Positions 1 to 64,000 of a DNA stretch of 64,000 bases are shown here, piece after piece. Location: NCBI RefSeq assembly GCF_000243115.2, contig NZ_CP007035.1, positions 1,736,001-1,800,000 of the forward strand, given 5' to 3'. The DNA comes from Niabella soli DSM 19437. GTDB lineage: Bacteria > Bacteroidota > Bacteroidia > Chitinophagales > Chitinophagaceae. How positions within the stretch are numbered: the first letter of the stretch is position 1; every line of letters begins with the position of its first letter. The notes under the pieces are model-generated. The model was not told the origin of the DNA. It did no database searches and saw only the letters and a list, made by a program, of their open reading frames with translations. The translations under genes were made by a program, and so were the position numbers.

Positions 1-691
1 GTTTCCCGTCGGGTGCCAGGATGGCCGCCCGGATAGCAAGGTTATAATTTTTATTCGTAATGCCATCCAATGCTACCTGTACGTTAACGGTTGCCTTTTG
101 TGACGTGATGGCGGGCGTAGTAATGTAAACTCCATGACGGGCAACGGCTATTTCATTTTTAACAATAAGATGCACATCCCTGAAAAGCCCGCCGCCCGTG
201 TACCAGCGGGAAGCGCCTTTATCGCCGGTGGACGCGCGCACTGCTACCACATTATCGCCGTCGTACCTAAGCAGCTTTGAAATATCCGTCTCAAAACCAA
301 GGTACCCATAATCGGTACCGCCTATTTTTTCACCGTTCAGCCAGGCGTCGCCTGTAAGCATGATGCCTTCAAAATCGAGCAATACTTTTTTGCCTTTCCA
401 GGCAGGATCGGCTTTAAATGTTTTGCGGTACCAGCCGGTGCTCATTTCTTTAAACCCACGGGCTCCACCGGCGGCCTCCACCCAGGGCTGGTTGATCTGG
501 AAATCATGCGGCAGATCCAATGCTTTCCAGCCGGCATCATCATAGCCCGGTTTTTCGGCATCCTTAGCGTCACCAAAATGAAACCTCCATCCAAAATTGA
601 ACAACTGGTTGATACGCGTCTCCTGCTGGGCCGGAAGGTTTACCGCGGCCAGCAAAGCAATGATAAAAAATGCAACTGATCTTCTGAACAT
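1..691 (-). CDS. GH2 family beta-galactosidase-like enzyme, 3' end outside window
   Basis: This is the N-terminal 230 residues of a secreted glycoside hydrolase family 2 enzyme; the rest lies beyond base 1. The ATG at 691-689 opens a signal peptide (MFRRS, then a hydrophobic stretch ending LPAQQ). A GH2 sugar-binding jelly roll follows, recognisable from FNFGWRFHFGD, LPHDF, STGWYRK, DFEGI, the NG-containing loop and RWYTGGGLFRDV. The start of the second (immunoglobulin-like) domain is reached at the edge. The catalytic barrel is not visible, so substrate is unknown. In this locus it would most likely remove galactose or a related sugar from rhamnogalacturonan I side chains. It is the last visible gene of the PL11 operon, 23 bases after the esterase gene. 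The GH2 call is firm and the activity is inferred. Confidence 0.85.
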   Translation of the reverse strand, partial: MFRRSVAFFIIALLAAVNLPAQQETRINQLFNFGWRFHFGDAKDAEKPGYDDAGWKALDLPHDFQINQPWVEAAGGARGFKEMSTGWYRKTFKADPAWKGKKVLLDFEGIMLTGDAWLNGEKIGGTDYGYLGFETDISKLLRYDGDNVVAVRASTGDKGASRWYTGGGLFRDVHLIVKNEIAVARHGVYITTPAITSQKATVNVQVALDGITNKNYNLAIRAAILAPDGK

Positions 692-714
692 GCTATTCGT
701 TGTTTATATTATTG

Positions 715-2493
715 CTAAAACGTTACAATTATCTTTTTCCCATGCGGATCAAAATCAAACAGTATTTTATTGGCCAAAACCCGGGGAATCAATTTCTCGT
801 CTCCCTGGTAAATGATGGGGCTCTTTATATTTCTTTTTTCAATTACAGCGGTCAGGGGTTCGGTATAAAGGGATTGATCCAGCTTTAGTTCGGGCAGGAT
901 CGTAAGTCCGTTGGGTATTTTCCTAACCTCATAGGTTATGGCTTTTTGCTCCTGGCTATAGGCCGCCACCTCCCTAAACGTGCCTACCCATATTTTATCT
1001 TCCAACGCTTTTACTTTTTTTAAATGATCCCAAAAGATGGCCGTATCGCTGAAATGATCGTAGCCATAGGTCAGCCCATGCGTCATCGTTACGCCCCAGG
1101 CGCCGTTGGCAAGCAGTTCATTAATCTTTTTTTCAAGATTTTCCTTTGTACTTTTTCCGCCGACCGAAAATTGCAAAAGACGGGTAGCGATCCGGCCCCG
1201 GCCGGCCAGCGCAACACCTTCCGAAGTTTTTGTATTATTCGGATAAGCAAAAGTCCGCGGAGTGGCCCCAGTATTCAGGCCTATGACACTATCATTTTTA
1301 GCAATATCTGTCGCAATTTCTTTTAATAAAAATTTACCAAAATTACGATGCTCCCACCCATGATTGGATATTTCGTGGCCGTGCACCGACATTTGTTTAA
1401 GCTGCTCCCAGGATACGCGCGGCTTTCCGCCTGCCGCCGTCGTATCTTCAATGGATCTGCCATTTACAAAAAAAGTAGCTTTAAAACCCAGCCTGTCGAA
1501 AGCCGGAGCCGCAAGCGTAGCCTGCTCCAGCAACCCATCATCAAAAGTATAGCTGATTGCACAGGTTTTGTCATTGCGATATTTTGCAATATGAAAACCA
1601 GTCCCATCTAACCAGAGTATTTTAGCCAATAGTTTGTACATTTCTTCCCCCAGGTATTCGGCCGATTTTTCGGTAAAATGCGTGCGATCCTGCTGCAGGG
1701 CGCCTTCAGACATGTCCACAAAATAGGCGTTGGGATCTTCTTCAGCAATCCGTCTCATCGCCTCATCCACAAGGGGCTTAAAATGACGGTTAGCATAGGG
1801 TATAGAACCGAAAACAAAGGGCAGGTGCGAATAATCCTTACCCGTCCTTTCAGTCAGATGCTTTCTTACATATGCAATGATAGCACCCAGGTTCTCATAA
1901 TATTTTCGATCGTAACGATCATCACTTTCGCCCTGGTGCCAAAGAAAAGCATCTACCTGGTAACCTCTTTTAAGTTTCGACAAAGTGCTGTCAATCGCTG
2001 CATCAATAGCCTCTGTAAACGAGAGCAGTAGCGACTTTCCTCCTTTTTCGCACGAAGTGGTCTTTGCAAGCCAGTCTGCATTAGCCGACCAGTATCTGCC
2101 TTTTGCCGTATCACTGGGGTATTGAATAGACGTACCGCCCACGGCATATTTCACAACATAAAAATCATGCTGTAAAGCCTGTTCGAGCCGGTAGTAGGTT
2201 ACCGCATCATAGGTCCAGTACCCTTCAGAGATTCTTCCTTTGGGAAAATAAGGAATGAACCTGCCATCGTTCCGGTTCCGTGCAATTTTGCAATAGCGAT
2301 AAGCTCCTCTGGCGAAGCTTATGGTATCGGTGGCTAAGGTTTTGATATAGGCGGGCAACAATTTATTAGGCACACGCCCGTCGGTGTTCGATTGACCGGC
2401 TGTGATGATAACATGCACCTGAGCGCCGGCAATAGAGCGCCAGCAATAGAATAATAACAGCCCTGCAAGAATCAAGTATCTGCGCATCTTCAT
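715..2493 (-). CDS. Secreted SGNH esterase / polysaccharide deacetylase fusion
   Basis: This is a 592-residue two-domain carbohydrate esterase with an N-terminal signal peptide (about 1-24). Residues 25-290 form a SASA-type (sialate O-acetylesterase-like) SGNH domain: GQSN with candidate nucleophile Ser35, WHQGESD at 184-191, and a DRTH motif (Asp269/His272). Residues about 308-510 form a NodB-type polysaccharide deacetylase: TFDDG at 316-320, and a His-rich motif with His378 and His382, which with Asp319 are the usual metal ligands. About 80 C-terminal residues form a small beta-rich tail. The domains come from different folds, so one protein probably removes acyl groups from two positions or two sugars. 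Acetylated galacturonate or rhamnose of rhamnogalacturonan I is the likely target given the neighbours. It sits 27 bases after the GH28 gene in the same operon. Confidence 0.85.
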   Translation of the reverse strand: MKMRRYLILAGLLLFYCWRSIAGAQVHVIITAGQSNTDGRVPNKLLPAYIKTLATDTISFARGAYRYCKIARNRNDGRFIPYFPKGRISEGYWTYDAVTYYRLEQALQHDFYVVKYAVGGTSIQYPSDTAKGRYWSANADWLAKTTSCEKGGKSLLLSFTEAIDAAIDSTLSKLKRGYQVDAFLWHQGESDDRYDRKYYENLGAIIAYVRKHLTERTGKDYSHLPFVFGSIPYANRHFKPLVDEAMRRIAEEDPNAYFVDMSEGALQQDRTHFTEKSAEYLGEEMYKLLAKILWLDGTGFHIAKYRNDKTCAISYTFDDGLLEQATLAAPAFDRLGFKATFFVNGRSIEDTTAAGGKPRVSWEQLKQMSVHGHEISNHGWEHRNFGKFLLKEIATDIAKNDSVIGLNTGATPRTFAYPNNTKTSEGVALAGRGRIATRLLQFSVGGKSTKENLEKKINELLANGAWGVTMTHGLTYGYDHFSDTAIFWDHLKKVKALEDKIWVGTFREVAAYSQEQKAITYEVRKIPNGLTILPELKLDQSLYTEPLTAVIEKRNIKSPIIYQGDEKLIPRVLANKILFDFDPHGKKIIVTF

Positions 2494-2520
2494 GTATTAC
2501 AGCATTGCTTTTGTCATGTG

Positions 2521-3855
2521 TTATTTCGCCAGTTGTTTATCATTCACCCTGATATTTTTCAAACTGAAATTTTTAATAAAATCCAATGCGATATTGGTTC
2601 CGCCAGAAGCCATAATATTCAGGTTTTCCAGACTAAAATCAGAAAGGGAATATTGTTTTGACGGTTTAATATTGAGAAAATCATTGCATTGCACCGTACA
2701 ATTCCGAAAGGTAATATGCCTTGCTGAGGAGTGCGGCTCCGGCTGCCCTTTCAGATCAAAAAACTGTGTCCAGGGGCCTATCGAAAAAAAGCTGCGGGCA
2801 GTTCCTGTTATATTTTCCACCCACACATCTTCATGCTGCTGCGGCGTGTCGGGGCGCATCTTCAGCAACAGTACATGGGAAGTATTCTTTACAGTGCAAT
2901 GCCGCATAATCACATTACGGGTAAAAACCGATTCGCTGCCCAATGTAAGGGAGGGACAATTCTCAATGGTATTATCTTCGATAATAATATTGCGGTTGGC
3001 CCCGTTATTGGGATCTTTATCTGCGGTAGGCCCTTTGCCTCCCTTCAGGCAAATTCCATCATCGTTTACGGATATGTAACAATCTTTTATTAACACGTTC
3101 TGACACACATCCAGATCAATCCCATCAGAACTGGGCGCGCGCACATCGCTTCCATTATTAGTGCCGGCGCGGATCTGCACGCCGATAATTTTCAGGTTTT
3201 CACATTTATAATAATGAGAGGTCCAGAAAGGCGAATTCAGCAACTGCACACCCGACACCTGTACGTTTTTACTATTAGAAACAAATAAGAGCCGCGGGCG
3301 CTGCTCATCCATATTGGTACATTTGGGATTCCATTGGCGGCGCAGCCAAAAAGCTTTCCAATAATTGAGCCCGTTACCATTGATGATGCCGCCACCTGAA
3401 ATTGAAAATCCATCCAGCCCATCGGCATTCACCAGGGCAGCAAAATATTTCAAAGATTGCCCTTCTATCCGGGTGGTAACAATTTTAAAATCGGAGATAC
3501 GATCGCTGCATTTCAGCGTTGCTCCTGTTTCCAGGTACAAATGCGTCCTGGGTTTAAAAAACAGCGAACCGCTGAGAAACACTCCTTTGGGAATGACAAT
3601 CACTCCACCGCCGCTCCCGGCGGCTTTGTCGATCACGGCCTGGATCGTTTCGGTTTGAACGATGGTGCTGTCATTCCTTACACCATAATCAGTAATGTTA
3701 TATTTTTTACCCAATGCATTAAACGATACAATCTTCGTATCTGAAAACCAGGCCGGAATGGCCGTTCCGTCGGGAAAGGTTTGTGCTGCAGTTTTGAGCG
3801 CGGTAAAAACGAACAACACCACTAAAACGAAAATGAACTTTTTTATATATTGCAT
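2521..3855 (-). CDS. GH28 polygalacturonase / rhamnogalacturonan galacturonidase
   Basis: This secreted right-handed beta-helix enzyme of family GH28 (444 residues, signal peptide about 1-24) hydrolyses alpha-galacturonic acid linkages by inversion. The family signature is clear: SSDGIDLD with Asp244 and Asp247, then NDDG with Asp265 and Asp266, giving the three catalytic aspartates of the family. A Gly-Ser-Glu turn near 306-308 lies where many GH28 enzymes have Gly-His-Gly, and LKMR at 331-334 matches the RIK substrate-binding motif. Loss of the canonical GHG histidine is common in the exo-acting and rhamnogalacturonan-specific Bacteroidota branch. I therefore favour an exo-acting enzyme trimming galacturonate from rhamnogalacturonan oligomers, which is inference. 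It lies downstream of the GH2 gene across a 94-base gap holding a dispersed repeat. Confidence 0.88.
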   Translation of the reverse strand: MQYIKKFIFVLVVLFVFTALKTAAQTFPDGTAIPAWFSDTKIVSFNALGKKYNITDYGVRNDSTIVQTETIQAVIDKAAGSGGGVIVIPKGVFLSGSLFFKPRTHLYLETGATLKCSDRISDFKIVTTRIEGQSLKYFAALVNADGLDGFSISGGGIINGNGLNYWKAFWLRRQWNPKCTNMDEQRPRLLFVSNSKNVQVSGVQLLNSPFWTSHYYKCENLKIIGVQIRAGTNNGSDVRAPSSDGIDLDVCQNVLIKDCYISVNDDGICLKGGKGPTADKDPNNGANRNIIIEDNTIENCPSLTLGSESVFTRNVIMRHCTVKNTSHVLLLKMRPDTPQQHEDVWVENITGTARSFFSIGPWTQFFDLKGQPEPHSSARHITFRNCTVQCNDFLNIKPSKQYSLSDFSLENLNIMASGGTNIALDFIKNFSLKNIRVNDKQLAK

Positions 3856-3884
3856 ATCTTCTTATTTTAAACTTTCAAAAAGTA

Positions 3885-3942
3885 GTAGGCTGAGATTCCT
3901 CCTCACCCTCCTTCGTCGTGTTCATCGGAATGACGAGTTTCA
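3885..3942. repeat. Dispersed intergenic repeat (AGATT...GGAATGACG type)
   Basis: The gap between the GH2 and GH28 genes holds a short sequence running from AGATTCCTCCTC to GGAATGACGAG. A related version (AGATTTCTCC...GAAATGACG) lies in the gap at 35788-35822. This kind of short polar repeat is common between genes of Bacteroidota. I see no coding capacity in it. Confidence 0.4.
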
Positions 3943-3949
3943 CTGCCTG

Positions 3950-6907
3950 TTACTTGACCAATTCATAGAACTCCGCTTCAATAATGCTTAATACATCCCG
4001 GCCCTTTACATCAACCCGCGCCACCCCATCATTCAGTTTTTTTCCACCCACTTCAACATCTTTACTGGCTTTGCCGGAGGTGTCGCCTGCTAGTTGTATT
4101 CTTATTTTTTTGCCTTTTACCGGCTTGCATTGTATCGTGTAATAGCCTAGTGTTGGCTGTGTTCTTCCGTTAAAAACTTCCTGGCCATCCACCATAATAA
4201 TAAGCGGGTAGGTTTTTGTGCGGAATTTGTTCAGTTTTAAAGAAATTTCATCAACAGTCGCGGCCTGCGCCAGCTCATATTCGATCCAGGCCGTAGTGCT
4301 ATTTCCATCGTTCACCCAATCGGTTGTTTCATTATCATCATAGCTATAAAAAGCGCTGTCTGAGTTAACGCCCGCTGTTGCCGCTTTCACCCGCAGCGAT
4401 CGTCGCACCACCTGGTAAGAAGGGGTTGCAGGCGTAGGCCCTCTGCCCAGCAGGGAGGGCAGCCCCGCGGCCGGCAACAGCTTCGACAGCCCCTGGTCTG
4501 TTTGCACCGGATGGGTAACCAAAGTAATCCTGGCGCTTTGCAGCCCGTCTGCACTGGCCGTAATCGTAATGGATCCCGGGTTTGTTGCAGAGCGGACCAG
4601 GAAGCGATTCACACCACCTTCCACGGGAAAGTCTTTTTTAAGAATATAATTACCCGGCCCCATCGCCATTCCTCCGCGCCATTCGCCCGGTCCATCTATT
4701 TTATAATGGACCATATTTAATGCTGTTGGGCAACGGTTGCCGCCGGCATCCACTACTTCCACTTCTATCAATGCCATATCATGCCCGTCTGCAAGAAACG
4801 GTGTTGGTCTTTTAATTTCCGTAAGACGTAATGCCATAGGCTCGCCAGCCGTTTTAATCACATCCGTGCAAACCACCTTATTCCGTTCATCATAACCAAC
4901 CGCCGAAATAGTTCCCGGCTGCCATTCAATATTCTTAAACGTAAAAATAAAGCCATCGCTTCGTTCCCCATACCCCATAGATCTGCCATTGATCTTTAGC
5001 GCTACCCTGGGTGCGGACGCAATCACATAAATATCTTTTTTAACCCCGGGCTTATAATTCCAATGTCCAACAATGTGCATGCTATACTTTTCCGGCACTA
5101 CCCAGCCATCCCACATAACCTGATTGGCATAGAAGTTTTGTTTTTTGATCCGCAGCGCATCCACTTCCCCGCTCCTGCGGTAGTTCTCTTCTCCACGGTG
5201 ATGCGTATTTGTTTCGGACCAAACGATATTTACGCCGCCGCTGCTAACTCTTTTACCGGTTCCCGGCCGCTCCCGCCAAAATTCATACCAGCGCTTTACG
5301 TTCTCCAGCGCATGGCTTTCCATATTGCGGTTATAAATAGCAGCGCTCTGCCCGTTATATAACGGGCCATCGCCATCTTTATGATAGGGAGGCGTCCATT
5401 CATCCCAATATTTTCTTGAGCCCTCATCTCTTGAGTATTCCATTGCCCACAGCGGAATACGTGCACTTTTATTTGTATAGAGCATCTCCCCGCCATATTC
5501 GGCTATCTTACTATTCAGCATTTCCCGGCTGCCAATTGCCCGGCCTCCGTGCGGATCGTACTGATCACGGATGGCCTTCATTTCGCTCATATGCGCCTTA
5601 CTGATTCCATGATTACCGCACTCATAAAAAATAATACTCGGGTTGTTCTTATTATAAACAATGGCGTCGCGCATGACCGCTTTACGCTGTTCCCAGCGCG
5701 TGCCCTGCACATCAGCCTCTGCGTCACCTGCCGGCATGGCTTGCATCAGCCCCACCCTGTCGCAGCTTTCCACATCCTGCTTTGCCGGTGTAATATGCAT
5801 CCAGCGCACCAGGTTCCCGTTCCCTTCTACCATCAGCCCATTGCTGTAATCGCTCATCCATGCAGGCACAGACAACCCCGTGGCCGGCCATTCGTTGGAA
5901 GTGCGCTGTGCATAGCCATGCACCATTATTACCCGGTCGTTCAGATAGATCATCCCCTCTTTAAATTCCGTTTTCCGGAACCCTGTTTTGGTGACCACTT
6001 CATCTGCCGGCTGCTTATTCACCAGAAGCCGGGTATGCACTTCATATAAATATCCATAGCCCCAACTCCAGAAATTGAGGTTTTTCACCAATGAGGAAGC
6101 ACGCATTATCTTTGTCTCCCCCGGTGCCACCGAAAGCATCTCGCTCCTGAATGTAGCCACAGGCTTGCCTTCCAGATCAATAAGCGCTACTTCATATTGT
6201 ACTTGCTGCGATTGCTGTTTTTCATTTTTCACTTCAGATTCGGCATGAATAGTTGCCGTGCGCCCTTTAATATCATAGTTATCCGCATAAACATACACGC
6301 CCGTTGTTTTCAGGCTTGAATACAGAGGAAGCGTTTGGTATAACTTTGGCACCACCTGCAGGTAGGTGTTTTTAATAATCCCTCCATAGTTGGCATTGAA
6401 ATTCCTATCCTCCCACTGAAACTTCGTATTGGTGGCCTTTTCCCGGTAGTCCCATGAGTTATCAATCCGTGCGGCGATACAATTCTCCTTTCCGTCGAAT
6501 GTTACGAGATCAGTAATATCAAAACCAAAAGCAGTAATACCGTTCTCATGTGAGCCGATAGGTTTACCGTTAACATAAAAATCACCCGCCTGCCGGATCC
6601 CTTCAAATTCGATAAAGATCTTTTGGCCTTTAGCCGACGCCGGAAGTTTAAAATACTTGCGGTACCAGGCGATGCCGGTTGACAGATCCTTAATATCCTT
6701 TTTAAAAGCTTCGTCCTCATTCCAGGCCTGGGGTAGCGTTAAAGGCTTCCAATCCTTGTCATCAAAAGCGGGCGCCTCTGCACCTGAAACATCGCCCACA
6801 TGCAGTTTCCAGCCGGAATTAAAATTATACTTTATTCTTGAAGAGGGCTGCGCTGCACCCGCAAAAGCGATCAGCAAAAAAATAAGCGTAAGGATTCTTT
6901 TGTTCAC
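3950..6907 (-). CDS. GH2 family glycoside hydrolase with atypical acid/base motif
   Basis: This large secreted GH2 enzyme is probably a beta-galactosidase-like exo-enzyme for side chains. An ATG at 6970 would give 1006 residues, but it puts 21 charged residues before the signal peptide. I prefer the GTG at 6907 (NKRILTLIFLLIAFAGAAQ signal, A-rich upstream), giving 985 residues. Numbering here is from the ATG. The jelly roll (about 45-205), Ig-like domain, TIM barrel (about 335-600) and C-terminal beta domains are in normal order. Odd feature: the family acid/base motif GNE reads ECGNHG, with His454 where the Glu is expected and Glu450 four residues earlier. The nucleophile region WAMEYSRDE (Glu511) looks normal. 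Glu450 may serve as the acid, or activity may be altered. It follows the PL11 gene in the same operon. Confidence 0.8.
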   Translation of the reverse strand: MNKRILTLIFLLIAFAGAAQPSSRIKYNFNSGWKLHVGDVSGAEAPAFDDKDWKPLTLPQAWNEDEAFKKDIKDLSTGIAWYRKYFKLPASAKGQKIFIEFEGIRQAGDFYVNGKPIGSHENGITAFGFDITDLVTFDGKENCIAARIDNSWDYREKATNTKFQWEDRNFNANYGGIIKNTYLQVVPKLYQTLPLYSSLKTTGVYVYADNYDIKGRTATIHAESEVKNEKQQSQQVQYEVALIDLEGKPVATFRSEMLSVAPGETKIMRASSLVKNLNFWSWGYGYLYEVHTRLLVNKQPADEVVTKTGFRKTEFKEGMIYLNDRVIMVHGYAQRTSNEWPATGLSVPAWMSDYSNGLMVEGNGNLVRWMHITPAKQDVESCDRVGLMQAMPAGDAEADVQGTRWEQRKAVMRDAIVYNKNNPSIIFYECGNHGISKAHMSEMKAIRDQYDPHGGRAIGSREMLNSKIAEYGGEMLYTNKSARIPLWAMEYSRDEGSRKYWDEWTPPYHKDGDGPLYNGQSAAIYNRNMESHALENVKRWYEFWRERPGTGKRVSSGGVNIVWSETNTHHRGEENYRRSGEVDALRIKKQNFYANQVMWDGWVVPEKYSMHIVGHWNYKPGVKKDIYVIASAPRVALKINGRSMGYGERSDGFIFTFKNIEWQPGTISAVGYDERNKVVCTDVIKTAGEPMALRLTEIKRPTPFLADGHDMALIEVEVVDAGGNRCPTALNMVHYKIDGPGEWRGGMAMGPGNYILKKDFPVEGGVNRFLVRSATNPGSITITASADGLQSARITLVTHPVQTDQGLSKLLPAAGLPSLLGRGPTPATPSYQVVRRSLRVKAATAGVNSDSAFYSYDDNETTDWVNDGNSTTAWIEYELAQAATVDEISLKLNKFRTKTYPLIIMVDGQEVFNGRTQPTLGYYTIQCKPVKGKKIRIQLAGDTSGKASKDVEVGGKKLNDGVARVDVKGRDVLSIIEAEFYELVK

Positions 6908-7020
6908 GTAAGTTTTTTTAAAATATTTCTTTGGGCCGGAAAGGCGGTAAAGCGGTAATTTAACAACCACTAAAAAAATAAACCTTTCCGTTTGTTCGTC
7001 TACCCGGCTGCATATGTTTA

Positions 7021-8901
7021 TTAACGAGCAGCCTTTACGGCTTTAATAATTTTAATACCCGGTTTTGGTGGCGGCTTCATGCCCTCACCAAAAAAGAAAC
7101 TGGTATGTGGCGGCTGGTTGTATGCTACATTTTGCCAGGCGATACTTAACCGGTATTGCGGGTCCTGCATTAGCGTACAAAAACGGTAATTTGTTGGAAT
7201 AGCTGTTGAAAAGATCCGCAACTCTTTATTATCCGTAGTGCTGTAAATAACTTCTTCGCGCCAGTCGCCCAGGATATCGCCTACCAATACCGGTGTGGCT
7301 TTGGTGCCATTATTGCTTTTGCATTGATAGTTTGCGGTATTCAGCAAACGATTGGTCCCCTGCTTTAAATAATCCCATTTATCAATGGTGGTGCTATTTA
7401 GGATTTCCGTCAGCAAATCGCCGTCCCAAAGTATTCCCATGTTACAAGCCGGCGTTTTATCAGCAATTTTATTTCCTTTAGTATCAAACATGCCCGTTAT
7501 ACCTGCACCGGCCACCCAGCATTCGGCTCCGGCGTAACGCGGATCCACGTCCAGTGCCAGTCCGCGTCCCGGCCCTTCCCCATCTTCCCCCGCTTTCACT
7601 GAAGCTTTTTTCCAATAAACCTGTCCGGTAGCCGCGGAGCGAAAACTACAACCCGCATCATCAAACCGTTCCTGTATATCAAATACTTCAAGACCCGGTA
7701 TGGAAGGATCCAGATCTGAGACGTGCAACGCATCCCCATGGCCCAGCCCAGTGGAATAAAGGCCTTTGCCATTATCATCCAAACACATAGCGCCGTAAAT
7801 AATTTCGTCCCTGCCATCGCCGTCAACATCCGCAATGGTAAGATTATGGTTTCCCTGCCCCGCATATTTTTCATTCCCCCGCACATTGGTATCAAAGACC
7901 CAGCGTTTCTGCAATTGTTTTTTGTGCAGATCCCAGGCTGCGATCACCGTTCTTGTATAATACCCCCTTGTCATGATGAGGCTTGGATGCACCCCATCCA
8001 GGTAAGCGATAGCCGCCAGGAAACGGTCCATCCGGTTGCCATAGCCATCACCCCAGATCTTTTTTAATTCTTCAGAAGAAGGCATTAAAGATAAAGCGCG
8101 CGGCGGAATAAAATCAGTAATGCTAATGGCCGCACCGGTGGCGCCATCAAATACGGTAAGATATTCAGGCCCCGCCAGAATATACCCTTTATCATTGCGC
8201 CAGTCTTTAGTACTGTCGCCAATTACATTACCCTTACCATCAATACTGCCATCCGCCGTCTTCATGGCCACTTCCGCGTTGCCGTCGCCATCGAGGTCGT
8301 ACACCATAAATTGCGTATAATGCGCTCCTTCCCTGATATTCTTTCCCAGGTTAATCGTCCATAATAAAGTACCATCCAGCTTATACGCCTGTATCAATGG
8401 CGGATCCGTAAATCCCGCATGACTGTTGTCATGTCCCTTGCCTGCCACATGTAATATGATCTCATAGGTTCCATCGCCATCCAGATCGCCGACAGAGCCA
8501 TCGTTGGCTGCATACCCCTCCGGTAGCTGCAACGGCACCGACCAGTAAGGGTGGTCCTTCGATTGTATTGTAAAGGGTTGGGACCGCCCGGTTTCTTTGC
8601 CGTTAATAACAGCGGCAACGGAATAAGCGGCTGGCGCCGAAGTATTTTTTACCGCATCGCTGAACCAGGTAACTTTGGTAAGGGGTGATTGATTTAATCT
8701 TTCTGCAGCACCATTAATGGTACGATACACATTGAAGGCTACGGCATCCGGATCCGTAGCCAATAAGCGCCAACTGATAAAAACGTTGCCATTACCATCC
8801 GGGAGCGCAACAAGGCCGCGATCCAATGATTCCATCAGGCGCTGGGAAAACGCGGGCACCACTGCAACACATAACAAAAAGAAAAGGCAAATGCGATACA
8901 T
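7021..8901 (-). CDS. PL11 rhamnogalacturonan lyase
   Basis: This 626-residue secreted polysaccharide lyase family 11 enzyme is related to the Bacillus YesW/YesX lyases. It cleaves the rhamnosyl-galacturonosyl backbone of rhamnogalacturonan I by beta-elimination, leaving unsaturated galacturonyl ends for the GH105 enzyme encoded at 30778-32151. The signal peptide is residues 1-19 (ending AFSQ). The mature start RLMESLDRGLVAL is typical of the family. It is followed by a small fibronectin-like region and an eight-bladed propeller with repeated calcium-binding DLDGDG-type loops (for example VGDLDGDGTYE, YDLDGDGNAEV and VDGDGRDE). Length and motif order match the family. It is the first gene of block D, with a promoter element at 8951-8998. 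Confidence 0.95.
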   Translation of the reverse strand: MYRICLFFLLCVAVVPAFSQRLMESLDRGLVALPDGNGNVFISWRLLATDPDAVAFNVYRTINGAAERLNQSPLTKVTWFSDAVKNTSAPAAYSVAAVINGKETGRSQPFTIQSKDHPYWSVPLQLPEGYAANDGSVGDLDGDGTYEIILHVAGKGHDNSHAGFTDPPLIQAYKLDGTLLWTINLGKNIREGAHYTQFMVYDLDGDGNAEVAMKTADGSIDGKGNVIGDSTKDWRNDKGYILAGPEYLTVFDGATGAAISITDFIPPRALSLMPSSEELKKIWGDGYGNRMDRFLAAIAYLDGVHPSLIMTRGYYTRTVIAAWDLHKKQLQKRWVFDTNVRGNEKYAGQGNHNLTIADVDGDGRDEIIYGAMCLDDNGKGLYSTGLGHGDALHVSDLDPSIPGLEVFDIQERFDDAGCSFRSAATGQVYWKKASVKAGEDGEGPGRGLALDVDPRYAGAECWVAGAGITGMFDTKGNKIADKTPACNMGILWDGDLLTEILNSTTIDKWDYLKQGTNRLLNTANYQCKSNNGTKATPVLVGDILGDWREEVIYSTTDNKELRIFSTAIPTNYRFCTLMQDPQYRLSIAWQNVAYNQPPHTSFFFGEGMKPPPKPGIKIIKAVKAAR

Positions 8902-8950
8902 GAAAATCGTTTTATAAAATGAGCTCCGGGCGACGCTGCTTAAATTTCAT

Positions 8951-8998
8951 TAAAAATAGCGGAACCCGGCAGTATAACCATCATGCTCCGTCCTGATA
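8951..8998 (-). promoter_or_regulatory. Candidate promoter D: direct repeat plus -7 box before PL11
   Basis: Read on the minus strand, 8998-8979 holds CAGGACG, three bases, then CATGATG (one mismatch to CAGGAYG). After exactly 20 bases comes TATTTTTA at 8958-8951, one mismatch from the Bacteroidota -7 consensus TAnnTTTG. The start codon at 8901 is about 50 bases further on. The same layout with identical spacing occurs before three other operons in the window, so I read it as an activator site overlapping the -33 region. No regulator gene is visible here. Confidence 0.6.
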
Positions 8999-9124
8999 TC
9001 CGTACTATGCAGCATTGACACAAAGCATTTATTTTCTGCAAAAGAAGCGCCACGAATCCTCCAGAGGCGGACACAGTTCCATCGTTCTGCGTTGTAGCAT
9101 GATTTAACGATACAACGAAAATGA

Positions 9125-9265
9125 TCCGCACAGATCAGCGGTCAAAAAGGTCTCCCGCATTCCGATTTATCGGAAGCAGACTTTCACAGAAGAAGGAAGT
9201 GTAATCCGCGCCGCGCCATCGGCTCCCGATTTATCGGGATGCGAGATCTGCGGGCTAAAAAAAAA
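9125..9265. repeat. Intergenic dyad repeat with two CCGATTTATCGG palindromes
   Basis: The 578-base gap 8902-9479 contains no convincing gene. Besides promoter D it holds two related palindromes, TTCCGATTTATCGGAA at 9160-9175 and TCCCGATTTATCGGGA at 9224-9239. They sit within a larger imperfect dyad whose ends read GATCCGC...AGATCAGCGG and GCGAGATCTGCGGG. Such elements resemble dispersed intergenic repeats of Chitinophagaceae. They may also act as structured 3' ends after the SusD gene. Bases 9266-9479 show nothing recognisable apart from AT-rich sequence. Confidence 0.5.
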
Positions 9266-9479
9266 TTTTTACTCATCCCTAATCATGCGATTTTAAACGC
9301 TTTAATTCCTGCTAAATCTATGTGCGTATAACTAGTTTAAACGACTTTGTTGTACAGAATACACCAATGGAGTTTGAACATTCGTCCGCAGCACGCGTTC
9401 AGAACGCCTGTTACAGATCCAATCCGGAACAAAAAGTTTAACGGCATCTTGTTTTTTTGTCACTGATTTTCTCATCGTT

Positions 9480-11273
9480 TTATTTCCATTTAAAGGGCAA
9501 ATAAAATTCACCGGCGGTAAGCTTTGCTTCTGCCGCGGCTGCGTTGCCAGCACCATCTTTTCTTAGCTTGGCGCCTACGCGGGCAGCGATATAAGTGGGA
9601 TCGTGCCGGCGGATGGACACCCGTAATAGATCGGACCAGCGCTGCCCTTCATAGGCCAGCTCCAGCGCGCTTTCATCCGTAAGCATATCTTCCACGGCAA
9701 TGGTGCTATCGCCCACTAATGGTCTTGATGGTAAACTGGCCCTGCCCCGCAAGCCCGCCATATCCCTGTAAATAGCCCTGAACTGCGGATTATCGCCACT
9801 CCGTGCATCAAAATCATAAGGCGCAGGCAAGAAGGTTTGCTGAATATTAGTCACGTTTGAAGAAGCATTAGGAGGGGTATAAGTTGTTTTTATTCCCTGG
9901 TTTACTATGGCGTATCCCAATTTAGGATAACCATCCCGGTTGGCGGCTTCTCCAAAATGCTGCCATACCGATGCAGCCCGGTATAACCACCATTCACCGG
10001 TACGCGTATTGGTATTTATGGTAGGAACAAAGGTTTTCCCATCCATATAATAATAGAGATATTTCATAATAACCGGCTGCCCGGCAATCGTCCGGTAGGT
10101 AAAATTACCGCGGGCGTCAAACGGAAATCCGTTGTATTGGGTTTGGCTGTTCCAGTTATCCATTGCCTGCTGCGATGGCTTTACCAGGTAGCTTCCATTG
10201 ATATTGGAGAACAGGTCAATAAAAGGATTCTTTGGCTCAAAGCTGCTGCTGAACGACATGTGCCAGATCCATTCCCAATCGAATTGCTGATCGTAACTGA
10301 TCTTACCCCGTGAGAACATGGAGCGCCAGCCTTCGGTGTTGCTATCGTACAGTGCATTGATATCACTTTCCCGGTACCGCACATATTGCACGGCAAGCTG
10401 GTTCCCGCTGGCCGGATCCGGGGCACCGATTAGCTTATAATAGTTCTTCTTGGTATTATCATTGCCCTTATCATCATAATAAGAAATGATCTGCCGGTAA
10501 GCCGTTGCGGCTTTGTTATAGGAAGACGGATCGTAAGCGGCGTTCCATAAATACAGATCGCCCAGCAGCACTTTTTTCATGATAAAGAATTTTTCCGTCC
10601 GGTACTGATCCACCGTAGTCATTAAAGAAGCCGCACTGTTGTACATTTCAAGGGTGGGCAGGCTTTCCATTGTTTTGATCAGCTCTGCTAATAATTGCTG
10701 AAAGGGTAACCATCGGTATTTTGTTTCATCTTTTACATCCTGTATGGTTGCCAGGGGGTCCGTTACATAAGGAATGCCGATGATTCCTTTAGTATCCTTG
10801 CTAAAATGGATACCCAGTTGTAAATACACCCATGTGCGCACCGAAGCCACATCAGCATAACGCTCATTATACTCATCCTGTTTCATTTTCTTTTCCGCCA
10901 GCATGATGTCAAAATTTTTCATCACGTCATTGCAGTTCAGAATCACCTCGTAAAAAGGCGCGGGGTCGATGTAAGGATTATCCACTGTAACATTCTGGTT
11001 GCTCAATTGCTGCAGGTAAAGATCCGCGTTTGCCGTGGGCGACATCAGGTCGGCCCGCAGCTCATTCAGCAACACGTACGGCCTGGCCAGTTTCAGTAAT
11101 TTACCATACACCCCTAACACCGCGGCATCTGCATCGTATACATTGCGATAGGTTTGCTCCCCGGCGAGCGTGGACTCCGTTGTTACATCAAAAACTTTTT
11201 TGCAGGAGGGCAATAACAATGCACCCATCAATACCGGCACTAAGAAACTAAGTTTTATTATAATTGATTTCAT
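9480..11273 (-). CDS. SusD/RagB-family glycan-binding lipoprotein
   Basis: This 597-residue outer-membrane lipoprotein would form the lid of the SusC-type transporter encoded immediately upstream (23 bases). A hydrophobic signal ends in the lipobox LPSCKK, with the acylated Cys near residue 24. The SusD superfamily shows in the opening segment with TYRNVYDADAAVLGVYGKL, the tetratricopeptide-like helical core, and the C-terminal region where LELAYEGQRWSDLLR matches the usual RxxELxxEGxRWxDLxR motif. It would bind oligosaccharides of pectin origin at the cell surface. It is the last gene of block C. Family assignment is firm; ligand is inferred from context. Confidence 0.92.
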   Translation of the reverse strand: MKSIIIKLSFLVPVLMGALLLPSCKKVFDVTTESTLAGEQTYRNVYDADAAVLGVYGKLLKLARPYVLLNELRADLMSPTANADLYLQQLSNQNVTVDNPYIDPAPFYEVILNCNDVMKNFDIMLAEKKMKQDEYNERYADVASVRTWVYLQLGIHFSKDTKGIIGIPYVTDPLATIQDVKDETKYRWLPFQQLLAELIKTMESLPTLEMYNSAASLMTTVDQYRTEKFFIMKKVLLGDLYLWNAAYDPSSYNKAATAYRQIISYYDDKGNDNTKKNYYKLIGAPDPASGNQLAVQYVRYRESDINALYDSNTEGWRSMFSRGKISYDQQFDWEWIWHMSFSSSFEPKNPFIDLFSNINGSYLVKPSQQAMDNWNSQTQYNGFPFDARGNFTYRTIAGQPVIMKYLYYYMDGKTFVPTINTNTRTGEWWLYRAASVWQHFGEAANRDGYPKLGYAIVNQGIKTTYTPPNASSNVTNIQQTFLPAPYDFDARSGDNPQFRAIYRDMAGLRGRASLPSRPLVGDSTIAVEDMLTDESALELAYEGQRWSDLLRVSIRRHDPTYIAARVGAKLRKDGAGNAAAAEAKLTAGEFYLPFKWK

Positions 11274-11296
11274 GACTGACTCTTCGTTTTTAAAGA

Positions 11297-14200
11297 TTAT
11301 AAACCAAATCTTACACCTACCTGAACCGACCGGTACTGTGGCTCCAGCACCACATCCACGCCCTGTCCCAGCGGGCTAATAGTAGCGCTGGTTTCAGGAT
11401 CATAGCCCAGGTATTTGGTCAACGTAAATAAATTATTTCCTGTCAGGTACAATATGGAATACCTTAAAAAATTAGTTTTTACCGGCAGGTTGTACGAAAG
11501 TGTTGCCGACCGCAACCTCAGATAAGAACCGTCTTCAATCCAGCGATCAGAAAAGCTGCTGTTCCCTACAGGATCCCCGTATAAAGCACGGGGCATAGTG
11601 GTTACCTGCCCGTCGGCCCGCCAGCGGTTCAGCACTGCTGTCGTTTGGTTGTTGAAATTTGATTCGGACTCCAACTGTCTCCGGGTATAGTTATAGATAT
11701 CGTTTCCCCTGGTGAAAGTGAAGAAGGCATCCAGCGTTAAGCGCTGCCAGGTAACACTGGTGGAGATCGAACCGAAGAAATCGGGGTTGGGATCACCGAT
11801 CACCTGCCGGTCTTTTTCATCAATGACCTTATCGCCATTTACATCAACAAAACGCACATCTCCCCCTTTAAAAGGAACAGCGGCCCCGGAGAATTGGATC
11901 ACTTTTAACCCATCTGCCGCCGCTGCTGCATCAGAGCTGTACACGCCGTTTGTCTTATAACCGTAGAACAGGTTCGGTGTATTATTTACGCTGCTTAAAA
12001 TATATCCGTCTGCATAAGGAGTCACAATATTCCAGGGATCCGGCAGCCGGGTTATGGTCGATTTGTAACGCGCAATGGTAAATCCCAAATCCCATTTTAA
12101 AGAGGATCGGTTTATAATTCTTCCGTTCACGGATGCTTCTGCGCCCAGGGTCTGCATCGATCCGCTGTTGGTATACGCATGGGTGATACCCGCTACGGTG
12201 GGAAGGGTTTCGTTCACGATCATTTTGTAGGTCCGGTTGCGATAGGCGTCCAAACTAATATTCAGGCGCTCCTTAAACAAAGCCGCATCGATGCCCAGGT
12301 TTGCTTTATATACGTTTTCCCATTGCAGGCCACTATTCTCGAAATTGCCGCGTACCAACCCTTCTGTGCCCAGAAAGTTTTGCGAAGAATAATATTGCCC
12401 TGAAGTATAGTTGGCCGCATAGTCACCGGTCAGTCCATATGAAATATAATATTGCCGTGCCCGATAATTCATAATATCATCATTGCCGGATAAGCTATAA
12501 GAACCTCTCAGCTTCAACAGATCAAACACCCGGTCGTTGGCCATAAAGGGTTCCGATGAAAGCAGCCAGGCGCCGGCGAGTGAAGGCATCACTGCAAAGC
12601 TATTCCCATTAATATGCAAGGCCCCGGGAACATTTTTACCAAAGCGGGAAGACCCGTCCACTGCCATATTGAAGGATGCAAAATATTTATCGCGTAACGA
12701 ATAATCTGCGCCCAGGTAGGTGTTCAGCCACCGGTAGCGGGTAATATCACCCCCTACTCTTCTGAGGGCCGCAACGCCGTTGCCCACGCTCTTCAACTGG
12801 TCCGTAGCGGAGTTGGCGCCGAGGTCCCAATCCAGCTCTGTGCGGGGCGCCATAAAACGCATGCCCGCCCGTGCTGTTAGATGATGAATATTGTCGAACA
12901 CCTTGTCATACGTAACGCGGGTATCATTGTACACGCTCAGTAAACGTTTGGTTTGCGCTCCCAGACGACTGTCGATGATCACATCGTTCCCGGTGGTATC
13001 ATCCACAACTCCTTTGCGCGGAATGAATAAATTCTCCCGGATCTTATCCAACGTAACGGCCACGATGGTATTTACATTAATTGTTTTGGAAACAAGATAA
13101 TTAAACCCAACCGACCCCAGGAAACGATAATTATTATTGCTGCCCGATGCTGAATGGATCAGGGCTGCCGGGCTGCTTACATTGAAAATATCTGTATCGG
13201 TAATATCCGGAGACTGTACTCCCGCTGCAGACATTTCATTAACCCCGATCAGCGGTGCTTTTATGAGCGCCGAAAAGATGGGGTTGGTCTTATAGGCAAG
13301 CCCCTGGTCCTTCAAATCCTGCTGGTTATAAGTAAAGCTAAGATTAGCAGTGGCGGTTAGTCGTTTGCTCAGATTCAAATCTGCATTAAAACGCGTATGA
13401 TAGCGGGTAAGGCCGGTGCCTTTAAGGACACCCGCGTTAGACATATAGCCTAGCGAGAGCGCGTACTTTGCAATATTATCGCCGCCGGTCACCTTGATGG
13501 AATAGTTTTTAAATGCACTGTTCCTGAACACCTGTTTTTGCCAGTCGGTCTGGTGATGATAGCGGTAATAATCCGGGTTCGACGGATCATCATTCATATA
13601 AGGATAGCTGCCTGCCTGCGCTGCAGTGGCCCCTGATGATTGCAACAGATCGCCCAGGTAGGTCCGGTACTGACCGGCATCCATTACCGGGAGATTCCGT
13701 GGCGCAAAATTAACGCCACCATAAGCACCCACATCAATGCGGGTACCCAGTTCTTTGGCTCTTGCGGTTGTGATCAAAATAACCCCATTGGCGCCCTTGG
13801 TTCCATAGGTGGAAGCCCCGTCCTTGATCACTGTAATATTATCAATGTCCTTGATGTCGATATAAGCAAGTGGGTTGGTGTAACTATTGGAGTTCAGCGA
13901 GCCGCCGTAATCGGAATTATCATAGATCACACCGTCTACAAGGATCAATGGTTGATTCGTTGTGTACAAAGATGTAATGCCCCGCAGAAAAAGATTAGCG
14001 CCCACATTGGGCGTGCCGGAACGGCGGATGGCGTTCAGTCCGGCTACTTTACCCTGCAGGAAAGCATCCGGGGTTTCCGAGGTATGCGCCCAGTTGCCCT
14101 GGCTTTGCACGGAGGTAACAGCAAAAGGGATCCGGTTGGTAGCTTGCGTTCCGAAAGGGAGGTTTGCCCCATCATAAAAGGAAGCAAAAGCCTCTTCGTA

Positions 14201-14533
14201 TAAAACCGTTGCAACTTTGTTGCGACCCTTCAACGCTACTTCTTTCGACTGGTAGCCATCCCCTTGCAGCACAACGGTAACCGTATAGTCCGGTACGCTC
14301 AGGATAAAATTTCCGGTACTATCGGTAATGGCGGCAGCATAATCCTGGTACATGACCCGGATGGCCGGTAAAGGCCGGTGGGTGGCGGCATCAGTTACCG
14401 TTCCTTTCAGCTCCACCCCTTTAGTTTTATCTGCCCTACCGGTCTGCGCGTAGGACGACACCATCGCGCACAGCAAAAATGCCCCCGTTAATCCCTGCTG
14501 AAACACCTTCATTGCTATTGATAATAATCGCAT
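11297..14533 (-). CDS. SusC/RagA-family TonB-dependent outer-membrane transporter
   Basis: This 1078-residue TonB-linked beta-barrel would import glycan fragments together with the downstream SusD. After the signal peptide (cleavage near SSYAQ) it has a carboxypeptidase-regulatory-like beta domain (about 36-110, beginning LKGTVTDAATHRPL). A plug domain follows, with FLRGITSLYTTNQPLILVDGV and DIDNITVIKDGASTYGTKGANGVI, which is the family signature. The 22-strand barrel ends in a C-terminal Phe-Gly-Leu. The segment between regulatory domain and plug is divergent and lacks the common VVVGYG sequence. It belongs to the third SusC/SusD pair of the locus, after two fasciclin lipoprotein genes. Confidence 0.93.
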   Translation of the reverse strand: MRLLSIAMKVFQQGLTGAFLLCAMVSSYAQTGRADKTKGVELKGTVTDAATHRPLPAIRVMYQDYAAAITDSTGNFILSVPDYTVTVVLQGDGYQSKEVALKGRNKVATVLYEEAFASFYDGANLPFGTQATNRIPFAVTSVQSQGNWAHTSETPDAFLQGKVAGLNAIRRSGTPNVGANLFLRGITSLYTTNQPLILVDGVIYDNSDYGGSLNSNSYTNPLAYIDIKDIDNITVIKDGASTYGTKGANGVILITTARAKELGTRIDVGAYGGVNFAPRNLPVMDAGQYRTYLGDLLQSSGATAAQAGSYPYMNDDPSNPDYYRYHHQTDWQKQVFRNSAFKNYSIKVTGGDNIAKYALSLGYMSNAGVLKGTGLTRYHTRFNADLNLSKRLTATANLSFTYNQQDLKDQGLAYKTNPIFSALIKAPLIGVNEMSAAGVQSPDITDTDIFNVSSPAALIHSASGSNNNYRFLGSVGFNYLVSKTINVNTIVAVTLDKIRENLFIPRKGVVDDTTGNDVIIDSRLGAQTKRLLSVYNDTRVTYDKVFDNIHHLTARAGMRFMAPRTELDWDLGANSATDQLKSVGNGVAALRRVGGDITRYRWLNTYLGADYSLRDKYFASFNMAVDGSSRFGKNVPGALHINGNSFAVMPSLAGAWLLSSEPFMANDRVFDLLKLRGSYSLSGNDDIMNYRARQYYISYGLTGDYAANYTSGQYYSSQNFLGTEGLVRGNFENSGLQWENVYKANLGIDAALFKERLNISLDAYRNRTYKMIVNETLPTVAGITHAYTNSGSMQTLGAEASVNGRIINRSSLKWDLGFTIARYKSTITRLPDPWNIVTPYADGYILSSVNNTPNLFYGYKTNGVYSSDAAAAADGLKVIQFSGAAVPFKGGDVRFVDVNGDKVIDEKDRQVIGDPNPDFFGSISTSVTWQRLTLDAFFTFTRGNDIYNYTRRQLESESNFNNQTTAVLNRWRADGQVTTMPRALYGDPVGNSSFSDRWIEDGSYLRLRSATLSYNLPVKTNFLRYSILYLTGNNLFTLTKYLGYDPETSATISPLGQGVDVVLEPQYRSVQVGVRFGL

Positions 14534-14564
14534 GTTAATATTGTATATAAGTTAATTTATCTTT

Positions 14565-16055
14565 TTACAGGTCCGGTACCAGTTTGATGTAATCCAGATT
14601 CAGACTATTGGTTCCGTTGCCTGTAGAAGCATTGGCGGTTAAAAACATTCTTAAGGTTCCGTAGGCCGGCATTATATAATCGCCCAGGTATACCTCTTTA
14701 TAATTCAACGGCGTCATGTTATTGGTGAGGGGGGCTATTGTGGGCAACAGATTGGTGCCCCTTGCTCCCATGGCTAATTTTTGTGTAAACGTTACCGGTA
14801 TGATATTCCCGTTCAGCCGGAGCGTATCGTTTACCGCCATCCAGTACACTTTATATTTTACCGAAGGCAGTCTGGAGGCGACATACAGGGCATTGAGGCT
14901 GCTGATACCATGCCCGTAGGCAAACATATCTGTAAACGCCTGCCCGGTAGTGGGATTGATCCTGTAGCGGGTAAACACCGCCGATACATTGTTCTGCCGT
15001 GGGGTAACCGCCAGCCCGTTGGCATCATAAAAACCAAGATAATTTTCACCCTGAACCGTTACCACCGGGATCTTTTCCTTTATATCAAAACTGATCGTAT
15101 TGATGACATAGGCAATCCCGTTGCTCATGCGGATGGTCTTAACAATGGTGGATTTGTCGATGGGAATTTTCACGCCGAATTTTGAAGTCAGCACGGGCGG
15201 CAACTGATCGATCGTATAATACCCGTCAACGATCAGGTCTTTTACCACGTTGTAAGAAGCCAGGCTGGCCGTACTGTCGGTTGTGGAGGTCTGATAAAAA
15301 GGCGCCAGTTGCTGCGTGGCTGCAGCAAAACCGGCATCGTTCAAAATAAAGTAAGTGTATTGCTTGGTTTCATCCTGCAGATCGCTGACAGTGGTATTAA
15401 AAGTATTCTTCAACACGCTATCCGTTCCCGGATGATAAATGGGAAGCCCGGTAAGCGAGCTGATGCTGTCAACCACCGCACGGGTAGCATCAAAAACATT
15501 GCGCGTAAGCGAAAGAATAAAGGCACTTTGCTGATAATCGGTCTTGGTATGCTGCAGCAGTTCCCACCCGTTGGGGTAAGCGGCAACCGCTTTATTGATA
15601 ATATGCAGTACGCCATTGCCCGCGAGCCCGTCCTTTGCCGTAAGAGCGGCATCGTCAAAATTGCTTCCGGAAAAGGTTACAAATTTGCCGTTGAGCATTT
15701 GTATGCGGACAGCCGGATTTGCGTTACTTGTAAAATAAGACTGCAGGGCGATGTGGTTGCCGATAAAAGCCCGCAACTGTGCGCTATCCGCCACCACAGC
15801 GGGATCCAGGCTTTGCAGGGCGCTGTTCACCGGTGCAAATACCGTATAGGTTTTTGAAGCAGCCAGTTCCTTGCTGAACCCTGTTTTCTGCAGGTACTCA
15901 TAGAATTTACTAAGGTCCGGATTGGCGCTGATCTCCTCGAGTAAATTTTTCCCCAGGGCCAGATCAACGGGTTTGGTGCGGTCGTCCCATTTTTTGCATC
16001 CTGCCAAACAGGATACAAAAAGGAACGCATATACTATTGTGCTTTTGAAATTCAT
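14565..16055 (-). CDS. Fasciclin-domain lipoprotein with C-terminal beta-sandwich
   Basis: This 496-residue surface lipoprotein has the lipobox CLAGCKK with Cys near residue 20. Residues about 40-175 form a FAS1 (fasciclin) domain with TYTVFAPVNSALQSL and GVLHIINKAV, the two conserved boxes of that fold. A second, degenerate FAS1 copy covers about 180-320. The C-terminal 165 residues are beta-rich and end with NLDYIKLVPDL, the same kind of ending as carbohydrate-binding beta-sandwiches of the CBM6/35 type. FAS1 domains mediate adhesion, and in Bacteroidota such proteins recur beside SusC/SusD genes. A role as an auxiliary glycan-binding protein at the cell surface is likely but unproven. It lies between another FAS1 lipoprotein gene and a SusC gene. 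Confidence 0.82.
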   Translation of the reverse strand: MNFKSTIVYAFLFVSCLAGCKKWDDRTKPVDLALGKNLLEEISANPDLSKFYEYLQKTGFSKELAASKTYTVFAPVNSALQSLDPAVVADSAQLRAFIGNHIALQSYFTSNANPAVRIQMLNGKFVTFSGSNFDDAALTAKDGLAGNGVLHIINKAVAAYPNGWELLQHTKTDYQQSAFILSLTRNVFDATRAVVDSISSLTGLPIYHPGTDSVLKNTFNTTVSDLQDETKQYTYFILNDAGFAAATQQLAPFYQTSTTDSTASLASYNVVKDLIVDGYYTIDQLPPVLTSKFGVKIPIDKSTIVKTIRMSNGIAYVINTISFDIKEKIPVVTVQGENYLGFYDANGLAVTPRQNNVSAVFTRYRINPTTGQAFTDMFAYGHGISSLNALYVASRLPSVKYKVYWMAVNDTLRLNGNIIPVTFTQKLAMGARGTNLLPTIAPLTNNMTPLNYKEVYLGDYIMPAYGTLRMFLTANASTGNGTNSLNLDYIKLVPDL

Positions 16056-16111
16056 TTTTCTTTATTTATTAAACAAGCTATTCGTATCGGCTACTATTGA
16101 CTATTCATTAT

Positions 16112-17848
16112 TTACGGAATAATAGTTCCATCCCTTCCAAAGACCGGGCGTGTCTGATCATCATTCACCGGGATAAACTGTATGATATCCAGGTAATTCA
16201 ATTCCTGCCCCGTGGAGCTTGCATGCAAAAACGTTAATGTGATCGTGTGACGGTCGGTAGTAGCCACATTAATGGTACCCACCAAACGGCCTACATTATT
16301 GCGGTCGGCGCTGCTGTTATTCGTAGGAGCTTCCGTATATTGTTTATAGCCCAGGGCCTCCAGCTCACTTGGTGTGCCCACCGGTTTTTGCTCGGAGAAA
16401 TCGAAGGTCCGCTGCATCGGCTCTCCATCAAAGTCAACGCGATTAGGAAATGCGGGGTTATTGGTAGATGCCCGGCCCCTGTAGTAACAGACCCAAACCT
16501 TGTACCGGCCTTTTACCAGTAAGGGTGTCCGGAATTCGATCGTTTTATTTCTTGAGGTATTGCCTTCAGGTATTCTTAAGTAATCGCCGTGCCATCCGTA
16601 ATAAGTAGTGCTGGTGGGCGGCATACAGTTGTAGGACACGGTACTGGTGGTGCTGGTAATAGCGTTCCAGGTTACGTCAGCAAAAAAGTCCTTATTAATC
16701 GTATAACCACCTCCTTTGCTGGTAATAGCGGTTTCCGTGGTTGCTTTGCGAAAAATAGTGGTCAGCCTTCTTAGTTCCGGCTGATCGCAGGGCTCAAAAT
16801 CCACCCGTACCGGTACGCGTATCTTCACGGCAAAATGCGCTTCTGCCTCATGCACCACTCCGTTGATGGAAGTAAGATCACTTTTGGCACGATTCAATTC
16901 AATACCGCGTTCGTGGTTGCCGTTAAAGACCACATCATTTAACAATACGTCCTGTCCGTCCAGCGAGGGCGTGATCACTTCCAGCGGCGCCAGGGTTGGG
17001 ATCGATGTGCTGGATATGATATCGGCAATATACCGGGCTTCTGTGGTGATGTGATAGGCCACAAACATATGCAGACTGTCGCTTACATTTTTGGGATCAC
17101 CCGTATTACAATATTTCGCCTTCAGGGCTGCGTAACTGCTGAAACCAGAATCGGCGAGGGCCTTATTGGTTTCTGCTATAGCCGTAAGAAAGCGATAGGT
17201 GGTATCGGGATTATTAACAATATTCAGCGAGTCATAAAAGCCGGTTTCCTTTAATGCCTGGGTAAAGATGGAATAATCGGTATTGGCTTCGATGGTTTGC
17301 GCAACGGTTTTGGTGGCCGCTTTTAATACATGATCGATACCATGTATGATCCCGTTCGATAAGGCAATATTGGGCTGTACCACCTGCGCCTGTTTGTTGA
17401 TGGTGTAAGCAGAGGTTCCGTTCTGGTTGGCAACACCGGTAACCAGGTATTGTCCCAGCATGGTTACCTGCGTCAACTTACCGTCGGTAAAGGAGCCGGT
17501 TTGAACGGTATCCTGCAACAGGTGCAGTTTTACAATATCCTGCAGCTCCTGTTCAGAGAACGCATCAATTGAAGCCTTGCCCTTTTCCTGTAAAAAGGCT
17601 TTTACCCCATCATTGGTAGGCGCAAAAACAGTGTAAGCGCCATAGGCATTTAAAAAATTGCTGTAGCCGGCTTTTTGCAGCATTTTGGCAAACTCCGAGT
17701 ATTGATCACCGTTCTTCACCAGGTAATCATAGATATTTACATCGGTAGTGGTTGCCGTTACAATATCGATCTTCTTACAACTAACCATATAGCTGAGTGC
17801 GAAGACCCCTGCCACTAATACCCCTGTTAAAAAGTTCTTTGTTCTCAT
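16112..17848 (-). CDS. Two-FAS1-domain lipoprotein with C-terminal glycan-binding-like domain
   Basis: This 578-residue lipoprotein has the lipobox SYMVSCKK (Cys near 24). FAS1 domain 1 spans about 40-180 (YTVFAPTNDGVKAFL, NGIIHGIDHVL). FAS1 domain 2 spans about 185-340 (ending INGVVHEAEAHF). Residues about 345-578 form a distinct beta-rich domain with aromatic-rich loops (TYYGWHGDYLRIP, YKVWVCYYRGR). It finishes LNYLDIIQFIPV, resembling the end of carbohydrate-binding beta-sandwiches. It is very likely surface-exposed and partner to the adjacent SusC/SusD systems; the ligand is not known. It starts only 6 bases after the stop of the SusD gene at 17855, so the two are co-transcribed and probably translationally linked. 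Confidence 0.83.
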   Translation of the reverse strand: MRTKNFLTGVLVAGVFALSYMVSCKKIDIVTATTTDVNIYDYLVKNGDQYSEFAKMLQKAGYSNFLNAYGAYTVFAPTNDGVKAFLQEKGKASIDAFSEQELQDIVKLHLLQDTVQTGSFTDGKLTQVTMLGQYLVTGVANQNGTSAYTINKQAQVVQPNIALSNGIIHGIDHVLKAATKTVAQTIEANTDYSIFTQALKETGFYDSLNIVNNPDTTYRFLTAIAETNKALADSGFSSYAALKAKYCNTGDPKNVSDSLHMFVAYHITTEARYIADIISSTSIPTLAPLEVITPSLDGQDVLLNDVVFNGNHERGIELNRAKSDLTSINGVVHEAEAHFAVKIRVPVRVDFEPCDQPELRRLTTIFRKATTETAITSKGGGYTINKDFFADVTWNAITSTTSTVSYNCMPPTSTTYYGWHGDYLRIPEGNTSRNKTIEFRTPLLVKGRYKVWVCYYRGRASTNNPAFPNRVDFDGEPMQRTFDFSEQKPVGTPSELEALGYKQYTEAPTNNSSADRNNVGRLVGTINVATTDRHTITLTFLHASSTGQELNYLDIIQFIPVNDDQTRPVFGRDGTIIP

Positions 17849-17854
17849 TGCTGC

Positions 17855-19360
17855 TTATTTATAAAAAGGATTCTGTACAAGATTTTTATCGGTTTGCAGT
17901 TCATATTGATAAATCGGAAAATAATGACTGTTGGGGTCTTTGAATTTGGCTATTGCCGATTGCTGCAAATTGCCGGGAACCGTTGACGAAACCATATTCA
18001 GTAAAATATCGAGCCGCTTGTAATTATTTCTTTTAGCATGGCGCAGCAGGTCGTACCAACGCTTTCCTTCAAAGGCAAACTCCCGCGCCCGCTCGGCCAG
18101 GATGTAATCGCACAGCCCCTCCGTATCTCCGGGATCAACGCTTTGCTCCGTTGAAGGCAGCGCATTGGCCCGCTGGCGTATTCTGTTGATCAGATCGAGC
18201 GCATCCTGTCCTTTTCCCGTTAATGCCAATGCTTCCGCCTTCATCAATAGAATGTCAGCATAGCGGTAAACGATCCAGTGCGCAAAGGAGGCTTCTGCTG
18301 TTCTTAAATTATCATTATCCACCCCAATGTATTTCCAGATCAGCCCATCGGCGAAGCGGGCTGCAGCGCCATCGCCCCGGATATCCTTATGGGTGGGGTC
18401 GATAATATCAGCCTGATAAATACCTACATCCGGATCGGTTACCAGGCCGGACGCCACAAAGCGCGGCCGGGAGCGAAACATCGTATAAAAGCTGTTCAGT
18501 TTCTGATCATCAAATTGCACTTCAAAAATCCCTTCATTGGAGTTACCGTTAACAAACAACCGGGCAAACCAGGAGGAGTTGCCTGCCAGCAGCCCATATT
18601 TTCCGGAATTAATCACCTTGTCACAAGCCGCAATCGCTTCAGGATATTTTTCCATCCACAAATAAACATCGGCTTGTATAGCATTCACCGTGTACCGCGT
18701 AATTCTTCCTTTATCGAAGTCGTTGTTATTAAAAGTGAGAGGTGTTGTAACTTCTGCTTCGGATAAATCCTTTACAATCTGGTTCAATACATCGGCGCCT
18801 GTGCTCTTGCTCAATTGTTGCAACTGATCGTCACTGGAAGTAGATTTTAGCACCAGCGGCACATCTCTGAAACTTCTTACCAGATAAAAATACAGGAGCG
18901 CCCGCAGTGCTTTTACTTCACCCAGGTAAGCATCTAAGGCCTGCCGGGTAAAGGTCTGGTCGTTCTTTAATACATCCGGCGCAAAGTCTAATACTGTGTT
19001 ACAATAATTGATCGTGCGGTAGATCGACCGCCAGTTCGTAATACTATTGGTTTCTAGAATATTCGTATTAATAATGTCCAGCTCGTTACTCGCCACGCCA
19101 ACGGACGGCGTAAGCATGTCGGCCCTTAGCTCGCCCCATAAAAAAAGATATTCGGGTATGGGCGCATCGGAGCCGCCGCCCAGCAGGGAGGCATAGCAAC
19201 CATTGACAGCGGCCGCCACCTGCTCTTTTGTTTTCCAGAAATTCTGCCGGATGATGCCATCCTCCGGCTTCAGATCCAAAAACTTATTGCAGGATACTGC
19301 GGATACCAGCATCAACAGCAGCGATAAAAATTTTATTCGACTATTTTTAAAGAGTTGCAT
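17855..19360 (-). CDS. SusD/RagB-family glycan-binding lipoprotein
   Basis: This 501-residue SusD homologue has the lipobox VSAVSCNK (Cys near residue 25). It opens with the family's usual LDLKPEDGIIRQNFWKTKEQVAAAVNG-type segment. The helical repeat core includes YTVNAIQADVYLWMEKYPEAIAACDKVI. The C-terminal signature LAERAREFAFEGKRWYDLLRHAKR is a very good match to the family. It would pair with the SusC protein encoded 17 bases upstream to capture pectin-derived oligosaccharides. It is the middle of the three SusD proteins in the window and belongs to a different subfamily from the other two by length and sequence. Confidence 0.94.
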   Translation of the reverse strand: MQLFKNSRIKFLSLLLMLVSAVSCNKFLDLKPEDGIIRQNFWKTKEQVAAAVNGCYASLLGGGSDAPIPEYLFLWGELRADMLTPSVGVASNELDIINTNILETNSITNWRSIYRTINYCNTVLDFAPDVLKNDQTFTRQALDAYLGEVKALRALLYFYLVRSFRDVPLVLKSTSSDDQLQQLSKSTGADVLNQIVKDLSEAEVTTPLTFNNNDFDKGRITRYTVNAIQADVYLWMEKYPEAIAACDKVINSGKYGLLAGNSSWFARLFVNGNSNEGIFEVQFDDQKLNSFYTMFRSRPRFVASGLVTDPDVGIYQADIIDPTHKDIRGDGAAARFADGLIWKYIGVDNDNLRTAEASFAHWIVYRYADILLMKAEALALTGKGQDALDLINRIRQRANALPSTEQSVDPGDTEGLCDYILAERAREFAFEGKRWYDLLRHAKRNNYKRLDILLNMVSSTVPGNLQQSAIAKFKDPNSHYFPIYQYELQTDKNLVQNPFYK

Positions 19361-19377
19361 ATTCTTTAATTTTTCAT

Positions 19378-22300
19378 TTAGAAAGAACCGGTTAAACCGA
19401 TGGTAAAGGTTTTTGAAGGCGGTGTTACGGATTGGTCGGTTGCCACACGGAAGGGATCGGAGCCGCGCAGTGAAACTTCCGGATCCTGGCCGGTATAGTT
19501 TGTCCAGGTGTACAGATTTTCCACGGTCAGATACGCGCTGAGGTTCCTGATCCGTAACCGTTGTATCAATGAAGGAGCAAAAGTGTACCGCAGGGTCATG
19601 GTTCTGAACCGGATGAACGATGCATCTTCCACATAGCGGTCGGAACCCAGCCAGTTGTAACCCGAGCCAAACAATGCCCTTGGAATATCCGTTTCATCTC
19701 CTTCCTTGCGCCATCTTCTCAATACCGCAGTGCTTTGATTATCGTAACCGTACATATTTGTGGTCAGCATTTTGGTCTGGTTGATCACATCATATCCATA
19801 CCGGTAGTTAAAGAAGGCGGTAAGTTTTAACCGGCCTTTAAAGGTAGCGCTAGCGCCAAATCCGCCCGTGAATTTAGGGTTGCTGTTGCCCAGGTACACC
19901 GCATCCATATAGTTAATATTCCCATCGTGGTTCATATCTTCATACCGGGCATCGCCGGGTTGAAAAACATAGGCCGTTGCGGGATAATTGAACCGCATAT
20001 AAACCGGCTGCCCTTTGGCATCCAGGATGGGCTTGCCATCTGCACCGGTGGCAATAGTGGCTGCAGCATCCTTATACACCCCCAGATACCTGAACCCATA
20101 AAACGAACCGAAAGGGTTATTGACCTGCATAAAGGTTTTATATTGCCCGTTGCCGGTGATATTCCCTTTTTCTGTTGGGTAAAAAGGCGATATCTCGCGG
20201 ATAATATTCTGGTTCTTCGCAATATTAAAATTGAGGTCGATCTGAAGCTTTGATGAACGGTATGGTGTGGTGTTCAACCCTATCTCCATTCCCTGGTTAT
20301 CCATGGTACCTACATTCATGCTCACACTATTGAAACCCGTGAATGAGGAGATCTGGAGACCGTCAAAGAACAGTTGTTTGGTACGGTTTTTATAAATCTC
20401 CACATCCAGGCTAACCCTGCCTTTGAACAGCATCAAATCGAAGCCCAGGTTCTGACCGGTAATAGTCTCCCAGCGCAGGTTCTTCAACTCCATATTAGAA
20501 GGATAGACGGCCGCCTGACCCAGATAGCCCCAGTCAAAGTCGGAATAAATATTATAAAAGGTATAATCCCTGCGGGGCGCGTTCCCGCTGATACCATAGC
20601 TTGCCCGGATGCTCAGGTCATCCAGCCAGTTTTGATATTTTTTCATAAAGGGCTCACCGGAAAGCCGGTAGCGCGCAGACACTGATGGAAAGTATCCATA
20701 GCGATAGGCGGGACCAAATCTTGAATTACCATCCATCCTGGCTCCCACATTTATGATGTACCGGTCGAGGTAACTGTATTGGTGACTAAACGTAGCACCG
20801 ATGCTTCTTGTTTGTGCCGTTCCTGAAGCAATGGCCAGGTCCGCATTTTGTGTACGCGAGGGATCGGACGGATCGGTCAGCAGGGAGGAGGCCGTATTGG
20901 AAGTGCGCGCCTCCTGTTTCACACTCTTATTGTCATACGTAAATAAAATAAGCGATGACATATAATTGTGCTTCGGATTTTTAAAATGCGGCGTATAGAT
21001 CAAACTGGTTTTGGTCTGTACATTAAACACATCCACATCCCCGTCATAAGCGCGATTAACGGAGGTCTCCGTCCACGGCCGTCCGGTGGCGGTTTGCGGA
21101 AGAAAGGATTTGGTTTTGGTGTTGTTGATATCGAATTGCACATCAAAAACTGCATTCAATACGTTTCTTAATATGGTATACTGAAGATTAAAGTGCGGCG
21201 TTACCCTTTCCGTAGTTACATTATATTTTGCATCGGTAGCCATCGCTACCGGGTTCACCGTTCCCTGGATATTATTCCTGGTATCGATGCCTAAAAATTG
21301 CCCCTGGATATTTGATGCCGGCGAAAAGAAGTTGGGCGTAAGGTTACCAAATTCATCATACTCGTAAATGCTCATATTGGGCATTTTTTTATACGCAATA
21401 TCCCGGAGGTTATTGGCGTAGTTTTTATCATTATCCGTATGAGAAAAGGAAACATCACTCCGGAATTTAATCCGGGTTGAAACGTCGTAATTGAGGTTGA
21501 TACGGGTGCTGATGCGTTTTAAACCGGTGCCGATGGTGGTACCTGTTTGGTCCAGATAGCCTACGGAAGCGTAATAGCGCGCCTTCTCTCCCCCGCCAGA
21601 CATCGATAAATTGTGATCCTGGATCCACCCCGGCCGCGTAATAGCATCTACCCAGTTGGTATTGTTACTGTAGTTATGATACCAATACGGGTCGTTGGGA
21701 TCATACTGAAACTCTTTAATCGTTTGTGTATTTAAAGGCGTACCGTTCCGGTTCATGTATTCTTCGGGAATTAAAGTAGAATACTGATCGCCAGATAACA
21801 TGGGTATGGCATTGGGCTGCCGGGTAACAGAACCCTTGAACGTATAGGTGAGCACAGGCTTCCCAACGGTGCCGCGCTTGGTATTGATCACCAGAACGCC
21901 GTTGGCGCCCCGGGATCCCCAAACCGCTGTGGCTGCCGCGTCTTTCAAAATGGTAATATCTTTAATATCTGAAGGCGCTATATTTAACAGCGAGGCATAG
22001 CCCAGCTCATCCGCAGCGCCAAAGTTAAAATCAGCAGGGATCTGCGTTTCATACGGCATACCATCCACAACAATCAACGGGTCTGTAGAAGAGTTGATAG
22101 ACGAAGTACCCCGGATACGGATCTGCATACCGGCTCCCGGATCACCGGAGGAAGCCGCGATATCCACTCCAGGCAAACGGCCCTGTAAGGCCTGGTCAAT
22201 AGAAGCCGCCTGCATCTCTTCCATTTCTTTGGCATTGATCCGGGAAGCAGCGGTGGTGCGGTCCCGGTCGCTTATCGGCATCAGGCCATTGTCTGTTTTG

Positions 22301-22665
22301 GCCTGCGAAACCACCACTACTTCGTCCATTCCTTTTGCTTTGGTGTTCAGGGTAACATTAACCGTTGTGCGGTTACCGATGCCCTGGGTAATCGTTTCCG
22401 CACCGATATATGAAAACATCAGTGAGTCTGCCGTGTTTTCCACGCGTACCACATAATTACCATCGACGTCGGTTCTTGCCGCTTTTATGGTACGCTGGTC
22501 TGCATCTACTTCAGCCACTGTTACCCCGCGAACCGGTTTACGGTCCTCATCAAGCACCCGTCCCTGCACGGTCACCGTTTTCGGATTATTCTGTGCCGTT
22601 GCCATCCTGCCTGCAAGAAGAAGGATAACAAACAAGACCACTAATCGCAGTATACTTTTTTTCAT
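19378..22665 (-). CDS. SusC/RagA-family TonB-dependent outer-membrane transporter
   Basis: This is a TonB-linked transporter of about 1095 residues. A GTG at 22686 overlaps the stop of the upstream fasciclin gene by one base. However, the ATG at 22665 gives a clean signal peptide (MKKSILRLVVLFVILLLAG...TAQ), so I use that. The order is a carboxypeptidase-regulatory-like domain (VQGRVLDEDRKPVRGVTV), a short linker with MDEVVVVSQ, a plug (IRIRGTSSINSSTDPLIVVDGMPY, DIKDITILKDAAATAVWGSRGANGVL) and a barrel ending with TIGLTGSF. It pairs with the SusD gene at 17855-19360. The near-overlap with the fasciclin gene shows that the two are one transcriptional unit. Confidence 0.94.
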   Translation of the reverse strand: MKKSILRLVVLFVILLLAGRMATAQNNPKTVTVQGRVLDEDRKPVRGVTVAEVDADQRTIKAARTDVDGNYVVRVENTADSLMFSYIGAETITQGIGNRTTVNVTLNTKAKGMDEVVVVSQAKTDNGLMPISDRDRTTAASRINAKEMEEMQAASIDQALQGRLPGVDIAASSGDPGAGMQIRIRGTSSINSSTDPLIVVDGMPYETQIPADFNFGAADELGYASLLNIAPSDIKDITILKDAAATAVWGSRGANGVLVINTKRGTVGKPVLTYTFKGSVTRQPNAIPMLSGDQYSTLIPEEYMNRNGTPLNTQTIKEFQYDPNDPYWYHNYSNNTNWVDAITRPGWIQDHNLSMSGGGEKARYYASVGYLDQTGTTIGTGLKRISTRINLNYDVSTRIKFRSDVSFSHTDNDKNYANNLRDIAYKKMPNMSIYEYDEFGNLTPNFFSPASNIQGQFLGIDTRNNIQGTVNPVAMATDAKYNVTTERVTPHFNLQYTILRNVLNAVFDVQFDINNTKTKSFLPQTATGRPWTETSVNRAYDGDVDVFNVQTKTSLIYTPHFKNPKHNYMSSLILFTYDNKSVKQEARTSNTASSLLTDPSDPSRTQNADLAIASGTAQTRSIGATFSHQYSYLDRYIINVGARMDGNSRFGPAYRYGYFPSVSARYRLSGEPFMKKYQNWLDDLSIRASYGISGNAPRRDYTFYNIYSDFDWGYLGQAAVYPSNMELKNLRWETITGQNLGFDLMLFKGRVSLDVEIYKNRTKQLFFDGLQISSFTGFNSVSMNVGTMDNQGMEIGLNTTPYRSSKLQIDLNFNIAKNQNIIREISPFYPTEKGNITGNGQYKTFMQVNNPFGSFYGFRYLGVYKDAAATIATGADGKPILDAKGQPVYMRFNYPATAYVFQPGDARYEDMNHDGNINYMDAVYLGNSNPKFTGGFGASATFKGRLKLTAFFNYRYGYDVINQTKMLTTNMYGYDNQSTAVLRRWRKEGDETDIPRALFGSGYNWLGSDRYVEDASFIRFRTMTLRYTFAPSLIQRLRIRNLSAYLTVENLYTWTNYTGQDPEVSLRGSDPFRVATDQSVTPPSKTFTIGLTGSF

Positions 22666-22685
22666 ATTGCAGTTTATATGCTTCA

Positions 22686-24884
22686 CTATTTGGAATACTT
22701 TAAATAATTATCAATAAGGTGAATGATCGTTCTGTTGGAAAGATTATTGCTTTGCGGAACCACGACATTGGCTGCCCGGCCCGTAACATCATTCACAAGC
22801 ATGCTCCCCGGCTGGCTGATCACCGTAACAGGTATTACTTCCCCCAAACCGTTCTTGAGCAGGGTTTCAAAAGAGCCGGATTCTTTTCCGTTAGGGATCA
22901 ATGAGTATTTTGCAAGGATGTGGTACAATATAAAATTGGCAACCCGGTCTTTTTCTGCCGCCGTCCATGTGGATGCCGTCAGGTTGGGCACCCCGGTAGT
23001 AACATTACCCGGCAGTACGCCATCCATTACCGCTTTTTTTATAGCAGCATTAGAGGGAACAAACACCGTGTAAAGCGTGCCGGAAGTAGTGCCGGTAATT
23101 TCGCCGGTAGTGGCATTGTACAGGCCGGAGTTATTCAAAAACTGCGAAAAATAATAAAAATCAGACGCAACCGAAGTGCCGCCCAGGTTCATAATATGCT
23201 TTCCAAAAAGCCAGGAGCTATACGTGAGCAATCCATTAAGATAATACACTGTACCATTCTTCGTTGTTCTTGTGCTGTCTACATTTACAGCGACACTGGC
23301 ATCCTGCGTACCTGCAGACATTACCTGCATATTATTCCACTTAATAAATTCGCCATTGTAGGTTTCAGTAATCCCCGCTCCCGCTAAGGATGTTAAATTT
23401 TCAGAAACAACACTGCTGTTTAAAATACGTAAAAGCGTTTGGCGCACCGATTCTCCTGAAACCGTTGTGGAGCCTGAAGTGTAGGTAAAAAGATTGCTGT
23501 TCACATCATAATTATACCCCGCGGCCCGCAGCACGGCATCCGGCATCATGAACAAGGTAAATTTTGCCTTGGGGTTGGTAATAATGTACCGCAGATCCGT
23601 ATTCAGCAACCGGATCATGATGGAAAACTTGGGGTCGAGGTAGGCCCTGGAATATACTGTTGAAAAAACATTGGCATCCTGCACTTTGCTGGTTCCGTAA
23701 AACATGCCATTGCTCAGGATCCGGCGGTCAATAATATCCGCCCGGGGATCGAACCGTGCCTCTTCCCCCACAAAGTTTATGGCAGCTTTAAACTGGCTGG
23801 GCCACACCGGTGTTTGCCACATATGTGCGTTCAGGAAGTCCAGTATAATAGAAGTTGGCGTATTGTCGAAGGATTGATAATATTCCAGCAGTACATTTTT
23901 CTCATAGTCCAGGAGCACCTCGTTCTTGGGTACAAACATGGTCCAGGAGCTTTGCTGGGCGTCATTATCCTGAAGCTTAAGAAAATTTTCACTGTTGGGC
24001 GAAAAAGCAAGCGAAGTGTTGTATACTTTAACATATACCTGTTTGCTATCGCCCGTCAACAGTTTATACCGGTTCGTGGCCTCACTATTCAAAACGAAGC
24101 TTACCATGTATTTATCAAATAGTTTTCTAAACTCGCTGTATTCCGGTTTGCTTCTTAAATATTCCTCAATAGAAGGCAGCGGTGTCAACACCCGGTCAAT
24201 CTCGTGTATCACCCCATTTTGGGCATTCAGGTCCTGGTTGATGACTTTCGCCTCTGCGATATTAAAGCCTGCATATGATGTATTGGGATAAAAATAATTA
24301 TAGTCAGCAGCCGTAAGTCCCTTGCCTCCAAAATAAATGTCGGTGAAACAAGGAATATACTTATTATTATTATCGCCGGTTATATAGCCCGTGTTCCTGT
24401 TAGACTGAATCGTTTTCACCACAGTGCCGTTTTGCATCGTATCATCATAAAAGCCCGTGTAATAAGCCGTGCGGCGCCTGAAGGCCTGGTCGGGCACCCA
24501 TCCCGTGCTCGACTGATAATCGTCGATCGTGTTTTTATTAAAAGCATTATACACCAACATGAATTGTATCAATGCGCGGGCTTTGCTGGAATCCATTTTT
24601 TCAACTGAAGTATTGTTGGCGGCGAAATAGGCTTTAAATGCTGAATCATTGGGCGCAAAAAAGGTCCAGTAACCGGCGCTGCTTAATGTATTTTTATACC
24701 CCGCTTTGTCTATGACACTCAATAGCTGGGTAAACGTTCCCTTTGCCTGCAGTTCTGCATAGATCGGTTTACTTAGATTATCGGGAACATTATAAAACTC
24801 ATCCCATGTTTTTTTGCTACAGGCCGTTACCAGAAAAACAAGCAGCCCAGCAGCCACGCATTTAATAGTCCAGGTTTTCATCAT
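22686..24884 (-). CDS. Multi-FAS1-domain lipoprotein, first gene of block C
   Basis: This 732-residue lipoprotein has the lipobox FLVTACSKK (Cys near 22). I can follow four FAS1-like repeats: about 40-240 (YWTFFAPNDSAFKAYF ... NGVIHEIDRVL), about 240-385 (SWTMFVPKNEVLLDYE), about 400-555 (FTLFMMPDAVLRAAGY), and about 560-732 (YTVFVPSNAAIKKAVM ... RTIIHLIDNYLKY). The middle ones are divergent. Repeated FAS1 folds suggest an elongated adhesive or glycan-binding protein on the cell surface. It leads the operon that continues directly into SusC/SusD, and its own promoter element is at 25276-25323, leaving a leader of nearly 400 bases. Specific ligand unknown. Confidence 0.85.
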   Translation of the reverse strand: MMKTWTIKCVAAGLLVFLVTACSKKTWDEFYNVPDNLSKPIYAELQAKGTFTQLLSVIDKAGYKNTLSSAGYWTFFAPNDSAFKAYFAANNTSVEKMDSSKARALIQFMLVYNAFNKNTIDDYQSSTGWVPDQAFRRRTAYYTGFYDDTMQNGTVVKTIQSNRNTGYITGDNNNKYIPCFTDIYFGGKGLTAADYNYFYPNTSYAGFNIAEAKVINQDLNAQNGVIHEIDRVLTPLPSIEEYLRSKPEYSEFRKLFDKYMVSFVLNSEATNRYKLLTGDSKQVYVKVYNTSLAFSPNSENFLKLQDNDAQQSSWTMFVPKNEVLLDYEKNVLLEYYQSFDNTPTSIILDFLNAHMWQTPVWPSQFKAAINFVGEEARFDPRADIIDRRILSNGMFYGTSKVQDANVFSTVYSRAYLDPKFSIMIRLLNTDLRYIITNPKAKFTLFMMPDAVLRAAGYNYDVNSNLFTYTSGSTTVSGESVRQTLLRILNSSVVSENLTSLAGAGITETYNGEFIKWNNMQVMSAGTQDASVAVNVDSTRTTKNGTVYYLNGLLTYSSWLFGKHIMNLGGTSVASDFYYFSQFLNNSGLYNATTGEITGTTSGTLYTVFVPSNAAIKKAVMDGVLPGNVTTGVPNLTASTWTAAEKDRVANFILYHILAKYSLIPNGKESGSFETLLKNGLGEVIPVTVISQPGSMLVNDVTGRAANVVVPQSNNLSNRTIIHLIDNYLKYSK

Positions 24885-25009
24885 TCGTTTATTTTTGCTT
24901 TTAGCGCTATATATAAGCTTTAAAGGTTCTCATTACATAGGATCCCTTTCATTTCCTGCTCCCGGAACGGCATCCTTTAGGTTGTTATTCCGGCGCAAAC
25001 CTCCCACAG

Positions 25010-25036
25010 CTCCTTTTTAGCTGCTGCAAAAAGGAG
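25010..25036 (-). other. Stem-loop in the long leader of block C
   Basis: This is a perfect 9-bp inverted repeat (CTCCTTTTT / AAAAAGGAG) around a 9-base loop, about 125 bases upstream of the ATG at 24884. A second, shorter hairpin (TGTTGTG-CCGA-CACAACA) follows at 25040-25057. Both lie between the predicted promoter at 25276 and the gene, so they would be in the 5' leader RNA. No T-run follows on the minus strand, so it is not a typical terminator. A role in mRNA stability, attenuation or RNA binding is possible. The rest of 24885-25275 shows no gene that I can support. Confidence 0.5.
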
Positions 25037-25275
25037 TCGTGTTGTGCCGACACAACAACGCACGAACCCATGTGAGGGATATTCTATGTTGTTAATAATT
25101 TATTTGGAAAAGAAGCAACAAACAATCAGGTGGTTTAATAGAGTGTATTTTTTTCATGCAAACAGGTACGTTAAAAACCTTCCTCTCAACAAGTTGCTTT
25201 CCTGGCTTCCAAACTTTACATTTAGCTTAAACAGTTTTTAATAATCATTATCAAATGGCAAACGTTAAATCTTTC

Positions 25276-25323
25276 CAAAAGTAATATCCGCGCGGCGGCT
25301 AACTGTCCTGTGGCATCCTGCAA
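25276..25323 (-). promoter_or_regulatory. Candidate promoter C: direct repeat plus consensus -7 box
   Basis: On the minus strand, 25323-25304 holds CAGGATG, three bases, then CAGGACA. Exactly 20 bases later comes TACTTTTG at 25283-25276, a perfect match to the Bacteroidota -7 consensus TAnnTTTG. It is the best -7 box of the four equivalent elements found here. The predicted transcript would start about 380 bases before the fasciclin gene, a much longer leader than at the other three promoters. A LacI-type palindrome lies 13 bases further upstream. Confidence 0.65.
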
Positions 25324-25336
25324 AAGCACCAAAATC

Positions 25337-25354
25337 TACGCAATCGATTGCGTA
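25337..25354. promoter_or_regulatory. LacI-family-type operator palindrome
   Basis: TACGCAATCGATTGCGTA is a perfect 18-bp palindrome with a central CG and GCAA/TTGC half sites. That is the classic layout of LacI/GalR/PurR-family operators. It lies 54 to 71 bases upstream of the block C -7 box and 13 bases upstream of the CAGGAYG direct repeat. Block C may therefore respond to a second, sugar-sensing regulator. No LacI-family gene is in the window. I found no equivalent palindrome next to the other three promoter elements. Confidence 0.6.
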
Positions 25355-25547
25355 ACATTTTGAATCAAACAGGTAGCAGGAAGATCCGGACGCTTAAACG
25401 TTAAAAAACTATACTCTTATATCATTTTCCTGTTTTCAAGTGTTGCAAGTCTATTGTGCTACTCTGCATCGTAGTCTAAAAAAAATGTCAAAATCAGGAA
25501 ATCGGTTTGTAAGTGACCGGAAACAGCATTGCTCTACCTTATAAAAG

Positions 25548-25581
25548 ATAAGGAGCCGGCCCCTGCGGACCAACTCCTTAT
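25548..25581 (-). terminator. Hairpin terminator after block B SusD gene
   Basis: On the minus strand, 33 bases beyond the stop of the SusD gene, ATAAGGAG and CTCCTTAT form an 8-bp outer stem. An inner GGTCC/GGGCC stem with one G-T pair sits inside it. It is followed by CTTTTAT. This is a strong structure at the right place to end the GH105-SusC-SusD transcript before the block C promoter. Confidence 0.7.
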
Positions 25582-25613
25582 TACACAACTAATTTTTATA
25601 AGTCAGGCGCTCA

Positions 25614-27590
25614 TTAATACCCCGGGTTTTGCTGCGCCTGCTTTTGATCATTTGTTAAACTCTTACCGTTTTGCTGAATGCCGTCCAGGTAAGTTTGCGG
25701 AATGGCGCGTAGCAAATGATAGTCCTGTATAAAGGACGTTGCCTGAAAATTAAATGCCCGCACCCGCGGTACCAGGGTTTTTGTCCTGGAAAGATCTTCC
25801 CAACGTTTAAACTCGCCGGCAAGTTCCCGGGAACGCTCGTCTAATACAAGGGCCAGCATCCGGTTATAATCGCCGGTGAGCCCTAATTTAGAGATCACAT
25901 ACTCATCCCCCGCAGGCAGCGCGTTAATATTCGTGATGGCCAGGCTACCGGAGGCGGTCGTAGTAACAGCCATATTATTGGACTCATAGTAAGAGTTTTC
26001 CGGCATAAACGACCTGATGTTTTCGATGGCAGTCGGATCTGCTGCATAGGGAGTAGATACTTTGTATGCACCGCCTCCATCATAATAAGCCGCCCGGTCT
26101 TCGCCGGCTGTATATTGGGCGCGCATACGAACCGCATTGATATACGGCAACGCATCTGTATAAGCGCCTGTACCCAGTTTCGCCAGTCTTATTTTAGCTT
26201 CGGCCGCTATAAGATAGGTTTCCGCAGAACGGGCCAGGATGATGTCACGCAACCCCCTGGTATCATTTAATCCGGCTGCTCTTGAGCCATCCAGGTACTT
26301 GCTCAAAGAAGGGAACCGCACATCCCCATTTAATGCTCCGTCTGTTGTAGTGCCCGAAGGATAGGCGATATACGCGCTGGGGATCGTTTTACCGGTTTTG
26401 CTATACACCACGACATCATTCAGTTTGTATCCGGAAAAACGGGTATCGCCTGGCTGGTCGATAATATAGATGATCCCCAGATCGCCGTTTACATACTTGG
26501 TGCCGGAAAATTTGTTCAGACGGTGTTTGGTGCGGAAGGTTTTCCAAAAGCGGGAATCGTTCACCATATCGTAGATCCGGTACATATAATAATTGGGGCG
26601 CAACCGGCTGTAAGGGCGGTCTCCCGTAAGATCGCGCTGCATATAAGGAAGGTCGTCATACCGGGCGTCGAAATACAAATGCTGTGCATTGGAACCATTG
26701 GTGGAAACGTCTGCCGTGAACTGAGCAGAGAGGATGAGCTCGGACAATTGCTCGTTAGCCCCGTCCCAGCCGGTATAATTCCAGAGGCTGGCAAAATTAG
26801 CAGCCAGCGGCCGGGCGGCGATCACTTCATCGCACAGCGGAATAATTGCTGCCAGATCTGCAGCCTTCGTGGAAGTATTCCAGGAATCATTGATTTCACT
26901 GGCGCGGAATAAGTAAGCTTTTGCCAGGTAATGACCTGCTGCATATTTAGTGATCTTTGCAGGGGCGCCGGTCGTAGGCAAAAGGCTGTAGGCCTGTGTA
27001 AAATCAGCAATAATCTGTTTGCACACTTCTTCCGGTGTGGCCCTTGTAAATTCCAGTTCAACCGTGTTGCTTGAGTTTAACTTCAGGGGCACGCCGCCAT
27101 ATTGGGAAACAAGGCGCAGGTAACAATAGGCTCTGAAAAAATAACCTTCGCCCAGCGCCACTTTTTTGATCGCATCAGAAGTAGCAGTACTGGCGGTTGC
27201 ATTCTCAATAATCAGGTTGGCATCTCCTATACCAATATACAAATTATCCCACTGGGCATTGGCGCTGGTGGTATTGGAGTTTACAACAGTAACAATGGAT
27301 TTCAGGCTTCCGTCATAATTATTCCAGGCGCTATTGGAAGCATCCCCTCCAATCCCAAACTCATCGATACCATAGCTGGTAGTACAAAAAGGCTGCTCAC
27401 CGCTAAACGGGGCATCGAACACCTGGTAATAGGTGCCGGTTGACAGCGACTGGATGCCGGCATCGGTTTTATAAAAGTCCATTCCCCTGTCGGTCTCCAG
27501 CGTTTCTTTAAGAAATGTTTTTTTACAGGAGGATGTAAGAACCAGGCCCGAAAAAAGAAAGATAACGGCAATATATTTTATCGTATTCAT
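25614..27590 (-). CDS. SusD/RagB-family glycan-binding lipoprotein
   Basis: This 658-residue SusD homologue, longer than its two neighbours, has the lipobox VLTSSCKK (Cys near 22). The family core includes SDAIKKVALGEGYFFRAYCY (first helical repeat) and ALVLDERSRELAGEFKRWEDLSR near the C-terminus, the standard RSRELAGExxRWxDL signature. The YLIAAEAKIRLA segment is also typical. It would bind pectin fragments at the surface and cooperate with the SusC protein encoded 33 bases upstream. It is the last gene of block B, followed by a hairpin terminator. Confidence 0.94.
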   Translation of the reverse strand: MNTIKYIAVIFLFSGLVLTSSCKKTFLKETLETDRGMDFYKTDAGIQSLSTGTYYQVFDAPFSGEQPFCTTSYGIDEFGIGGDASNSAWNNYDGSLKSIVTVVNSNTTSANAQWDNLYIGIGDANLIIENATASTATSDAIKKVALGEGYFFRAYCYLRLVSQYGGVPLKLNSSNTVELEFTRATPEEVCKQIIADFTQAYSLLPTTGAPAKITKYAAGHYLAKAYLFRASEINDSWNTSTKAADLAAIIPLCDEVIAARPLAANFASLWNYTGWDGANEQLSELILSAQFTADVSTNGSNAQHLYFDARYDDLPYMQRDLTGDRPYSRLRPNYYMYRIYDMVNDSRFWKTFRTKHRLNKFSGTKYVNGDLGIIYIIDQPGDTRFSGYKLNDVVVYSKTGKTIPSAYIAYPSGTTTDGALNGDVRFPSLSKYLDGSRAAGLNDTRGLRDIILARSAETYLIAAEAKIRLAKLGTGAYTDALPYINAVRMRAQYTAGEDRAAYYDGGGAYKVSTPYAADPTAIENIRSFMPENSYYESNNMAVTTTASGSLAITNINALPAGDEYVISKLGLTGDYNRMLALVLDERSRELAGEFKRWEDLSRTKTLVPRVRAFNFQATSFIQDYHLLRAIPQTYLDGIQQNGKSLTNDQKQAQQNPGY

Positions 27591-27623
27591 TTTACTTTAA
27601 TTTTTGTGGTTACGCGTATGAGA

Positions 27624-30600
27624 TCAGAATGTTGCATTGAGGCCAATGGTGATGCCTTTGTTATAGGGGGCGCTCAACAAATCCATATCGATCCACTTTA
27701 TTTTTGAGAACAGCATACCGGGGTTAACCATTTGTGCGTATATTTTTAATCCCTTAACGGCATTTGTTTTCAGTATCCTGCTGTCCAGGTTATACGCCAG
27801 GGAAATATTCCGGATCTTAATAAAGGAGCCGCTTTTATAGCCCAGGGCCTGGTAAAATGGGTCCCCGGTTCCTTCGGTGTAGATCGGCTTCTGGTACTCC
27901 GCATTGGTATTCGTTTCTGTATAATAATTAATAACGCGCTGTGTACCCCGGGCCGTTTCTGATTCGCCACCGGTATCATACAGGTATTTCAAACGGCCAT
28001 ACAGGAAAATCGAAAGTTCAATACCCTTGTAGGCAAAGGTGTTGGTCATCCCCACGATCCACTGGGGACGGGTGCTGCCAATAACCACCCTGTCGTGCGT
28101 TGCATCAATTGCTGTATCGCCGTTCATATCAACGGGGCGTACATTTCCCGGAGAAAACGTATTTCCTTTAGCGTTATACAGTTTATAAGTGGCCGAATCT
28201 GCCGCCTGCCATAACCCTGAATTTTGATACCCGTAGATAACACTGGCGGGCTGACCTATAAACCAACCATTATTGATATCGTTACTTCCGGTGGCCAGTT
28301 TTACAATACGATCTTTTTGCCAGGAAACGCTGGCCGTTGTGGTCCAGTTAAAATCTTTCGTGGTAATGTTTACTGTGGTCAAACTCAGATCCACGCCTTT
28401 GTTGGCTGTTTCTCCCACATTGGCATAGGTGTCTGTATAGCCGGTAACGGTGGGGATAGACATTTTCAATAACAGGTCGGTTGTCCGGGAAGTATATACA
28501 TCCACGCTTCCATTAACCCTTCTATTCAGCATAGAAAAATCGATCCCCCCATTGTATTGAGTGGTCTTTTCCCATCCAAGGTTTTGATTTGCCATAGTAG
28601 TGGATGGAACGGAGCCCGCGCCCAAAGTGCTTATATAGGGATAGAAGATAGAGGTAACCGCACCCTGGGTTGCATAGGCACTAATAGCGGAATTGCCTGT
28701 AACACCCACGCCCAGTCTTAGTTTCAGGTCATCGAGCCAGGAAACATTATTCATAAAATGTTCCTGTTTTATTCTCCAGGCAAGCGCGGCGGAAGGGAAC
28801 CAGGAATATTTATGGCCTTCGGCAAGCTGGGAAGCGCCATCCCTACGTATAGATGCGGTAAGTAAATACCTGTCATTAAAACTATAGTTGATCCGGCCCA
28901 TATAGGATTGCAACTCATTTTTTGTCCAACCCGAAGAATAGTCGGCCAACTGCGCCGCCGAGATATATTTTTTAGATAATGCATTCCATTTCTGACTGGC
29001 AAAAGCCACCCCGTTTGCAGCGATGTTGCTGGTTTCGTTTGTGTACTGCGTTTGGCTCCCCAACAGGGTCAGTCCAAAATCATGCCGGCCAATACTTTTG
29101 TTATAATAGATCAGGTGATCGAGCGTATACGAGATCGCCTGGTTTTTAGCAAGTGCGGCGTAGTTGGTACCTGCGCTCCGGACAGACAGGGCGTCAATAT
29201 AGGTTCCGTCGCGGTAGTTAGAAAAATCAGGTCCGAAGTTCACCCGGTATTTCAGGTCTTTTAACACGGGGATGATCGCTCCAAAATCTACCTGCCCGTA
29301 AAGGCTTCCAAAAGCCCTGAGGGTGGTACGCTGGTCCTGGTTATACAACCATTCATTGGCAATATTCTTTATACCGATATCCCCACCGGGAGTCAGTATC
29401 CGGTTACCCGCGGAATCATAAGGTTGTGCATAAGGGAACTCCGTCCGGGCCTGCTCATAAAGCGAGCCCTGGCCGGAAAGCGGGTTGCCCCCGGCGGTAG
29501 ACTGCCCGTACTCCTGTACGCTGTAAGAAACCTGCAGGTTACTTCCCATCGAAAACCACCGGGTTGCTTTTATATCCACATTTACATTAGCCGCGTATCT
29601 TTTGAACCCCTGTCCTTTCTGGGTTCCCTTGTTATCCAGGTATCCGAATGAAGCATAGGCTTTTACTTTGTCGCTACCTCCGCTGACGCTCAGGTTCAGG
29701 TTCTTTGTAAGACCCGGTTGGGTTACCATTCCATACCAATCGGTTGTTGCAACTTTGGAGCCATCCCAGGTTCCGGAGGCCCAGCCCTTTGCTATATTGG
29801 CCCAGGCGGTAGGATCGCCGGTGGCAAGAAAAATTGTTTTATCATTGGCGATCGTGGGCTTATCTCCCCGGGGATATTTTGTAGGATCTTTATAATAATA
29901 GGCCCAGCGACGGAAAGTAATATATTCAGATGCATTCATCATTTCCCGGTTATCTTTCAGGGTTTCAAAGGTAGTAGACAGATCCAGGTTAAGGCTGGTT
30001 CTGCCTGCCTTACCCTGCTTAGTGGTAACAATCACTACACCGTTGGCACCCCGCGAACCATAAATAGCCGTTGCAGACGCGTCTTTCAGTACATCTATTG
30101 CTTCTATATCACTGGGGTTGATGTATTCTATACCTCCACTCATCAACGGAATACCGTCCACCACAAACAGCGGGGAGTTCGACGCTGTTAAAGAACGTAC
30201 CCCACGAATGTTGATGCTGGCTACGGTACCGGGTCGCTGTGTAGTGGAAATATCCACACCTGCCACTTTTCCCTGCATCGCATCCAGCGCGTTGGCTACG
30301 GGCCGGGATTTGATATCTTTTTCACTGATACCCGTCACCGCACCGGTGAGGTCTTTTTTCTTAACGGTACCATAACCTACTACCACTACCTGGTCCAGAT
30401 CAGATGCTGTTTGCTTTAAGGTGATCTTCATACGCTCCTGCGTTACCGGTACTTCCTGTGAAGCATATCCCACATTTGATATAACAAGCACTGCGTTTGC
30501 AGGAACCCTGAAGCTAAAAGCCCCTGTTGCACTAGTCGCAACAGCATTGTTCGTTCCCTTCACCTGGACCGAGGCGCCCACGACGGGTTTGGAAGCTTCA

Positions 30601-30725
30601 TCCACTACAGTACCGGCCACTTCGATGAGTTTGCTTTCCTGGGCCATTGCGTTGTCCGGCAGCCCTATAAAAACAGCCGAATAAACCAATAGCATCCAAA
30701 AAGCTAAAGTGCATTTTTTTTTCAT
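27624..30725 (-). CDS. SusC/RagA-family TonB-dependent outer-membrane transporter
   Basis: This 1033-residue SusC homologue is the most canonical of the three. It has a signal peptide ending NAMAQ and a carboxypeptidase-regulatory-like domain (VAGTVVDEASKPVVGASVQVKG). The linker is the standard DLDQVVVVGYGTVKKKDLTGAV. The plug has INIRGVRSLTASNSPLFVVDGIP and DIEAIDVLKDASATAIYGSRGANGVV, and the barrel ends ITIGLNATF. It imports oligosaccharides across the outer membrane using TonB energy. It follows the GH105 gene by 52 bases in block B. The GH105 product would act on the imported unsaturated oligomers. Confidence 0.96.
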   Translation of the reverse strand: MKKKCTLAFWMLLVYSAVFIGLPDNAMAQESKLIEVAGTVVDEASKPVVGASVQVKGTNNAVATSATGAFSFRVPANAVLVISNVGYASQEVPVTQERMKITLKQTASDLDQVVVVGYGTVKKKDLTGAVTGISEKDIKSRPVANALDAMQGKVAGVDISTTQRPGTVASINIRGVRSLTASNSPLFVVDGIPLMSGGIEYINPSDIEAIDVLKDASATAIYGSRGANGVVIVTTKQGKAGRTSLNLDLSTTFETLKDNREMMNASEYITFRRWAYYYKDPTKYPRGDKPTIANDKTIFLATGDPTAWANIAKGWASGTWDGSKVATTDWYGMVTQPGLTKNLNLSVSGGSDKVKAYASFGYLDNKGTQKGQGFKRYAANVNVDIKATRWFSMGSNLQVSYSVQEYGQSTAGGNPLSGQGSLYEQARTEFPYAQPYDSAGNRILTPGGDIGIKNIANEWLYNQDQRTTLRAFGSLYGQVDFGAIIPVLKDLKYRVNFGPDFSNYRDGTYIDALSVRSAGTNYAALAKNQAISYTLDHLIYYNKSIGRHDFGLTLLGSQTQYTNETSNIAANGVAFASQKWNALSKKYISAAQLADYSSGWTKNELQSYMGRINYSFNDRYLLTASIRRDGASQLAEGHKYSWFPSAALAWRIKQEHFMNNVSWLDDLKLRLGVGVTGNSAISAYATQGAVTSIFYPYISTLGAGSVPSTTMANQNLGWEKTTQYNGGIDFSMLNRRVNGSVDVYTSRTTDLLLKMSIPTVTGYTDTYANVGETANKGVDLSLTTVNITTKDFNWTTTASVSWQKDRIVKLATGSNDINNGWFIGQPASVIYGYQNSGLWQAADSATYKLYNAKGNTFSPGNVRPVDMNGDTAIDATHDRVVIGSTRPQWIVGMTNTFAYKGIELSIFLYGRLKYLYDTGGESETARGTQRVINYYTETNTNAEYQKPIYTEGTGDPFYQALGYKSGSFIKIRNISLAYNLDSRILKTNAVKGLKIYAQMVNPGMLFSKIKWIDMDLLSAPYNKGITIGLNATF

Positions 30726-30777
30726 ACGACATTATAATTTAATTGAACTATTACTATTTTAATTTCTTATCCTTCTG

Positions 30778-32151
30778 CTATTGTCCCATTTGCACCGAAC
30801 TATCATTTAATTTAAAGGGATGTAATTGCAACAACCGGTACATTTCGGCCCCTGCAAGCAGAACGGGCCCGTAACCATGCGCTGCATAATTATTTACCGG
30901 GCGGTAATAATAGAATGCGGGATCAAAACCCATCCCAGTGCCTACGCAAACGCCTTCCACCTGCCCGCGGGCTGTAACCTTTGTGGATACTGCATTCCAG
31001 GCCAGGAGGGTCATCGGCCCATAGGCTTTGGCATCGAGCCAGCCTTTGTTAATTGCCCGTGCAATACAATAGGCGTAGATGGCGGTAGCCGAGGTTTCCA
31101 GATAGGAATCATTTCGATCGATCAACTGATGCCAGAAACCCGTTTTATCCTGGTATTTTGCCAGGCCGGCCACATGTTTTTTCAATTGTTCTATAATAAA
31201 AGCCCTGCCGGGGTAATCTTCAGGCAATGCATCCAACAGTTCTATTTTGGTGAGTAAGGCCCATCCGTTGGCCCTTGCCCAATGAAATTGCGGATGCGGG
31301 TCCATACCCTGCACCCATCCATGCATGTACAGATTATTTTCAGGGTTAAACATTCTCTCCGCAAACTGCCGGTATTGTTTCAACGCTTCAACAAAATATC
31401 TTTTGTCGTGAGTCAGCTTGCCCATTTGCACCAGGGCGGGAAGGCTCATATAAAGATCATCCAGCCAAAGCGTGTTGGGCTGCGGCCGGTTGCGGGCGAA
31501 GGTTCCGTCCTTCAACCGGAATTCCTTGGTCATGATGTAGCGGATATAATTATCCACCATCGGACGCACTACCGCTGTATTAGCGCCGGCAGCCATCGCT
31601 TTTATCATTGCAGCAGCCATAGCCCCCGCATCGTCCAGGGCGTGTGGCTCCAACACGGAACGTACGGGCACCGTTGCATCAACGTTAGCTTTTTGAATCG
31701 CTTTATAGCCGCTAACAACATCGCCTATAAAATTGACCCGGTTCACCGTATATTGTTTGTAGCGCCTGTCCCCGGTAGCCGCTGCCACTTCCAGCATTCC
31801 CGTATAGGTAACGCCCCACTCGTAACTGATCAGCCTGAAATCTCCCGGCTTAAAAATGCAGACAGTGTTTATCTTAGAAAGATCAGCCACCGGCGCTTTG
31901 GTCTCCTTATTGATCAACTGCATGGGCGTAACGCTGTCCAGATAAGTGAACACCCGGTCCAGCACTGCTTTTACGCTTTTTCCCGTGGTTTCCCCATAGG
32001 GGGTAACATAATCAGGTTTCATCAGGTGCAGCGGGGTCGATGCATCATTGCCTCCTCCCTGCACATATTGCGCCTGTACACCCATTGGAAACATACAGAG
32101 CAGGATAAAAAAGTAATTGCCGCACTTTTTAATTTCTGGTTTATAATTCAT
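30778..32151 (-). CDS. GH105 unsaturated rhamnogalacturonyl hydrolase
   Basis: This 457-residue enzyme of family GH105 (YteR/YesR type) is an (alpha/alpha)6 barrel. It removes the unsaturated galacturonyl residue that PL11 lyase leaves at the non-reducing end of rhamnogalacturonan oligomers. The signal peptide is residues 1-27 (ending GVQAQ), so it should be periplasmic or surface-bound. Family features: LEPHALDDAGAM, WLDDLYMSLPAL (Asp231/Asp232, candidate catalytic region), HGWVQGMDPHPQFHWARANGW (about 277-297), and the final barrel part with CVGTGMGFDPAFYYYRP. It is the first gene of block B; the promoter element is 145 to 195 bases upstream. Confidence 0.94.
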   Translation of the reverse strand: MNYKPEIKKCGNYFFILLCMFPMGVQAQYVQGGGNDASTPLHLMKPDYVTPYGETTGKSVKAVLDRVFTYLDSVTPMQLINKETKAPVADLSKINTVCIFKPGDFRLISYEWGVTYTGMLEVAAATGDRRYKQYTVNRVNFIGDVVSGYKAIQKANVDATVPVRSVLEPHALDDAGAMAAAMIKAMAAGANTAVVRPMVDNYIRYIMTKEFRLKDGTFARNRPQPNTLWLDDLYMSLPALVQMGKLTHDKRYFVEALKQYRQFAERMFNPENNLYMHGWVQGMDPHPQFHWARANGWALLTKIELLDALPEDYPGRAFIIEQLKKHVAGLAKYQDKTGFWHQLIDRNDSYLETSATAIYAYCIARAINKGWLDAKAYGPMTLLAWNAVSTKVTARGQVEGVCVGTGMGFDPAFYYYRPVNNYAAHGYGPVLLAGAEMYRLLQLHPFKLNDSSVQMGQ

Positions 32152-32296
32152 TCTATGCTTTGTTGTTTGGTTTAAAAGAACAAAAAACGAAATGAGGTAA
32201 AAGAGCTGTACTAACGCCGCCCCGGGCTGCTACCTGTAATACCTGCCAGGCAAAATAAAGCAATGCCGCAAGCCAATCATTGACGGTAACTTGCCG

Positions 32297-32344
32297 CTAA
32301 TGTAGAACGAACTTTTTTATCAGCCATCCTGACCCATCCTGCAT
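32297..32344 (-). promoter_or_regulatory. Candidate promoter B: direct repeat plus -7 box before GH105
   Basis: On the minus strand, 32344-32325 holds CAGGATG, three bases, CAGGATG, the most regular copy of this element. Exactly 20 bases later comes TACATTAG at 32304-32297, one mismatch from TAnnTTTG. The GH105 start codon at 32151 is about 145 bases downstream. Spacing between the repeat and the -7-like box is the same as at promoters A, C and D. Confidence 0.6.
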
Positions 32345-32465
32345 CAGTAGTTATTAAACGAATATTTCTCCCGGCTTTCGCCCCGATGAAAATCGCATGC
32401 GCCTCAAGCTAAGCACAACATTCAATCTGCCAGAACTGCAACTACACCGATATTTGAGCCATTTC

Positions 32466-33252
32466 CGCTCCGTTCAGGAGCGTTGTGTTTATAGTAATCG
32501 CAATGGTATTTGTTCGGGCTGTTTACGCGGTCCCGCTGAGGCCTATCGTGTGGACACAAATCTTGAAGATGATTAAAATATCCTGCTACTTCCTCATTAC
32601 CAGATATGCAACTACTTAATAGAGAATACTTATTGAAATTAGGCAGGCATAGCCCGGAGGGCGTAATGTGAATAACTCCGGGCTTTAGCCCGGGGTGTGA
32701 GACGTGTAGAACAGGCGGCCCCAAAGGGGTCGAATGTAATGAACGCGGGCTAAAATTTCTAAAATTAAATGTACCTTACAGCTGATAGAACAGTATTCTA
32801 TAACCTATGGAATAACTATCATGAGCTACCATCAGATTTTCTACCAGATTATATTTGCTACTAAAAATCGCTGTAAAACCATTACTGAAGCGCATTGTGA
32901 GGAACTTTACAAATACATCTGGGGTATTATAAAGAATAAAAAATGTAAGCTCTATCGCATCAACGGCACAGAAGATCATATACATATTTTTTCAGACCTT
33001 CATCCCTCAATATCGCTTGCTGATTATATTTATTGTGAACCACTATTCGACCCTTTCGGGGCCGCGTCTTCTACGTATTTCTATTCCCACAGCTAACGCT
33101 GCGGGCTATGTACATTATGCCCTCCGGGCACTTTAGCACCAACTACGGAAAGATCAGTTGTGTCCACACGATAGGATGAGGCGGGAGAGCCGATGCGTTG
33201 CGTAGAGGATCATGAATACTATAAACACGCGGCGCTTACAGCGCCTGAATCG
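32466..33252. repeat. Long imperfect inverted palindromic repeats flanking a transposase remnant
   Basis: Two arms of about 220-290 bases face each other around 32821-33030. Matched inverted blocks from outside in are: a GTGTTTATAGTA block near both outer ends; CCTATCGTGTGGACACAA at 32542-32559 against its exact complement at 33158-33175; GCCCGGAGGGC with following AATGT at 32652-32669 against 33112-33129; and a CGGCCCC...GTCGAAT block at 32716-32735 against 33044-33063. Inner hairpins such as CCGGGCTTTAGCCCGG near 32677 make each arm palindromic. This looks like REP-type repeat arrays mobilised by the enclosed transposase type. Confidence 0.7.
32821..33030 (+). pseudogene. IS200-like / REP-associated (RAYT-type) transposase, 3'-truncated
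   Basis: Seventy codons from the ATG at 32821 match the N-terminal half of small Y1 (HUH) transposases. They contain IFATKNRC, a YKYIWGIIKNKKC helix, and the metal-binding HUH motif in EDHIHIF, followed by LHPSISLADYI. Homology stops there. The reading frame runs straight into the right-hand palindromic repeat (YCEPLFDPFG, 33031 on), so the region with the catalytic tyrosine is missing. It should be inactive. It is the only plus-strand coding remnant I accept in the window. The remainder of 33253-33486 holds no recognisable gene. Confidence 0.75.
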
Positions 33253-33486
33253 TGTTCCTTATCTTGACGCATATGCGACGAAAATCGGGATTCGTTCCGT
33301 CGAAACGACGACAACATTAATGATTGGTTTTCATAACTTAAAAACATATGTCATTGGCAGGGCTATCGGAACAGGGCAACAGAGGCCCTTTAGTGTCGGA
33401 TTAGCATTACTTGCAATAAGCAAGTATAAACAGAGCGCTCCGTTCTTTGCCACCGAAACACAAAAAGCACTGAGGCCGTTCATCGG

Positions 33487-34917
33487 CTAATGATTCTTTT
33501 TTGCTTTTTCCAGCAGCGGGAAGTCTGGCGTCTCTACATGATCCTGCTTCATGAAGCGATCTATTTCCTTCACGATATCGGGATGCTGCGCCGCAACATT
33601 CACTGTTTCTGCGGGATCCTTTTCCAGATCATATAATTCAATAGGTGCGCTGCTGTTTGTGGAAACATTCAGCCGTATCCCTTTCCAGTTCTTGAAAAGA
33701 ACTGCCTGTTTCCCGTTCTGTTCATGAAATTCCCAGTATAAATGATCGTGTTGCTGCTGTTTTCCCCTGGCTAGCAAGGTAGGCAGCATTGAAATACCAT
33801 CGTTGTTTGCAGGCATGCCAATGCCCGCCAGCGCTGCGAAAGTTGGTAGTAAATCCCAGAAGGCCCCTACCTGGTTGGATTGGGTGCCGGCTTGAATCGT
33901 GCCCGGCCACCAGGCGATAAACGGTGAACGGATCCCGCCCTCATACAAATCTCTTTTTATTCCCCGCAGACCTCCGTTGCTGTTGAAAAAAGCCGGGTCG
34001 TTACCGCCTTCGCGGTGCGGACCGTTATCACTCGCAAACAAGATCATTGTATTCTTATCAAGTCCTAAAACTTTCAATTGCTGTTGAACCTCCCCCACAT
34101 AAGCATCCAGTTTCCCCACCATTGCGGCATAGGCGGCATGCGGATAGGCCTGTGGTTCGTAGCCTTTACCATTCCAGTGCTCAGCAACGGGCACCGGTTT
34201 TTCATTAAATAGTTTCTTATAGTAATTATACAGTGTATCGTCTTTAGGCAATTGCAGCGCCGCATGGGGCAGTGTATACGCCAACAGTAAGAAAAAAGGC
34301 TGCCGTTGGTGCTGCCGGATAAATTGCATCGCCTGCTCATGAATAAGTTGTGCAGAATAGATTGTTTGCTTTTCATGGGTATTAGACAACTCCACCCGCT
34401 GTTCATTATTCCATAAATGATCCGGGAAATAATCATGAGCCAAGGTTTGACAATTGTATCCATAAAAACGGTCGAAGCCCTGCTTCAGCGGGTCTCCGCT
34501 GGTACCAATAAAACCAAGCCCCCATTTACCAAAACAACCGGTACTGTATCCTGCCGATTTTAAAAGCGTTGCTATCGTAACCGTGTTACCGGGCAGCGGC
34601 CACTGCCCTTCCGGTTTTACGCCAATATTGCCGCGTATGGGCGTATGCCCGGTATGCTGGCCCGTAAGCAATGACGATCGCGACGGCGCGCAAACTGCCG
34701 TACCACAATAAAACCGGGTAAACCGTAATCCTTCTTTTGCCAGCGCATCGATATGGGGTGTTTTAATTTTCTGCTGGCCGTATACCCCTACATCGCCATA
34801 ACCCAGATCGTCGGCGAGAATCAAAACAATATTAGGTTTTGTTTGTGCGGCCAACCGGGTAGGGAGCCTAATGAGCAGGGTTAAAAACGAAGCGAAAAAA
34901 ATAGCAAAAAATTTCAT
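33487..34917 (-). CDS. Arylsulfatase-type sulfatase (family S1)
   Basis: This 476-residue secreted sulfatase has a signal peptide of about 1-24. The opening metal site is NIVLILADDLGYGDVG (Asp36/Asp37). CAPSR at 76-80 is the CxPSR motif whose Cys76 is converted to formylglycine by an anaerobic-type maturase. LLTGQHTG follows, and FASDNGPHREGG carries further metal ligands. It would remove sulfate esters from a glycan. One sulfatase inside an otherwise purely pectinolytic set is unexpected, and its substrate cannot be read from sequence. It is the last gene of block A, 30 bases after the CE12 gene. The maturase is not encoded here. Confidence 0.92.
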   Translation of the reverse strand: MKFFAIFFASFLTLLIRLPTRLAAQTKPNIVLILADDLGYGDVGVYGQQKIKTPHIDALAKEGLRFTRFYCGTAVCAPSRSSLLTGQHTGHTPIRGNIGVKPEGQWPLPGNTVTIATLLKSAGYSTGCFGKWGLGFIGTSGDPLKQGFDRFYGYNCQTLAHDYFPDHLWNNEQRVELSNTHEKQTIYSAQLIHEQAMQFIRQHQRQPFFLLLAYTLPHAALQLPKDDTLYNYYKKLFNEKPVPVAEHWNGKGYEPQAYPHAAYAAMVGKLDAYVGEVQQQLKVLGLDKNTMILFASDNGPHREGGNDPAFFNSNGGLRGIKRDLYEGGIRSPFIAWWPGTIQAGTQSNQVGAFWDLLPTFAALAGIGMPANNDGISMLPTLLARGKQQQHDHLYWEFHEQNGKQAVLFKNWKGIRLNVSTNSSAPIELYDLEKDPAETVNVAAQHPDIVKEIDRFMKQDHVETPDFPLLEKAKKNH

Positions 34918-34947
34918 ACGAATATGTTTGCAATGTATTAAGAACGA

Positions 34948-35751
34948 TTACTGCGCTTTCAAAAGATACTTCTTCAGACCGCACCCGGAAAGATCCTTCA
35001 CCCCTGCAGCGACTAAACGCGCATTGACCACCGCGCCTTCTTTATTCGTATGCGTATGGTCTTTGGGAAAGAATTTATTTACCTCTTCGTTTCCCATCTG
35101 GTCGTACACATCTGCTATCCGGTTGTTCAGGTCAATAAAAAAAGCGCCTGTTTGTTCGGCCACCTGCTTTGCCCACAAGCCGTAATCCTTATTGCCCCTT
35201 GCTACTTTACCCTCCTTAAAATTATCCCGGGGAACGGGAGAACAAATAACGGGGATCGCGCCTTTGGCTTTGGCATCATTCACGAACTGACGCATATAGT
35301 GTCCGTAGGTATACACGGTTTCATTTACCTTCCTGATCGGGTTATAAATATCCTTATGCTCATCACCAATGCCTTTGATCGTGCCCCTGGCCCGGGCGGT
35401 ATCATCCAGCGGGCTGCTGTCGTTATGCCCAAATTGCATCAACACATAATCGCCTTTTTTCAGGTTTTTTAAAATTTCCTCCCAGCGGCCTTCCGTTATA
35501 AAAGTACGGCTGCTACGGCCACCAATAGCTTTATTTACAACGCTGATCCGGGAGGTGTCGAAAAAGGCATTGATCACACTCCCCCAGCCCCATAGCTGAT
35601 CCGCCCCTTTGCCACTCCCATTCTTAACTGTTGAATCGCCGATAATATACAAGACCGGCTTTTGCGCTTTATAAACAGCAAAAGACGACAATACAACAAT
35701 TACTATAAAGGCTGCCAGGCGTGCATTTGCTCTTTTCATTTTTTTGAACAT
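34948..35751 (-). CDS. CE12 rhamnogalacturonan acetylesterase (SGNH/GDSL)
   Basis: This 267-residue secreted esterase removes O-acetyl groups from galacturonate in the rhamnogalacturonan I backbone, opening it to the lyase and GH enzymes. It has an N-terminal hydrophobic signal. Block I is IIGDSTVKNG with nucleophile Ser40. Block II is the AIGGRSSRTF glycine motif. Block III is QFGHND with Asn110, and block V is DHTH with Asp231 and His234. All four SGNH residues are present and the length fits CE12. An ATG four codons further in (MKRAN) is an alternative start. A 218-base gap upstream (35752-35969) contains only dispersed repeats. Confidence 0.92.
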   Translation of the reverse strand: MFKKMKRANARLAAFIVIVVLSSFAVYKAQKPVLYIIGDSTVKNGSGKGADQLWGWGSVINAFFDTSRISVVNKAIGGRSSRTFITEGRWEEILKNLKKGDYVLMQFGHNDSSPLDDTARARGTIKGIGDEHKDIYNPIRKVNETVYTYGHYMRQFVNDAKAKGAIPVICSPVPRDNFKEGKVARGNKDYGLWAKQVAEQTGAFFIDLNNRIADVYDQMGNEEVNKFFPKDHTHTNKEGAVVNARLVAAGVKDLSGCGLKKYLLKAQ

Positions 35752-35787
35752 ATATTTTGTATTTTAAATTCAGATCATGATTCATAA

Positions 35788-35969
35788 CAGAAAGATTTCT
35801 CCCTGCGGTCGAAATGACGTTTTTGTTTTAATAATTTATCGTTTGCCGTTTCTCGTTCTGCATCCATTAACCTGTTTCTATTGACACGCTTCAATCATTT
35901 AGGCATTAAGGCCATTAAGAGCTCAACTATTCTTGACTCCTTAATGGTTTATCGTTTGTCGTCCCTCGT
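35788..35969. repeat. Dispersed intergenic repeats between CE12 and GH43 genes
   Basis: The gap holds AGATTTCTCCCTGCGGTCGAAATGACG, split here as a polar repeat (related to 3885-3942). It also holds two copies of a sequence around CGTTTGCCGTTTCTCG and CGTTTGTCGTCCCTCG (near 35840 and 35950). I see neither a gene nor the CAGGAYG promoter element, so the CE12 gene is probably still transcribed from block A. Confidence 0.35.
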
Positions 35970-36962
35970 TTATTGTTCCCCAAACCAGGCATCAAACTCT
36001 TTTTGGCTGATCGTAAACACCGTACCGTGCCGTATCCCGGCGGGCATTTCAAGTTGATCTGACACATCCTTCCAGTTTTTCAGATCCTCCGATACAACCG
36101 CTCCGTATTTGTGCGCTGTATACTTATCAAAATAAACGATCCATTGCTTCCCTTTTTTTAAAACGGTCGGCCCTTCTGCCCAATAATCGCCGGTAATGCG
36201 CGCAGAAGGAGCGCCGTAGCCTTTGTTGATAGATTTGCTTGTGGCTATTTTAATATTTTTTTCCGGCACTGGTAGCTTTGTTTCATCTTTCAGAAACAGA
36301 ATATACTTTTTCCCATCCTGTTTGATCGTAGCGTCAATTACCGTAAATCCTTTATCATACAACAGCTCCGGCTTAGAAATATTTTTAAAGTCTTTTGTGA
36401 ACGCATAATAGATACGATGATTATACTTCCCGTCTCCTGAAGAATCTGTTGCAGGAAATTTCCCCGGGATGGTCGTCGCCCAGTAGATCATGTATTGCCC
36501 GCTCTTTTCATCATAGGTAATTTCCGGAGCCCAGCAGTTGAGGGCATCTTCATTTTCCATAAGCGGAATATATTGCTGGGCGCTCCAATGTACCAGGTCT
36601 TTTGATGATGCATAACCGATCCCTTTTTCATTCCAGCTCACCGTCCACACCATATGAAACAAACCATCCGGGCCTTTGATCACACAGGGGTCGCGCATCA
36701 GTTTATCCTTTCCTGCGGCGGGTTTCAAAAAAGACTGATCATTGTTCAGCGCTTTCCAATGCCAAGCATCTTTACTATAGGCCAGGTGTAGCCCATCCTG
36801 ACCATTGTTTTTAAAATAGCAAAACATATAGACCGGGTCGTTTTCCTGAGCGGCTACGTTAATTGTTAACAAGCTCAGCAACAAGAAAAGGCATCCCTGA
36901 ACAAAACGGCAACAACGCTGCCTGCAGCCCCTAACATTTCTATAATCGTAAGATATATTCAT
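35970..36962 (-). CDS. GH43-family glycoside hydrolase
   Basis: This is a five-bladed propeller enzyme of family GH43, probably an arabinofuranosidase or galactosidase acting on side chains. An upstream ATG at 37070 would overlap the GH2 gene by 104 bases. The ATG at 36962 lies just after that gene and gives 330 residues with a signal peptide (ending NVAAQ), so I use it. The three expected catalytic acids are visible: base Asp in LMRDPCVI, pKa-modulating Asp in TVIDATI and acid Glu in WAEGPTVL. The propeller fits the length, and no accessory domain is present. Exact subfamily cannot be given. Confidence 0.85.
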   Translation of the reverse strand: MNISYDYRNVRGCRQRCCRFVQGCLFLLLSLLTINVAAQENDPVYMFCYFKNNGQDGLHLAYSKDAWHWKALNNDQSFLKPAAGKDKLMRDPCVIKGPDGLFHMVWTVSWNEKGIGYASSKDLVHWSAQQYIPLMENEDALNCWAPEITYDEKSGQYMIYWATTIPGKFPATDSSGDGKYNHRIYYAFTKDFKNISKPELLYDKGFTVIDATIKQDGKKYILFLKDETKLPVPEKNIKIATSKSINKGYGAPSARITGDYWAEGPTVLKKGKQWIVYFDKYTAHKYGAVVSEDLKNWKDVSDQLEMPAGIRHGTVFTISQKEFDAWFGEQ

Positions 36963-36966
36963 AGCC

Positions 36967-39816
36967 TTAAAAAACATTATCGATCTTGGGCCGGCTGTAT
37001 TGCTCCTTTGTATCTGAAATCTTCGGCAACCCGAAATAAAAATACAAGGATCGCTTGACCGGTTTGTCAATTTTTGTTAATTCACTTCCCGGGCCTAACA
37101 CAGCGGTATTCGTACTTTGATTCAACGCCAGTTTAGTGCCCATCGGCGGAATGCAATCCAGGAACGAAATATCGCCCACAGGTAGTTCCGGAAAAGGCTT
37201 TACGCCCGTAAGCCCATAAAAATTAAACAGCCGCACGTACAGCCCGTCATCTTTACTTGCCACGTAAAATTTACCCTGAACGGTGTTCAACTCCATCCAC
37301 GTAACCGCACCATAATATCCTTTAAACTCCGGGTACACTAATGGAGCATAACTTGTTTGTGTATTATTATAAAAATTCTTCCAGACATTTACCGGTATGC
37401 CCCAGGAGCGGTTCTTCCATTGGCGGTAGGGCCCTTTTCCCAACCATTTAGCACCTAAAACATAATTTTCCGGAAAGTTAAAACTAATGCCTGCAAAAGG
37501 ATAGGAGCCATTCAGCGCGTATTCATAATCCAGGCGCACCCAGCCATTGGATTGCATCGTCCAGGTAAATGCTTTCATATTCCCGTCGCAGGAAAACACC
37601 ACGGATGGGTCATCCCTTTCATTTTTAATGGCATAGCCTTTCACCCGGGAAGTACCCTGCACAAGGATGGGACCATTATTGAACAACAATTGATCCATTC
37701 CCAGTTCTTTATTCTGGATGGATTTTATTCTGCCGTTTGATTTATTTAAGGTCAACTCCAGCCCGTCTGATTTCAGTGTAATTAAAGAATCATTCTCAGC
37801 AACGCTGTTCTTTCTTTTCTCATGGCCCCAAACCGTATCCAGGAGCTGCGCATTTGTTTTTATCTTCCAGGTCCATTTATAAATTTCATCGCCATTCCCG
37901 TCTGTGGCCGTCAGCACCAGCGCATCATAGTTTTTAAAATCAGCCGGCAACCCCAACTGCAGCATTCCCTTCTGCAAAGGCTTGATCGGCGGGCATTGCG
38001 CGGTTCCCGAGTTTTCAACCGTATAGCCCGTAAACGCCGGATCAAAGGGGCCTTTAAAACGCACCAGCTCCCATTTATAGGTATTCGCATTCAGATCCGT
38101 AAAATGATAACGGTTTTCCATTTCGATGGCCCCTTTAAAGTTTTCGGGCAATTCGGTTAGCTCAATCCGGACGGGTGCGAACACCGCACGTAAGGCATAG
38201 AAACTACCTTCCTTCTGCCGGTGGGGCCCCAAAACACCGTCATTCGCATTCAGTCCATCCGCATCCACAATATTATTCATGTCCGTGCGTACCACGCCTT
38301 CATCCAGCATTGCCCATATAAAACCGCCGCCGCTTCTTTTTGCCTTCCAATGCAGGTTCCAGAAATCATACATGGCCGAACCTCCGCCGCCATCATCCTG
38401 CGAGTGCAGGTATTCGGTAGGCATATAGATCAAACTGTCCTCTAAATTTTTTTTAGTACTGTAATAATCCTCGTAGTGATTACAATCTATACCGTTAAAA
38501 GCGTTACCTGGCCTATGATGCGGATGAATCACCGGTCGGTTGGAAAAATCCCACCGGGAAAATTCTGCATCCAGATTCTTATTGGTTCCACCTTCATTAC
38601 CATTATCCCAGAAAATAATCGACGGATGATTGAGATCTTTTACTACCATTTCCCTCACCAGTGGTTTGCCGGCCTCCGTTCCATAGGCTTTTTGCCAGCC
38701 GGCCAATTCATCCAGCACATACAAACCCATGGAATCACATAATTCCAGGAAGCGTTGATCCGGCGGGTAATGCGAGCAACGAACGGCATTCATGTTCATT
38801 TGTTTTATCAGCCGTGCGTCCAGTAACTGAACGCTATCATTCAGCGTTCTTCCCGTTTCCGGCCAAAAGCAATGCCGGTTGATCCCTTTCATTTTCACCT
38901 GCACGCCATTAATATAAATACCATCGCCATGCCGCACTTCAATAGTGCGAAAACCAAACCGTTCCTTCATTGTATAAACGGTTCTATTCTTCTCTTTCAA
39001 GGAAACGAGCACCCGGTACAAATTAGGCGTTTCGCTCGTCCATTGCAAAGGTTGCTTCACCTGGGTTTGCAGAGTGGTTACGGTATCACCAGCCGCAATC
39101 GCCTGGGATATTGTTTTAATAACAGCGCCTTTTGCATCAATAATCGATGCCGTTACTGTTTTAGGTTTACTAATATTTTTAGGGAACACCTGCATCCGGA
39201 ATAGCCCGTCAGCCTTGGCGTCTACAGCCACATAATCAATAAACTCTTTGTTCACCACTTCCAGGTATACCGGCCGGAAAATACCGCCAAAGATCCAATA
39301 GTCGGCCAGGCGCTCCGCATTGTTTACAGATACATCGGATGACATCTTGCTCACTTCAGCCTCCAGCTTATTACTGACTCCATATTTTAATTTGCCGGTA
39401 ATATTATATTTAAACCTGTAGAAAGCGCCGCGGTGTGTGGCTCCCGCGGGTTGGCCGTTAATCCTGACTTCCGTATCCGTCATGCTCCCTTCAAAAACAA
39501 TATACACTTCTTTGCCCTTCCAGGAAGCGGGTACACTAAAAGCGTGCCGGTAGATCCCTTTTTCATCCGCAAAGCGAAAGTTTTTCCCATAGGTTTTATA
39601 ATCACGCCCGTAATTATAACTTCCAAAGCCCTGTTGCTCCCAACAGGAAGGCACCGCAATCTGCGTCCAGTGGCCACTGTTACGCCCGCCGGTACAATAA
39701 AAATCCCATTGCACCGTATGGTCGCTGCCCGTGCCGGACAGGTATACGATCTCCTTTTGTTGCGCCGCCAGCGCGTTACAAATAAATCCAGCTAAGACAA
39801 GTAAATAAACTCTCAT
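36967..39816 (-). CDS. GH2 family beta-galactosidase-like enzyme
   Basis: This 949-residue secreted GH2 enzyme has a signal peptide of about 1-18 (ALAAQ). It shows the sugar-binding jelly roll (about 55-190, PSCWEQQGFGSYNYG ... YWIFGGIFRPVYLEV) and an Ig-like domain (about 195-295). The TIM barrel has GINRHCFWPETGR, LNHPSIIFWDNGNEGG with acid/base Glu408, and MPTEYLHSQDDGGG with candidate nucleophile Glu468. A C-terminal beta-galactosidase small-chain-like domain follows. All key residues are normal, unlike the GH2 at 3950-6907. It probably releases beta-linked galactose or a galacturonate-type sugar from rhamnogalacturonan side chains; the exact sugar is inferred. The stop codon lies 4 bases before the GH43 start. 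Confidence 0.88.
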   Translation of the reverse strand: MRVYLLVLAGFICNALAAQQKEIVYLSGTGSDHTVQWDFYCTGGRNSGHWTQIAVPSCWEQQGFGSYNYGRDYKTYGKNFRFADEKGIYRHAFSVPASWKGKEVYIVFEGSMTDTEVRINGQPAGATHRGAFYRFKYNITGKLKYGVSNKLEAEVSKMSSDVSVNNAERLADYWIFGGIFRPVYLEVVNKEFIDYVAVDAKADGLFRMQVFPKNISKPKTVTASIIDAKGAVIKTISQAIAAGDTVTTLQTQVKQPLQWTSETPNLYRVLVSLKEKNRTVYTMKERFGFRTIEVRHGDGIYINGVQVKMKGINRHCFWPETGRTLNDSVQLLDARLIKQMNMNAVRCSHYPPDQRFLELCDSMGLYVLDELAGWQKAYGTEAGKPLVREMVVKDLNHPSIIFWDNGNEGGTNKNLDAEFSRWDFSNRPVIHPHHRPGNAFNGIDCNHYEDYYSTKKNLEDSLIYMPTEYLHSQDDGGGGSAMYDFWNLHWKAKRSGGGFIWAMLDEGVVRTDMNNIVDADGLNANDGVLGPHRQKEGSFYALRAVFAPVRIELTELPENFKGAIEMENRYHFTDLNANTYKWELVRFKGPFDPAFTGYTVENSGTAQCPPIKPLQKGMLQLGLPADFKNYDALVLTATDGNGDEIYKWTWKIKTNAQLLDTVWGHEKRKNSVAENDSLITLKSDGLELTLNKSNGRIKSIQNKELGMDQLLFNNGPILVQGTSRVKGYAIKNERDDPSVVFSCDGNMKAFTWTMQSNGWVRLDYEYALNGSYPFAGISFNFPENYVLGAKWLGKGPYRQWKNRSWGIPVNVWKNFYNNTQTSYAPLVYPEFKGYYGAVTWMELNTVQGKFYVASKDDGLYVRLFNFYGLTGVKPFPELPVGDISFLDCIPPMGTKLALNQSTNTAVLGPGSELTKIDKPVKRSLYFYFGLPKISDTKEQYSRPKIDNVF

Positions 39817-39912
39817 GAACTATTATTATTTTTTTTGGTCGGCTTCAGCACTACTATCAGCTTCCTTGTGTCACTCACTGCAGTGGTTGTGCAGATAGCA
39901 GCGGTTGAATCA

Positions 39913-40950
39913 TTATCGTTTCCATTTTACCGCCAGCTCTTCATCTCTGTCGCAGGTAATCGTTCCATTTTCATAATGCAATTCAGCTAATTGCAGCACG
40001 CTTCGTTTGTCGTCAAACGATCCTTTCGCAGCCGGATGGTCTTTACTCCTGCCTGGATGTGTAAAATAAATAATATAAGCCTTACCATCATTCACTACCA
40101 CATCACAGTGACCGCCGATCGCCTGATCATCCCGGCCTTTTCCCGGCAACTCCAGTATCCGCCCGGTCTGCCGTTCCCAATTTTTTAAATCATTGCTGGA
40201 AAAGACTTCCATTCCCTTCCACACATCCACGATCATAAAGTATTTGTTTTTCCAGTAAAACACTTTGGGCCCTTCTCCCCTTGTGGCAATAGCCTTTCCT
40301 TTATCCGTCCAGTGATACAGGTCGTTACTTTCAGCATAATAAATACTCTTGCCATCCTTTTCATTATTATACCACAGATACCAATGCCCATCGCCCGACT
40401 TAAAAACAGCGGGATCAATCACCTTTTCACTTGAGAGATCCAATGTAGTCTCATAATGCCAGTTCAGCAGGTCTTTACTGGTAAGATGGATGATCCGGCG
40501 GGGATGATTCCAGTCGGCAAAAGTGCCGGGAACATAGGTAACATACATATGATAGATACCGTTATATTCCGTAATATCCGGGGCCCAGAATGTATAGCCG
40601 GCATCCGGACGATAATTAATATTGGCCGTATCCAGATAGCGCCAGGTGGTTCCATCTGCGCTTTCGGCAATACCAATCCGGGTACCGTGCACCCACCGAA
40701 CGGTTGAATCAGTGTCGGTTGCACGCCGGTTGGTATAAAACAGCCACCACTTTTTCTTTGCTTTATTATAAATAACCACCGGGTCTGCCGCTCCGTGATA
40801 AATGGGGTCATCATACAGGGGTTTCGGAACAGTGCCGGCCTGGGCATTTGCTGCAATACCGAAGTGCAAAACGAACAAAAGCAATAGCAGCCTTATGTTT
40901 GCCTTTAGTATTATATCTATCGTGTTATAATATTTAAAATCGGTAGCCAC
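39913..40950 (-). CDS. GH43-type glycoside hydrolase
   Basis: This 345-residue secreted five-bladed propeller enzyme has a signal anchor after a short charged leader (LLLLLFVLHFGIAANAQ). The acids expected for GH43 are present: Asp56 in GAADPVVI, Asp179 in KVIDPAVF and Glu226 in RGEGPKVFYW. The WAPDITEYNGIYHMYV segment is characteristic. It has no extra binding domain. It probably trims arabinose or galactose from side chains, but the subfamily is not certain. It starts 12 bases after the stop of the larger GH43 gene and belongs to block A. The 96-base gap after it (39817-39912) holds nothing recognisable. Confidence 0.83.
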   Translation of the reverse strand: MATDFKYYNTIDIILKANIRLLLLLFVLHFGIAANAQAGTVPKPLYDDPIYHGAADPVVIYNKAKKKWWLFYTNRRATDTDSTVRWVHGTRIGIAESADGTTWRYLDTANINYRPDAGYTFWAPDITEYNGIYHMYVTYVPGTFADWNHPRRIIHLTSKDLLNWHYETTLDLSSEKVIDPAVFKSGDGHWYLWYNNEKDGKSIYYAESNDLYHWTDKGKAIATRGEGPKVFYWKNKYFMIVDVWKGMEVFSSNDLKNWERQTGRILELPGKGRDDQAIGGHCDVVVNDGKAYIIYFTHPGRSKDHPAAKGSFDDKRSVLQLAELHYENGTITCDRDEELAVKWKR

Positions 40951-40962
40951 CAGCTTTAATTA

Positions 40963-42567
40963 TTACTCTTTTGTAAGCGACACATCATCTACATAACAAA
41001 AAGCATCCGCCGCGCCATCTGCCTCAAAACCTATTTCAACCTGTCCCCCGGTAACAGCAATATGCCTGATATCAATCCGCTTCCACGTATCATTTTCGTT
41101 CTGAATATCCGACCGGCGGGCTTTCTTGCCTGTATCAGCATACATATTGAGCCGGGCAAATCCATTACTTCCCTTTGTCATGGCACTAAGCGTATAAAGC
41201 CCATCCGGTAATTTTGACCTGGAGCCAACGAGCTGGTATACTTTTCTTTTGAAGGGAATCTTGTCCGTTATATTCAGACTTTTTTCCCCCGTCACTATTT
41301 TTCGGTCAGCGGTCGTATTGAAATAGTTCAATACCGGAGAGGTGCTGCTATCAAGAGATACGATATTCCCCTCAGTGACTACTGTATGCCAGCCCAGCAA
41401 TCCGGTCTGCACAGGCTTAACATGACTTGGAATATGATTGCGATCTGCTTCAAAACTGCCGTTCAGCACATAGTTATTATTGCTGCCGATGGTCCACTCG
41501 CCGGTTTTTGCATCCAGGTTCCAGGAGCTTAAAGAGTTAAAAACAGGGGTTTCCTTATTAAAAGAGAGAGGGAACCATTGATTATAACCCAAACCGTTAC
41601 CGGCAAATTCAGCCCAACGATCGCCACAGTATACTACCGTTTCCTTTTTGCTCCCCTTAACAGTTACAAAGAAACCGGTCTGTGTAACATGGGCATAATC
41701 CTGTTCACAGCCCTCCATTACTGCCATATCATCAACCGGCTTATAGGGGCCGCGGATATTATCAGCAACCATATAGTAAGCATCCGAAGCATCCCAGCCA
41801 TAAATATTAGAAGCGCACATATAATACTTACCGCTATACTTAAACATGCAGTTGCCTTCCCTGCTTGCACCCTTGAACACTTGTGTGCAGTCCAGCAGAT
41901 CAATCAGGCCGTTCTTCACCCCTATTTCTGAAACATATATTTTGTTTCTTCCCCTGCCGTAAGAATATATAAGATAGGACTTACCAGTGTCTTCGTCTGT
42001 GAATACCGTCTGATCACCAGTATTAGTGGTCCCGATCATGGCCTGCATGTTGATCCGCCGGTACCAGGAAAAGGGGCCGTTTGGTGCATCAGCAACCGTG
42101 ATCAATACCTGGTTGCCGTGCTGTACAAACAACGCATATTCCTTTAGTGCAGGAATATAAGCAACTCCCAGGCGCCCCACCCAGGTAGTGCGCATATTGC
42201 TGTCGAGCGTCGCTCTGGTAAGCACATCGCCTTCAAATGTCCAATTGACCAGATCTACAGAACTATAACAGGTCACCGAAAGAAATGTAGGCCCAGGCAG
42301 CGTTACAGAAGGATCCTGCCTGTATATTGCTGCCTCTTTATAATGCGCTCCGTACCAGTAATACTTTTTTTTACCTGTTACCGGATCAATAAATTTAAAT
42401 ATCCCTCCGCCCTGGCTATAAACGGGACGCCCGTCTGCCGTATTCCAAAATACATCATTCTTAATATTCAACGGCTGCGCTTTAGCGGCATTACACATAT
42501 ATATAACCAGGAAGCCCAACGACAGCATCTTGTAACTGATCACATAATAATTACGCGCTTTTTGCAT
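40963..42567 (-). CDS. GH43-type enzyme with C-terminal carbohydrate-binding-like domain
   Basis: This 534-residue secreted protein has a signal peptide of about 1-31. Residues 35-350 form a GH43-like propeller: GGGIFKFIDPVTGKKKYYWYGAHYK near the start (the pattern seen in galactan-active GH43 subfamilies such as 24 and 34), Asp185 in NTGDQTVFTDEDTGK and Glu237 in SREGNCMF. Residues about 366-534 form a separate beta-sandwich opening with NYVLNGSFEADR and closing with YVDDVSLTKE, the usual frame of CBM4/22-like binding domains. An arabinogalactan side-chain activity is my best guess. It lies 12 bases after the GH106 gene in block A. Confidence 0.82.
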   Translation of the reverse strand: MQKARNYYVISYKMLSLGFLVIYMCNAAKAQPLNIKNDVFWNTADGRPVYSQGGGIFKFIDPVTGKKKYYWYGAHYKEAAIYRQDPSVTLPGPTFLSVTCYSSVDLVNWTFEGDVLTRATLDSNMRTTWVGRLGVAYIPALKEYALFVQHGNQVLITVADAPNGPFSWYRRINMQAMIGTTNTGDQTVFTDEDTGKSYLIYSYGRGRNKIYVSEIGVKNGLIDLLDCTQVFKGASREGNCMFKYSGKYYMCASNIYGWDASDAYYMVADNIRGPYKPVDDMAVMEGCEQDYAHVTQTGFFVTVKGSKKETVVYCGDRWAEFAGNGLGYNQWFPLSFNKETPVFNSLSSWNLDAKTGEWTIGSNNNYVLNGSFEADRNHIPSHVKPVQTGLLGWHTVVTEGNIVSLDSSTSPVLNYFNTTADRKIVTGEKSLNITDKIPFKRKVYQLVGSRSKLPDGLYTLSAMTKGSNGFARLNMYADTGKKARRSDIQNENDTWKRIDIRHIAVTGGQVEIGFEADGAADAFCYVDDVSLTKE

Positions 42568-42579
42568 AGTTCACCGGGT

Positions 42580-45423
42580 TTATTTCAAAGGCGTCAGGGT
42601 CACCGGCCCTAAAAGGCCCGATGGAAGCGGGCTCCAGCCCGATGCATCAAAAATGCCGTTCTTTACATTTTCCTTTTTCCGGGCCGCTATATTCACATTG
42701 TAAAATATTTTCCAGGGCATATTGTTTTTATCCATATAGGAAATGCGGTTGGCCATCAGGTTGGCTACCTTTATTTCCAGTGCATTCTCCGTTTTTAATA
42801 AGGCAGCGGGGAGCACGGTTGTAAACGAAGGACCGATCAGCGTGGCAATAGATTTGCCGTTGAGGACCACTTCCGCTGTAGCCGCTACTTTTCCCAGATC
42901 CAACAGGTAATTTCGGGCATTCTTCCCCGGCTTTTTAAATCGCGTGGTATAAGAGGCAATCCCTGAAAACGCCTGTACACCAGCTTCCTTCAGCTCCGTC
43001 CAGGGTTGTAGTGTTTTTAAATTAACGGCGCCGGGAAGAGACGGCCCCCCTTCAATAAAAGAAAGCTTCCAATCTTTGTTTAATGCTATTGCCGGCCCGC
43101 CGGCATTTTTGTAAGGGAATGCTGCTCCCGTTTTTAAAGCTGCAGCGGTCTGCACAATAACAGAGGCATAGGGTTGCAATTGCACCCGCAGCTCAAATCC
43201 GTTTGCGGCAGCTCTGATCATTCCCAATCCTTTTTCGCCGGTCATTGCATCAAACAGCACCGCAGCTTTTGGATGCCCATCGAAATGGATCCATTCTTCA
43301 ACGGGGTGATCAGAACGGTTATTAATAAAATAGGTCTTACCGTCCGCCTGTTTCCTTCGTAATACAAAAATATCTTTGTCGCTACCGCTGGCTTCTCTGA
43401 TATGCCCGGCTTTCATCAACGCATCCAGGTCATCACTTATATAAAATGCACCGGCTCCTATAACTGCTTTTTGCAAGGAGCCTTCTTTTATAAATTTCAG
43501 TTGCGCCGCGGCAGCCTGCAACCTTTTTCGCCGGGCGTCCAGTTGTGCCATCCCCGGAACGTCGGCAGGCAGTGCTTTATACGCCAGGATGGTTGCCCCG
43601 CTTTTTGCGAGGTTGATGAGCTTTGAAAAAGAGAGATCATCAATTAGCTTATTAGCGGGTAAAAGGATGGCCTTATACTGATTACCACCTGTGATGATGG
43701 CGCCGTTTTTATAATCAAACTGTGCCAACTGCCGGTCAGAAAAGAAATCAAACCCAACACCGCGCTCCGTCATTTTATTGGCGGCATATTCGAAACCGGT
43801 ATGTTCAAAATTCCGCTCCATGCCATCAAAGTGTTGCAACAACGGACCGCCCGTTTCCGAATACCGATCAATGATCGGGTAGTACAAGAGCACATCGTTA
43901 TCCGGTTGCCCTTTTTGTAAAAAAGATTGTACCCGTGTAATATATTCGTTAAGCGCATGAAAATGCTGCCACTGCGGGTTCACCGGCTGAAAATGCACCG
44001 CTGCATAAAACAACCATCCAGGCCAGGCTGCGTCTTTTGGCGAATAGGCCGTGCCATGATAAAAGATATGATTGACTCCGCCCAGGAAGTAAAGATCGAT
44101 CGCCTTTTTCACATCTCCCAGGGAAGATAGGAAATGCTCATTCAGCCAGGTGGCCGATTCGGAAGAGACCAGCTTTTTACCGCTAACATGCGCTGCAGAT
44201 GTGGCAAATTTGAACCGCAACAATTCGGTTCCTTCCGTTTCGGGAATATCTACCACACTATACAGGTCAAGCGTATTAGCGGGTGATCCGTGGCTCTGGT
44301 TGCGCAATAGTTTGCCGCGGCCATTGCCCCATTGTTTCCACACTTTTGTAAAATTATCCAGCAATAACTGATCAATTACCGAACGATAATCATACAACAC
44401 CCTTTTGTTTTTATCCTCGCTGTCTTTACCAAACAGGGCCGGCAGTTGTGTACGCAGGTCGTACCCTTTTTTATTTTTGAATTCAGCAAAAAAATCATCT
44501 GTCCAGTTGGCTTGCCCGCGCGCATCATCTACTTCGTAAGAATCATTAAAGAATCCCCGCAGGTAACTGATATCGGCTCCTTTGAACGCCTTATCAAATT
44601 TTTTGAAATAGTCAGTAGCTGCTTTTTTTGAAAAATGATCGATCGCATAGCCTTCACCACCCGGCGCCGCCCGCTCTACCATTTTCCCATGCAATCCTTC
44701 AAACAACGCGTATAAGGTCCAGCTTTCGCCTTCCGCCGGCGCCACCCAGTTCAGCTTTCCGCCGGCAGATACTTTATCAGTAATATCAACAATGCGACCG
44801 TTATTGCTATAGGCCATCAAAGAGATCAAAGGGATCGGACCAGGGTACTGGATCTGATCCAAAGCCAGTTCCTGTAAATTGGTATTGGCCGAAACCGGTT
44901 TTTTAATAAGCGCCAGGTCTGCTTCTTTATTATTAGCGGTACGTACCAGCCCTTTCCGTATAAATTGTACCGGCTCCTTCAACTGCGCGCCCGCTTTTAA
45001 AGAATACGTTTTGTATTCCATTGTTTTGCTGGCATCGGCATCTATAACCCACGGACCGCCAAAGGGCCAGCCGGTTGCGTTGGCCAGGTCAACCCCCAGC
45101 CCGAGCCGTTTGCTTTCTTTTAATGTATACCGGAAAAGTTCCATCCACCGGGGAGACAAGAAACTTACAAAGTTTTTCTCCTGGCCTTCCACTCCGTAGA
45201 TAGGCGTAAGTTCCACGCCGCCCAGGCCGGCTTGCTGGTATTGCTCCAGGTTCCAGGTAAGGTCCTTTTCATTAACGGCGCTTCCCTCCCACCACCAGCG
45301 CGTCCAGGGCTTATTTTCCCTGGTAGTTTTAGGCCACGCTATCTGCGCCTGCGCCGCATTGATCATCACAGCGCCGCCCGCTACTAAAAACGCGCCTTTC
45401 AAATATTTCAAACCGTTGTTCAT
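42580..45423 (-). CDS. GH106 alpha-L-rhamnosidase
   Basis: This 947-residue secreted enzyme of family GH106 removes terminal alpha-L-rhamnose by inversion. The signal peptide ends INAAQAQ. The mature protein begins with the family hallmark RENKPWTRWWWEGSAVNEKDL. It continues with GLGGVELTPIYG and LANATGWPFGGPWVIDADAS, all typical of the catalytic TIM barrel. The large middle part (SHGSPANTLDLYSVVDIPETEG) and a C-terminal jelly roll (about 815-947) complete the usual layout. It would act on rhamnose at the ends of rhamnogalacturonan I oligomers or side chains. It is the first gene of block A, with a promoter element about 70-120 bases upstream. Confidence 0.93.
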   Translation of the reverse strand: MNNGLKYLKGAFLVAGGAVMINAAQAQIAWPKTTRENKPWTRWWWEGSAVNEKDLTWNLEQYQQAGLGGVELTPIYGVEGQEKNFVSFLSPRWMELFRYTLKESKRLGLGVDLANATGWPFGGPWVIDADASKTMEYKTYSLKAGAQLKEPVQFIRKGLVRTANNKEADLALIKKPVSANTNLQELALDQIQYPGPIPLISLMAYSNNGRIVDITDKVSAGGKLNWVAPAEGESWTLYALFEGLHGKMVERAAPGGEGYAIDHFSKKAATDYFKKFDKAFKGADISYLRGFFNDSYEVDDARGQANWTDDFFAEFKNKKGYDLRTQLPALFGKDSEDKNKRVLYDYRSVIDQLLLDNFTKVWKQWGNGRGKLLRNQSHGSPANTLDLYSVVDIPETEGTELLRFKFATSAAHVSGKKLVSSESATWLNEHFLSSLGDVKKAIDLYFLGGVNHIFYHGTAYSPKDAAWPGWLFYAAVHFQPVNPQWQHFHALNEYITRVQSFLQKGQPDNDVLLYYPIIDRYSETGGPLLQHFDGMERNFEHTGFEYAANKMTERGVGFDFFSDRQLAQFDYKNGAIITGGNQYKAILLPANKLIDDLSFSKLINLAKSGATILAYKALPADVPGMAQLDARRKRLQAAAAQLKFIKEGSLQKAVIGAGAFYISDDLDALMKAGHIREASGSDKDIFVLRRKQADGKTYFINNRSDHPVEEWIHFDGHPKAAVLFDAMTGEKGLGMIRAAANGFELRVQLQPYASVIVQTAAALKTGAAFPYKNAGGPAIALNKDWKLSFIEGGPSLPGAVNLKTLQPWTELKEAGVQAFSGIASYTTRFKKPGKNARNYLLDLGKVAATAEVVLNGKSIATLIGPSFTTVLPAALLKTENALEIKVANLMANRISYMDKNNMPWKIFYNVNIAARKKENVKNGIFDASGWSPLPSGLLGPVTLTPLK

Positions 45424-45495
45424 TTAAAAAAATTTATTCCGGTACTTCCACAAGCTGTTGAACCGGCAACTGACAATCGTTTATATCAACCTGCT

Positions 45496-45543
45496 GCAAT
45501 ATAAAGTGCAAAAACAGATATACCGTCCTGCTCCGTCCTGAAT
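45496..45543 (-). promoter_or_regulatory. Candidate promoter A: direct repeat plus -7 box before GH106
   Basis: On the minus strand, 45543-45524 holds CAGGACG, three bases, CAGGACG. Exactly 20 bases later comes TATATTGC at 45503-45496, which keeps the TAnnTT core of the -7 consensus but not its last two bases. The GH106 start codon at 45423 is about 70 bases further. The 48-base layout equals that of promoters B, C and D. The rest of 45544-45675 shows nothing that I recognise. Confidence 0.58.
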
Positions 45544-45675
45544 GAGGAACGGGAAATTAAAAAGGTGTGTAGAAAATCACCGGAAGAAATCCGGGCTGAG
45601 GAGCTGCCCGCATTTAGAAGATCTTTCGATCTGCCACGACAGCAATAATTCTGAATAGTGCATTCGTTAAAGAAT

Positions 45676-45700
45676 AAAAAGCGACTTTTAGTCGCTTTTT
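45676..45700 (-). terminator. Hairpin terminator at the end of the eCIS operon
   Basis: AAAAAGCGACT, a TTT loop and AGTCGCTTTTT form a perfect 11-bp stem flanked by A and T runs. It lies 74 bases beyond the stop of the last cargo gene on the minus strand. The T run follows the stem on that strand, so it is a good intrinsic terminator and separates the injection-system operon from the pectin locus. It could also work in the other direction. Confidence 0.85.
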
Positions 45701-45773
45701 ATTTACAAACCCGCTATAAAGATGCACTCCAAAATATTTTGTCTGTTGTGATGATATATTGCAAATACGCCGG

Positions 45774-47999
45774 TTAATACAAAGGAACGCCATATAAGTT
45801 ATAAATCTCTCTCGTCCAGTTAGATTGAACTTCTGCCGCCTTTTGTTCCACCGGCTGAACCACATAATCATTAACCGTATTTACAACCGGGTCAACAACA
45901 TATTCTCCCACAGTATGACCAATTGCTTTTCCTACGGAGCTGCCCGCAATACCAAATAATAATCCGCCAACAAAACCTCCTACCACACAAACTGCGTCGA
46001 TAGGCCCCGTTGGCGAGCAAAACACGGCACCCGCCGCGGCGCCACCGAGCGCTGAACCCAGTATACCGCCCGTCCATGAGCCAGTTTCTTCTGATAGTAC
46101 CACAGGTAAATCTTTAGCATCCGTATTTGCAATCCTGCTTCCGGTTTGATAGATGCCATATACCAGCATTATATAACCGCCGCCTCTGATGATAAACATA
46201 CCGGCAGAAGCGCCAGGTGTTACGGTCAAATTTATTCGCGTGGCTCCAGCCGGCAGCGGGCCCTCTGCCATTGCATCTGTCATTAATCTTCCGCGTCCGG
46301 CATAATGCGGATCTATTACACCATCCGGTCCTGTGCCCGTCATTACATCCACACCAGTTTTTGTTACCGGGCGTCCGCCCATGGCCGCTTCAATTTCTGC
46401 CTGTGGTACGGTGATACAATTATTGGTGCACATAGGTGCTTTTCCTCTTGCCAGTAACTCAGTATTCAACCCCGCTTCTGTTGGTTTAACATCTCCTAAG
46501 ATCGGGTCACCCACCGAACGCGGGGGACTGTAAGTATAATCGCCGCCATACTGTGTTTCGTTTAGCCGCTCTGCAAAATCAAATGACTGCTCTGCCGAAC
46601 GCGGCACAAAAACAAAGTTCTTTTCGCCGGGAAATAATGGAAACCATGCGTCATTTGTAAAACTTCCGGGAACCCCTTCATGTAACTGTATGGTACATTG
46701 GCGGCCAATCCAGGGAAGCGATTCTCCAGCATAATAGCCCAAATTTCCCCGATACCCTTTTATAGTTGGAGCAAAAGCGCCCTCAGGATTTGCAAAAACG
46801 GAGGTGTGACCCTGCGTCCATAAAACTCCGGTAACATTTTTTGGAATAACGGACCAGGGTGTTGGAGAAAAATAACTGGCTCCAGCAGCAGCGGGGCCTG
46901 CGGCCGGTAATGATCTTCCTAAAAAGTTTGACAACGGGATCATTATCCCTTCGGGAATTGTATCTGCGGTATTTCCGGTTAATGCCAGGAAATCTGCGTC
47001 TGTTAATTTTTTTGCACTGAATCTTATATCATTTACACCACCTAAACCTGAGGTATTCGTGCAAGTAATATTTACGCTGTTTTGGCCTTTGAAAAAAGTG
47101 TTTGGGCTTGGTTGTCCGGGCGCTATTGAATAACTAAAATCGAATTGCGTGCCGGGCGGTACCGTACCAAGGTCGAAATCTACCTTTGCCGGCGATAGTT
47201 TAACGGTGGCATTATAAGTTCCATCTGTTATTTTACAATGATCCAGGGCATAAGAAGTAATGGTTCCATCATGCTGAAAACGAATCTGATTATCCGCACA
47301 ATTAATCTCAACATTATCAACTTTACGCTGAAGCTGCGGTTGCGCTCCGGCCCCCTGTTGCAACGTATGCGTTAACTCATGCGCCAGCAACTGCTTGCCT
47401 TCGGAAGATTCCGGACGATATTTCCCTTCATTAAAATAAATATTATTACCTACGGTAAACGCTTGTGCATTCAGCTCTTTTGACAGAGCTGCGGCGTCGC
47501 CCCCTGTATGGATCCGCACACCGGAAAAGTTAGTACCAAAACGACTTTCCATGAAAGTTTTTGTATCGCCGGAGAGCCCGCTTCCGCCACCTTTTGTTGA
47601 AGCTATATTTGCACTAACGGCATTATTTGCCGTCCCGGCGCTGGATGCGGTTTTTCTTTGAATAAACGATACCAGTGGTTTTCGGCTGATCTTTTCTTCT
47701 TCCTCGCAATGGGCGCATTTTTTTTGAATAAATGATGCCGGTGGTTTTTTTCGTATTTTCTCTTCCGCTTCACAGTGTGCACATTTTCGCTGAATAAAAT
47801 CGTGTTCCGGCATGCGCATGACCCTATCCGCCATGGCGTCCGCTTCGGCTTCCAGCGGATCATCCACGGCGCCAATGGTCAGTTTACATTGCACCGGCAT
47901 GCAACCTGGTTGCTGCATTTTTTGCATTACCTGAAAGCCCGGATGCTCCGTTGCAGGACGCACCTGGCTTGTATTTATTGTGTTTGTATTTTCATGCAT
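45774..47999 (-). CDS. DUF4157 probable eCIS cargo with glycine-rich C-terminal domain
   Basis: This 741-residue protein has no signal peptide. The leader at about 37-61 (QCKLTIGAVDDPLEAEADAM) is shared with two neighbours. Two FIQ(R/K)KCAHCE repeats follow (CxxC at 73-76 and 95-98), then a DUF4157 zincin-like domain (about 138-216) with GDTKTFMESRFGTNFSGVRIHTG and HELTH (His207, Glu208, His211). Residues 225-600 are unfamiliar and beta-rich. Residues about 640-705 contain two glycine-rich hydrophobic stretches (GGILGSALGGAAAGAV and GGFVGGLLFGIAGSSVG) that could insert in membranes. DUF4157 proteins are known neighbours of extracellular contractile injection systems, so I infer a payload, perhaps membrane-active. 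It is the last gene of the operon. Confidence 0.75.
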   Translation of the reverse strand: MHENTNTINTSQVRPATEHPGFQVMQKMQQPGCMPVQCKLTIGAVDDPLEAEADAMADRVMRMPEHDFIQRKCAHCEAEEKIRKKPPASFIQKKCAHCEEEEKISRKPLVSFIQRKTASSAGTANNAVSANIASTKGGGSGLSGDTKTFMESRFGTNFSGVRIHTGGDAAALSKELNAQAFTVGNNIYFNEGKYRPESSEGKQLLAHELTHTLQQGAGAQPQLQRKVDNVEINCADNQIRFQHDGTITSYALDHCKITDGTYNATVKLSPAKVDFDLGTVPPGTQFDFSYSIAPGQPSPNTFFKGQNSVNITCTNTSGLGGVNDIRFSAKKLTDADFLALTGNTADTIPEGIMIPLSNFLGRSLPAAGPAAAGASYFSPTPWSVIPKNVTGVLWTQGHTSVFANPEGAFAPTIKGYRGNLGYYAGESLPWIGRQCTIQLHEGVPGSFTNDAWFPLFPGEKNFVFVPRSAEQSFDFAERLNETQYGGDYTYSPPRSVGDPILGDVKPTEAGLNTELLARGKAPMCTNNCITVPQAEIEAAMGGRPVTKTGVDVMTGTGPDGVIDPHYAGRGRLMTDAMAEGPLPAGATRINLTVTPGASAGMFIIRGGGYIMLVYGIYQTGSRIANTDAKDLPVVLSEETGSWTGGILGSALGGAAAGAVFCSPTGPIDAVCVVGGFVGGLLFGIAGSSVGKAIGHTVGEYVVDPVVNTVNDYVVQPVEQKAAEVQSNWTREIYNLYGVPLY

Positions 48000-48014
48000 A
48001 CCAGTTGTTAAAAT

Positions 48015-49799
48015 TTATTTTATCGGAATAGTGAGTTGCCCGCCAACAAACCAGGCAGGCCTATCTGCCCTGTCTGAGCTTATCATAGCATTATCAATAT
48101 TTAAAGGTGTCATCAGCCCGCCGCCCACCTGTATAAAACCGGTCGCGCCAAAAACCTTAACCGGCAGGGCCGCACCAAGAATGATCTTCATATTCGAATC
48201 CTTCGACGCCTCCAGGTTCCGGAGCGGACTAAACATGCATTGATTCACCGTTGCCGGAGTTTCATCCTGAGCTTTTTCCAACAACCGGTCTATAGCGCCA
48301 TTATCCGCTGCGGTTAATTTTGTCCACCAGGGATCATGTACTGCGTCAGGGTATTTCAGGTACCGATCAATTTTTGAGAATACAATGGATTCCAGGAGCC
48401 GTCCCCGGTCTGCCTGCGGCGCCTGTACAATGTGCAGCAGCTCACTGCTCAGTTCCTGTACCACCAGGGCTGCCAGCCTTCTTGCCTGAATATGGTTGCG
48501 ATCGCCCAAATGATCTTTGGCAATATTCGCATGGGATAAATTATCGGTTTTGTCTTTTGCTGCTTCACCCGCTGCTTTATAATAGGCGGCCGATTCCTTT
48601 GTACTCACATCTTCTGCCGTGTGCAACAGCGATACGGATGCAGTTCCGGGTACGCTCCCGGTGAGTAATTCTTTTCCAAAACGAAAATCGTTATTGATCA
48701 GGTCAATAAAATTAGAATGTGCAAAAAAGTCTTCCACAGCATGAAAGGCGATCCCCAGATCGTTCAACCCTTGCTTCACAAGCCCCAATCTTATAAAGGA
48801 TCCAAGTTTATTTTTGATATGTGCAACGGGATCACTGCCTCTTACGGCAGCATCCACCAGGCCTGCTTTCTGATTAGCCAAAAGCGACCGGTCCCGCCAC
48901 TCATTTTTTTCTTTATCCCATATATAGTTATCGAAATGTTCGGCCTGGCTGTACCCGCCGAATTTACCGGGGTTACATAATAAAATGGCATTACCTATTG
49001 CCGGCAACTGGCTATAATCCCGCAGTTTATTCCCTTCTTCAATATCTTTTATCTGCTCTTCTGTAAAGCCACCGCCGGTCAATCCTGCCTCATCAATAAT
49101 ATGGTGCGCATCATCCGTAAACCGCGCGATATGACCCAATTGTTGCACTACATGCGTCAGTTCATGCGCCAGTAACCGTTTTCCTCTCCCGGAGCCGAGT
49201 TGATATTCTCCTTCATTAAAATAGATATCGCTTCCAACGGTGAACGCCCGGGCATTTAACTGCGCCGACAATTGCGCAGCATCATTACCATTGTGTATTT
49301 TAACTGCAGAAAAATCTGCACCAAACCGGCTTTCCATAAATTTTTTTGTATCGCCTGAAAGCGGCAACCCGGCACCTCTTGTTGCGGCTATGCCGGCGTT
49401 AACGGTGTCGCCGGCGGTGTGCGCATCCCCCTGCGCTTTTCGCTGTATGAAAGAGGCAAGCGGTTTCCGGTTTACTTTTTCTTCCGCGGCACAGTGCACG
49501 CATTTTTTTTGAATGAATGTTTCTGCTGGTTTCTTCCGCAACTGCTCTTCTTCGCAGTGTGCACATTTCTTTCGCTGTACAAAATTTTGTCCGGGCATGC
49601 ACATCACTTTATCGGCCATTGCATCTGCCTCCTGTTCTAAGGGGTCATCAACGGCCCCTACTGACAACTTGCACTGCACCGGCAATTGCTGCCAACTATT
49701 CTTATCCTTTGAAGCAGGTACGTTTATTTGTTTCAATGAACTGACAGGCATAAAAGCGGCGGTCACAGCATTGGGCGATATGGATTTACTTTGTTTCAT
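48015..49799 (-). CDS. DUF4157 probable eCIS cargo with HET-C-like C-terminal domain
   Basis: This 594-residue protein has the shared leader (about 42-66, QCKLSVGAVDDPLEQEADAM). Two Cys repeats follow (KCAHCEEE near 78-85 and KCVHCAAEE near 99-107), then DUF4157 (about 146-220) with HELTH at 212-216. The C-terminal half (about 230-520) contains DDAHHIIDEAGL, AEHFDNYIWD and FHAVEDFFAHSNF (His353, Asp357, His361). The last resembles the metal-ligand signature of HET-C/NTF7-type domains found in fungal incompatibility proteins and some bacterial polymorphic toxins. The final 70 residues are beta-rich. It is probably a toxin or enzyme payload of the adjacent injection system; the activity is not known. 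Start by ATG at 49799, 9 bases after the next gene upstream. Confidence 0.75.
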   Translation of the reverse strand: MKQSKSISPNAVTAAFMPVSSLKQINVPASKDKNSWQQLPVQCKLSVGAVDDPLEQEADAMADKVMCMPGQNFVQRKKCAHCEEEQLRKKPAETFIQKKCVHCAAEEKVNRKPLASFIQRKAQGDAHTAGDTVNAGIAATRGAGLPLSGDTKKFMESRFGADFSAVKIHNGNDAAQLSAQLNARAFTVGSDIYFNEGEYQLGSGRGKRLLAHELTHVVQQLGHIARFTDDAHHIIDEAGLTGGGFTEEQIKDIEEGNKLRDYSQLPAIGNAILLCNPGKFGGYSQAEHFDNYIWDKEKNEWRDRSLLANQKAGLVDAAVRGSDPVAHIKNKLGSFIRLGLVKQGLNDLGIAFHAVEDFFAHSNFIDLINNDFRFGKELLTGSVPGTASVSLLHTAEDVSTKESAAYYKAAGEAAKDKTDNLSHANIAKDHLGDRNHIQARRLAALVVQELSSELLHIVQAPQADRGRLLESIVFSKIDRYLKYPDAVHDPWWTKLTAADNGAIDRLLEKAQDETPATVNQCMFSPLRNLEASKDSNMKIILGAALPVKVFGATGFIQVGGGLMTPLNIDNAMISSDRADRPAWFVGGQLTIPIK

Positions 49800-49808
49800 T
49801 GCGAACAG

Positions 49809-50726
49809 CTATTGCAGGCAGCGCCCCTTTTCAAAATAGGGCTTCAACCCGGTTACCGTTGACAATTTTAGTTTATCTTTTAATGTATTAATGAGTTTCA
49901 TATCATTCTTAAAGTAGGCATCTGCCACCATCTCCTCGCTGGTATCGGAAACTATTTTCTTTGCACAAGCCAGATTATCGCCATAATTATGATCCTTAAG
50001 CACATCATATTTACCCTCAGTCAAAAACCGATCGGTGAAATATTGTGTAATACCTTCGTTTATAAAAGTGCCCAGCATGTTTTTTACGGTAACTCCTGAT
50101 AACTTGTGCATAAATTCATGAATCACATAACCCAGTTTAAGATATTGCACCACAAAAATATCTCCCGCTAAACCTTTGTCTTTTGCACTTGCAACTGTCC
50201 TGCAAAAGAAGCCACCGGCTATATCGGCGATATTTCCCTGATTACATTTGTCGCCATATTCTTTCAACTCGTAGTTCTGTATAACATGAAAATTTTCAGC
50301 ATTAAGAAGGGCAGCCTTTATTTTGTCGCCCCCCACATATTTCGACAACAAGCTGCTTTTTATCACCGTTTCATTAATAAGTGCAGGGGTTTCTTCATTT
50401 GCCCTGCCGGTAGATTTAAATTCTTTTTTTTGAATAAAGGGTATTAAAGCGCTGTGTTGTATTCTTTCTTCTCTTTCATCCTGCGCGCATTTTCTCTGAA
50501 CAAAGTTTTGTTCCGGCAAACGCATTACTTTATCAGCCATTTCGTCTGCCTCCTGTTCAAAGGGGTCATCAACCGCACCTATTGAAAGTTTACATTGAAG
50601 AAGTATTTTATGTGCCGGTTGTATGCCTGGGTCACTTCGCCTTTGCGCCGGTACGGGCATTATATCTTTAACCGCTGCCGGCTTATTGGCGGTTATTTGC
50701 GGCAATATGGAAGTATGATCTGACAA
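49809..50726 (-). CDS. Probable eCIS cargo: shared leader joined to a gluzincin-like domain
   Basis: This 305-residue protein carries the shared leader (about 44-68, QCKLSIGAVDDPFEQEADEM) and a degenerate FVQRKC repeat, but no DUF4157 domain. Instead residues about 115-300 hold a different zincin. HEFMH (His203, Glu204, His207) is followed 17 residues on by NEGITQYF (Glu224), the HExxH...NEG layout of gluzincin peptidases. A TTG start at 50726 gives a leader of the same length as its neighbours; a TAA stop lies a few codons upstream. The ATG at 50660 is the alternative. It is probably a protease payload, and the target is unknown. The 108-base gap before it (50727-50834) shows nothing else. 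Confidence 0.68.
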   Translation of the reverse strand: MSDHTSILPQITANKPAAVKDIMPVPAQRRSDPGIQPAHKILLQCKLSIGAVDDPFEQEADEMADKVMRLPEQNFVQRKCAQDEREERIQHSALIPFIQKKEFKSTGRANEETPALINETVIKSSLLSKYVGGDKIKAALLNAENFHVIQNYELKEYGDKCNQGNIADIAGGFFCRTVASAKDKGLAGDIFVVQYLKLGYVIHEFMHKLSGVTVKNMLGTFINEGITQYFTDRFLTEGKYDVLKDHNYGDNLACAKKIVSDTSEEMVADAYFKNDMKLINTLKDKLKLSTVTGLKPYFEKGRCLQ

Positions 50727-50834
50727 ATAATTTTCAACTGTTTAATGATATAAAAGATTTATACGCATCCTCTTGTCTTACTTTCTTTTCTCCACATCCG
50801 CAAGCAGCGGTTTGCTTTTTCCAAGCTTGCGGTA

Positions 50835-51914
50835 TCATGCGCCTGCTATTAGCCGCATATTTTTGCAATACTCGTCACTAACCGTATCAGAACTACACTC
50901 AGCGATCCCTCCATGCACTTTATCATGCCCTACGATGCCGCTGCTCACATGCCATAACTCGTGCGCAAGTGAATTGCAACTCGAATTGGTTTCATTTACA
51001 GCAATAGCTGCATAGGTTTTTCCGCTATATTTTTTGTCAAACCGTTTGTCTACCGTAATTCCACCTCCTGAATCCGGAACTTCATCTGCTATTATAATCG
51101 GGATGCCCTTTGCATCTTTAAATGTATTGCCAGTCCCCAGGTCCGAAGTTGACTTATTGTAATGCCATTCACCTGGCTTTGAGCTGTCTTGCCAATCAAA
51201 CTTTCCTCCTCCGGCAATTAAAGAGGTATCCGATTTTGTTTTTAAATTAAGACAGCAATTTGCCAGTATTTTCGCAGCCGTCTTAGTTTGGTCCTCAACA
51301 TATTTAAGGACCTTCTCACTGGCCTTGGTTCTGAAATAATACGTTACCCAAAAATCTTTTTTACCCCCATTACAGCTATCGCATTTTCCATCGCTGCAAC
51401 TCCGTTGTATTGTATGTTTTTCTCCCTGCTGTAACGTGTGCGTCAACTCGTGGGCCAGCAAATGCTTTCCTTGATTTGATCCAGGTGCAAATTTGCCTTC
51501 ATTAAAATAAATATCATTACCAACAGTAAATGCCTGAGCATTCAATTGACCTGACAGTTGCGCAGCATTGCTGCCTGTATGTATCTTGACGTTTGAGAAA
51601 TCTGTCCCAAACCTGTTTTCCATAAAAGTCTTTGCATCTCCGGAAAGCGGGCTGCCGCCGCCTTTTGTTGCCGCAATAGTTGCACTAACTGCACTACTTG
51701 CCACACCACTACCGGATACGGTCTTTCTTTGGATAAAAGAGGGAAGCGGCTTCCGGTTTATTTTCTTCTCTTCTTCTTCGCAATGGGCGCATTTTCGCTG
51801 AATAAAATGTTGCCCTGGTAGGCGCATTGATCCCCCCGTACCACTATTTCTCCTTCCTGCGTTTGTTGATGCAGCTTGTTTATCTGAATTGGATACAGAA
51901 ACAAAAGTCCTCAT
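50835..51914 (-). CDS. DUF4157 probable eCIS cargo with second C-terminal zincin
   Basis: This 359-residue protein begins 11 bases after the AAA+ ATPase gene. The N-terminus lacks most of the QCKL...EADxMAD leader found in the three genes that follow. It resumes homology at MRLPGQHFIQRKCAHCEEEE (Cys42, Cys45), then DUF4157 (about 85-164) with HELTH (His155-His159). After a Cys-rich linker (SCSDGKCDSCNGG) comes a separate domain with LAHELWH (His318, Glu319, His322), SSGIVGHDK (His330) and two further cysteines. That is a second HExxH site, which makes this a two-zincin protein. The spacing to His330 does not match the classic metzincin motif. A peptidase payload is likely but not shown. Confidence 0.72.
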   Translation of the reverse strand: MRTFVSVSNSDKQAASTNAGRRNSGTGGSMRLPGQHFIQRKCAHCEEEEKKINRKPLPSFIQRKTVSGSGVASSAVSATIAATKGGGSPLSGDAKTFMENRFGTDFSNVKIHTGSNAAQLSGQLNAQAFTVGNDIYFNEGKFAPGSNQGKHLLAHELTHTLQQGEKHTIQRSCSDGKCDSCNGGKKDFWVTYYFRTKASEKVLKYVEDQTKTAAKILANCCLNLKTKSDTSLIAGGGKFDWQDSSKPGEWHYNKSTSDLGTGNTFKDAKGIPIIIADEVPDSGGGITVDKRFDKKYSGKTYAAIAVNETNSSCNSLAHELWHVSSGIVGHDKVHGGIAECSSDTVSDEYCKNMRLIAGA

Positions 51915-51925
51915 ACGTTTTTTGT

Positions 51926-53419
51926 TTACAATGTTTTCCCATCCTTCTTTAATTCTTTCCTGATCCCTGTTAAGATGTCTTCTGTTGTAACCGTTTTATC
52001 ATTGCGATTTAATGCCATTAACGATGCATACTGTACCACATTCATAATTGATCCGCCGGACAACTCATATTGCCGGGCAATGCGCTCCAGTTCTTCATTT
52101 CCCGGAGGCATACATTGGGAACTGAATGCATTCGTCCATATCCGCAGGCGTTCCCCTGCCTGTGGCTTTTGAAAGTGAATGATGGATTGCAACCTCCTTG
52201 TAAAAGCTTCGTCAACATTCTGTCGCATATTGGACGCCAGAATCACCAGTCCCGGGTAATCTTCCAGCCGGGTGAGCAAATAAGCTATTTCCTGGTTGGC
52301 ATACCGATCATGCGCATCCGAGACATTGGTGCGTTTACCAAACAGTGCATCTGCTTCATCGAAAAACAAGATCCAGTTTTTATTTTCTGCTTTTTTAAAA
52401 ATTTTCTCGAGGTTCTTTTCCGTTTCACCAATATATTTCGACACCACCATAGAAAGATCTATACGATACACATCCAGGTTAAACAGCTTGCCCAATAAGG
52501 AAGCTGTAAGGGTTTTCCCGGTACCGGGCGCTCCGTGAAAGAGCGCCTTGTAACCGGGCTTTAGTTTTTTTGCCATTCCCCAATCCTCAAAAAGTGTCTG
52601 GCCATGTTGCAGCCAGATGCGAAGCTCATCCAATTGGCGGGAAGTATAGTCATCTACAACCAGATCCTTCCACTCCAGGGCCGTCACTAATCGTTTGGCC
52701 GGGAAATCCGTTCCGAACTGGGGTTTGCGCAAGGTGCCGGTGGTAAAGAAATCGATGTATTCATCACTAATGGTCAGTTGACTATCATTAAACGACTCGG
52801 ACTGACCGGAACCATCAATATGTAAAATATTATGTGCCGAGAAAAAATGATCCGGACCAAACAGCGTGTTGAGGCGGAAACGCCGGTCCAGATCGGATCC
52901 GGCCAAAAGGAACAAAGCCGTTTCTACCGTTGGCAGGAACCCGCTGTGGCGGTTCGCTTTTAATCCGCCAAATTCTGTATAACCCCTGGATGTATTTTTA
53001 TTGACCGATAAAAATACATCCAGCACTGCAGGCTGTACATGGGGAATCAGCGCCAACATAAGTACCATGCGTTCATCGGGCGACAAACTGTAATACTTTA
53101 CAAATTCACCATATACCGAATTATCATTGGTAAGATCTGGTGGCGTACCCTCCACAATAGCGGCTGCAGCCGTTTGTTCCGGCAGCAATAAGGGCGCATC
53201 CGGTTTGGAATGGAGCAGCCGGTTCCACCAGCCGGGAGTTTTTTCTTCCACCGGCAGTGTTGGTTTTTCTGTCACTGTCTCGTTTGGAAAATATTGCGTT
53301 AGCCGGTTATTTGCGCATTGCACAAACCAGTTAATTTCCCGGACCAGGCTTTCCGCATTCCGATTCAGCAGCGCTGCGGTTTCATCCGGCCGGGGTGTTA
53401 TCGTTTGTTCAAACTCCAT
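51926..53419 (-). CDS. AAA+ ATPase of the contractile injection system (Afp15/Pvc15-like)
   Basis: This 497-residue cytoplasmic ATPase is found in all eCIS loci next to the tape-measure gene. Its role in assembly or cargo loading is inferred from the family. The N-terminal 240 residues are helical and specific to this branch. The AAA+ module has Walker A GAPGTGKT at 296-303, Walker B ILFFDEAD ending near 357 (Asp354, Glu355), and sensor-1 LASNMRQNVDEAFTRRL with the arginine finger pair near 410. It is encoded 9 bases after the tape-measure gene and directly before the cargo genes, which suits a link between particle assembly and payload. Confidence 0.9.
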   Translation of the reverse strand: MEFEQTITPRPDETAALLNRNAESLVREINWFVQCANNRLTQYFPNETVTEKPTLPVEEKTPGWWNRLLHSKPDAPLLLPEQTAAAAIVEGTPPDLTNDNSVYGEFVKYYSLSPDERMVLMLALIPHVQPAVLDVFLSVNKNTSRGYTEFGGLKANRHSGFLPTVETALFLLAGSDLDRRFRLNTLFGPDHFFSAHNILHIDGSGQSESFNDSQLTISDEYIDFFTTGTLRKPQFGTDFPAKRLVTALEWKDLVVDDYTSRQLDELRIWLQHGQTLFEDWGMAKKLKPGYKALFHGAPGTGKTLTASLLGKLFNLDVYRIDLSMVVSKYIGETEKNLEKIFKKAENKNWILFFDEADALFGKRTNVSDAHDRYANQEIAYLLTRLEDYPGLVILASNMRQNVDEAFTRRLQSIIHFQKPQAGERLRIWTNAFSSQCMPPGNEELERIARQYELSGGSIMNVVQYASLMALNRNDKTVTTEDILTGIRKELKKDGKTL

Positions 53420-53428
53420 AACATTTGT

Positions 53429-54814
53429 TTACCATTCTACATAAATAATATATTCATTCCAGGGAAGCGCCACTATTGAATACCCCCACGGGATGCTGTC
53501 GGTTAACACATCTACCGTTTTACGTTCTACCTGCAGTAACCAACCCATTTCCTTTGGCTTTACGATGCCCTCCCGTTTTAAAAAGGACTCCTGCAATCCC
53601 TGCACTGAAGTATTTTTTAAAGCAGACCAATGACTGATCACCGACAAAAGCAGGTCTTCCGCCTCGCTGCATTCCGCAGCAGTCAAGGTTATCTCAAGCG
53701 GTACCGGTGCTTCAACCGCCAGTCCGCAGATAATTTTCTCCAAGACCAATTCATATTCAGGAGCCTGCTGCAGTCCTGTAGCCAGGTATCGCAATAAATG
53801 AACGGCATGATATTGCGCCTCTTTGTTTTTCCATTGACCCGCTTCGAGCAACTGCAGGTTATTAAAAAAAGTAGTCAGAAAAGGCGCCAGTAAAACGGTC
53901 CCCGCAGCATAAACCATATACTGCGGCACCACATCAACGGGAACTGCTATTGAAGGGAACGGGACATTTTCCAGGGTCGCAGACTGCCCGTCTTTCAGGA
54001 TCCCGGCCGCCGGTATCCCTTCGTCGTATATTTTCAGATAAGCAGAACGATGGACAACTGTTGCATCTAACACCTGAACCGCTCTGGGGGAAAGCGTTTC
54101 AGCCAATGCGATTTCAAAACTATCCAGTAATGCCGCTCCATTGTTTTCCCGAAAAAAATTACCCGCGCATTTCAAAACCAGCAAATCGGTTGCAGCACCC
54201 AGATCACCTGGCAACATCACTGCGGGCAGCTTTAACAACAGCATCCATTTACTAAAAACCAGTCTGAGTTGTTGCAACGCTTCCACCAACTCCACTACCG
54301 TTGCTTTCGCTTCTGCATTTAACTGGAAAATAATCCGTTGCCAAAACTGTTGGTTACCGGCGCGACTATAAATCACCTGTCGCAGTTGATCCGGCCGCTG
54401 CAAGGCCAGCTCCTTTGTAATGCTGTTGATATCAGTACCGTTATTTTGTGCCCACCAGGGCAAGCTTCCTTTATTAAAAAAATAAGCCCACAGCTCCAAC
54501 TGCGCCAGCAGTTCTGAATCCTTTTTTTGCTCAGCAGGAATAAGATCTATTTTTTCGCGCAGCTCTTTTTCAAATGCAGGCGTTAACACCGTTTCAAAAT
54601 CTCTTTTAAAACTATCCCGGAAAAACGCGCCCAGGTTTAGTTCCAGCCGGTCTATGCGCAACCATTCATCGCCACCCGCCAGCCCGGTGCAGGCAGCTTC
54701 TAACGCATCCGCAACCAACTGCTGGTAAACAGCGCCGAAATGCTGCCGGAAGTCAAACGCCAACGCCTCATCGGCGCAGGTCAGTTCTAATTGAAGGCGG
54801 TTGATCAGGTGCAT
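53429..54814 (-). CDS. Contractile injection system tape-measure-type protein
   Basis: This 461-residue protein starts with MHLINRLQLELTCADEALAFDFRQHFG and contains LRIDRLELNLGAFF, the recognisable head of the CIS tape-measure family (Afp14/Pvc14-like in position). These proteins set or match the tube length and occupy the tube lumen. The body is helical with Leu-rich stretches and no signal peptide. At 461 residues it is short compared with many phage tape measures. It is encoded between the large baseplate protein and the ATPase. The 72-base gap before it (54815-54886) has only a short GTCAAACGTGA repeat. Confidence 0.82.
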   Translation of the reverse strand: MHLINRLQLELTCADEALAFDFRQHFGAVYQQLVADALEAACTGLAGGDEWLRIDRLELNLGAFFRDSFKRDFETVLTPAFEKELREKIDLIPAEQKKDSELLAQLELWAYFFNKGSLPWWAQNNGTDINSITKELALQRPDQLRQVIYSRAGNQQFWQRIIFQLNAEAKATVVELVEALQQLRLVFSKWMLLLKLPAVMLPGDLGAATDLLVLKCAGNFFRENNGAALLDSFEIALAETLSPRAVQVLDATVVHRSAYLKIYDEGIPAAGILKDGQSATLENVPFPSIAVPVDVVPQYMVYAAGTVLLAPFLTTFFNNLQLLEAGQWKNKEAQYHAVHLLRYLATGLQQAPEYELVLEKIICGLAVEAPVPLEITLTAAECSEAEDLLLSVISHWSALKNTSVQGLQESFLKREGIVKPKEMGWLLQVERKTVDVLTDSIPWGYSIVALPWNEYIIYVEW

Positions 54815-54886
54815 GTTTGATGAGCGTTTTTAGTGATACTGATATAAGAAACGTCAAACGTGAAAGGTCAAACGTGAGCAGCGCGT

Positions 54887-57800
54887 TTATGAAGCGCCGG
54901 TGCAATCTTCATCGCAGGTGCAGGGTTGTATCGCATTCAGTTTATCAACCAGGGGATTCACCATTTCGTAACGGGGCATTTCGTTTTGTGCCATTTCATC
55001 GAGCCAATTGCTATACAACGTTTCGAAAGCCCGCATTTCCTGCAACCCTACCCATTTTATACGTACCTGGATATGAGCCGGGAACTCTGTCTGTATCGTT
55101 TTTTCCACCAGGTTCCGGAAGGTCTGATTCCTTAAACGCCTGGGCCAGCAAGGCAATACCGCCGTAACCCTGAAGGAATAGGGATCCTCGTTATTATCAC
55201 AGGGATCGGGCTCACAATACAGATCCAGTTCAAACCCAAACCAGGTCATTAATGCCTCAATAGCGATATCAATATCATCCGCAGCCGGAGGCACACCTTC
55301 TTCTACCTGTTTTTGAGTTCGTTTACTGTATATAAAATCGCTTTGCGCCAGCACTACGTTCTTATCTCCGTGAATGATAAAGCTGTATTTGGTTTTGGAA
55401 GGATCTTCCTGCTCCTCAAAATTGGAAACAATCTCATAATTGATCCGTTCCGATCCAAACTCCTGCAGGGCGCGGACCCGCTGCGCCAATAGTTCATACT
55501 TCCGGAATTTTAAAGGCAACGGCTCCGACCCGTCGGCAAAAGCCTGCTGGTAAAGGATTGATTTATCGCCGGGCTTTACAGGCAGTTTGAAATATTCCAG
55601 TATCCAGGGCATCTGATCATAACAAAGCGCTGCAGGAACACGGCTCACTTTTTTCTTAAACAAAGGCAACTGCACCCCTTCATTTAACCCGATGCCCACA
55701 TCACAGCCATCCAGGCACACATTTAAAAAGCTAACCGGCTCGGGAATATTCTTTTCATCCAGCACTTCGTTCAGCTTAGGCCGTAGCAAAATATGTTCTA
55801 CCAGGTGCATGCCCTCATTATCATTAATGCGTTGCAGCAACACTTGCAAGCGGTCGAATGCATGCTGCCGGTCGGCATCGGTCTGAAACTCGCCGCTCGT
55901 TGCCAATAAAACTGCAACGGTATCATCTGTACTATCATACAACTCAAACCAGAAAGGCACCATAGAATCTTCATACTTCCAGCGCCGTTGTTTAGCCCCG
56001 TTCAGCAATTTAAAATAGATTAGCTCTTCAGCGTGTTCCAGGATCTGGCTGATCAGCAATTCGGTGCAGCAGCCATCACTCACGGGTACGCTTGTGAGCA
56101 AGACCACCTCTTTATTATCCGGGTCAATAAATTTGATCGTGTTTTTTCCAGGAGTGTTGGGAATGGCTTCGGTAACAATAAAATCTGTTGCCAACTGCCG
56201 GCAGGTAATATCTTTAAACCCCAACAGTCGCGCCGTTCTCCGCTCTGCTCCCGAAACATTGGCAGTGCCCCAGGTATCATACCGGGTATAATCATACCCT
56301 GTTGCGCGCCTGCTGCTGATGTTGGTGTACTCACCGTCCTTCAGCATTCTTATTTTATCACCGATCAACCGCTCTTCCAGGTGAACCGGGGTCAGCCATT
56401 TGCTGATGGATGCATAGGCGCTCAAATCTTCACTAAACCGGGCCAGCAAATGATCTAAAAAGGTGTTTCGCCGCTGATTAAAGCGGGGCAACGGTTCTAC
56501 AAGCTCTTGTATCACCGAAGCAAAATCATTTATGATCTGATCCCAATGGTCTGCGCCCCGGTTCTGATAATCGATCACCAGTTGTTTCAGGTCTCTTATT
56601 TCACTGATCTGGGTTTCTGTAAATTCCGTTGCCGTAAAAAACGACCGGACAAAAGCCGTGTGTTGTATGGTATCATCAAAAGAAAACAGCTCTTTCAGGT
56701 GATTCAACCGCACCAGGTAGTCAGAGAGCAACTGTTCAAAAAACAACATATATCCTTTCAATTGCAGCGCCTGCACTTTTCTTTTTTCATCGGCATTGGC
56801 GGGCAAGCTGTCCTGCTCGCCCACACCATAGCACATCGGCAACGAATAGGTCACCGGGAAATAATCTTCAAGGTCCATATATTCACCCACCGGCACGGGG
56901 AAGTCATCGGGAGCGCCGATAAGTTTGTACTTAGCTTCAAGCGTTTTCTGATCCCTGAAGAGTTTCAGCATCCTGTCCGGTCTGCGGTCTTCCTTTCGTC
57001 CCATATAATAGCTGATGGTTTCGCGTTCTTTGCAAAACAGTGCCTGCGATAGTGCCGGTTGGATGCGCGCCACTTTCCGTTCTTCCTTTAAATGATCCAT
57101 CCACTGATTAAAAAAATTATTTAAAGCGGTAGCATCGCTGATCCCGGAGAACGGAAGGTGCAGATAAGTAATGGCCTTAATACCGCTGATATCTGCAATT
57201 TCATTGATCAGATCCGACAAACGAATATCCCGGAACAGATCGGTGTTTTCGAGGGCTATATCTTCTATAAAGCCGTGCTGTAAAGCGGGGCCTTCAAAGA
57301 TCTCATCCACTTCATATCCCTTGTCCAGCAACTGTTGTATCGTATTGAAGGGAACAGATGGCGTAAAATATTTATAGATAGTGAAAAAAACCGTTGCCAA
57401 TACTGTATCGGGGTCGGCGTCTTCTTCCAGCGCCGCAAACAAACCGATGCCAAAATTTTCATATTCCACTGCGTCCACCGTAATAAAATCTTCACAAAGA
57501 TTCCGGTTGGCCGCCAGCGTTTCCACTACTTGCTGCCGGATGGTTTCCCGCTGGTCATTGTCTATAACCGCCTCTTCATATTCGATCATCACATTATATA
57601 ATCCTTCCAGCTCCACTATTTTAGACGCAACCAACTGCGATGGGTCATCCGGTAGCTGCGTTAGCTGCCAGGTAATTTTATCGATGAGGGCCTGCGCCGC
57701 TTTTTTTTGTTGACCCGTGGCATTGGCGGGCAGGTTGTTATAGGCTGTTTGTGCATCCGCAAGCTTTGACTGAAAGCCGCTTTTGTAAGTAGCCGCGTCG

Positions 57801-58285
57801 ATAGCGCTTAGGCCCAATGCCCCCAAACAGGTATGTTCCGCCGCATCGCCGCAACCGCAATCGTCGGCCCTCCTGTCAGGATAATTATAATCAATCCATA
57901 CCGGCACTTCATAATCCTTGCTGGTTTCAATCCAGGCATTGCGCACTCCTTTGATATCAATCAGCAGCTTCCGGTAATCGTTAATAGTAAGCGCACTGTT
58001 ATGTAAAATTTGTCGCGCCGTATAAAAGATCTGTTTCCAGGTATCCTCTGCTAATTGCGCCGGGGCCAGCAGGTCTTTTACTTCGAATCCGGTGCGGTAG
58101 GCCAGGTCCGTAATGGCGTAACAGACCGCATCCAGGATGGTAATGCCCGGATCTGAATTATTATAGTTGGTCCAGTGATCGCTACCCTCCTCTTCGATAT
58201 TTTTAAAGCCCAGTTTCCGTAACGCTGTAAAATCTTCGGCAGGGAGCAGGGAATTGGCTTTATTCAAAAAAACAGATGCTGACAT
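54887..58285 (-). CDS. Large eCIS baseplate protein (Afp12/Pvc12-like)
   Basis: This 1132-residue protein has the family opening LGFKNIEEEGSDHWTNYNNSDPGITILDAVCYAITDLAYRTGF, the J-like helical segment found in baseplate wedge proteins of eCIS particles. A CGCGD-type Cys cluster near 140 (DDCGCGDAAEHTC) and a second cluster at the C-terminus (CTCDEDC) may be structural or metal-binding. It should form the outer baseplate wedge together with the protein encoded 7 bases upstream. No signal peptide, as expected for a particle assembled in the cytoplasm. No tail-fibre gene (Afp13 type) lies between it and the tape-measure gene. Confidence 0.85.
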   Translation of the reverse strand: MSASVFLNKANSLLPAEDFTALRKLGFKNIEEEGSDHWTNYNNSDPGITILDAVCYAITDLAYRTGFEVKDLLAPAQLAEDTWKQIFYTARQILHNSALTINDYRKLLIDIKGVRNAWIETSKDYEVPVWIDYNYPDRRADDCGCGDAAEHTCLGALGLSAIDAATYKSGFQSKLADAQTAYNNLPANATGQQKKAAQALIDKITWQLTQLPDDPSQLVASKIVELEGLYNVMIEYEEAVIDNDQRETIRQQVVETLAANRNLCEDFITVDAVEYENFGIGLFAALEEDADPDTVLATVFFTIYKYFTPSVPFNTIQQLLDKGYEVDEIFEGPALQHGFIEDIALENTDLFRDIRLSDLINEIADISGIKAITYLHLPFSGISDATALNNFFNQWMDHLKEERKVARIQPALSQALFCKERETISYYMGRKEDRRPDRMLKLFRDQKTLEAKYKLIGAPDDFPVPVGEYMDLEDYFPVTYSLPMCYGVGEQDSLPANADEKRKVQALQLKGYMLFFEQLLSDYLVRLNHLKELFSFDDTIQHTAFVRSFFTATEFTETQISEIRDLKQLVIDYQNRGADHWDQIINDFASVIQELVEPLPRFNQRRNTFLDHLLARFSEDLSAYASISKWLTPVHLEERLIGDKIRMLKDGEYTNISSRRATGYDYTRYDTWGTANVSGAERRTARLLGFKDITCRQLATDFIVTEAIPNTPGKNTIKFIDPDNKEVVLLTSVPVSDGCCTELLISQILEHAEELIYFKLLNGAKQRRWKYEDSMVPFWFELYDSTDDTVAVLLATSGEFQTDADRQHAFDRLQVLLQRINDNEGMHLVEHILLRPKLNEVLDEKNIPEPVSFLNVCLDGCDVGIGLNEGVQLPLFKKKVSRVPAALCYDQMPWILEYFKLPVKPGDKSILYQQAFADGSEPLPLKFRKYELLAQRVRALQEFGSERINYEIVSNFEEQEDPSKTKYSFIIHGDKNVVLAQSDFIYSKRTQKQVEEGVPPAADDIDIAIEALMTWFGFELDLYCEPDPCDNNEDPYSFRVTAVLPCWPRRLRNQTFRNLVEKTIQTEFPAHIQVRIKWVGLQEMRAFETLYSNWLDEMAQNEMPRYEMVNPLVDKLNAIQPCTCDEDCTGAS

Positions 58286-58292
58286 AATTAAA

Positions 58293-61200
58293 TTATTTAT
58301 TTGACTTTTTTGCTTTAGACGCAGCAGACTTCTTTACCGGAGCGCGTTTTGCTGTTGGAGTTTTGGTTGCTTTGGCAATGGGAGCTGCGATCGCTTTATC
58401 AACAGCCACAACAGCAACCGGCAATACCGTATTGGCAGCATTCGCGGCTATTTTTCTTTTTTCGCAAGGCGAAGGGCCCTCATCCTCTTCGTAGGGAATG
58501 ATGATATGTTGTGGTACAGAAACCAAAATGGACCGGGCTGTACAGGGCTTTGCAACAATATCACCCTTAAAATTCGGGTCATTTTCCAGGAGCTGTTCAA
58601 TATCGCTGCAACTGCAGAGCTTGCTAAAAAATAATGAGATCGCTTCCTGGCTGTAACCCGCCTGCGGACCACCTCTTATGATATCCGGCAGGGTAACCGC
58701 AACCGGTGGGTCTGCAACAGTGAATGATTGTGTTACCATATTAAACAGGGAGAAATAGATAACCAGTGTGTAACTCCCCGGGGGAATTCCACCAAATGAA
58801 TACTGCCCGTTTGCATTGGTAACAACGGAAACACCCAATTCTTTTATTTTTACTGCGATGGCCTGTAGTGGTCTTTGCTTATTATCGTCATCAAAAAGCA
58901 TCCCCAGAACAGATGCCCCACTTGCTGACCGGGTGTCCGGCGGGCAACATTCATTACAGCACACGCCCATTGCAAAATCTGTTATGAAATCCACATAGCT
59001 GCGCTCTTCAATAAAATTAATGATCGACGAGGCATAGACCTTCTGACCAAACTGCACATCGGCCGTTTCATCAAAAGCCCAGGGTGTAAGAAAATGGACC
59101 AGCTCGTCATTTAATTGTTTCATATAATAGCCTTTGTCCACACCGGAATAGAACTGTACTTTAAACGAAACAATGATCTGTTCGTATACCGGGTTCTTTG
59201 CATGTACCTGGACAAAGGGCGCCGTTTTGGTTTTTAAAAATTCCTGAATAGCGATCAAGACCCTGCGGCTGGTTTTGGGCTGCAGCGGGTTGACTGCATT
59301 CCGGTTCTTCAGATTCGCAATGGGAACCAGCAACACATGCCCCGGCGCCACCTGTGGACCGCAACATTCTTTTTTATCATCGGAAGGATAATCGCCCAGC
59401 CGTATGTCCATTGTCCAGTTCGTTCCGCTGCTGGCGACAGCAATGGTGATCCGGCTGGCAGCAACAGTACCATTGGCAGTGAGCTGGGCAATGATCTTTT
59501 CTTTTATGGCATCGTCAGAAGTGCCGTTATTATTCTCCGGATCAAAGATGGTAATCGTAGCCGTCAACTGCTGGTATTGCGTAAGATCATTGATGATGGC
59601 GTCGATCGCTTTTTGAGAGGGTTCATCAAAATTCTGATCGCTGTTAAAAGTCAACAGAAAATGTTTTTGAACCGGTGCGTTCACCGCAGTCCTGCACAAA
59701 CAGTTCGGATCTGTATGAGTAATGCATTTCACTTTATAAACGGAAGGAAAACGATCCAGTACCAGGTGCTCATAATCCCAGGCAGTAACCGCCCGGCCCT
59801 TATGCCGCAGCCGCTCGCTTACCCGGGTATAAAATTCTTTTCCCACTTCCCGGTGCTTCCCATCAAAAGAGGCGAAGGGCTGTTGCACTTTGGCGATGGC
59901 TGCTACCGGCGCCGATAACTTTGCAATACTACCGGCGGGTAAGGCGTTATCAAAATGCGAAGGATCATTATCCCCGTCAACAAATGAAGCTTCCACCACC
60001 TGTGTTACAATATCTATCAACTGGGGAATGCGATCAGCGTGTTGGTCTACGCTTGCGCACAACCATATCAATCCGCCGGAAGCAAGGGTATTGTTCAGGG
60101 AAGCATCAGCGGGAATAGCTATTTTTATGATGCCCGTAGTCTGAAAGCCGTAGGTACCGTCCGATACAATACTTTCGGCCTTCATGGGGCGCCAGTTGTT
60201 ATTAGAAAGATAGCTCCAGTTGATTGCAGGCGGGTCATTATCTTCGTCAGCCGCGCTTCCTTCTGCAAATTGAAAAAGCAAAGAAATATTTTGGAGTGGT
60301 TGCAGTTGCTCCAGCCCGATGTACAGCATTCCCTGCTGCATAGCTCCCGTGTACTGGTTGGTGCGTCTGTCACTATTATCCCGGGCATCCAGCATCAGGC
60401 GCACCGCATTGCCGCTTGCGCCAACAGCCCCCGGCAAACGATTCCCCGTATCGAAAATAGCGGCAAATTCTTTATGCCCCACTTCATTTACTGTTTGTGG
60501 CTTGTAATATTTTTCATAGGGACTCAGATAGCCAAACTGCGGAAAAAGCCGGTCGTCCGCTTGCACAAGAAGGTTATTCGTTGACGCGGCCCGCCCCGGA
60601 ATATCCGTTTCCACGGCGCCAAACGGATATATATGAAAGAATTGATCGATACCGCTTTGTAAAACAACGGTGGAATCATAACTAACTGAGATCTCGCTAA
60701 TTTCCAGGTGGGGCGCCAGGTTGCGGCTTCGCTGCATTATATCCGTATTCTCATTGTTTGTGAGTAGCGGATCATAAACAAGATCCAGTTTAACAAAATC
60801 CTTTTCAGTGTCTGGTTTCCATTCTTCAACAGTATCTATCGGGGTACGTTCGAATGAGAAGGCATCGGTGCCGATCAGCACATTGGTCGAAAGACGTTTG
60901 ATCGTAAAATTGCGGCCCGCAAGTTGTTGCCATTGTCTGCGCTGTAAAATACTTACGTTGTAAGTATCCTCGTTATTTATAATAACACTCCGGAGCGTTA
61001 CCGTTCCGGAATCATCAGCGGCGGCAGTCATTGTCTTTTGAATATTTACAGCCAACTTGTCGCCGCTAGTGAGTACAAAGGGTTTATCGAACACCTCGGC
61101 ACTGCCGATATAAAGGGACCTTCCGGGCAACGGGTAGGCGGTAAATGGATCAAAAGGTTTGCCCGGCTGAATAACCCCATCTTTGTTTTGCAGCACCAGT

Positions 61201-63047
61201 TTCTTTAAGCCGTCCATATGAGGATCCGGGCTATTGCTTGTTTCAGTAGCGTCCCGCTTATTAATAGAACCCACTTTAGTGCGTATACTAAGACCGCCGG
61301 CCATCAGGTCCTGGTATTCGTTTTCATCCAACGGAGCATCAACATTAATAAGGATGCGCACTACCGGGAAACTGGTCTGAAAACCGGCACCCGTGTGCAC
61401 CCCAGGATCAAATCCAATTACCGCCTGCGCTGAAACCGGCAAAAAGACAGTAATGGTTTTCCGCTCGTAATTACAATAATAAGCCGCCCCGGCAAACGTA
61501 TAATCCTGCTCAAAAATATCTGTATCCCCATCCTGGAAGAGGGCGGTCTGTTCCTGAGCGCTGAGCACTTTACCCGCATTGATCCAGCCTTTGGCGCCCG
61601 AAAGCGACACATTAAAAAAGGCCTTCCCGGCGTATTTTGTTTCAAATTGTTTCGCTGCTGCAAATAAATTATCGTCTTTGGAAACGCTATTTATTTGTAT
61701 TTCCACAAGACGGTTCCCACCGTTCAATACCAACTGGGGAGAGGCAAGGGCAAAGCCTACCTGGGTTGCTGCATTGCCGTTTTTATCCAGGGCGGCCGCA
61801 ACACGATCACAGGGGTTACCAAACAAACTGCCGATCGTTCCATCCGTTCCCAATGCAGGCCATTTAGCATCCGCTACGGTAAACGCCTGCCCAAAGCCAT
61901 CGGCAGATTTCGCAACCGGCCGCGCAAAAAAACCGGTGATCGTATTTTTTGAAGGGTCATTTGCCGAGGGCGTTTTCCCAATAAATACCGTTTTAATTTC
62001 TTTCACCTTCGCGGGGTTTACTACCAGGTCGGATTCGGTTTTATAAACCTGGTCTTTGCCCGATGCATCTTTGCCCGCCTTCAATGCCGTACCCGCCGCT
62101 ACATCATAGGCCGCAATATCTTTCGCCAATTCAAATACAATATGCACTTTGTCTGGTATAGCGGGCTTGGTGGTGAGCTGCAATACCTCTTTATAATAAA
62201 AATCGAGCATCCGCCCGGTAAGGCCATTCATTTGCTGCTGTGCCAGTTGAAAAAGCTTCAGAAAGGAAATAAAAAGCGCCATATGCGGCTGGTGTGCCGG
62301 GTATTGCTCCAACGCCACCTCCATGTACCCTGTGGAATTGTATTGAAGCTGTTTCAAAAAATTATAAAAATTATTAAACACATCGTCTATGTACAATGCT
62401 GCGTTTCGTATTTTGTCTTCCGCTGTGGTGCCCTGGTAAATAGAAATATCGGCATTGACCACATCGTTCAATCCCCAGACCTCTTTATTTTTTATTAAGG
62501 AAAAATCCGGCACAAATGGATTTTGCGCATCCACATAGCTGAATCCTTTGGCGTATGCCAACAACTGCTGTGCCTGTAGTTTCAGATTGGATTGGATCGC
62601 AAGCCGGAGATCATTGTATAACGGATTTTCAGGAATCGCCAAACTATACCATCCGTCGATTTTAATAACAAGGGTGCAGATCGGATCGAAAAGCGCTTTA
62701 TACTTATCAGCAACCGGCTGTGCATCGAGGTCTGCGCGCAAGCCATCGTATTGGTCCTTAACCGATGCATTATCGGTAAGCGCTACGGAAGCCGCAACAA
62801 CGGCCATATCGCCCTGGAAGAATGCTTCCCAACTTATTTTAGACGGATCGGATGTATTGTCCGGATTACTTCCGGGAACATCATAAAAGCGTATTTGTTT
62901 TGCATAGCCTCTTATAAAGACCAGCAACTCTTCGATACTTCTGTCATCGACCGGTGCGTAGGACGGATCGAGCGCTTTTAAATACCGGCTTAACTGGCCC
63001 GAGCCATCCCGGATTATCTCGCTATTACAACTGCAGCAGCCTCCCAT
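58293..63047 (-). CDS. Giant eCIS baseplate protein (Afp11/Pvc11-like) with C-terminal extension
   Basis: This 1584-residue baseplate J-like protein is the larger of the two wedge components. The core is recognised by TRVSERLRHKGRAVTAWDYEHLVLDRFPSVYKVKC (about 1110-1145), a conserved J-family segment, and by its position after the gp25 gene. It begins with a Cys-rich MGGCCSCNSE. Odd parts: residues about 1377-1457 form a carboxypeptidase-regulatory-like beta domain (VLGMLFDDDNKQRPLQAIAV, NGQYSFGGIPPGSYTLVIYF). The last 30 residues are a Lys/Ala/Pro-rich tail (KRAPVKKSAASKAKKSNK) that looks disordered. These extensions may decorate the baseplate or help attachment. The 131-base gap upstream holds a degenerate tandem repeat. 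Confidence 0.85.
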   Translation of the reverse strand: MGGCCSCNSEIIRDGSGQLSRYLKALDPSYAPVDDRSIEELLVFIRGYAKQIRFYDVPGSNPDNTSDPSKISWEAFFQGDMAVVAASVALTDNASVKDQYDGLRADLDAQPVADKYKALFDPICTLVIKIDGWYSLAIPENPLYNDLRLAIQSNLKLQAQQLLAYAKGFSYVDAQNPFVPDFSLIKNKEVWGLNDVVNADISIYQGTTAEDKIRNAALYIDDVFNNFYNFLKQLQYNSTGYMEVALEQYPAHQPHMALFISFLKLFQLAQQQMNGLTGRMLDFYYKEVLQLTTKPAIPDKVHIVFELAKDIAAYDVAAGTALKAGKDASGKDQVYKTESDLVVNPAKVKEIKTVFIGKTPSANDPSKNTITGFFARPVAKSADGFGQAFTVADAKWPALGTDGTIGSLFGNPCDRVAAALDKNGNAATQVGFALASPQLVLNGGNRLVEIQINSVSKDDNLFAAAKQFETKYAGKAFFNVSLSGAKGWINAGKVLSAQEQTALFQDGDTDIFEQDYTFAGAAYYCNYERKTITVFLPVSAQAVIGFDPGVHTGAGFQTSFPVVRILINVDAPLDENEYQDLMAGGLSIRTKVGSINKRDATETSNSPDPHMDGLKKLVLQNKDGVIQPGKPFDPFTAYPLPGRSLYIGSAEVFDKPFVLTSGDKLAVNIQKTMTAAADDSGTVTLRSVIINNEDTYNVSILQRRQWQQLAGRNFTIKRLSTNVLIGTDAFSFERTPIDTVEEWKPDTEKDFVKLDLVYDPLLTNNENTDIMQRSRNLAPHLEISEISVSYDSTVVLQSGIDQFFHIYPFGAVETDIPGRAASTNNLLVQADDRLFPQFGYLSPYEKYYKPQTVNEVGHKEFAAIFDTGNRLPGAVGASGNAVRLMLDARDNSDRRTNQYTGAMQQGMLYIGLEQLQPLQNISLLFQFAEGSAADEDNDPPAINWSYLSNNNWRPMKAESIVSDGTYGFQTTGIIKIAIPADASLNNTLASGGLIWLCASVDQHADRIPQLIDIVTQVVEASFVDGDNDPSHFDNALPAGSIAKLSAPVAAIAKVQQPFASFDGKHREVGKEFYTRVSERLRHKGRAVTAWDYEHLVLDRFPSVYKVKCITHTDPNCLCRTAVNAPVQKHFLLTFNSDQNFDEPSQKAIDAIINDLTQYQQLTATITIFDPENNNGTSDDAIKEKIIAQLTANGTVAASRITIAVASSGTNWTMDIRLGDYPSDDKKECCGPQVAPGHVLLVPIANLKNRNAVNPLQPKTSRRVLIAIQEFLKTKTAPFVQVHAKNPVYEQIIVSFKVQFYSGVDKGYYMKQLNDELVHFLTPWAFDETADVQFGQKVYASSIINFIEERSYVDFITDFAMGVCCNECCPPDTRSASGASVLGMLFDDDNKQRPLQAIAVKIKELGVSVVTNANGQYSFGGIPPGSYTLVIYFSLFNMVTQSFTVADPPVAVTLPDIIRGGPQAGYSQEAISLFFSKLCSCSDIEQLLENDPNFKGDIVAKPCTARSILVSVPQHIIIPYEEDEGPSPCEKRKIAANAANTVLPVAVVAVDKAIAAPIAKATKTPTAKRAPVKKSAASKAKKSNK

Positions 63048-63077
63048 GAGAACTATTTTTTAATATTAGGTTAAAAT

Positions 63078-63133
63078 GTCAGATACTTGATACTCGATAC
63101 CCGATACCCGATGCTTGATACTCAATGCCCGGT
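63078..63133. repeat. Degenerate tandem repeat of a GATACTCGATACCC type unit
   Basis: The gap between the giant baseplate gene and the gp25 gene contains about six imperfect copies of a 7-8 base unit (GATACTT, GATACTC, GATACCC, GATACCC, GATGCTT, GATACTC). A second run of ACTATTCACCATTCACTATTC follows near 63150, and a similar run occurs near 16090. These look like the simple intergenic repeats of Bacteroidota genomes. No start or gene is hidden in this gap. Confidence 0.5.
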
Positions 63134-63178
63134 ATCCTAACGTGCCTTTAACTATTCACCATTCACTATTCTTCTTCA

Positions 63179-63604
63179 TCATTTCGTTTCAATATTCGTC
63201 GCCTCTGCCATATAAAAAGGAAACACATAATTGTAGCGCGTATTAGTCGTTATAATTGTGTATTCGATATTGATCTGAAGCAGCCCCTGTTCCACATCAG
63301 GTGTCGAGGATACATTTTCAACAATGATACGCGGCTCATGATACACCAACGCATCGTGCGCGATTTTCTCGATCATTGTGATGGACGGAACATTCATCGG
63401 TTCAAAAATATAGGCCTGCAGGTTGCAGCCAAACGAGGGAAGCATTACCCGTTCTCCGGTTATTGTTTCCAGGATGATCTGCATACTGCTTTCCACATCT
63501 TCTTTGCCGGTCAGCATTTCAAGGCCATACCATTCCCTGCGGAAGGTTGGCGGGAAGCTCCATCCCGTTCCCAAAAACGATTGATCCATATTTTCTGTAG
63601 CCAT
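63179..63604 (-). CDS. gp25-like baseplate protein (GPW/gp25 family, Afp9-like)
   Basis: This 141-residue protein matches the gp25/gpW baseplate family of phage T4 and eCIS particles. It has FLGTGWSFPPTF near the start, LEMLTGKEDVESSMQIILETITGERVMLPSFGCNLQAYIFEP in the middle (the ETITGER-PxFG motif), and a C-terminal strand LQINIEYTI. In the particle it links the sheath's first ring to the baseplate wedges. The length is normal for the family. It starts 20 bases after the PAAR gene and is followed by the two large baseplate genes in canonical eCIS order. Confidence 0.92.
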   Translation of the reverse strand: MATENMDQSFLGTGWSFPPTFRREWYGLEMLTGKEDVESSMQIILETITGERVMLPSFGCNLQAYIFEPMNVPSITMIEKIAHDALVYHEPRIIVENVSSTPDVEQGLLQINIEYTIITTNTRYNYVFPFYMAEATNIETK

Positions 63605-63624
63605 TGTTGTTATAGTTTATATTA

Positions 63625-63918
63625 TTAATCGCCGATCATAACGGTCGCACATCCTGAAGTTATCGCACCGCCATGCGCCGTTTGATCCCCTACCCGCGCC
63701 GCCGGTTTGCCGTCGATGAACACTGATGCCGAGCCCTTGCTGATCGTATCCGGTGGGCCGGCGCAGACGCATGAATCTCCTTGCTTCGCCGCTGCCATTC
63801 CTCCAATAAACACCGTCGCTTTCCCCGAGGGCAATATGGGCCCTCCGGTGTGCGGGCTGCCATTCGGGTTGGTCATCGGGCAGGTATGATTATCGGTTAT
63901 CCTTGCTGCAAGTGCCAT
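63625..63918 (-). CDS. PAAR-domain spike-tip protein
   Basis: This 97-residue PAAR protein forms the sharp tip on the spike of contractile injection systems. It contains two PAAR repeats (GKPAARVGDQTAHGG and VFIGGMAAAKQGDSCVCAGPPDT). Conserved His and Cys residues bind the single structural metal ion of the family, including CP near residue 13, His in SPHTGG, and the final His and Cys in TAHGGAITSGCATVMIG. There is no C-terminal toxin extension, so it is a plain tip. Encoded 32 bases after the probable spike gene, in the expected position. Confidence 0.95.
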   Translation of the reverse strand: MALAARITDNHTCPMTNPNGSPHTGGPILPSGKATVFIGGMAAAKQGDSCVCAGPPDTISKGSASVFIDGKPAARVGDQTAHGGAITSGCATVMIGD

Positions 63919-63950
63919 CTTATGAATATTTAAATGTTAAGGTCTTCGTG

Positions 63951-64000
63951 TTACCCTATTTGCAAAGTGGCCGTTGTACCGGTATCGGAAAACGCGAGAC
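63951..64000 (-). CDS. 3' tip of a probable VgrG-like spike gene, cut by window edge
   Basis: The last 15 codons of an open frame read LAFSDTGTTATLQIG and then TAA at 63953-63951. In eCIS operons the gene directly before PAAR is the spike (Afp8/Pvc8, VgrG-like). A beta-rich Thr/Gly tail fits the C-terminal end of such a beta-prism protein. The tail is too short for a family assignment by itself, so position carries most of the weight. Confidence 0.5.
   Translation of the reverse strand, partial: LAFSDTGTTATLQIG

Follow-up and report, generated by a model that had tools for sequence, protein, structure and literature searches.

A tandem-repeat promoter element in Niabella soli and related Chitinophagaceae, with a GntR/LacI-hybrid protein as the candidate regulator of an L-rhamnose regulon

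The window, a stretch of 64,000 nucleotides from the genome of Niabella soli DSM 19437, contains four minus-strand elements (45498-45540, 32299-32341, 25278-25320 and 8953-8995) that are fairly likely to be sites of an L-rhamnose/rhamnogalacturonan (RG) regulon, activated in a class-II-like mode by a GntR/LacI-hybrid protein, RhaR-GntR. The first-pass annotation had reported these elements with an identical spacing (10-bp period, 20 bp from the repeat to TAnnTT) and had placed each of them before the first gene of a block. Both observations are borne out, and Pfam assigns the four first genes to GH106, the GH88 family (GH105-like), fasciclin and PL11. The features are as follows.

45524..45540, minus strand: tandem heptamers CAGGACG-GAG-CAGGACG, ahead of the GH106 gene
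45498..45503, minus strand: -7-like box TATATT, 20 bp past the heptamers 45524..45540
42580..45423, minus strand: GH106 alpha-L-rhamnosidase, first gene of its block (PF17132, 2e-70)
32325..32341, minus strand: tandem heptamers CAGGATG-GGT-CAGGATG, ahead of the GH105-like/SusC/SusD genes
32299..32304, minus strand: -7-like box TACATT, paired with the heptamers 32325..32341
30778..32151, minus strand: GH88-family (GH105-like) unsaturated rhamnogalacturonyl hydrolase, followed by SusC/SusD (PF07470, 2e-88)
25338..25353, minus strand: palindrome ACGCAATCGATTGCGT, LacI-operator-like, its core 30 bp upstream of the repeat 25304..25320
25304..25320, minus strand: tandem heptamers CAGGATG-CCA-CAGGACA, ahead of the fasciclin/SusC/SusD genes
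25278..25283, minus strand: -7-like box TACTTT, inside a perfect TAnnTTTG, paired with the heptamers 25304..25320
22686..24884, minus strand: fasciclin-domain protein, first gene of its block (domain search)
19378-22686 and 17855-19360: SusC and SusD, respectively, 3' of the fasciclin gene in the same block
8979..8995, minus strand: tandem heptamers CAGGACG-GAG-CATGATG (G/T hybrid), ahead of the PL11 gene
8953..8958, minus strand: -7-like box TATTTT, paired with the heptamers 8979..8995
7021..8901, minus strand: PL11 rhamnogalacturonan lyase (PF21348, 3e-212)

The GH105 label of the gene 30778..32151 is presumably right, the Pfam search itself having given the GH88 family. The heptamer CAGGAYG, initially proposed for all copies, is exact in 45498-45540 and 32299-32341 but not literal for all eight heptamers, because CAGGACA in 25278-25320 and CATGATG in 8953-8995 each carry one mismatch; both variants also occur in the sites of relatives. 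The single perfect TAnnTTTG is indeed found in the copy at 25278. The G following the repeat is present in all four window copies but is not general, since 36 aligned sites display G in 19, C in 9, A in 8 and T in none. The consensus CAKGAYRV-NN-CAKGAYR-N19/20-TAnnTT is therefore a better description. In dinucleotide shuffles of the window, a mean of 0.15 matches was obtained at up to 3 mismatches, and none of 100 shuffles attained the five observed. The fifth match (26225, plus strand, 3 mismatches) was set aside because it lies within a SusD gene on the opposite strand.

A scan of the whole Niabella genome (4.70 Mb) detected 8 exact CAKGAYRVNNCAKGAYR sites, for about 1.0 expected by chance (scaled from shuffles of a 115-kb region), and each of the 8 lies ahead of rhamnose or rhamnogalacturonan genes. 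Six are localized around the PUL; the other two precede the rhaT operon and an operon of composition ECF sigma-FecR-SusC-SusD-GH106, respectively. A -7-like box TAnnWT stands 20 bp from each of the 8 sites, with TAnnTT in seven and TATCAT in one. Weaker sites were noted ahead of GH78 (G000:C1:3740586) and GH127 (2672480) genes; these two were chosen post hoc among 24 matches at up to 3 mismatches (10 in reversed controls). With one mismatch allowed, the refined repeat gives 50 matches against 22 in reversed controls, and therefore only the exact sites are informative at this level; the one-mismatch match at 4433295 was dismissed, as it falls inside a GH2 reading frame. The earlier claim of four RG operons is thus right as to a single regulon but too narrow in scope: a regulon of L-rhamnose as a whole, predicted from these sites to include the catabolic operon, rhamnosidases, the ECF-sigma PUL and the RG operons, is well supported, with 8, probably 10, promoters.

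In 244 genomes of the family Chitinophagaceae, the initial pattern CAGGAYG-N3-CAGGAYG-N20-TANNTT retrieved 166 matches (the sum of per-genome counts) against 4 in reversed controls, and 66 of the genomes were positive; genome counts in the family and the class are uncorrected for kinship. The spacing was read from a repeat-only scan of 18 genomes, in which 98 of 112 sites were analysed, apart from 5 sites of the Niabella genome, read separately, and 9 of genome G185. TAnnTT was found at 20 bp in 55/98 sites, a count inflated by the selection of these 18 genomes for having the N20 pattern in the family scan, and at 19 bp in 17/98, whereas every other spacer from 0 to 60 gave it in at most 3/98. 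This selection does not affect the 17 sites with a 19-bp spacer, nor the loci retrieved through the regulator protein (below). TAnnWT occurs at 19 or 20 bp in 78/98 sites, and from those 78 sites alone 75 distinct first genes were drawn, 73 of which were scanned, two very large proteins being omitted; the two family tables display 25/32 and 25/33 families. The element was also found beside homologous loci in relatives, an exact site lying upstream of rhaT in 16 of 20 fetched rhaT loci (13 CATGA-type, 2 hybrid and 1 CAGGA-type).

Concerning the regulator, no regulator domain, and thus no HTCS or AraC-type protein in or beside the PUL, was detected among the 30 window and 20 flanking genes scanned. 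In the rhaT loci, nine families occur in at least 3 of the 20. The sole regulator family among them is GntR, the others being RhaT, a kinase, an isomerase-like protein, an aldolase/dehydrogenase, a mutarotase and lactate-utilisation proteins. The GntR gene is present in 13/20 rhaT loci and directly divergent to rhaT in 11. Its Niabella counterpart is the following.

G000:C1:63220-64245, Niabella genome: RhaR-GntR, cytoplasmic protein of about 340 amino acids, GntR winged helix plus LacI-type domain

This protein displays a GntR-type wHTH at the N-terminus (PF00392, 4e-14) and a LacI/periplasmic-binding-type sugar domain at the C-terminus (PF13377, 2.5e-6). The AlphaFold model of the 94%-identical protein of Niabella BIN26 (pLDDT 89) matches LacI-type domains and the effector domain of AraR (3tb6). 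In the Niabella genome its gene is not linked to any of the targets, and no site was found in its 19-kb region. When loci were fetched by the regulator protein alone, a site was present in 46/80 and in 0 reversed controls; TAnnTT was found in 46/49 sites of these loci, 31 at 20 bp and 15 at 19 (16 to 24 bp scanned). No site was detected within about 3 kb in the other 34/80, including all seven Niabella-named and all 12 Pedobacter-named records. A dyad search covered 75 of the 80 loci; five Niabella loci, in which regulator and rhaT are not linked, were left out for that reason. The strongest dyad was CATGA-N5-CATGA (40/75, with shuffle maxima of 3-5), a direct repeat that outranks the inverted dyads upstream of the gene, so that no palindromic operator of the AraR type emerged. 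The leading inverted dyad, TTTTT-N11/12-AAAAA, was rejected, since in 24/25 loci it falls within the adjacent reading frame. Of 78 CATGA-type sites, at least 41 are no more than 600 bp away from the GntR gene, a lower bound since the regulator positions considered were limited to the best 78 of a longer list. By this association, RhaR-GntR is a strong candidate for the protein that binds the repeat.

The regulator and the element also co-occur among genomes. The GntR regulator is present in 58/66 element-positive family genomes, and in 41/41 of those with at least two element matches. Among genomes positive for rhaI (putative rhamnose isomerase), the element occurs in 75/90 with the GntR/LacI-hybrid regulator against 6/30 without it (p=5e-10, uncorrected for kinship). 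The cut for a close regulator (E <= 1e-147) was chosen after the similarity results were known; neither element pattern was found in 19 of the 95 genomes that have a close regulator. With a looser cut (E <= 1e-40), the element occurs in 80/107 rhaI-positive genomes with the regulator and 1/13 without; in G016, rhaI-positive and carrying the element, no regulator relative was detected. Class-wide, a regulator relative (E <= 1e-60), present in 17/247 genomes, accompanies the element in 7/7 element-positive genomes; in five of these seven pairs the relative is a distant one (E 1e-93 to 1e-114).

The element consists of two CAKGAYRV units in direct orientation, spaced by one helical turn and ending 19-20 bp before a TAnnTT(TG) -7 box. 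In the mechanism that we propose, this tandem repeat would occupy the place of a -33 element, as a class-II-like activator site. RhaR-GntR would act as a sensor of L-rhamnose or of an early catabolite and switch on rhamnose catabolism, the RG-I PUL operons, the rhamnosidases and the ECF-sigma PUL. Binding, ligand and transcription starts are predictions of this scheme. Activation over repression is what we infer from the repeat standing just upstream of the -7 box at a fixed distance of 19 or 20 bp. The first-pass annotation had argued for an activator from the absence of TTTG at -33, a weaker argument than it looks because, according to a passage of PMC7366714, Flavobacterium johnsoniae did not yield an identifiable -33 motif; the fixed spacing is a better one. 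Its proposal of a shared promoter architecture served by one activator encoded elsewhere is retained in part: the common architecture, the single regulon and a trans-acting regulator, for which the candidate is unlinked, are supported, and an activator touching RNA polymerase is probable, but the suggested HTCS or AraC type found no support. An ECF sigma reading of the element was rejected by reasoning, the downstream box being of the housekeeping TAnnTTTG type.

Most of the characterised GntR/LacI hybrids repress, acting at palindromes. RhaR-GntR could likewise be a repressor that covers the upstream promoter region by binding the tandem site and is released by rhamnose, which we regard as rather unlikely. 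In its favour, the related AraR (DNA-binding domain 4egy, effector domain 3tb6) is titled 'Arabinose metabolism transcriptional repressor', the DeoR-type RhaR of Chloroflexus, from a family with 10-11-bp tandem repeats, represses (in passages of PMC3870299), and an absent -33 box may be usual outside Bacteroidales (in part of PMC7366714). A repressor, however, needs no fixed distance to the -7 box, and here 19 or 20 bp accounts for 72/98 and 46/49 sites, no other distance being prominent.

Tandem 10-bp repeats suit OmpR/PhoB-like dimers, and the repeat might be bound by another trans-acting protein (AraC-type, HTCS or OmpR-type), GntR being a co-occurring rhamnose gene. In the Niabella genome 29 AraC-type domains were counted, some of them in frames of HTCS size, and two rhaT loci of one genus (L217 and L219) encode a histidine kinase with a LytTR response regulator. 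We find this improbable, since GntR is the only regulator among the nine recurrent families, the element follows the GntR gene even within rhamnose users, and it is the strongest dyad ahead of that gene. AraC-set similarity beside rhaT was met in 4/20 loci (L216, L217, L219 and L231) with proteins of differing kinds, that of L219 being the histidine kinase with LytTR regulator shared only with L217; these candidates were discarded. That the pattern arose by chance, by coding coincidence or as copies of a mobile promoter cassette has a negligible probability: two of the four window copies need a mismatch and the match at 4433295 is coding, but the evidence at hand contradicts it, with 166 family matches for 4 controls, 8/8 exact sites before functionally matched genes, and spacers and flanks almost without conservation in the 36 aligned sites.

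Control of PULs in Bacteroidota has been described mostly for gut Bacteroides, with HTCSs, SusR and ECF sigma factors. Returning to RhaR-GntR as an activator, the chances are slightly better than even that in this lineage one cytoplasmic GntR/LacI hybrid replaced the membrane-bound HTCSs in rhamnogalacturonan control, acting on a 10-bp tandem repeat that replaces the -33 element at about ten promoters. The resulting regulon, conserved in many Chitinophagaceae as well as in a few further families of the Bacteroidia, would unite RG-I PULs and rhamnosidases with rhamnose catabolism and an ECF-sigma cascade. One distant sugar sensor appears to run scattered PULs and a monosaccharide pathway jointly, through a promoter code precise enough for predicting targets from sequence. 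The analysis yields a 17-bp site, a list of targets and a candidate for the regulator, all within reach of a few experiments, and the element is a candidate rhamnose-responsive promoter for soil Bacteroidota.

The candidate resembles AraR of B. subtilis by its GntR winged helix and LacI/PBP-type effector domain, and GntR/LacI-hybrid sugar regulators by adjoining a sugar operon in many relatives. The operator of AraR is a palindrome, whereas the candidate goes with a direct repeat of 10-bp period. It also differs from such hybrids by about ten promoters including PULs and by probable activation. FucR BT1272 is placed under the GntR family in a passage of PMC3878776. In the relevant passages of PMC3870299 and PMC3878776, RhaR of Bacteroides thetaiotaomicron is likewise a positive regulator of the rhamnose catabolic operon with a direct-repeat motif, but it is of the AraC family, with a 21-bp periodicity (10 bp in Niabella) and a single target operon. 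HTCS_Rgu-1 and HTCS_Rgu-2 of the same species are predicted, in part of PMC3878776, to control RG PULs via direct-repeat sites; unlike the candidate, they are hybrid two-component systems encoded within the PUL, where no HTCS occurs among the Niabella genes scanned, and Rgu-2 has 14-bp sites with a 6-bp spacer. The DeoR-family RhaR proteins (Chloroflexus, Rhizobium and others), as presented in passages of PMC3870299, share a rhamnose regulon and 10-11 bp tandem repeats, but belong to another protein family, the C. aurantiacus repressor being released by L-rhamnulose. No description of a GntR rhamnose regulator in Bacteroidota was found in titles and abstract openings of the open-licence literature or in passages of PMC3870299 and PMC3878776; the term 'GntR' has 0 occurrences in PMC3870299. 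Finally, the palindrome ACGCAATCGATTGCGT at 25338..25353 possibly corresponds to the site of a second regulator.

The four minus-strand elements that the first-pass annotation had described in the window as CAGGAYG-N3-CAGGAYG-N20-TAnnTT are all present where it had placed them. The genes behind them were assigned by domain search:

45498-45540, minus strand: element ahead of GH106
32299-32341, minus strand: element ahead of a GH88-family (GH105-like) hydrolase and SusC/SusD
25278-25320, minus strand: element ahead of the fasciclin/SusC/SusD block
8953-8995, minus strand: element ahead of PL11

The literal CAGGAYG pair is exact in two of the copies; the other two deviate by one heptamer change each, A being the last base of the second heptamer at 25278-25320 and the second heptamer reading CATGATG at 8953-8995. 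Both changes proved to be normal variation within the element. A scan of 30 genes in the window and 20 beside it detected no regulator domain (some small ORFs lie outside the scan). Directly upstream of the GH106 promoter, positions 45774-63604 resemble an extracellular contractile injection system locus, with three eCIS_core proteins, an AAA ATPase, a tape measure and a gp25 baseplate protein; this locus has no relation to the pectin genes.

The window occupies positions 1736001-1800000 of the Niabella genome (4.70 Mb, one contig). This genome contains 11 places matching CAGGAYG-N3-CAGGAYG with at most one mismatch, against 3 for the reversed pattern, and two of them are new and lie just beyond the window (1715068 and 1712165). 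The refined repeat CAKGAYRVNNCAKGAYR has 8 exact places, for a chance expectation of about 1.0 per genome (shuffles of a 115-kb region, scaled up). With one mismatch it has 50 places against 22 reversed controls, so these looser matches are mostly noise. A box is found at 20 bp in all 8 exact sites (TAnnTT in seven, TATCAT in one). Two exact places, 4581354 and 907877, are away from the region of the rhamnogalacturonan locus (PUL). The sites outside the window are:

1715068: exact, N20-TACTTT; precedes SusC, SusD, an oligogalacturonate-lyase-family gene and a GH28 gene
1712165: box TATCAT; precedes a GH88-family gene
4581354: exact; precedes rhaT, an aldolase/dehydrogenase fusion, an isomerase-like gene and an FGGY kinase
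907877: exact; precedes ECF sigma-FecR-SusC-SusD-GH106

The clustering before pectin genes that the annotation had proposed to look for in a genome scan is observed. Two weaker copies with a box, picked post hoc from 24 matches at up to 3 mismatches (10 reversed controls), are upstream of a GH78 rhamnosidase and of a GH127 gene divergent from a GH78. The match at 4433295 was dismissed as a promoter site, being inside a GH2 gene.

The element recurs in related genomes, as the annotation had proposed to check. With at most one mismatch, its pattern gave 166 matches in 66 of 244 family genomes (4 for the reversed control), and a repeat-only search of 18 genomes gave 112 matches against 3 controls. 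T is absent from the two free positions after each heptamer in 36 aligned sites. Of the repeat-only sites, 98 were read: 55 have TAnnTT at 20 bp, 17 have it at 19 bp, and no other spacer from 0 to 60 accounts for more than 3; the 20-bp peak is partly selected because the 18 genomes came from the N20 search, whereas the 19-bp peak is free of that selection. The first genes behind boxed sites (73 of 75 scanned for families) encode SusC-type (20), fasciclin (11), GH88-family (7), GH28 (4), GH78 (4), GH106 (3), PL11 (2) and RhaT (1) proteins, plus others; no regulator is among the 25 families listed in each of two tables. At one locus (L148 in G047, 9298-9318), a promoter is preceded by four tandem heptamers at 10-bp steps, an arrangement suggesting that the 10-bp units may each be bound on their own.

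In one relative (G018), the element is immediately upstream of rhaT, an aldolase/dehydrogenase fusion, an isomerase-like gene, a kinase and an FMN-dependent dehydrogenase. Twenty rhaT-family loci were fetched, 18 of them with the remaining operon genes. An exact site precedes rhaT in 16 (13 with CATGAY for CAGGAY, two hybrids, one CAGGAY); two others have degenerate copies, and the two without any site also lack the aldolase and isomerase genes of the operon. The pattern CATGAYRSNNCATGAYR-N19/20-TANNTT matched 78 times, spread over 67 of the 244 genomes, while its control matched once.

Thirteen of the 20 rhaT loci contain a GntR-family gene of about 343 codons, the candidate regulator. It is directly divergent to rhaT in 11 of them, lies three genes off in another and sits at the distal end of the operon in the last. 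At least 41 of the 78 CATGA-type sites are within 600 bp of such a gene. Loci fetched by the regulator protein alone hold a site in 46 of 80 cases and a reversed site in none, with a box beside 46 of their 49 sites (31 at 20 bp, 15 at 19 bp). The top dyad upstream of the regulator gene is CATGA-N5-CATGA (40 of 75 loci; shuffle maxima 3-5); in 24 loci out of 25 the top inverted dyad falls within the adjacent reading frame. In Niabella soli, the gene is not linked to its supposed targets:

63220-64245 of the genome: orthologue of the GntR-family regulator, with GntR and Peripla_BP_3 domains

A protein of a Niabella sp. bin (BIN26), 94% identical to it, was modelled at pLDDT 89; the predicted fold is a winged-helix N-terminus with a LacI-type body, and its matches include the AraR effector domain. 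A weaker paralogue in the Niabella soli genome (4621079-4622044), followed by a 1421-aa frame, may control another sugar.

All 41 genomes with at least two matches to the original pattern carry a close regulator copy (E <= 1e-147); in the 8 genomes that have the element but lack such a copy, the pattern matches just once. To separate association from mere rhamnose use, the comparison was restricted to genomes with a putative rhamnose isomerase: the element is in 75 of 90 with a close regulator versus 6 of 30 without (p=5e-10, a value that ignores kinship), and in 1 of 13 without any regulator relative. Class-wide (247 genomes), all 7 element-positive genomes are among the mere 17 that carry a relative at E <= 1e-60; four of the seven are outside the family, with distant regulator relatives. 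Counting against the association, neither pattern was found in 19 of 95 genomes with a close regulator. Among protein-fetched loci, no site is near the regulator gene in the 12 records named Pedobacter and the 7 named Niabella. L350, L355, L361 and other Pedobacter loci have a close regulator and no element within about 3 kb, and some show an apparent kinase sequence alongside (read by eye). The operator of the Pedobacter regulator may differ.

The second heptamer occupies the position of a -33 element, from which the regulator, as an activator, would touch RNA polymerase. From the promoter layout, activation is preferred over repression because the fixed distance of 19-20 bp suits a polymerase-contacting activator and is needless for a repressor. 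However, F. johnsoniae shows no recognisable -33 motif in any case (PMC7366714), which weakens any argument from a missing -33 box, and AraR, related to the regulator through both domains, is a repressor; repression by the same regulator is therefore a possible, less probable alternative. Judged by gene content, the ligand would be L-rhamnose or an early product. A DeoR-type RhaR has L-rhamnulose as effector (PMC3870299).

We classify the system as a probable one-component regulon that responds to sugar; its repeat and its reach are unusual, as is the way it would stand in for PUL-encoded sensors. PMC3870299 and PMC3878776 describe for Bacteroides an AraC-type RhaR with 21-bp periodicity in rhamnose control and HTCSs in rhamnogalacturonan control. 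No description of a GntR-type rhamnose or rhamnogalacturonan regulator with such a promoter code was found in the open-licence papers searched.

LacI-operator-like palindromes (CGCAAACGTTTGCG, ACGCAATCGATTGCGT) are seen near the repeat at window positions 25338-25353, in the 1715056 region and at sites of four relatives (G237, G119, G004, G083). Across 104 stretches of 350 bp, CAAnCGnTTG was counted 15 times where 0.3 would be expected, and 8 of these copies stand 12 or 30 bp ahead of the first heptamer. The palindrome-bearing promoters may also answer to a second regulator, perhaps one for uronates. In the 5' leaders, AAACGATT was counted by hand 16 times between the promoter and the start codon region, between roughly +53 and +99 relative to the repeat (+58 for the window site at 45540).
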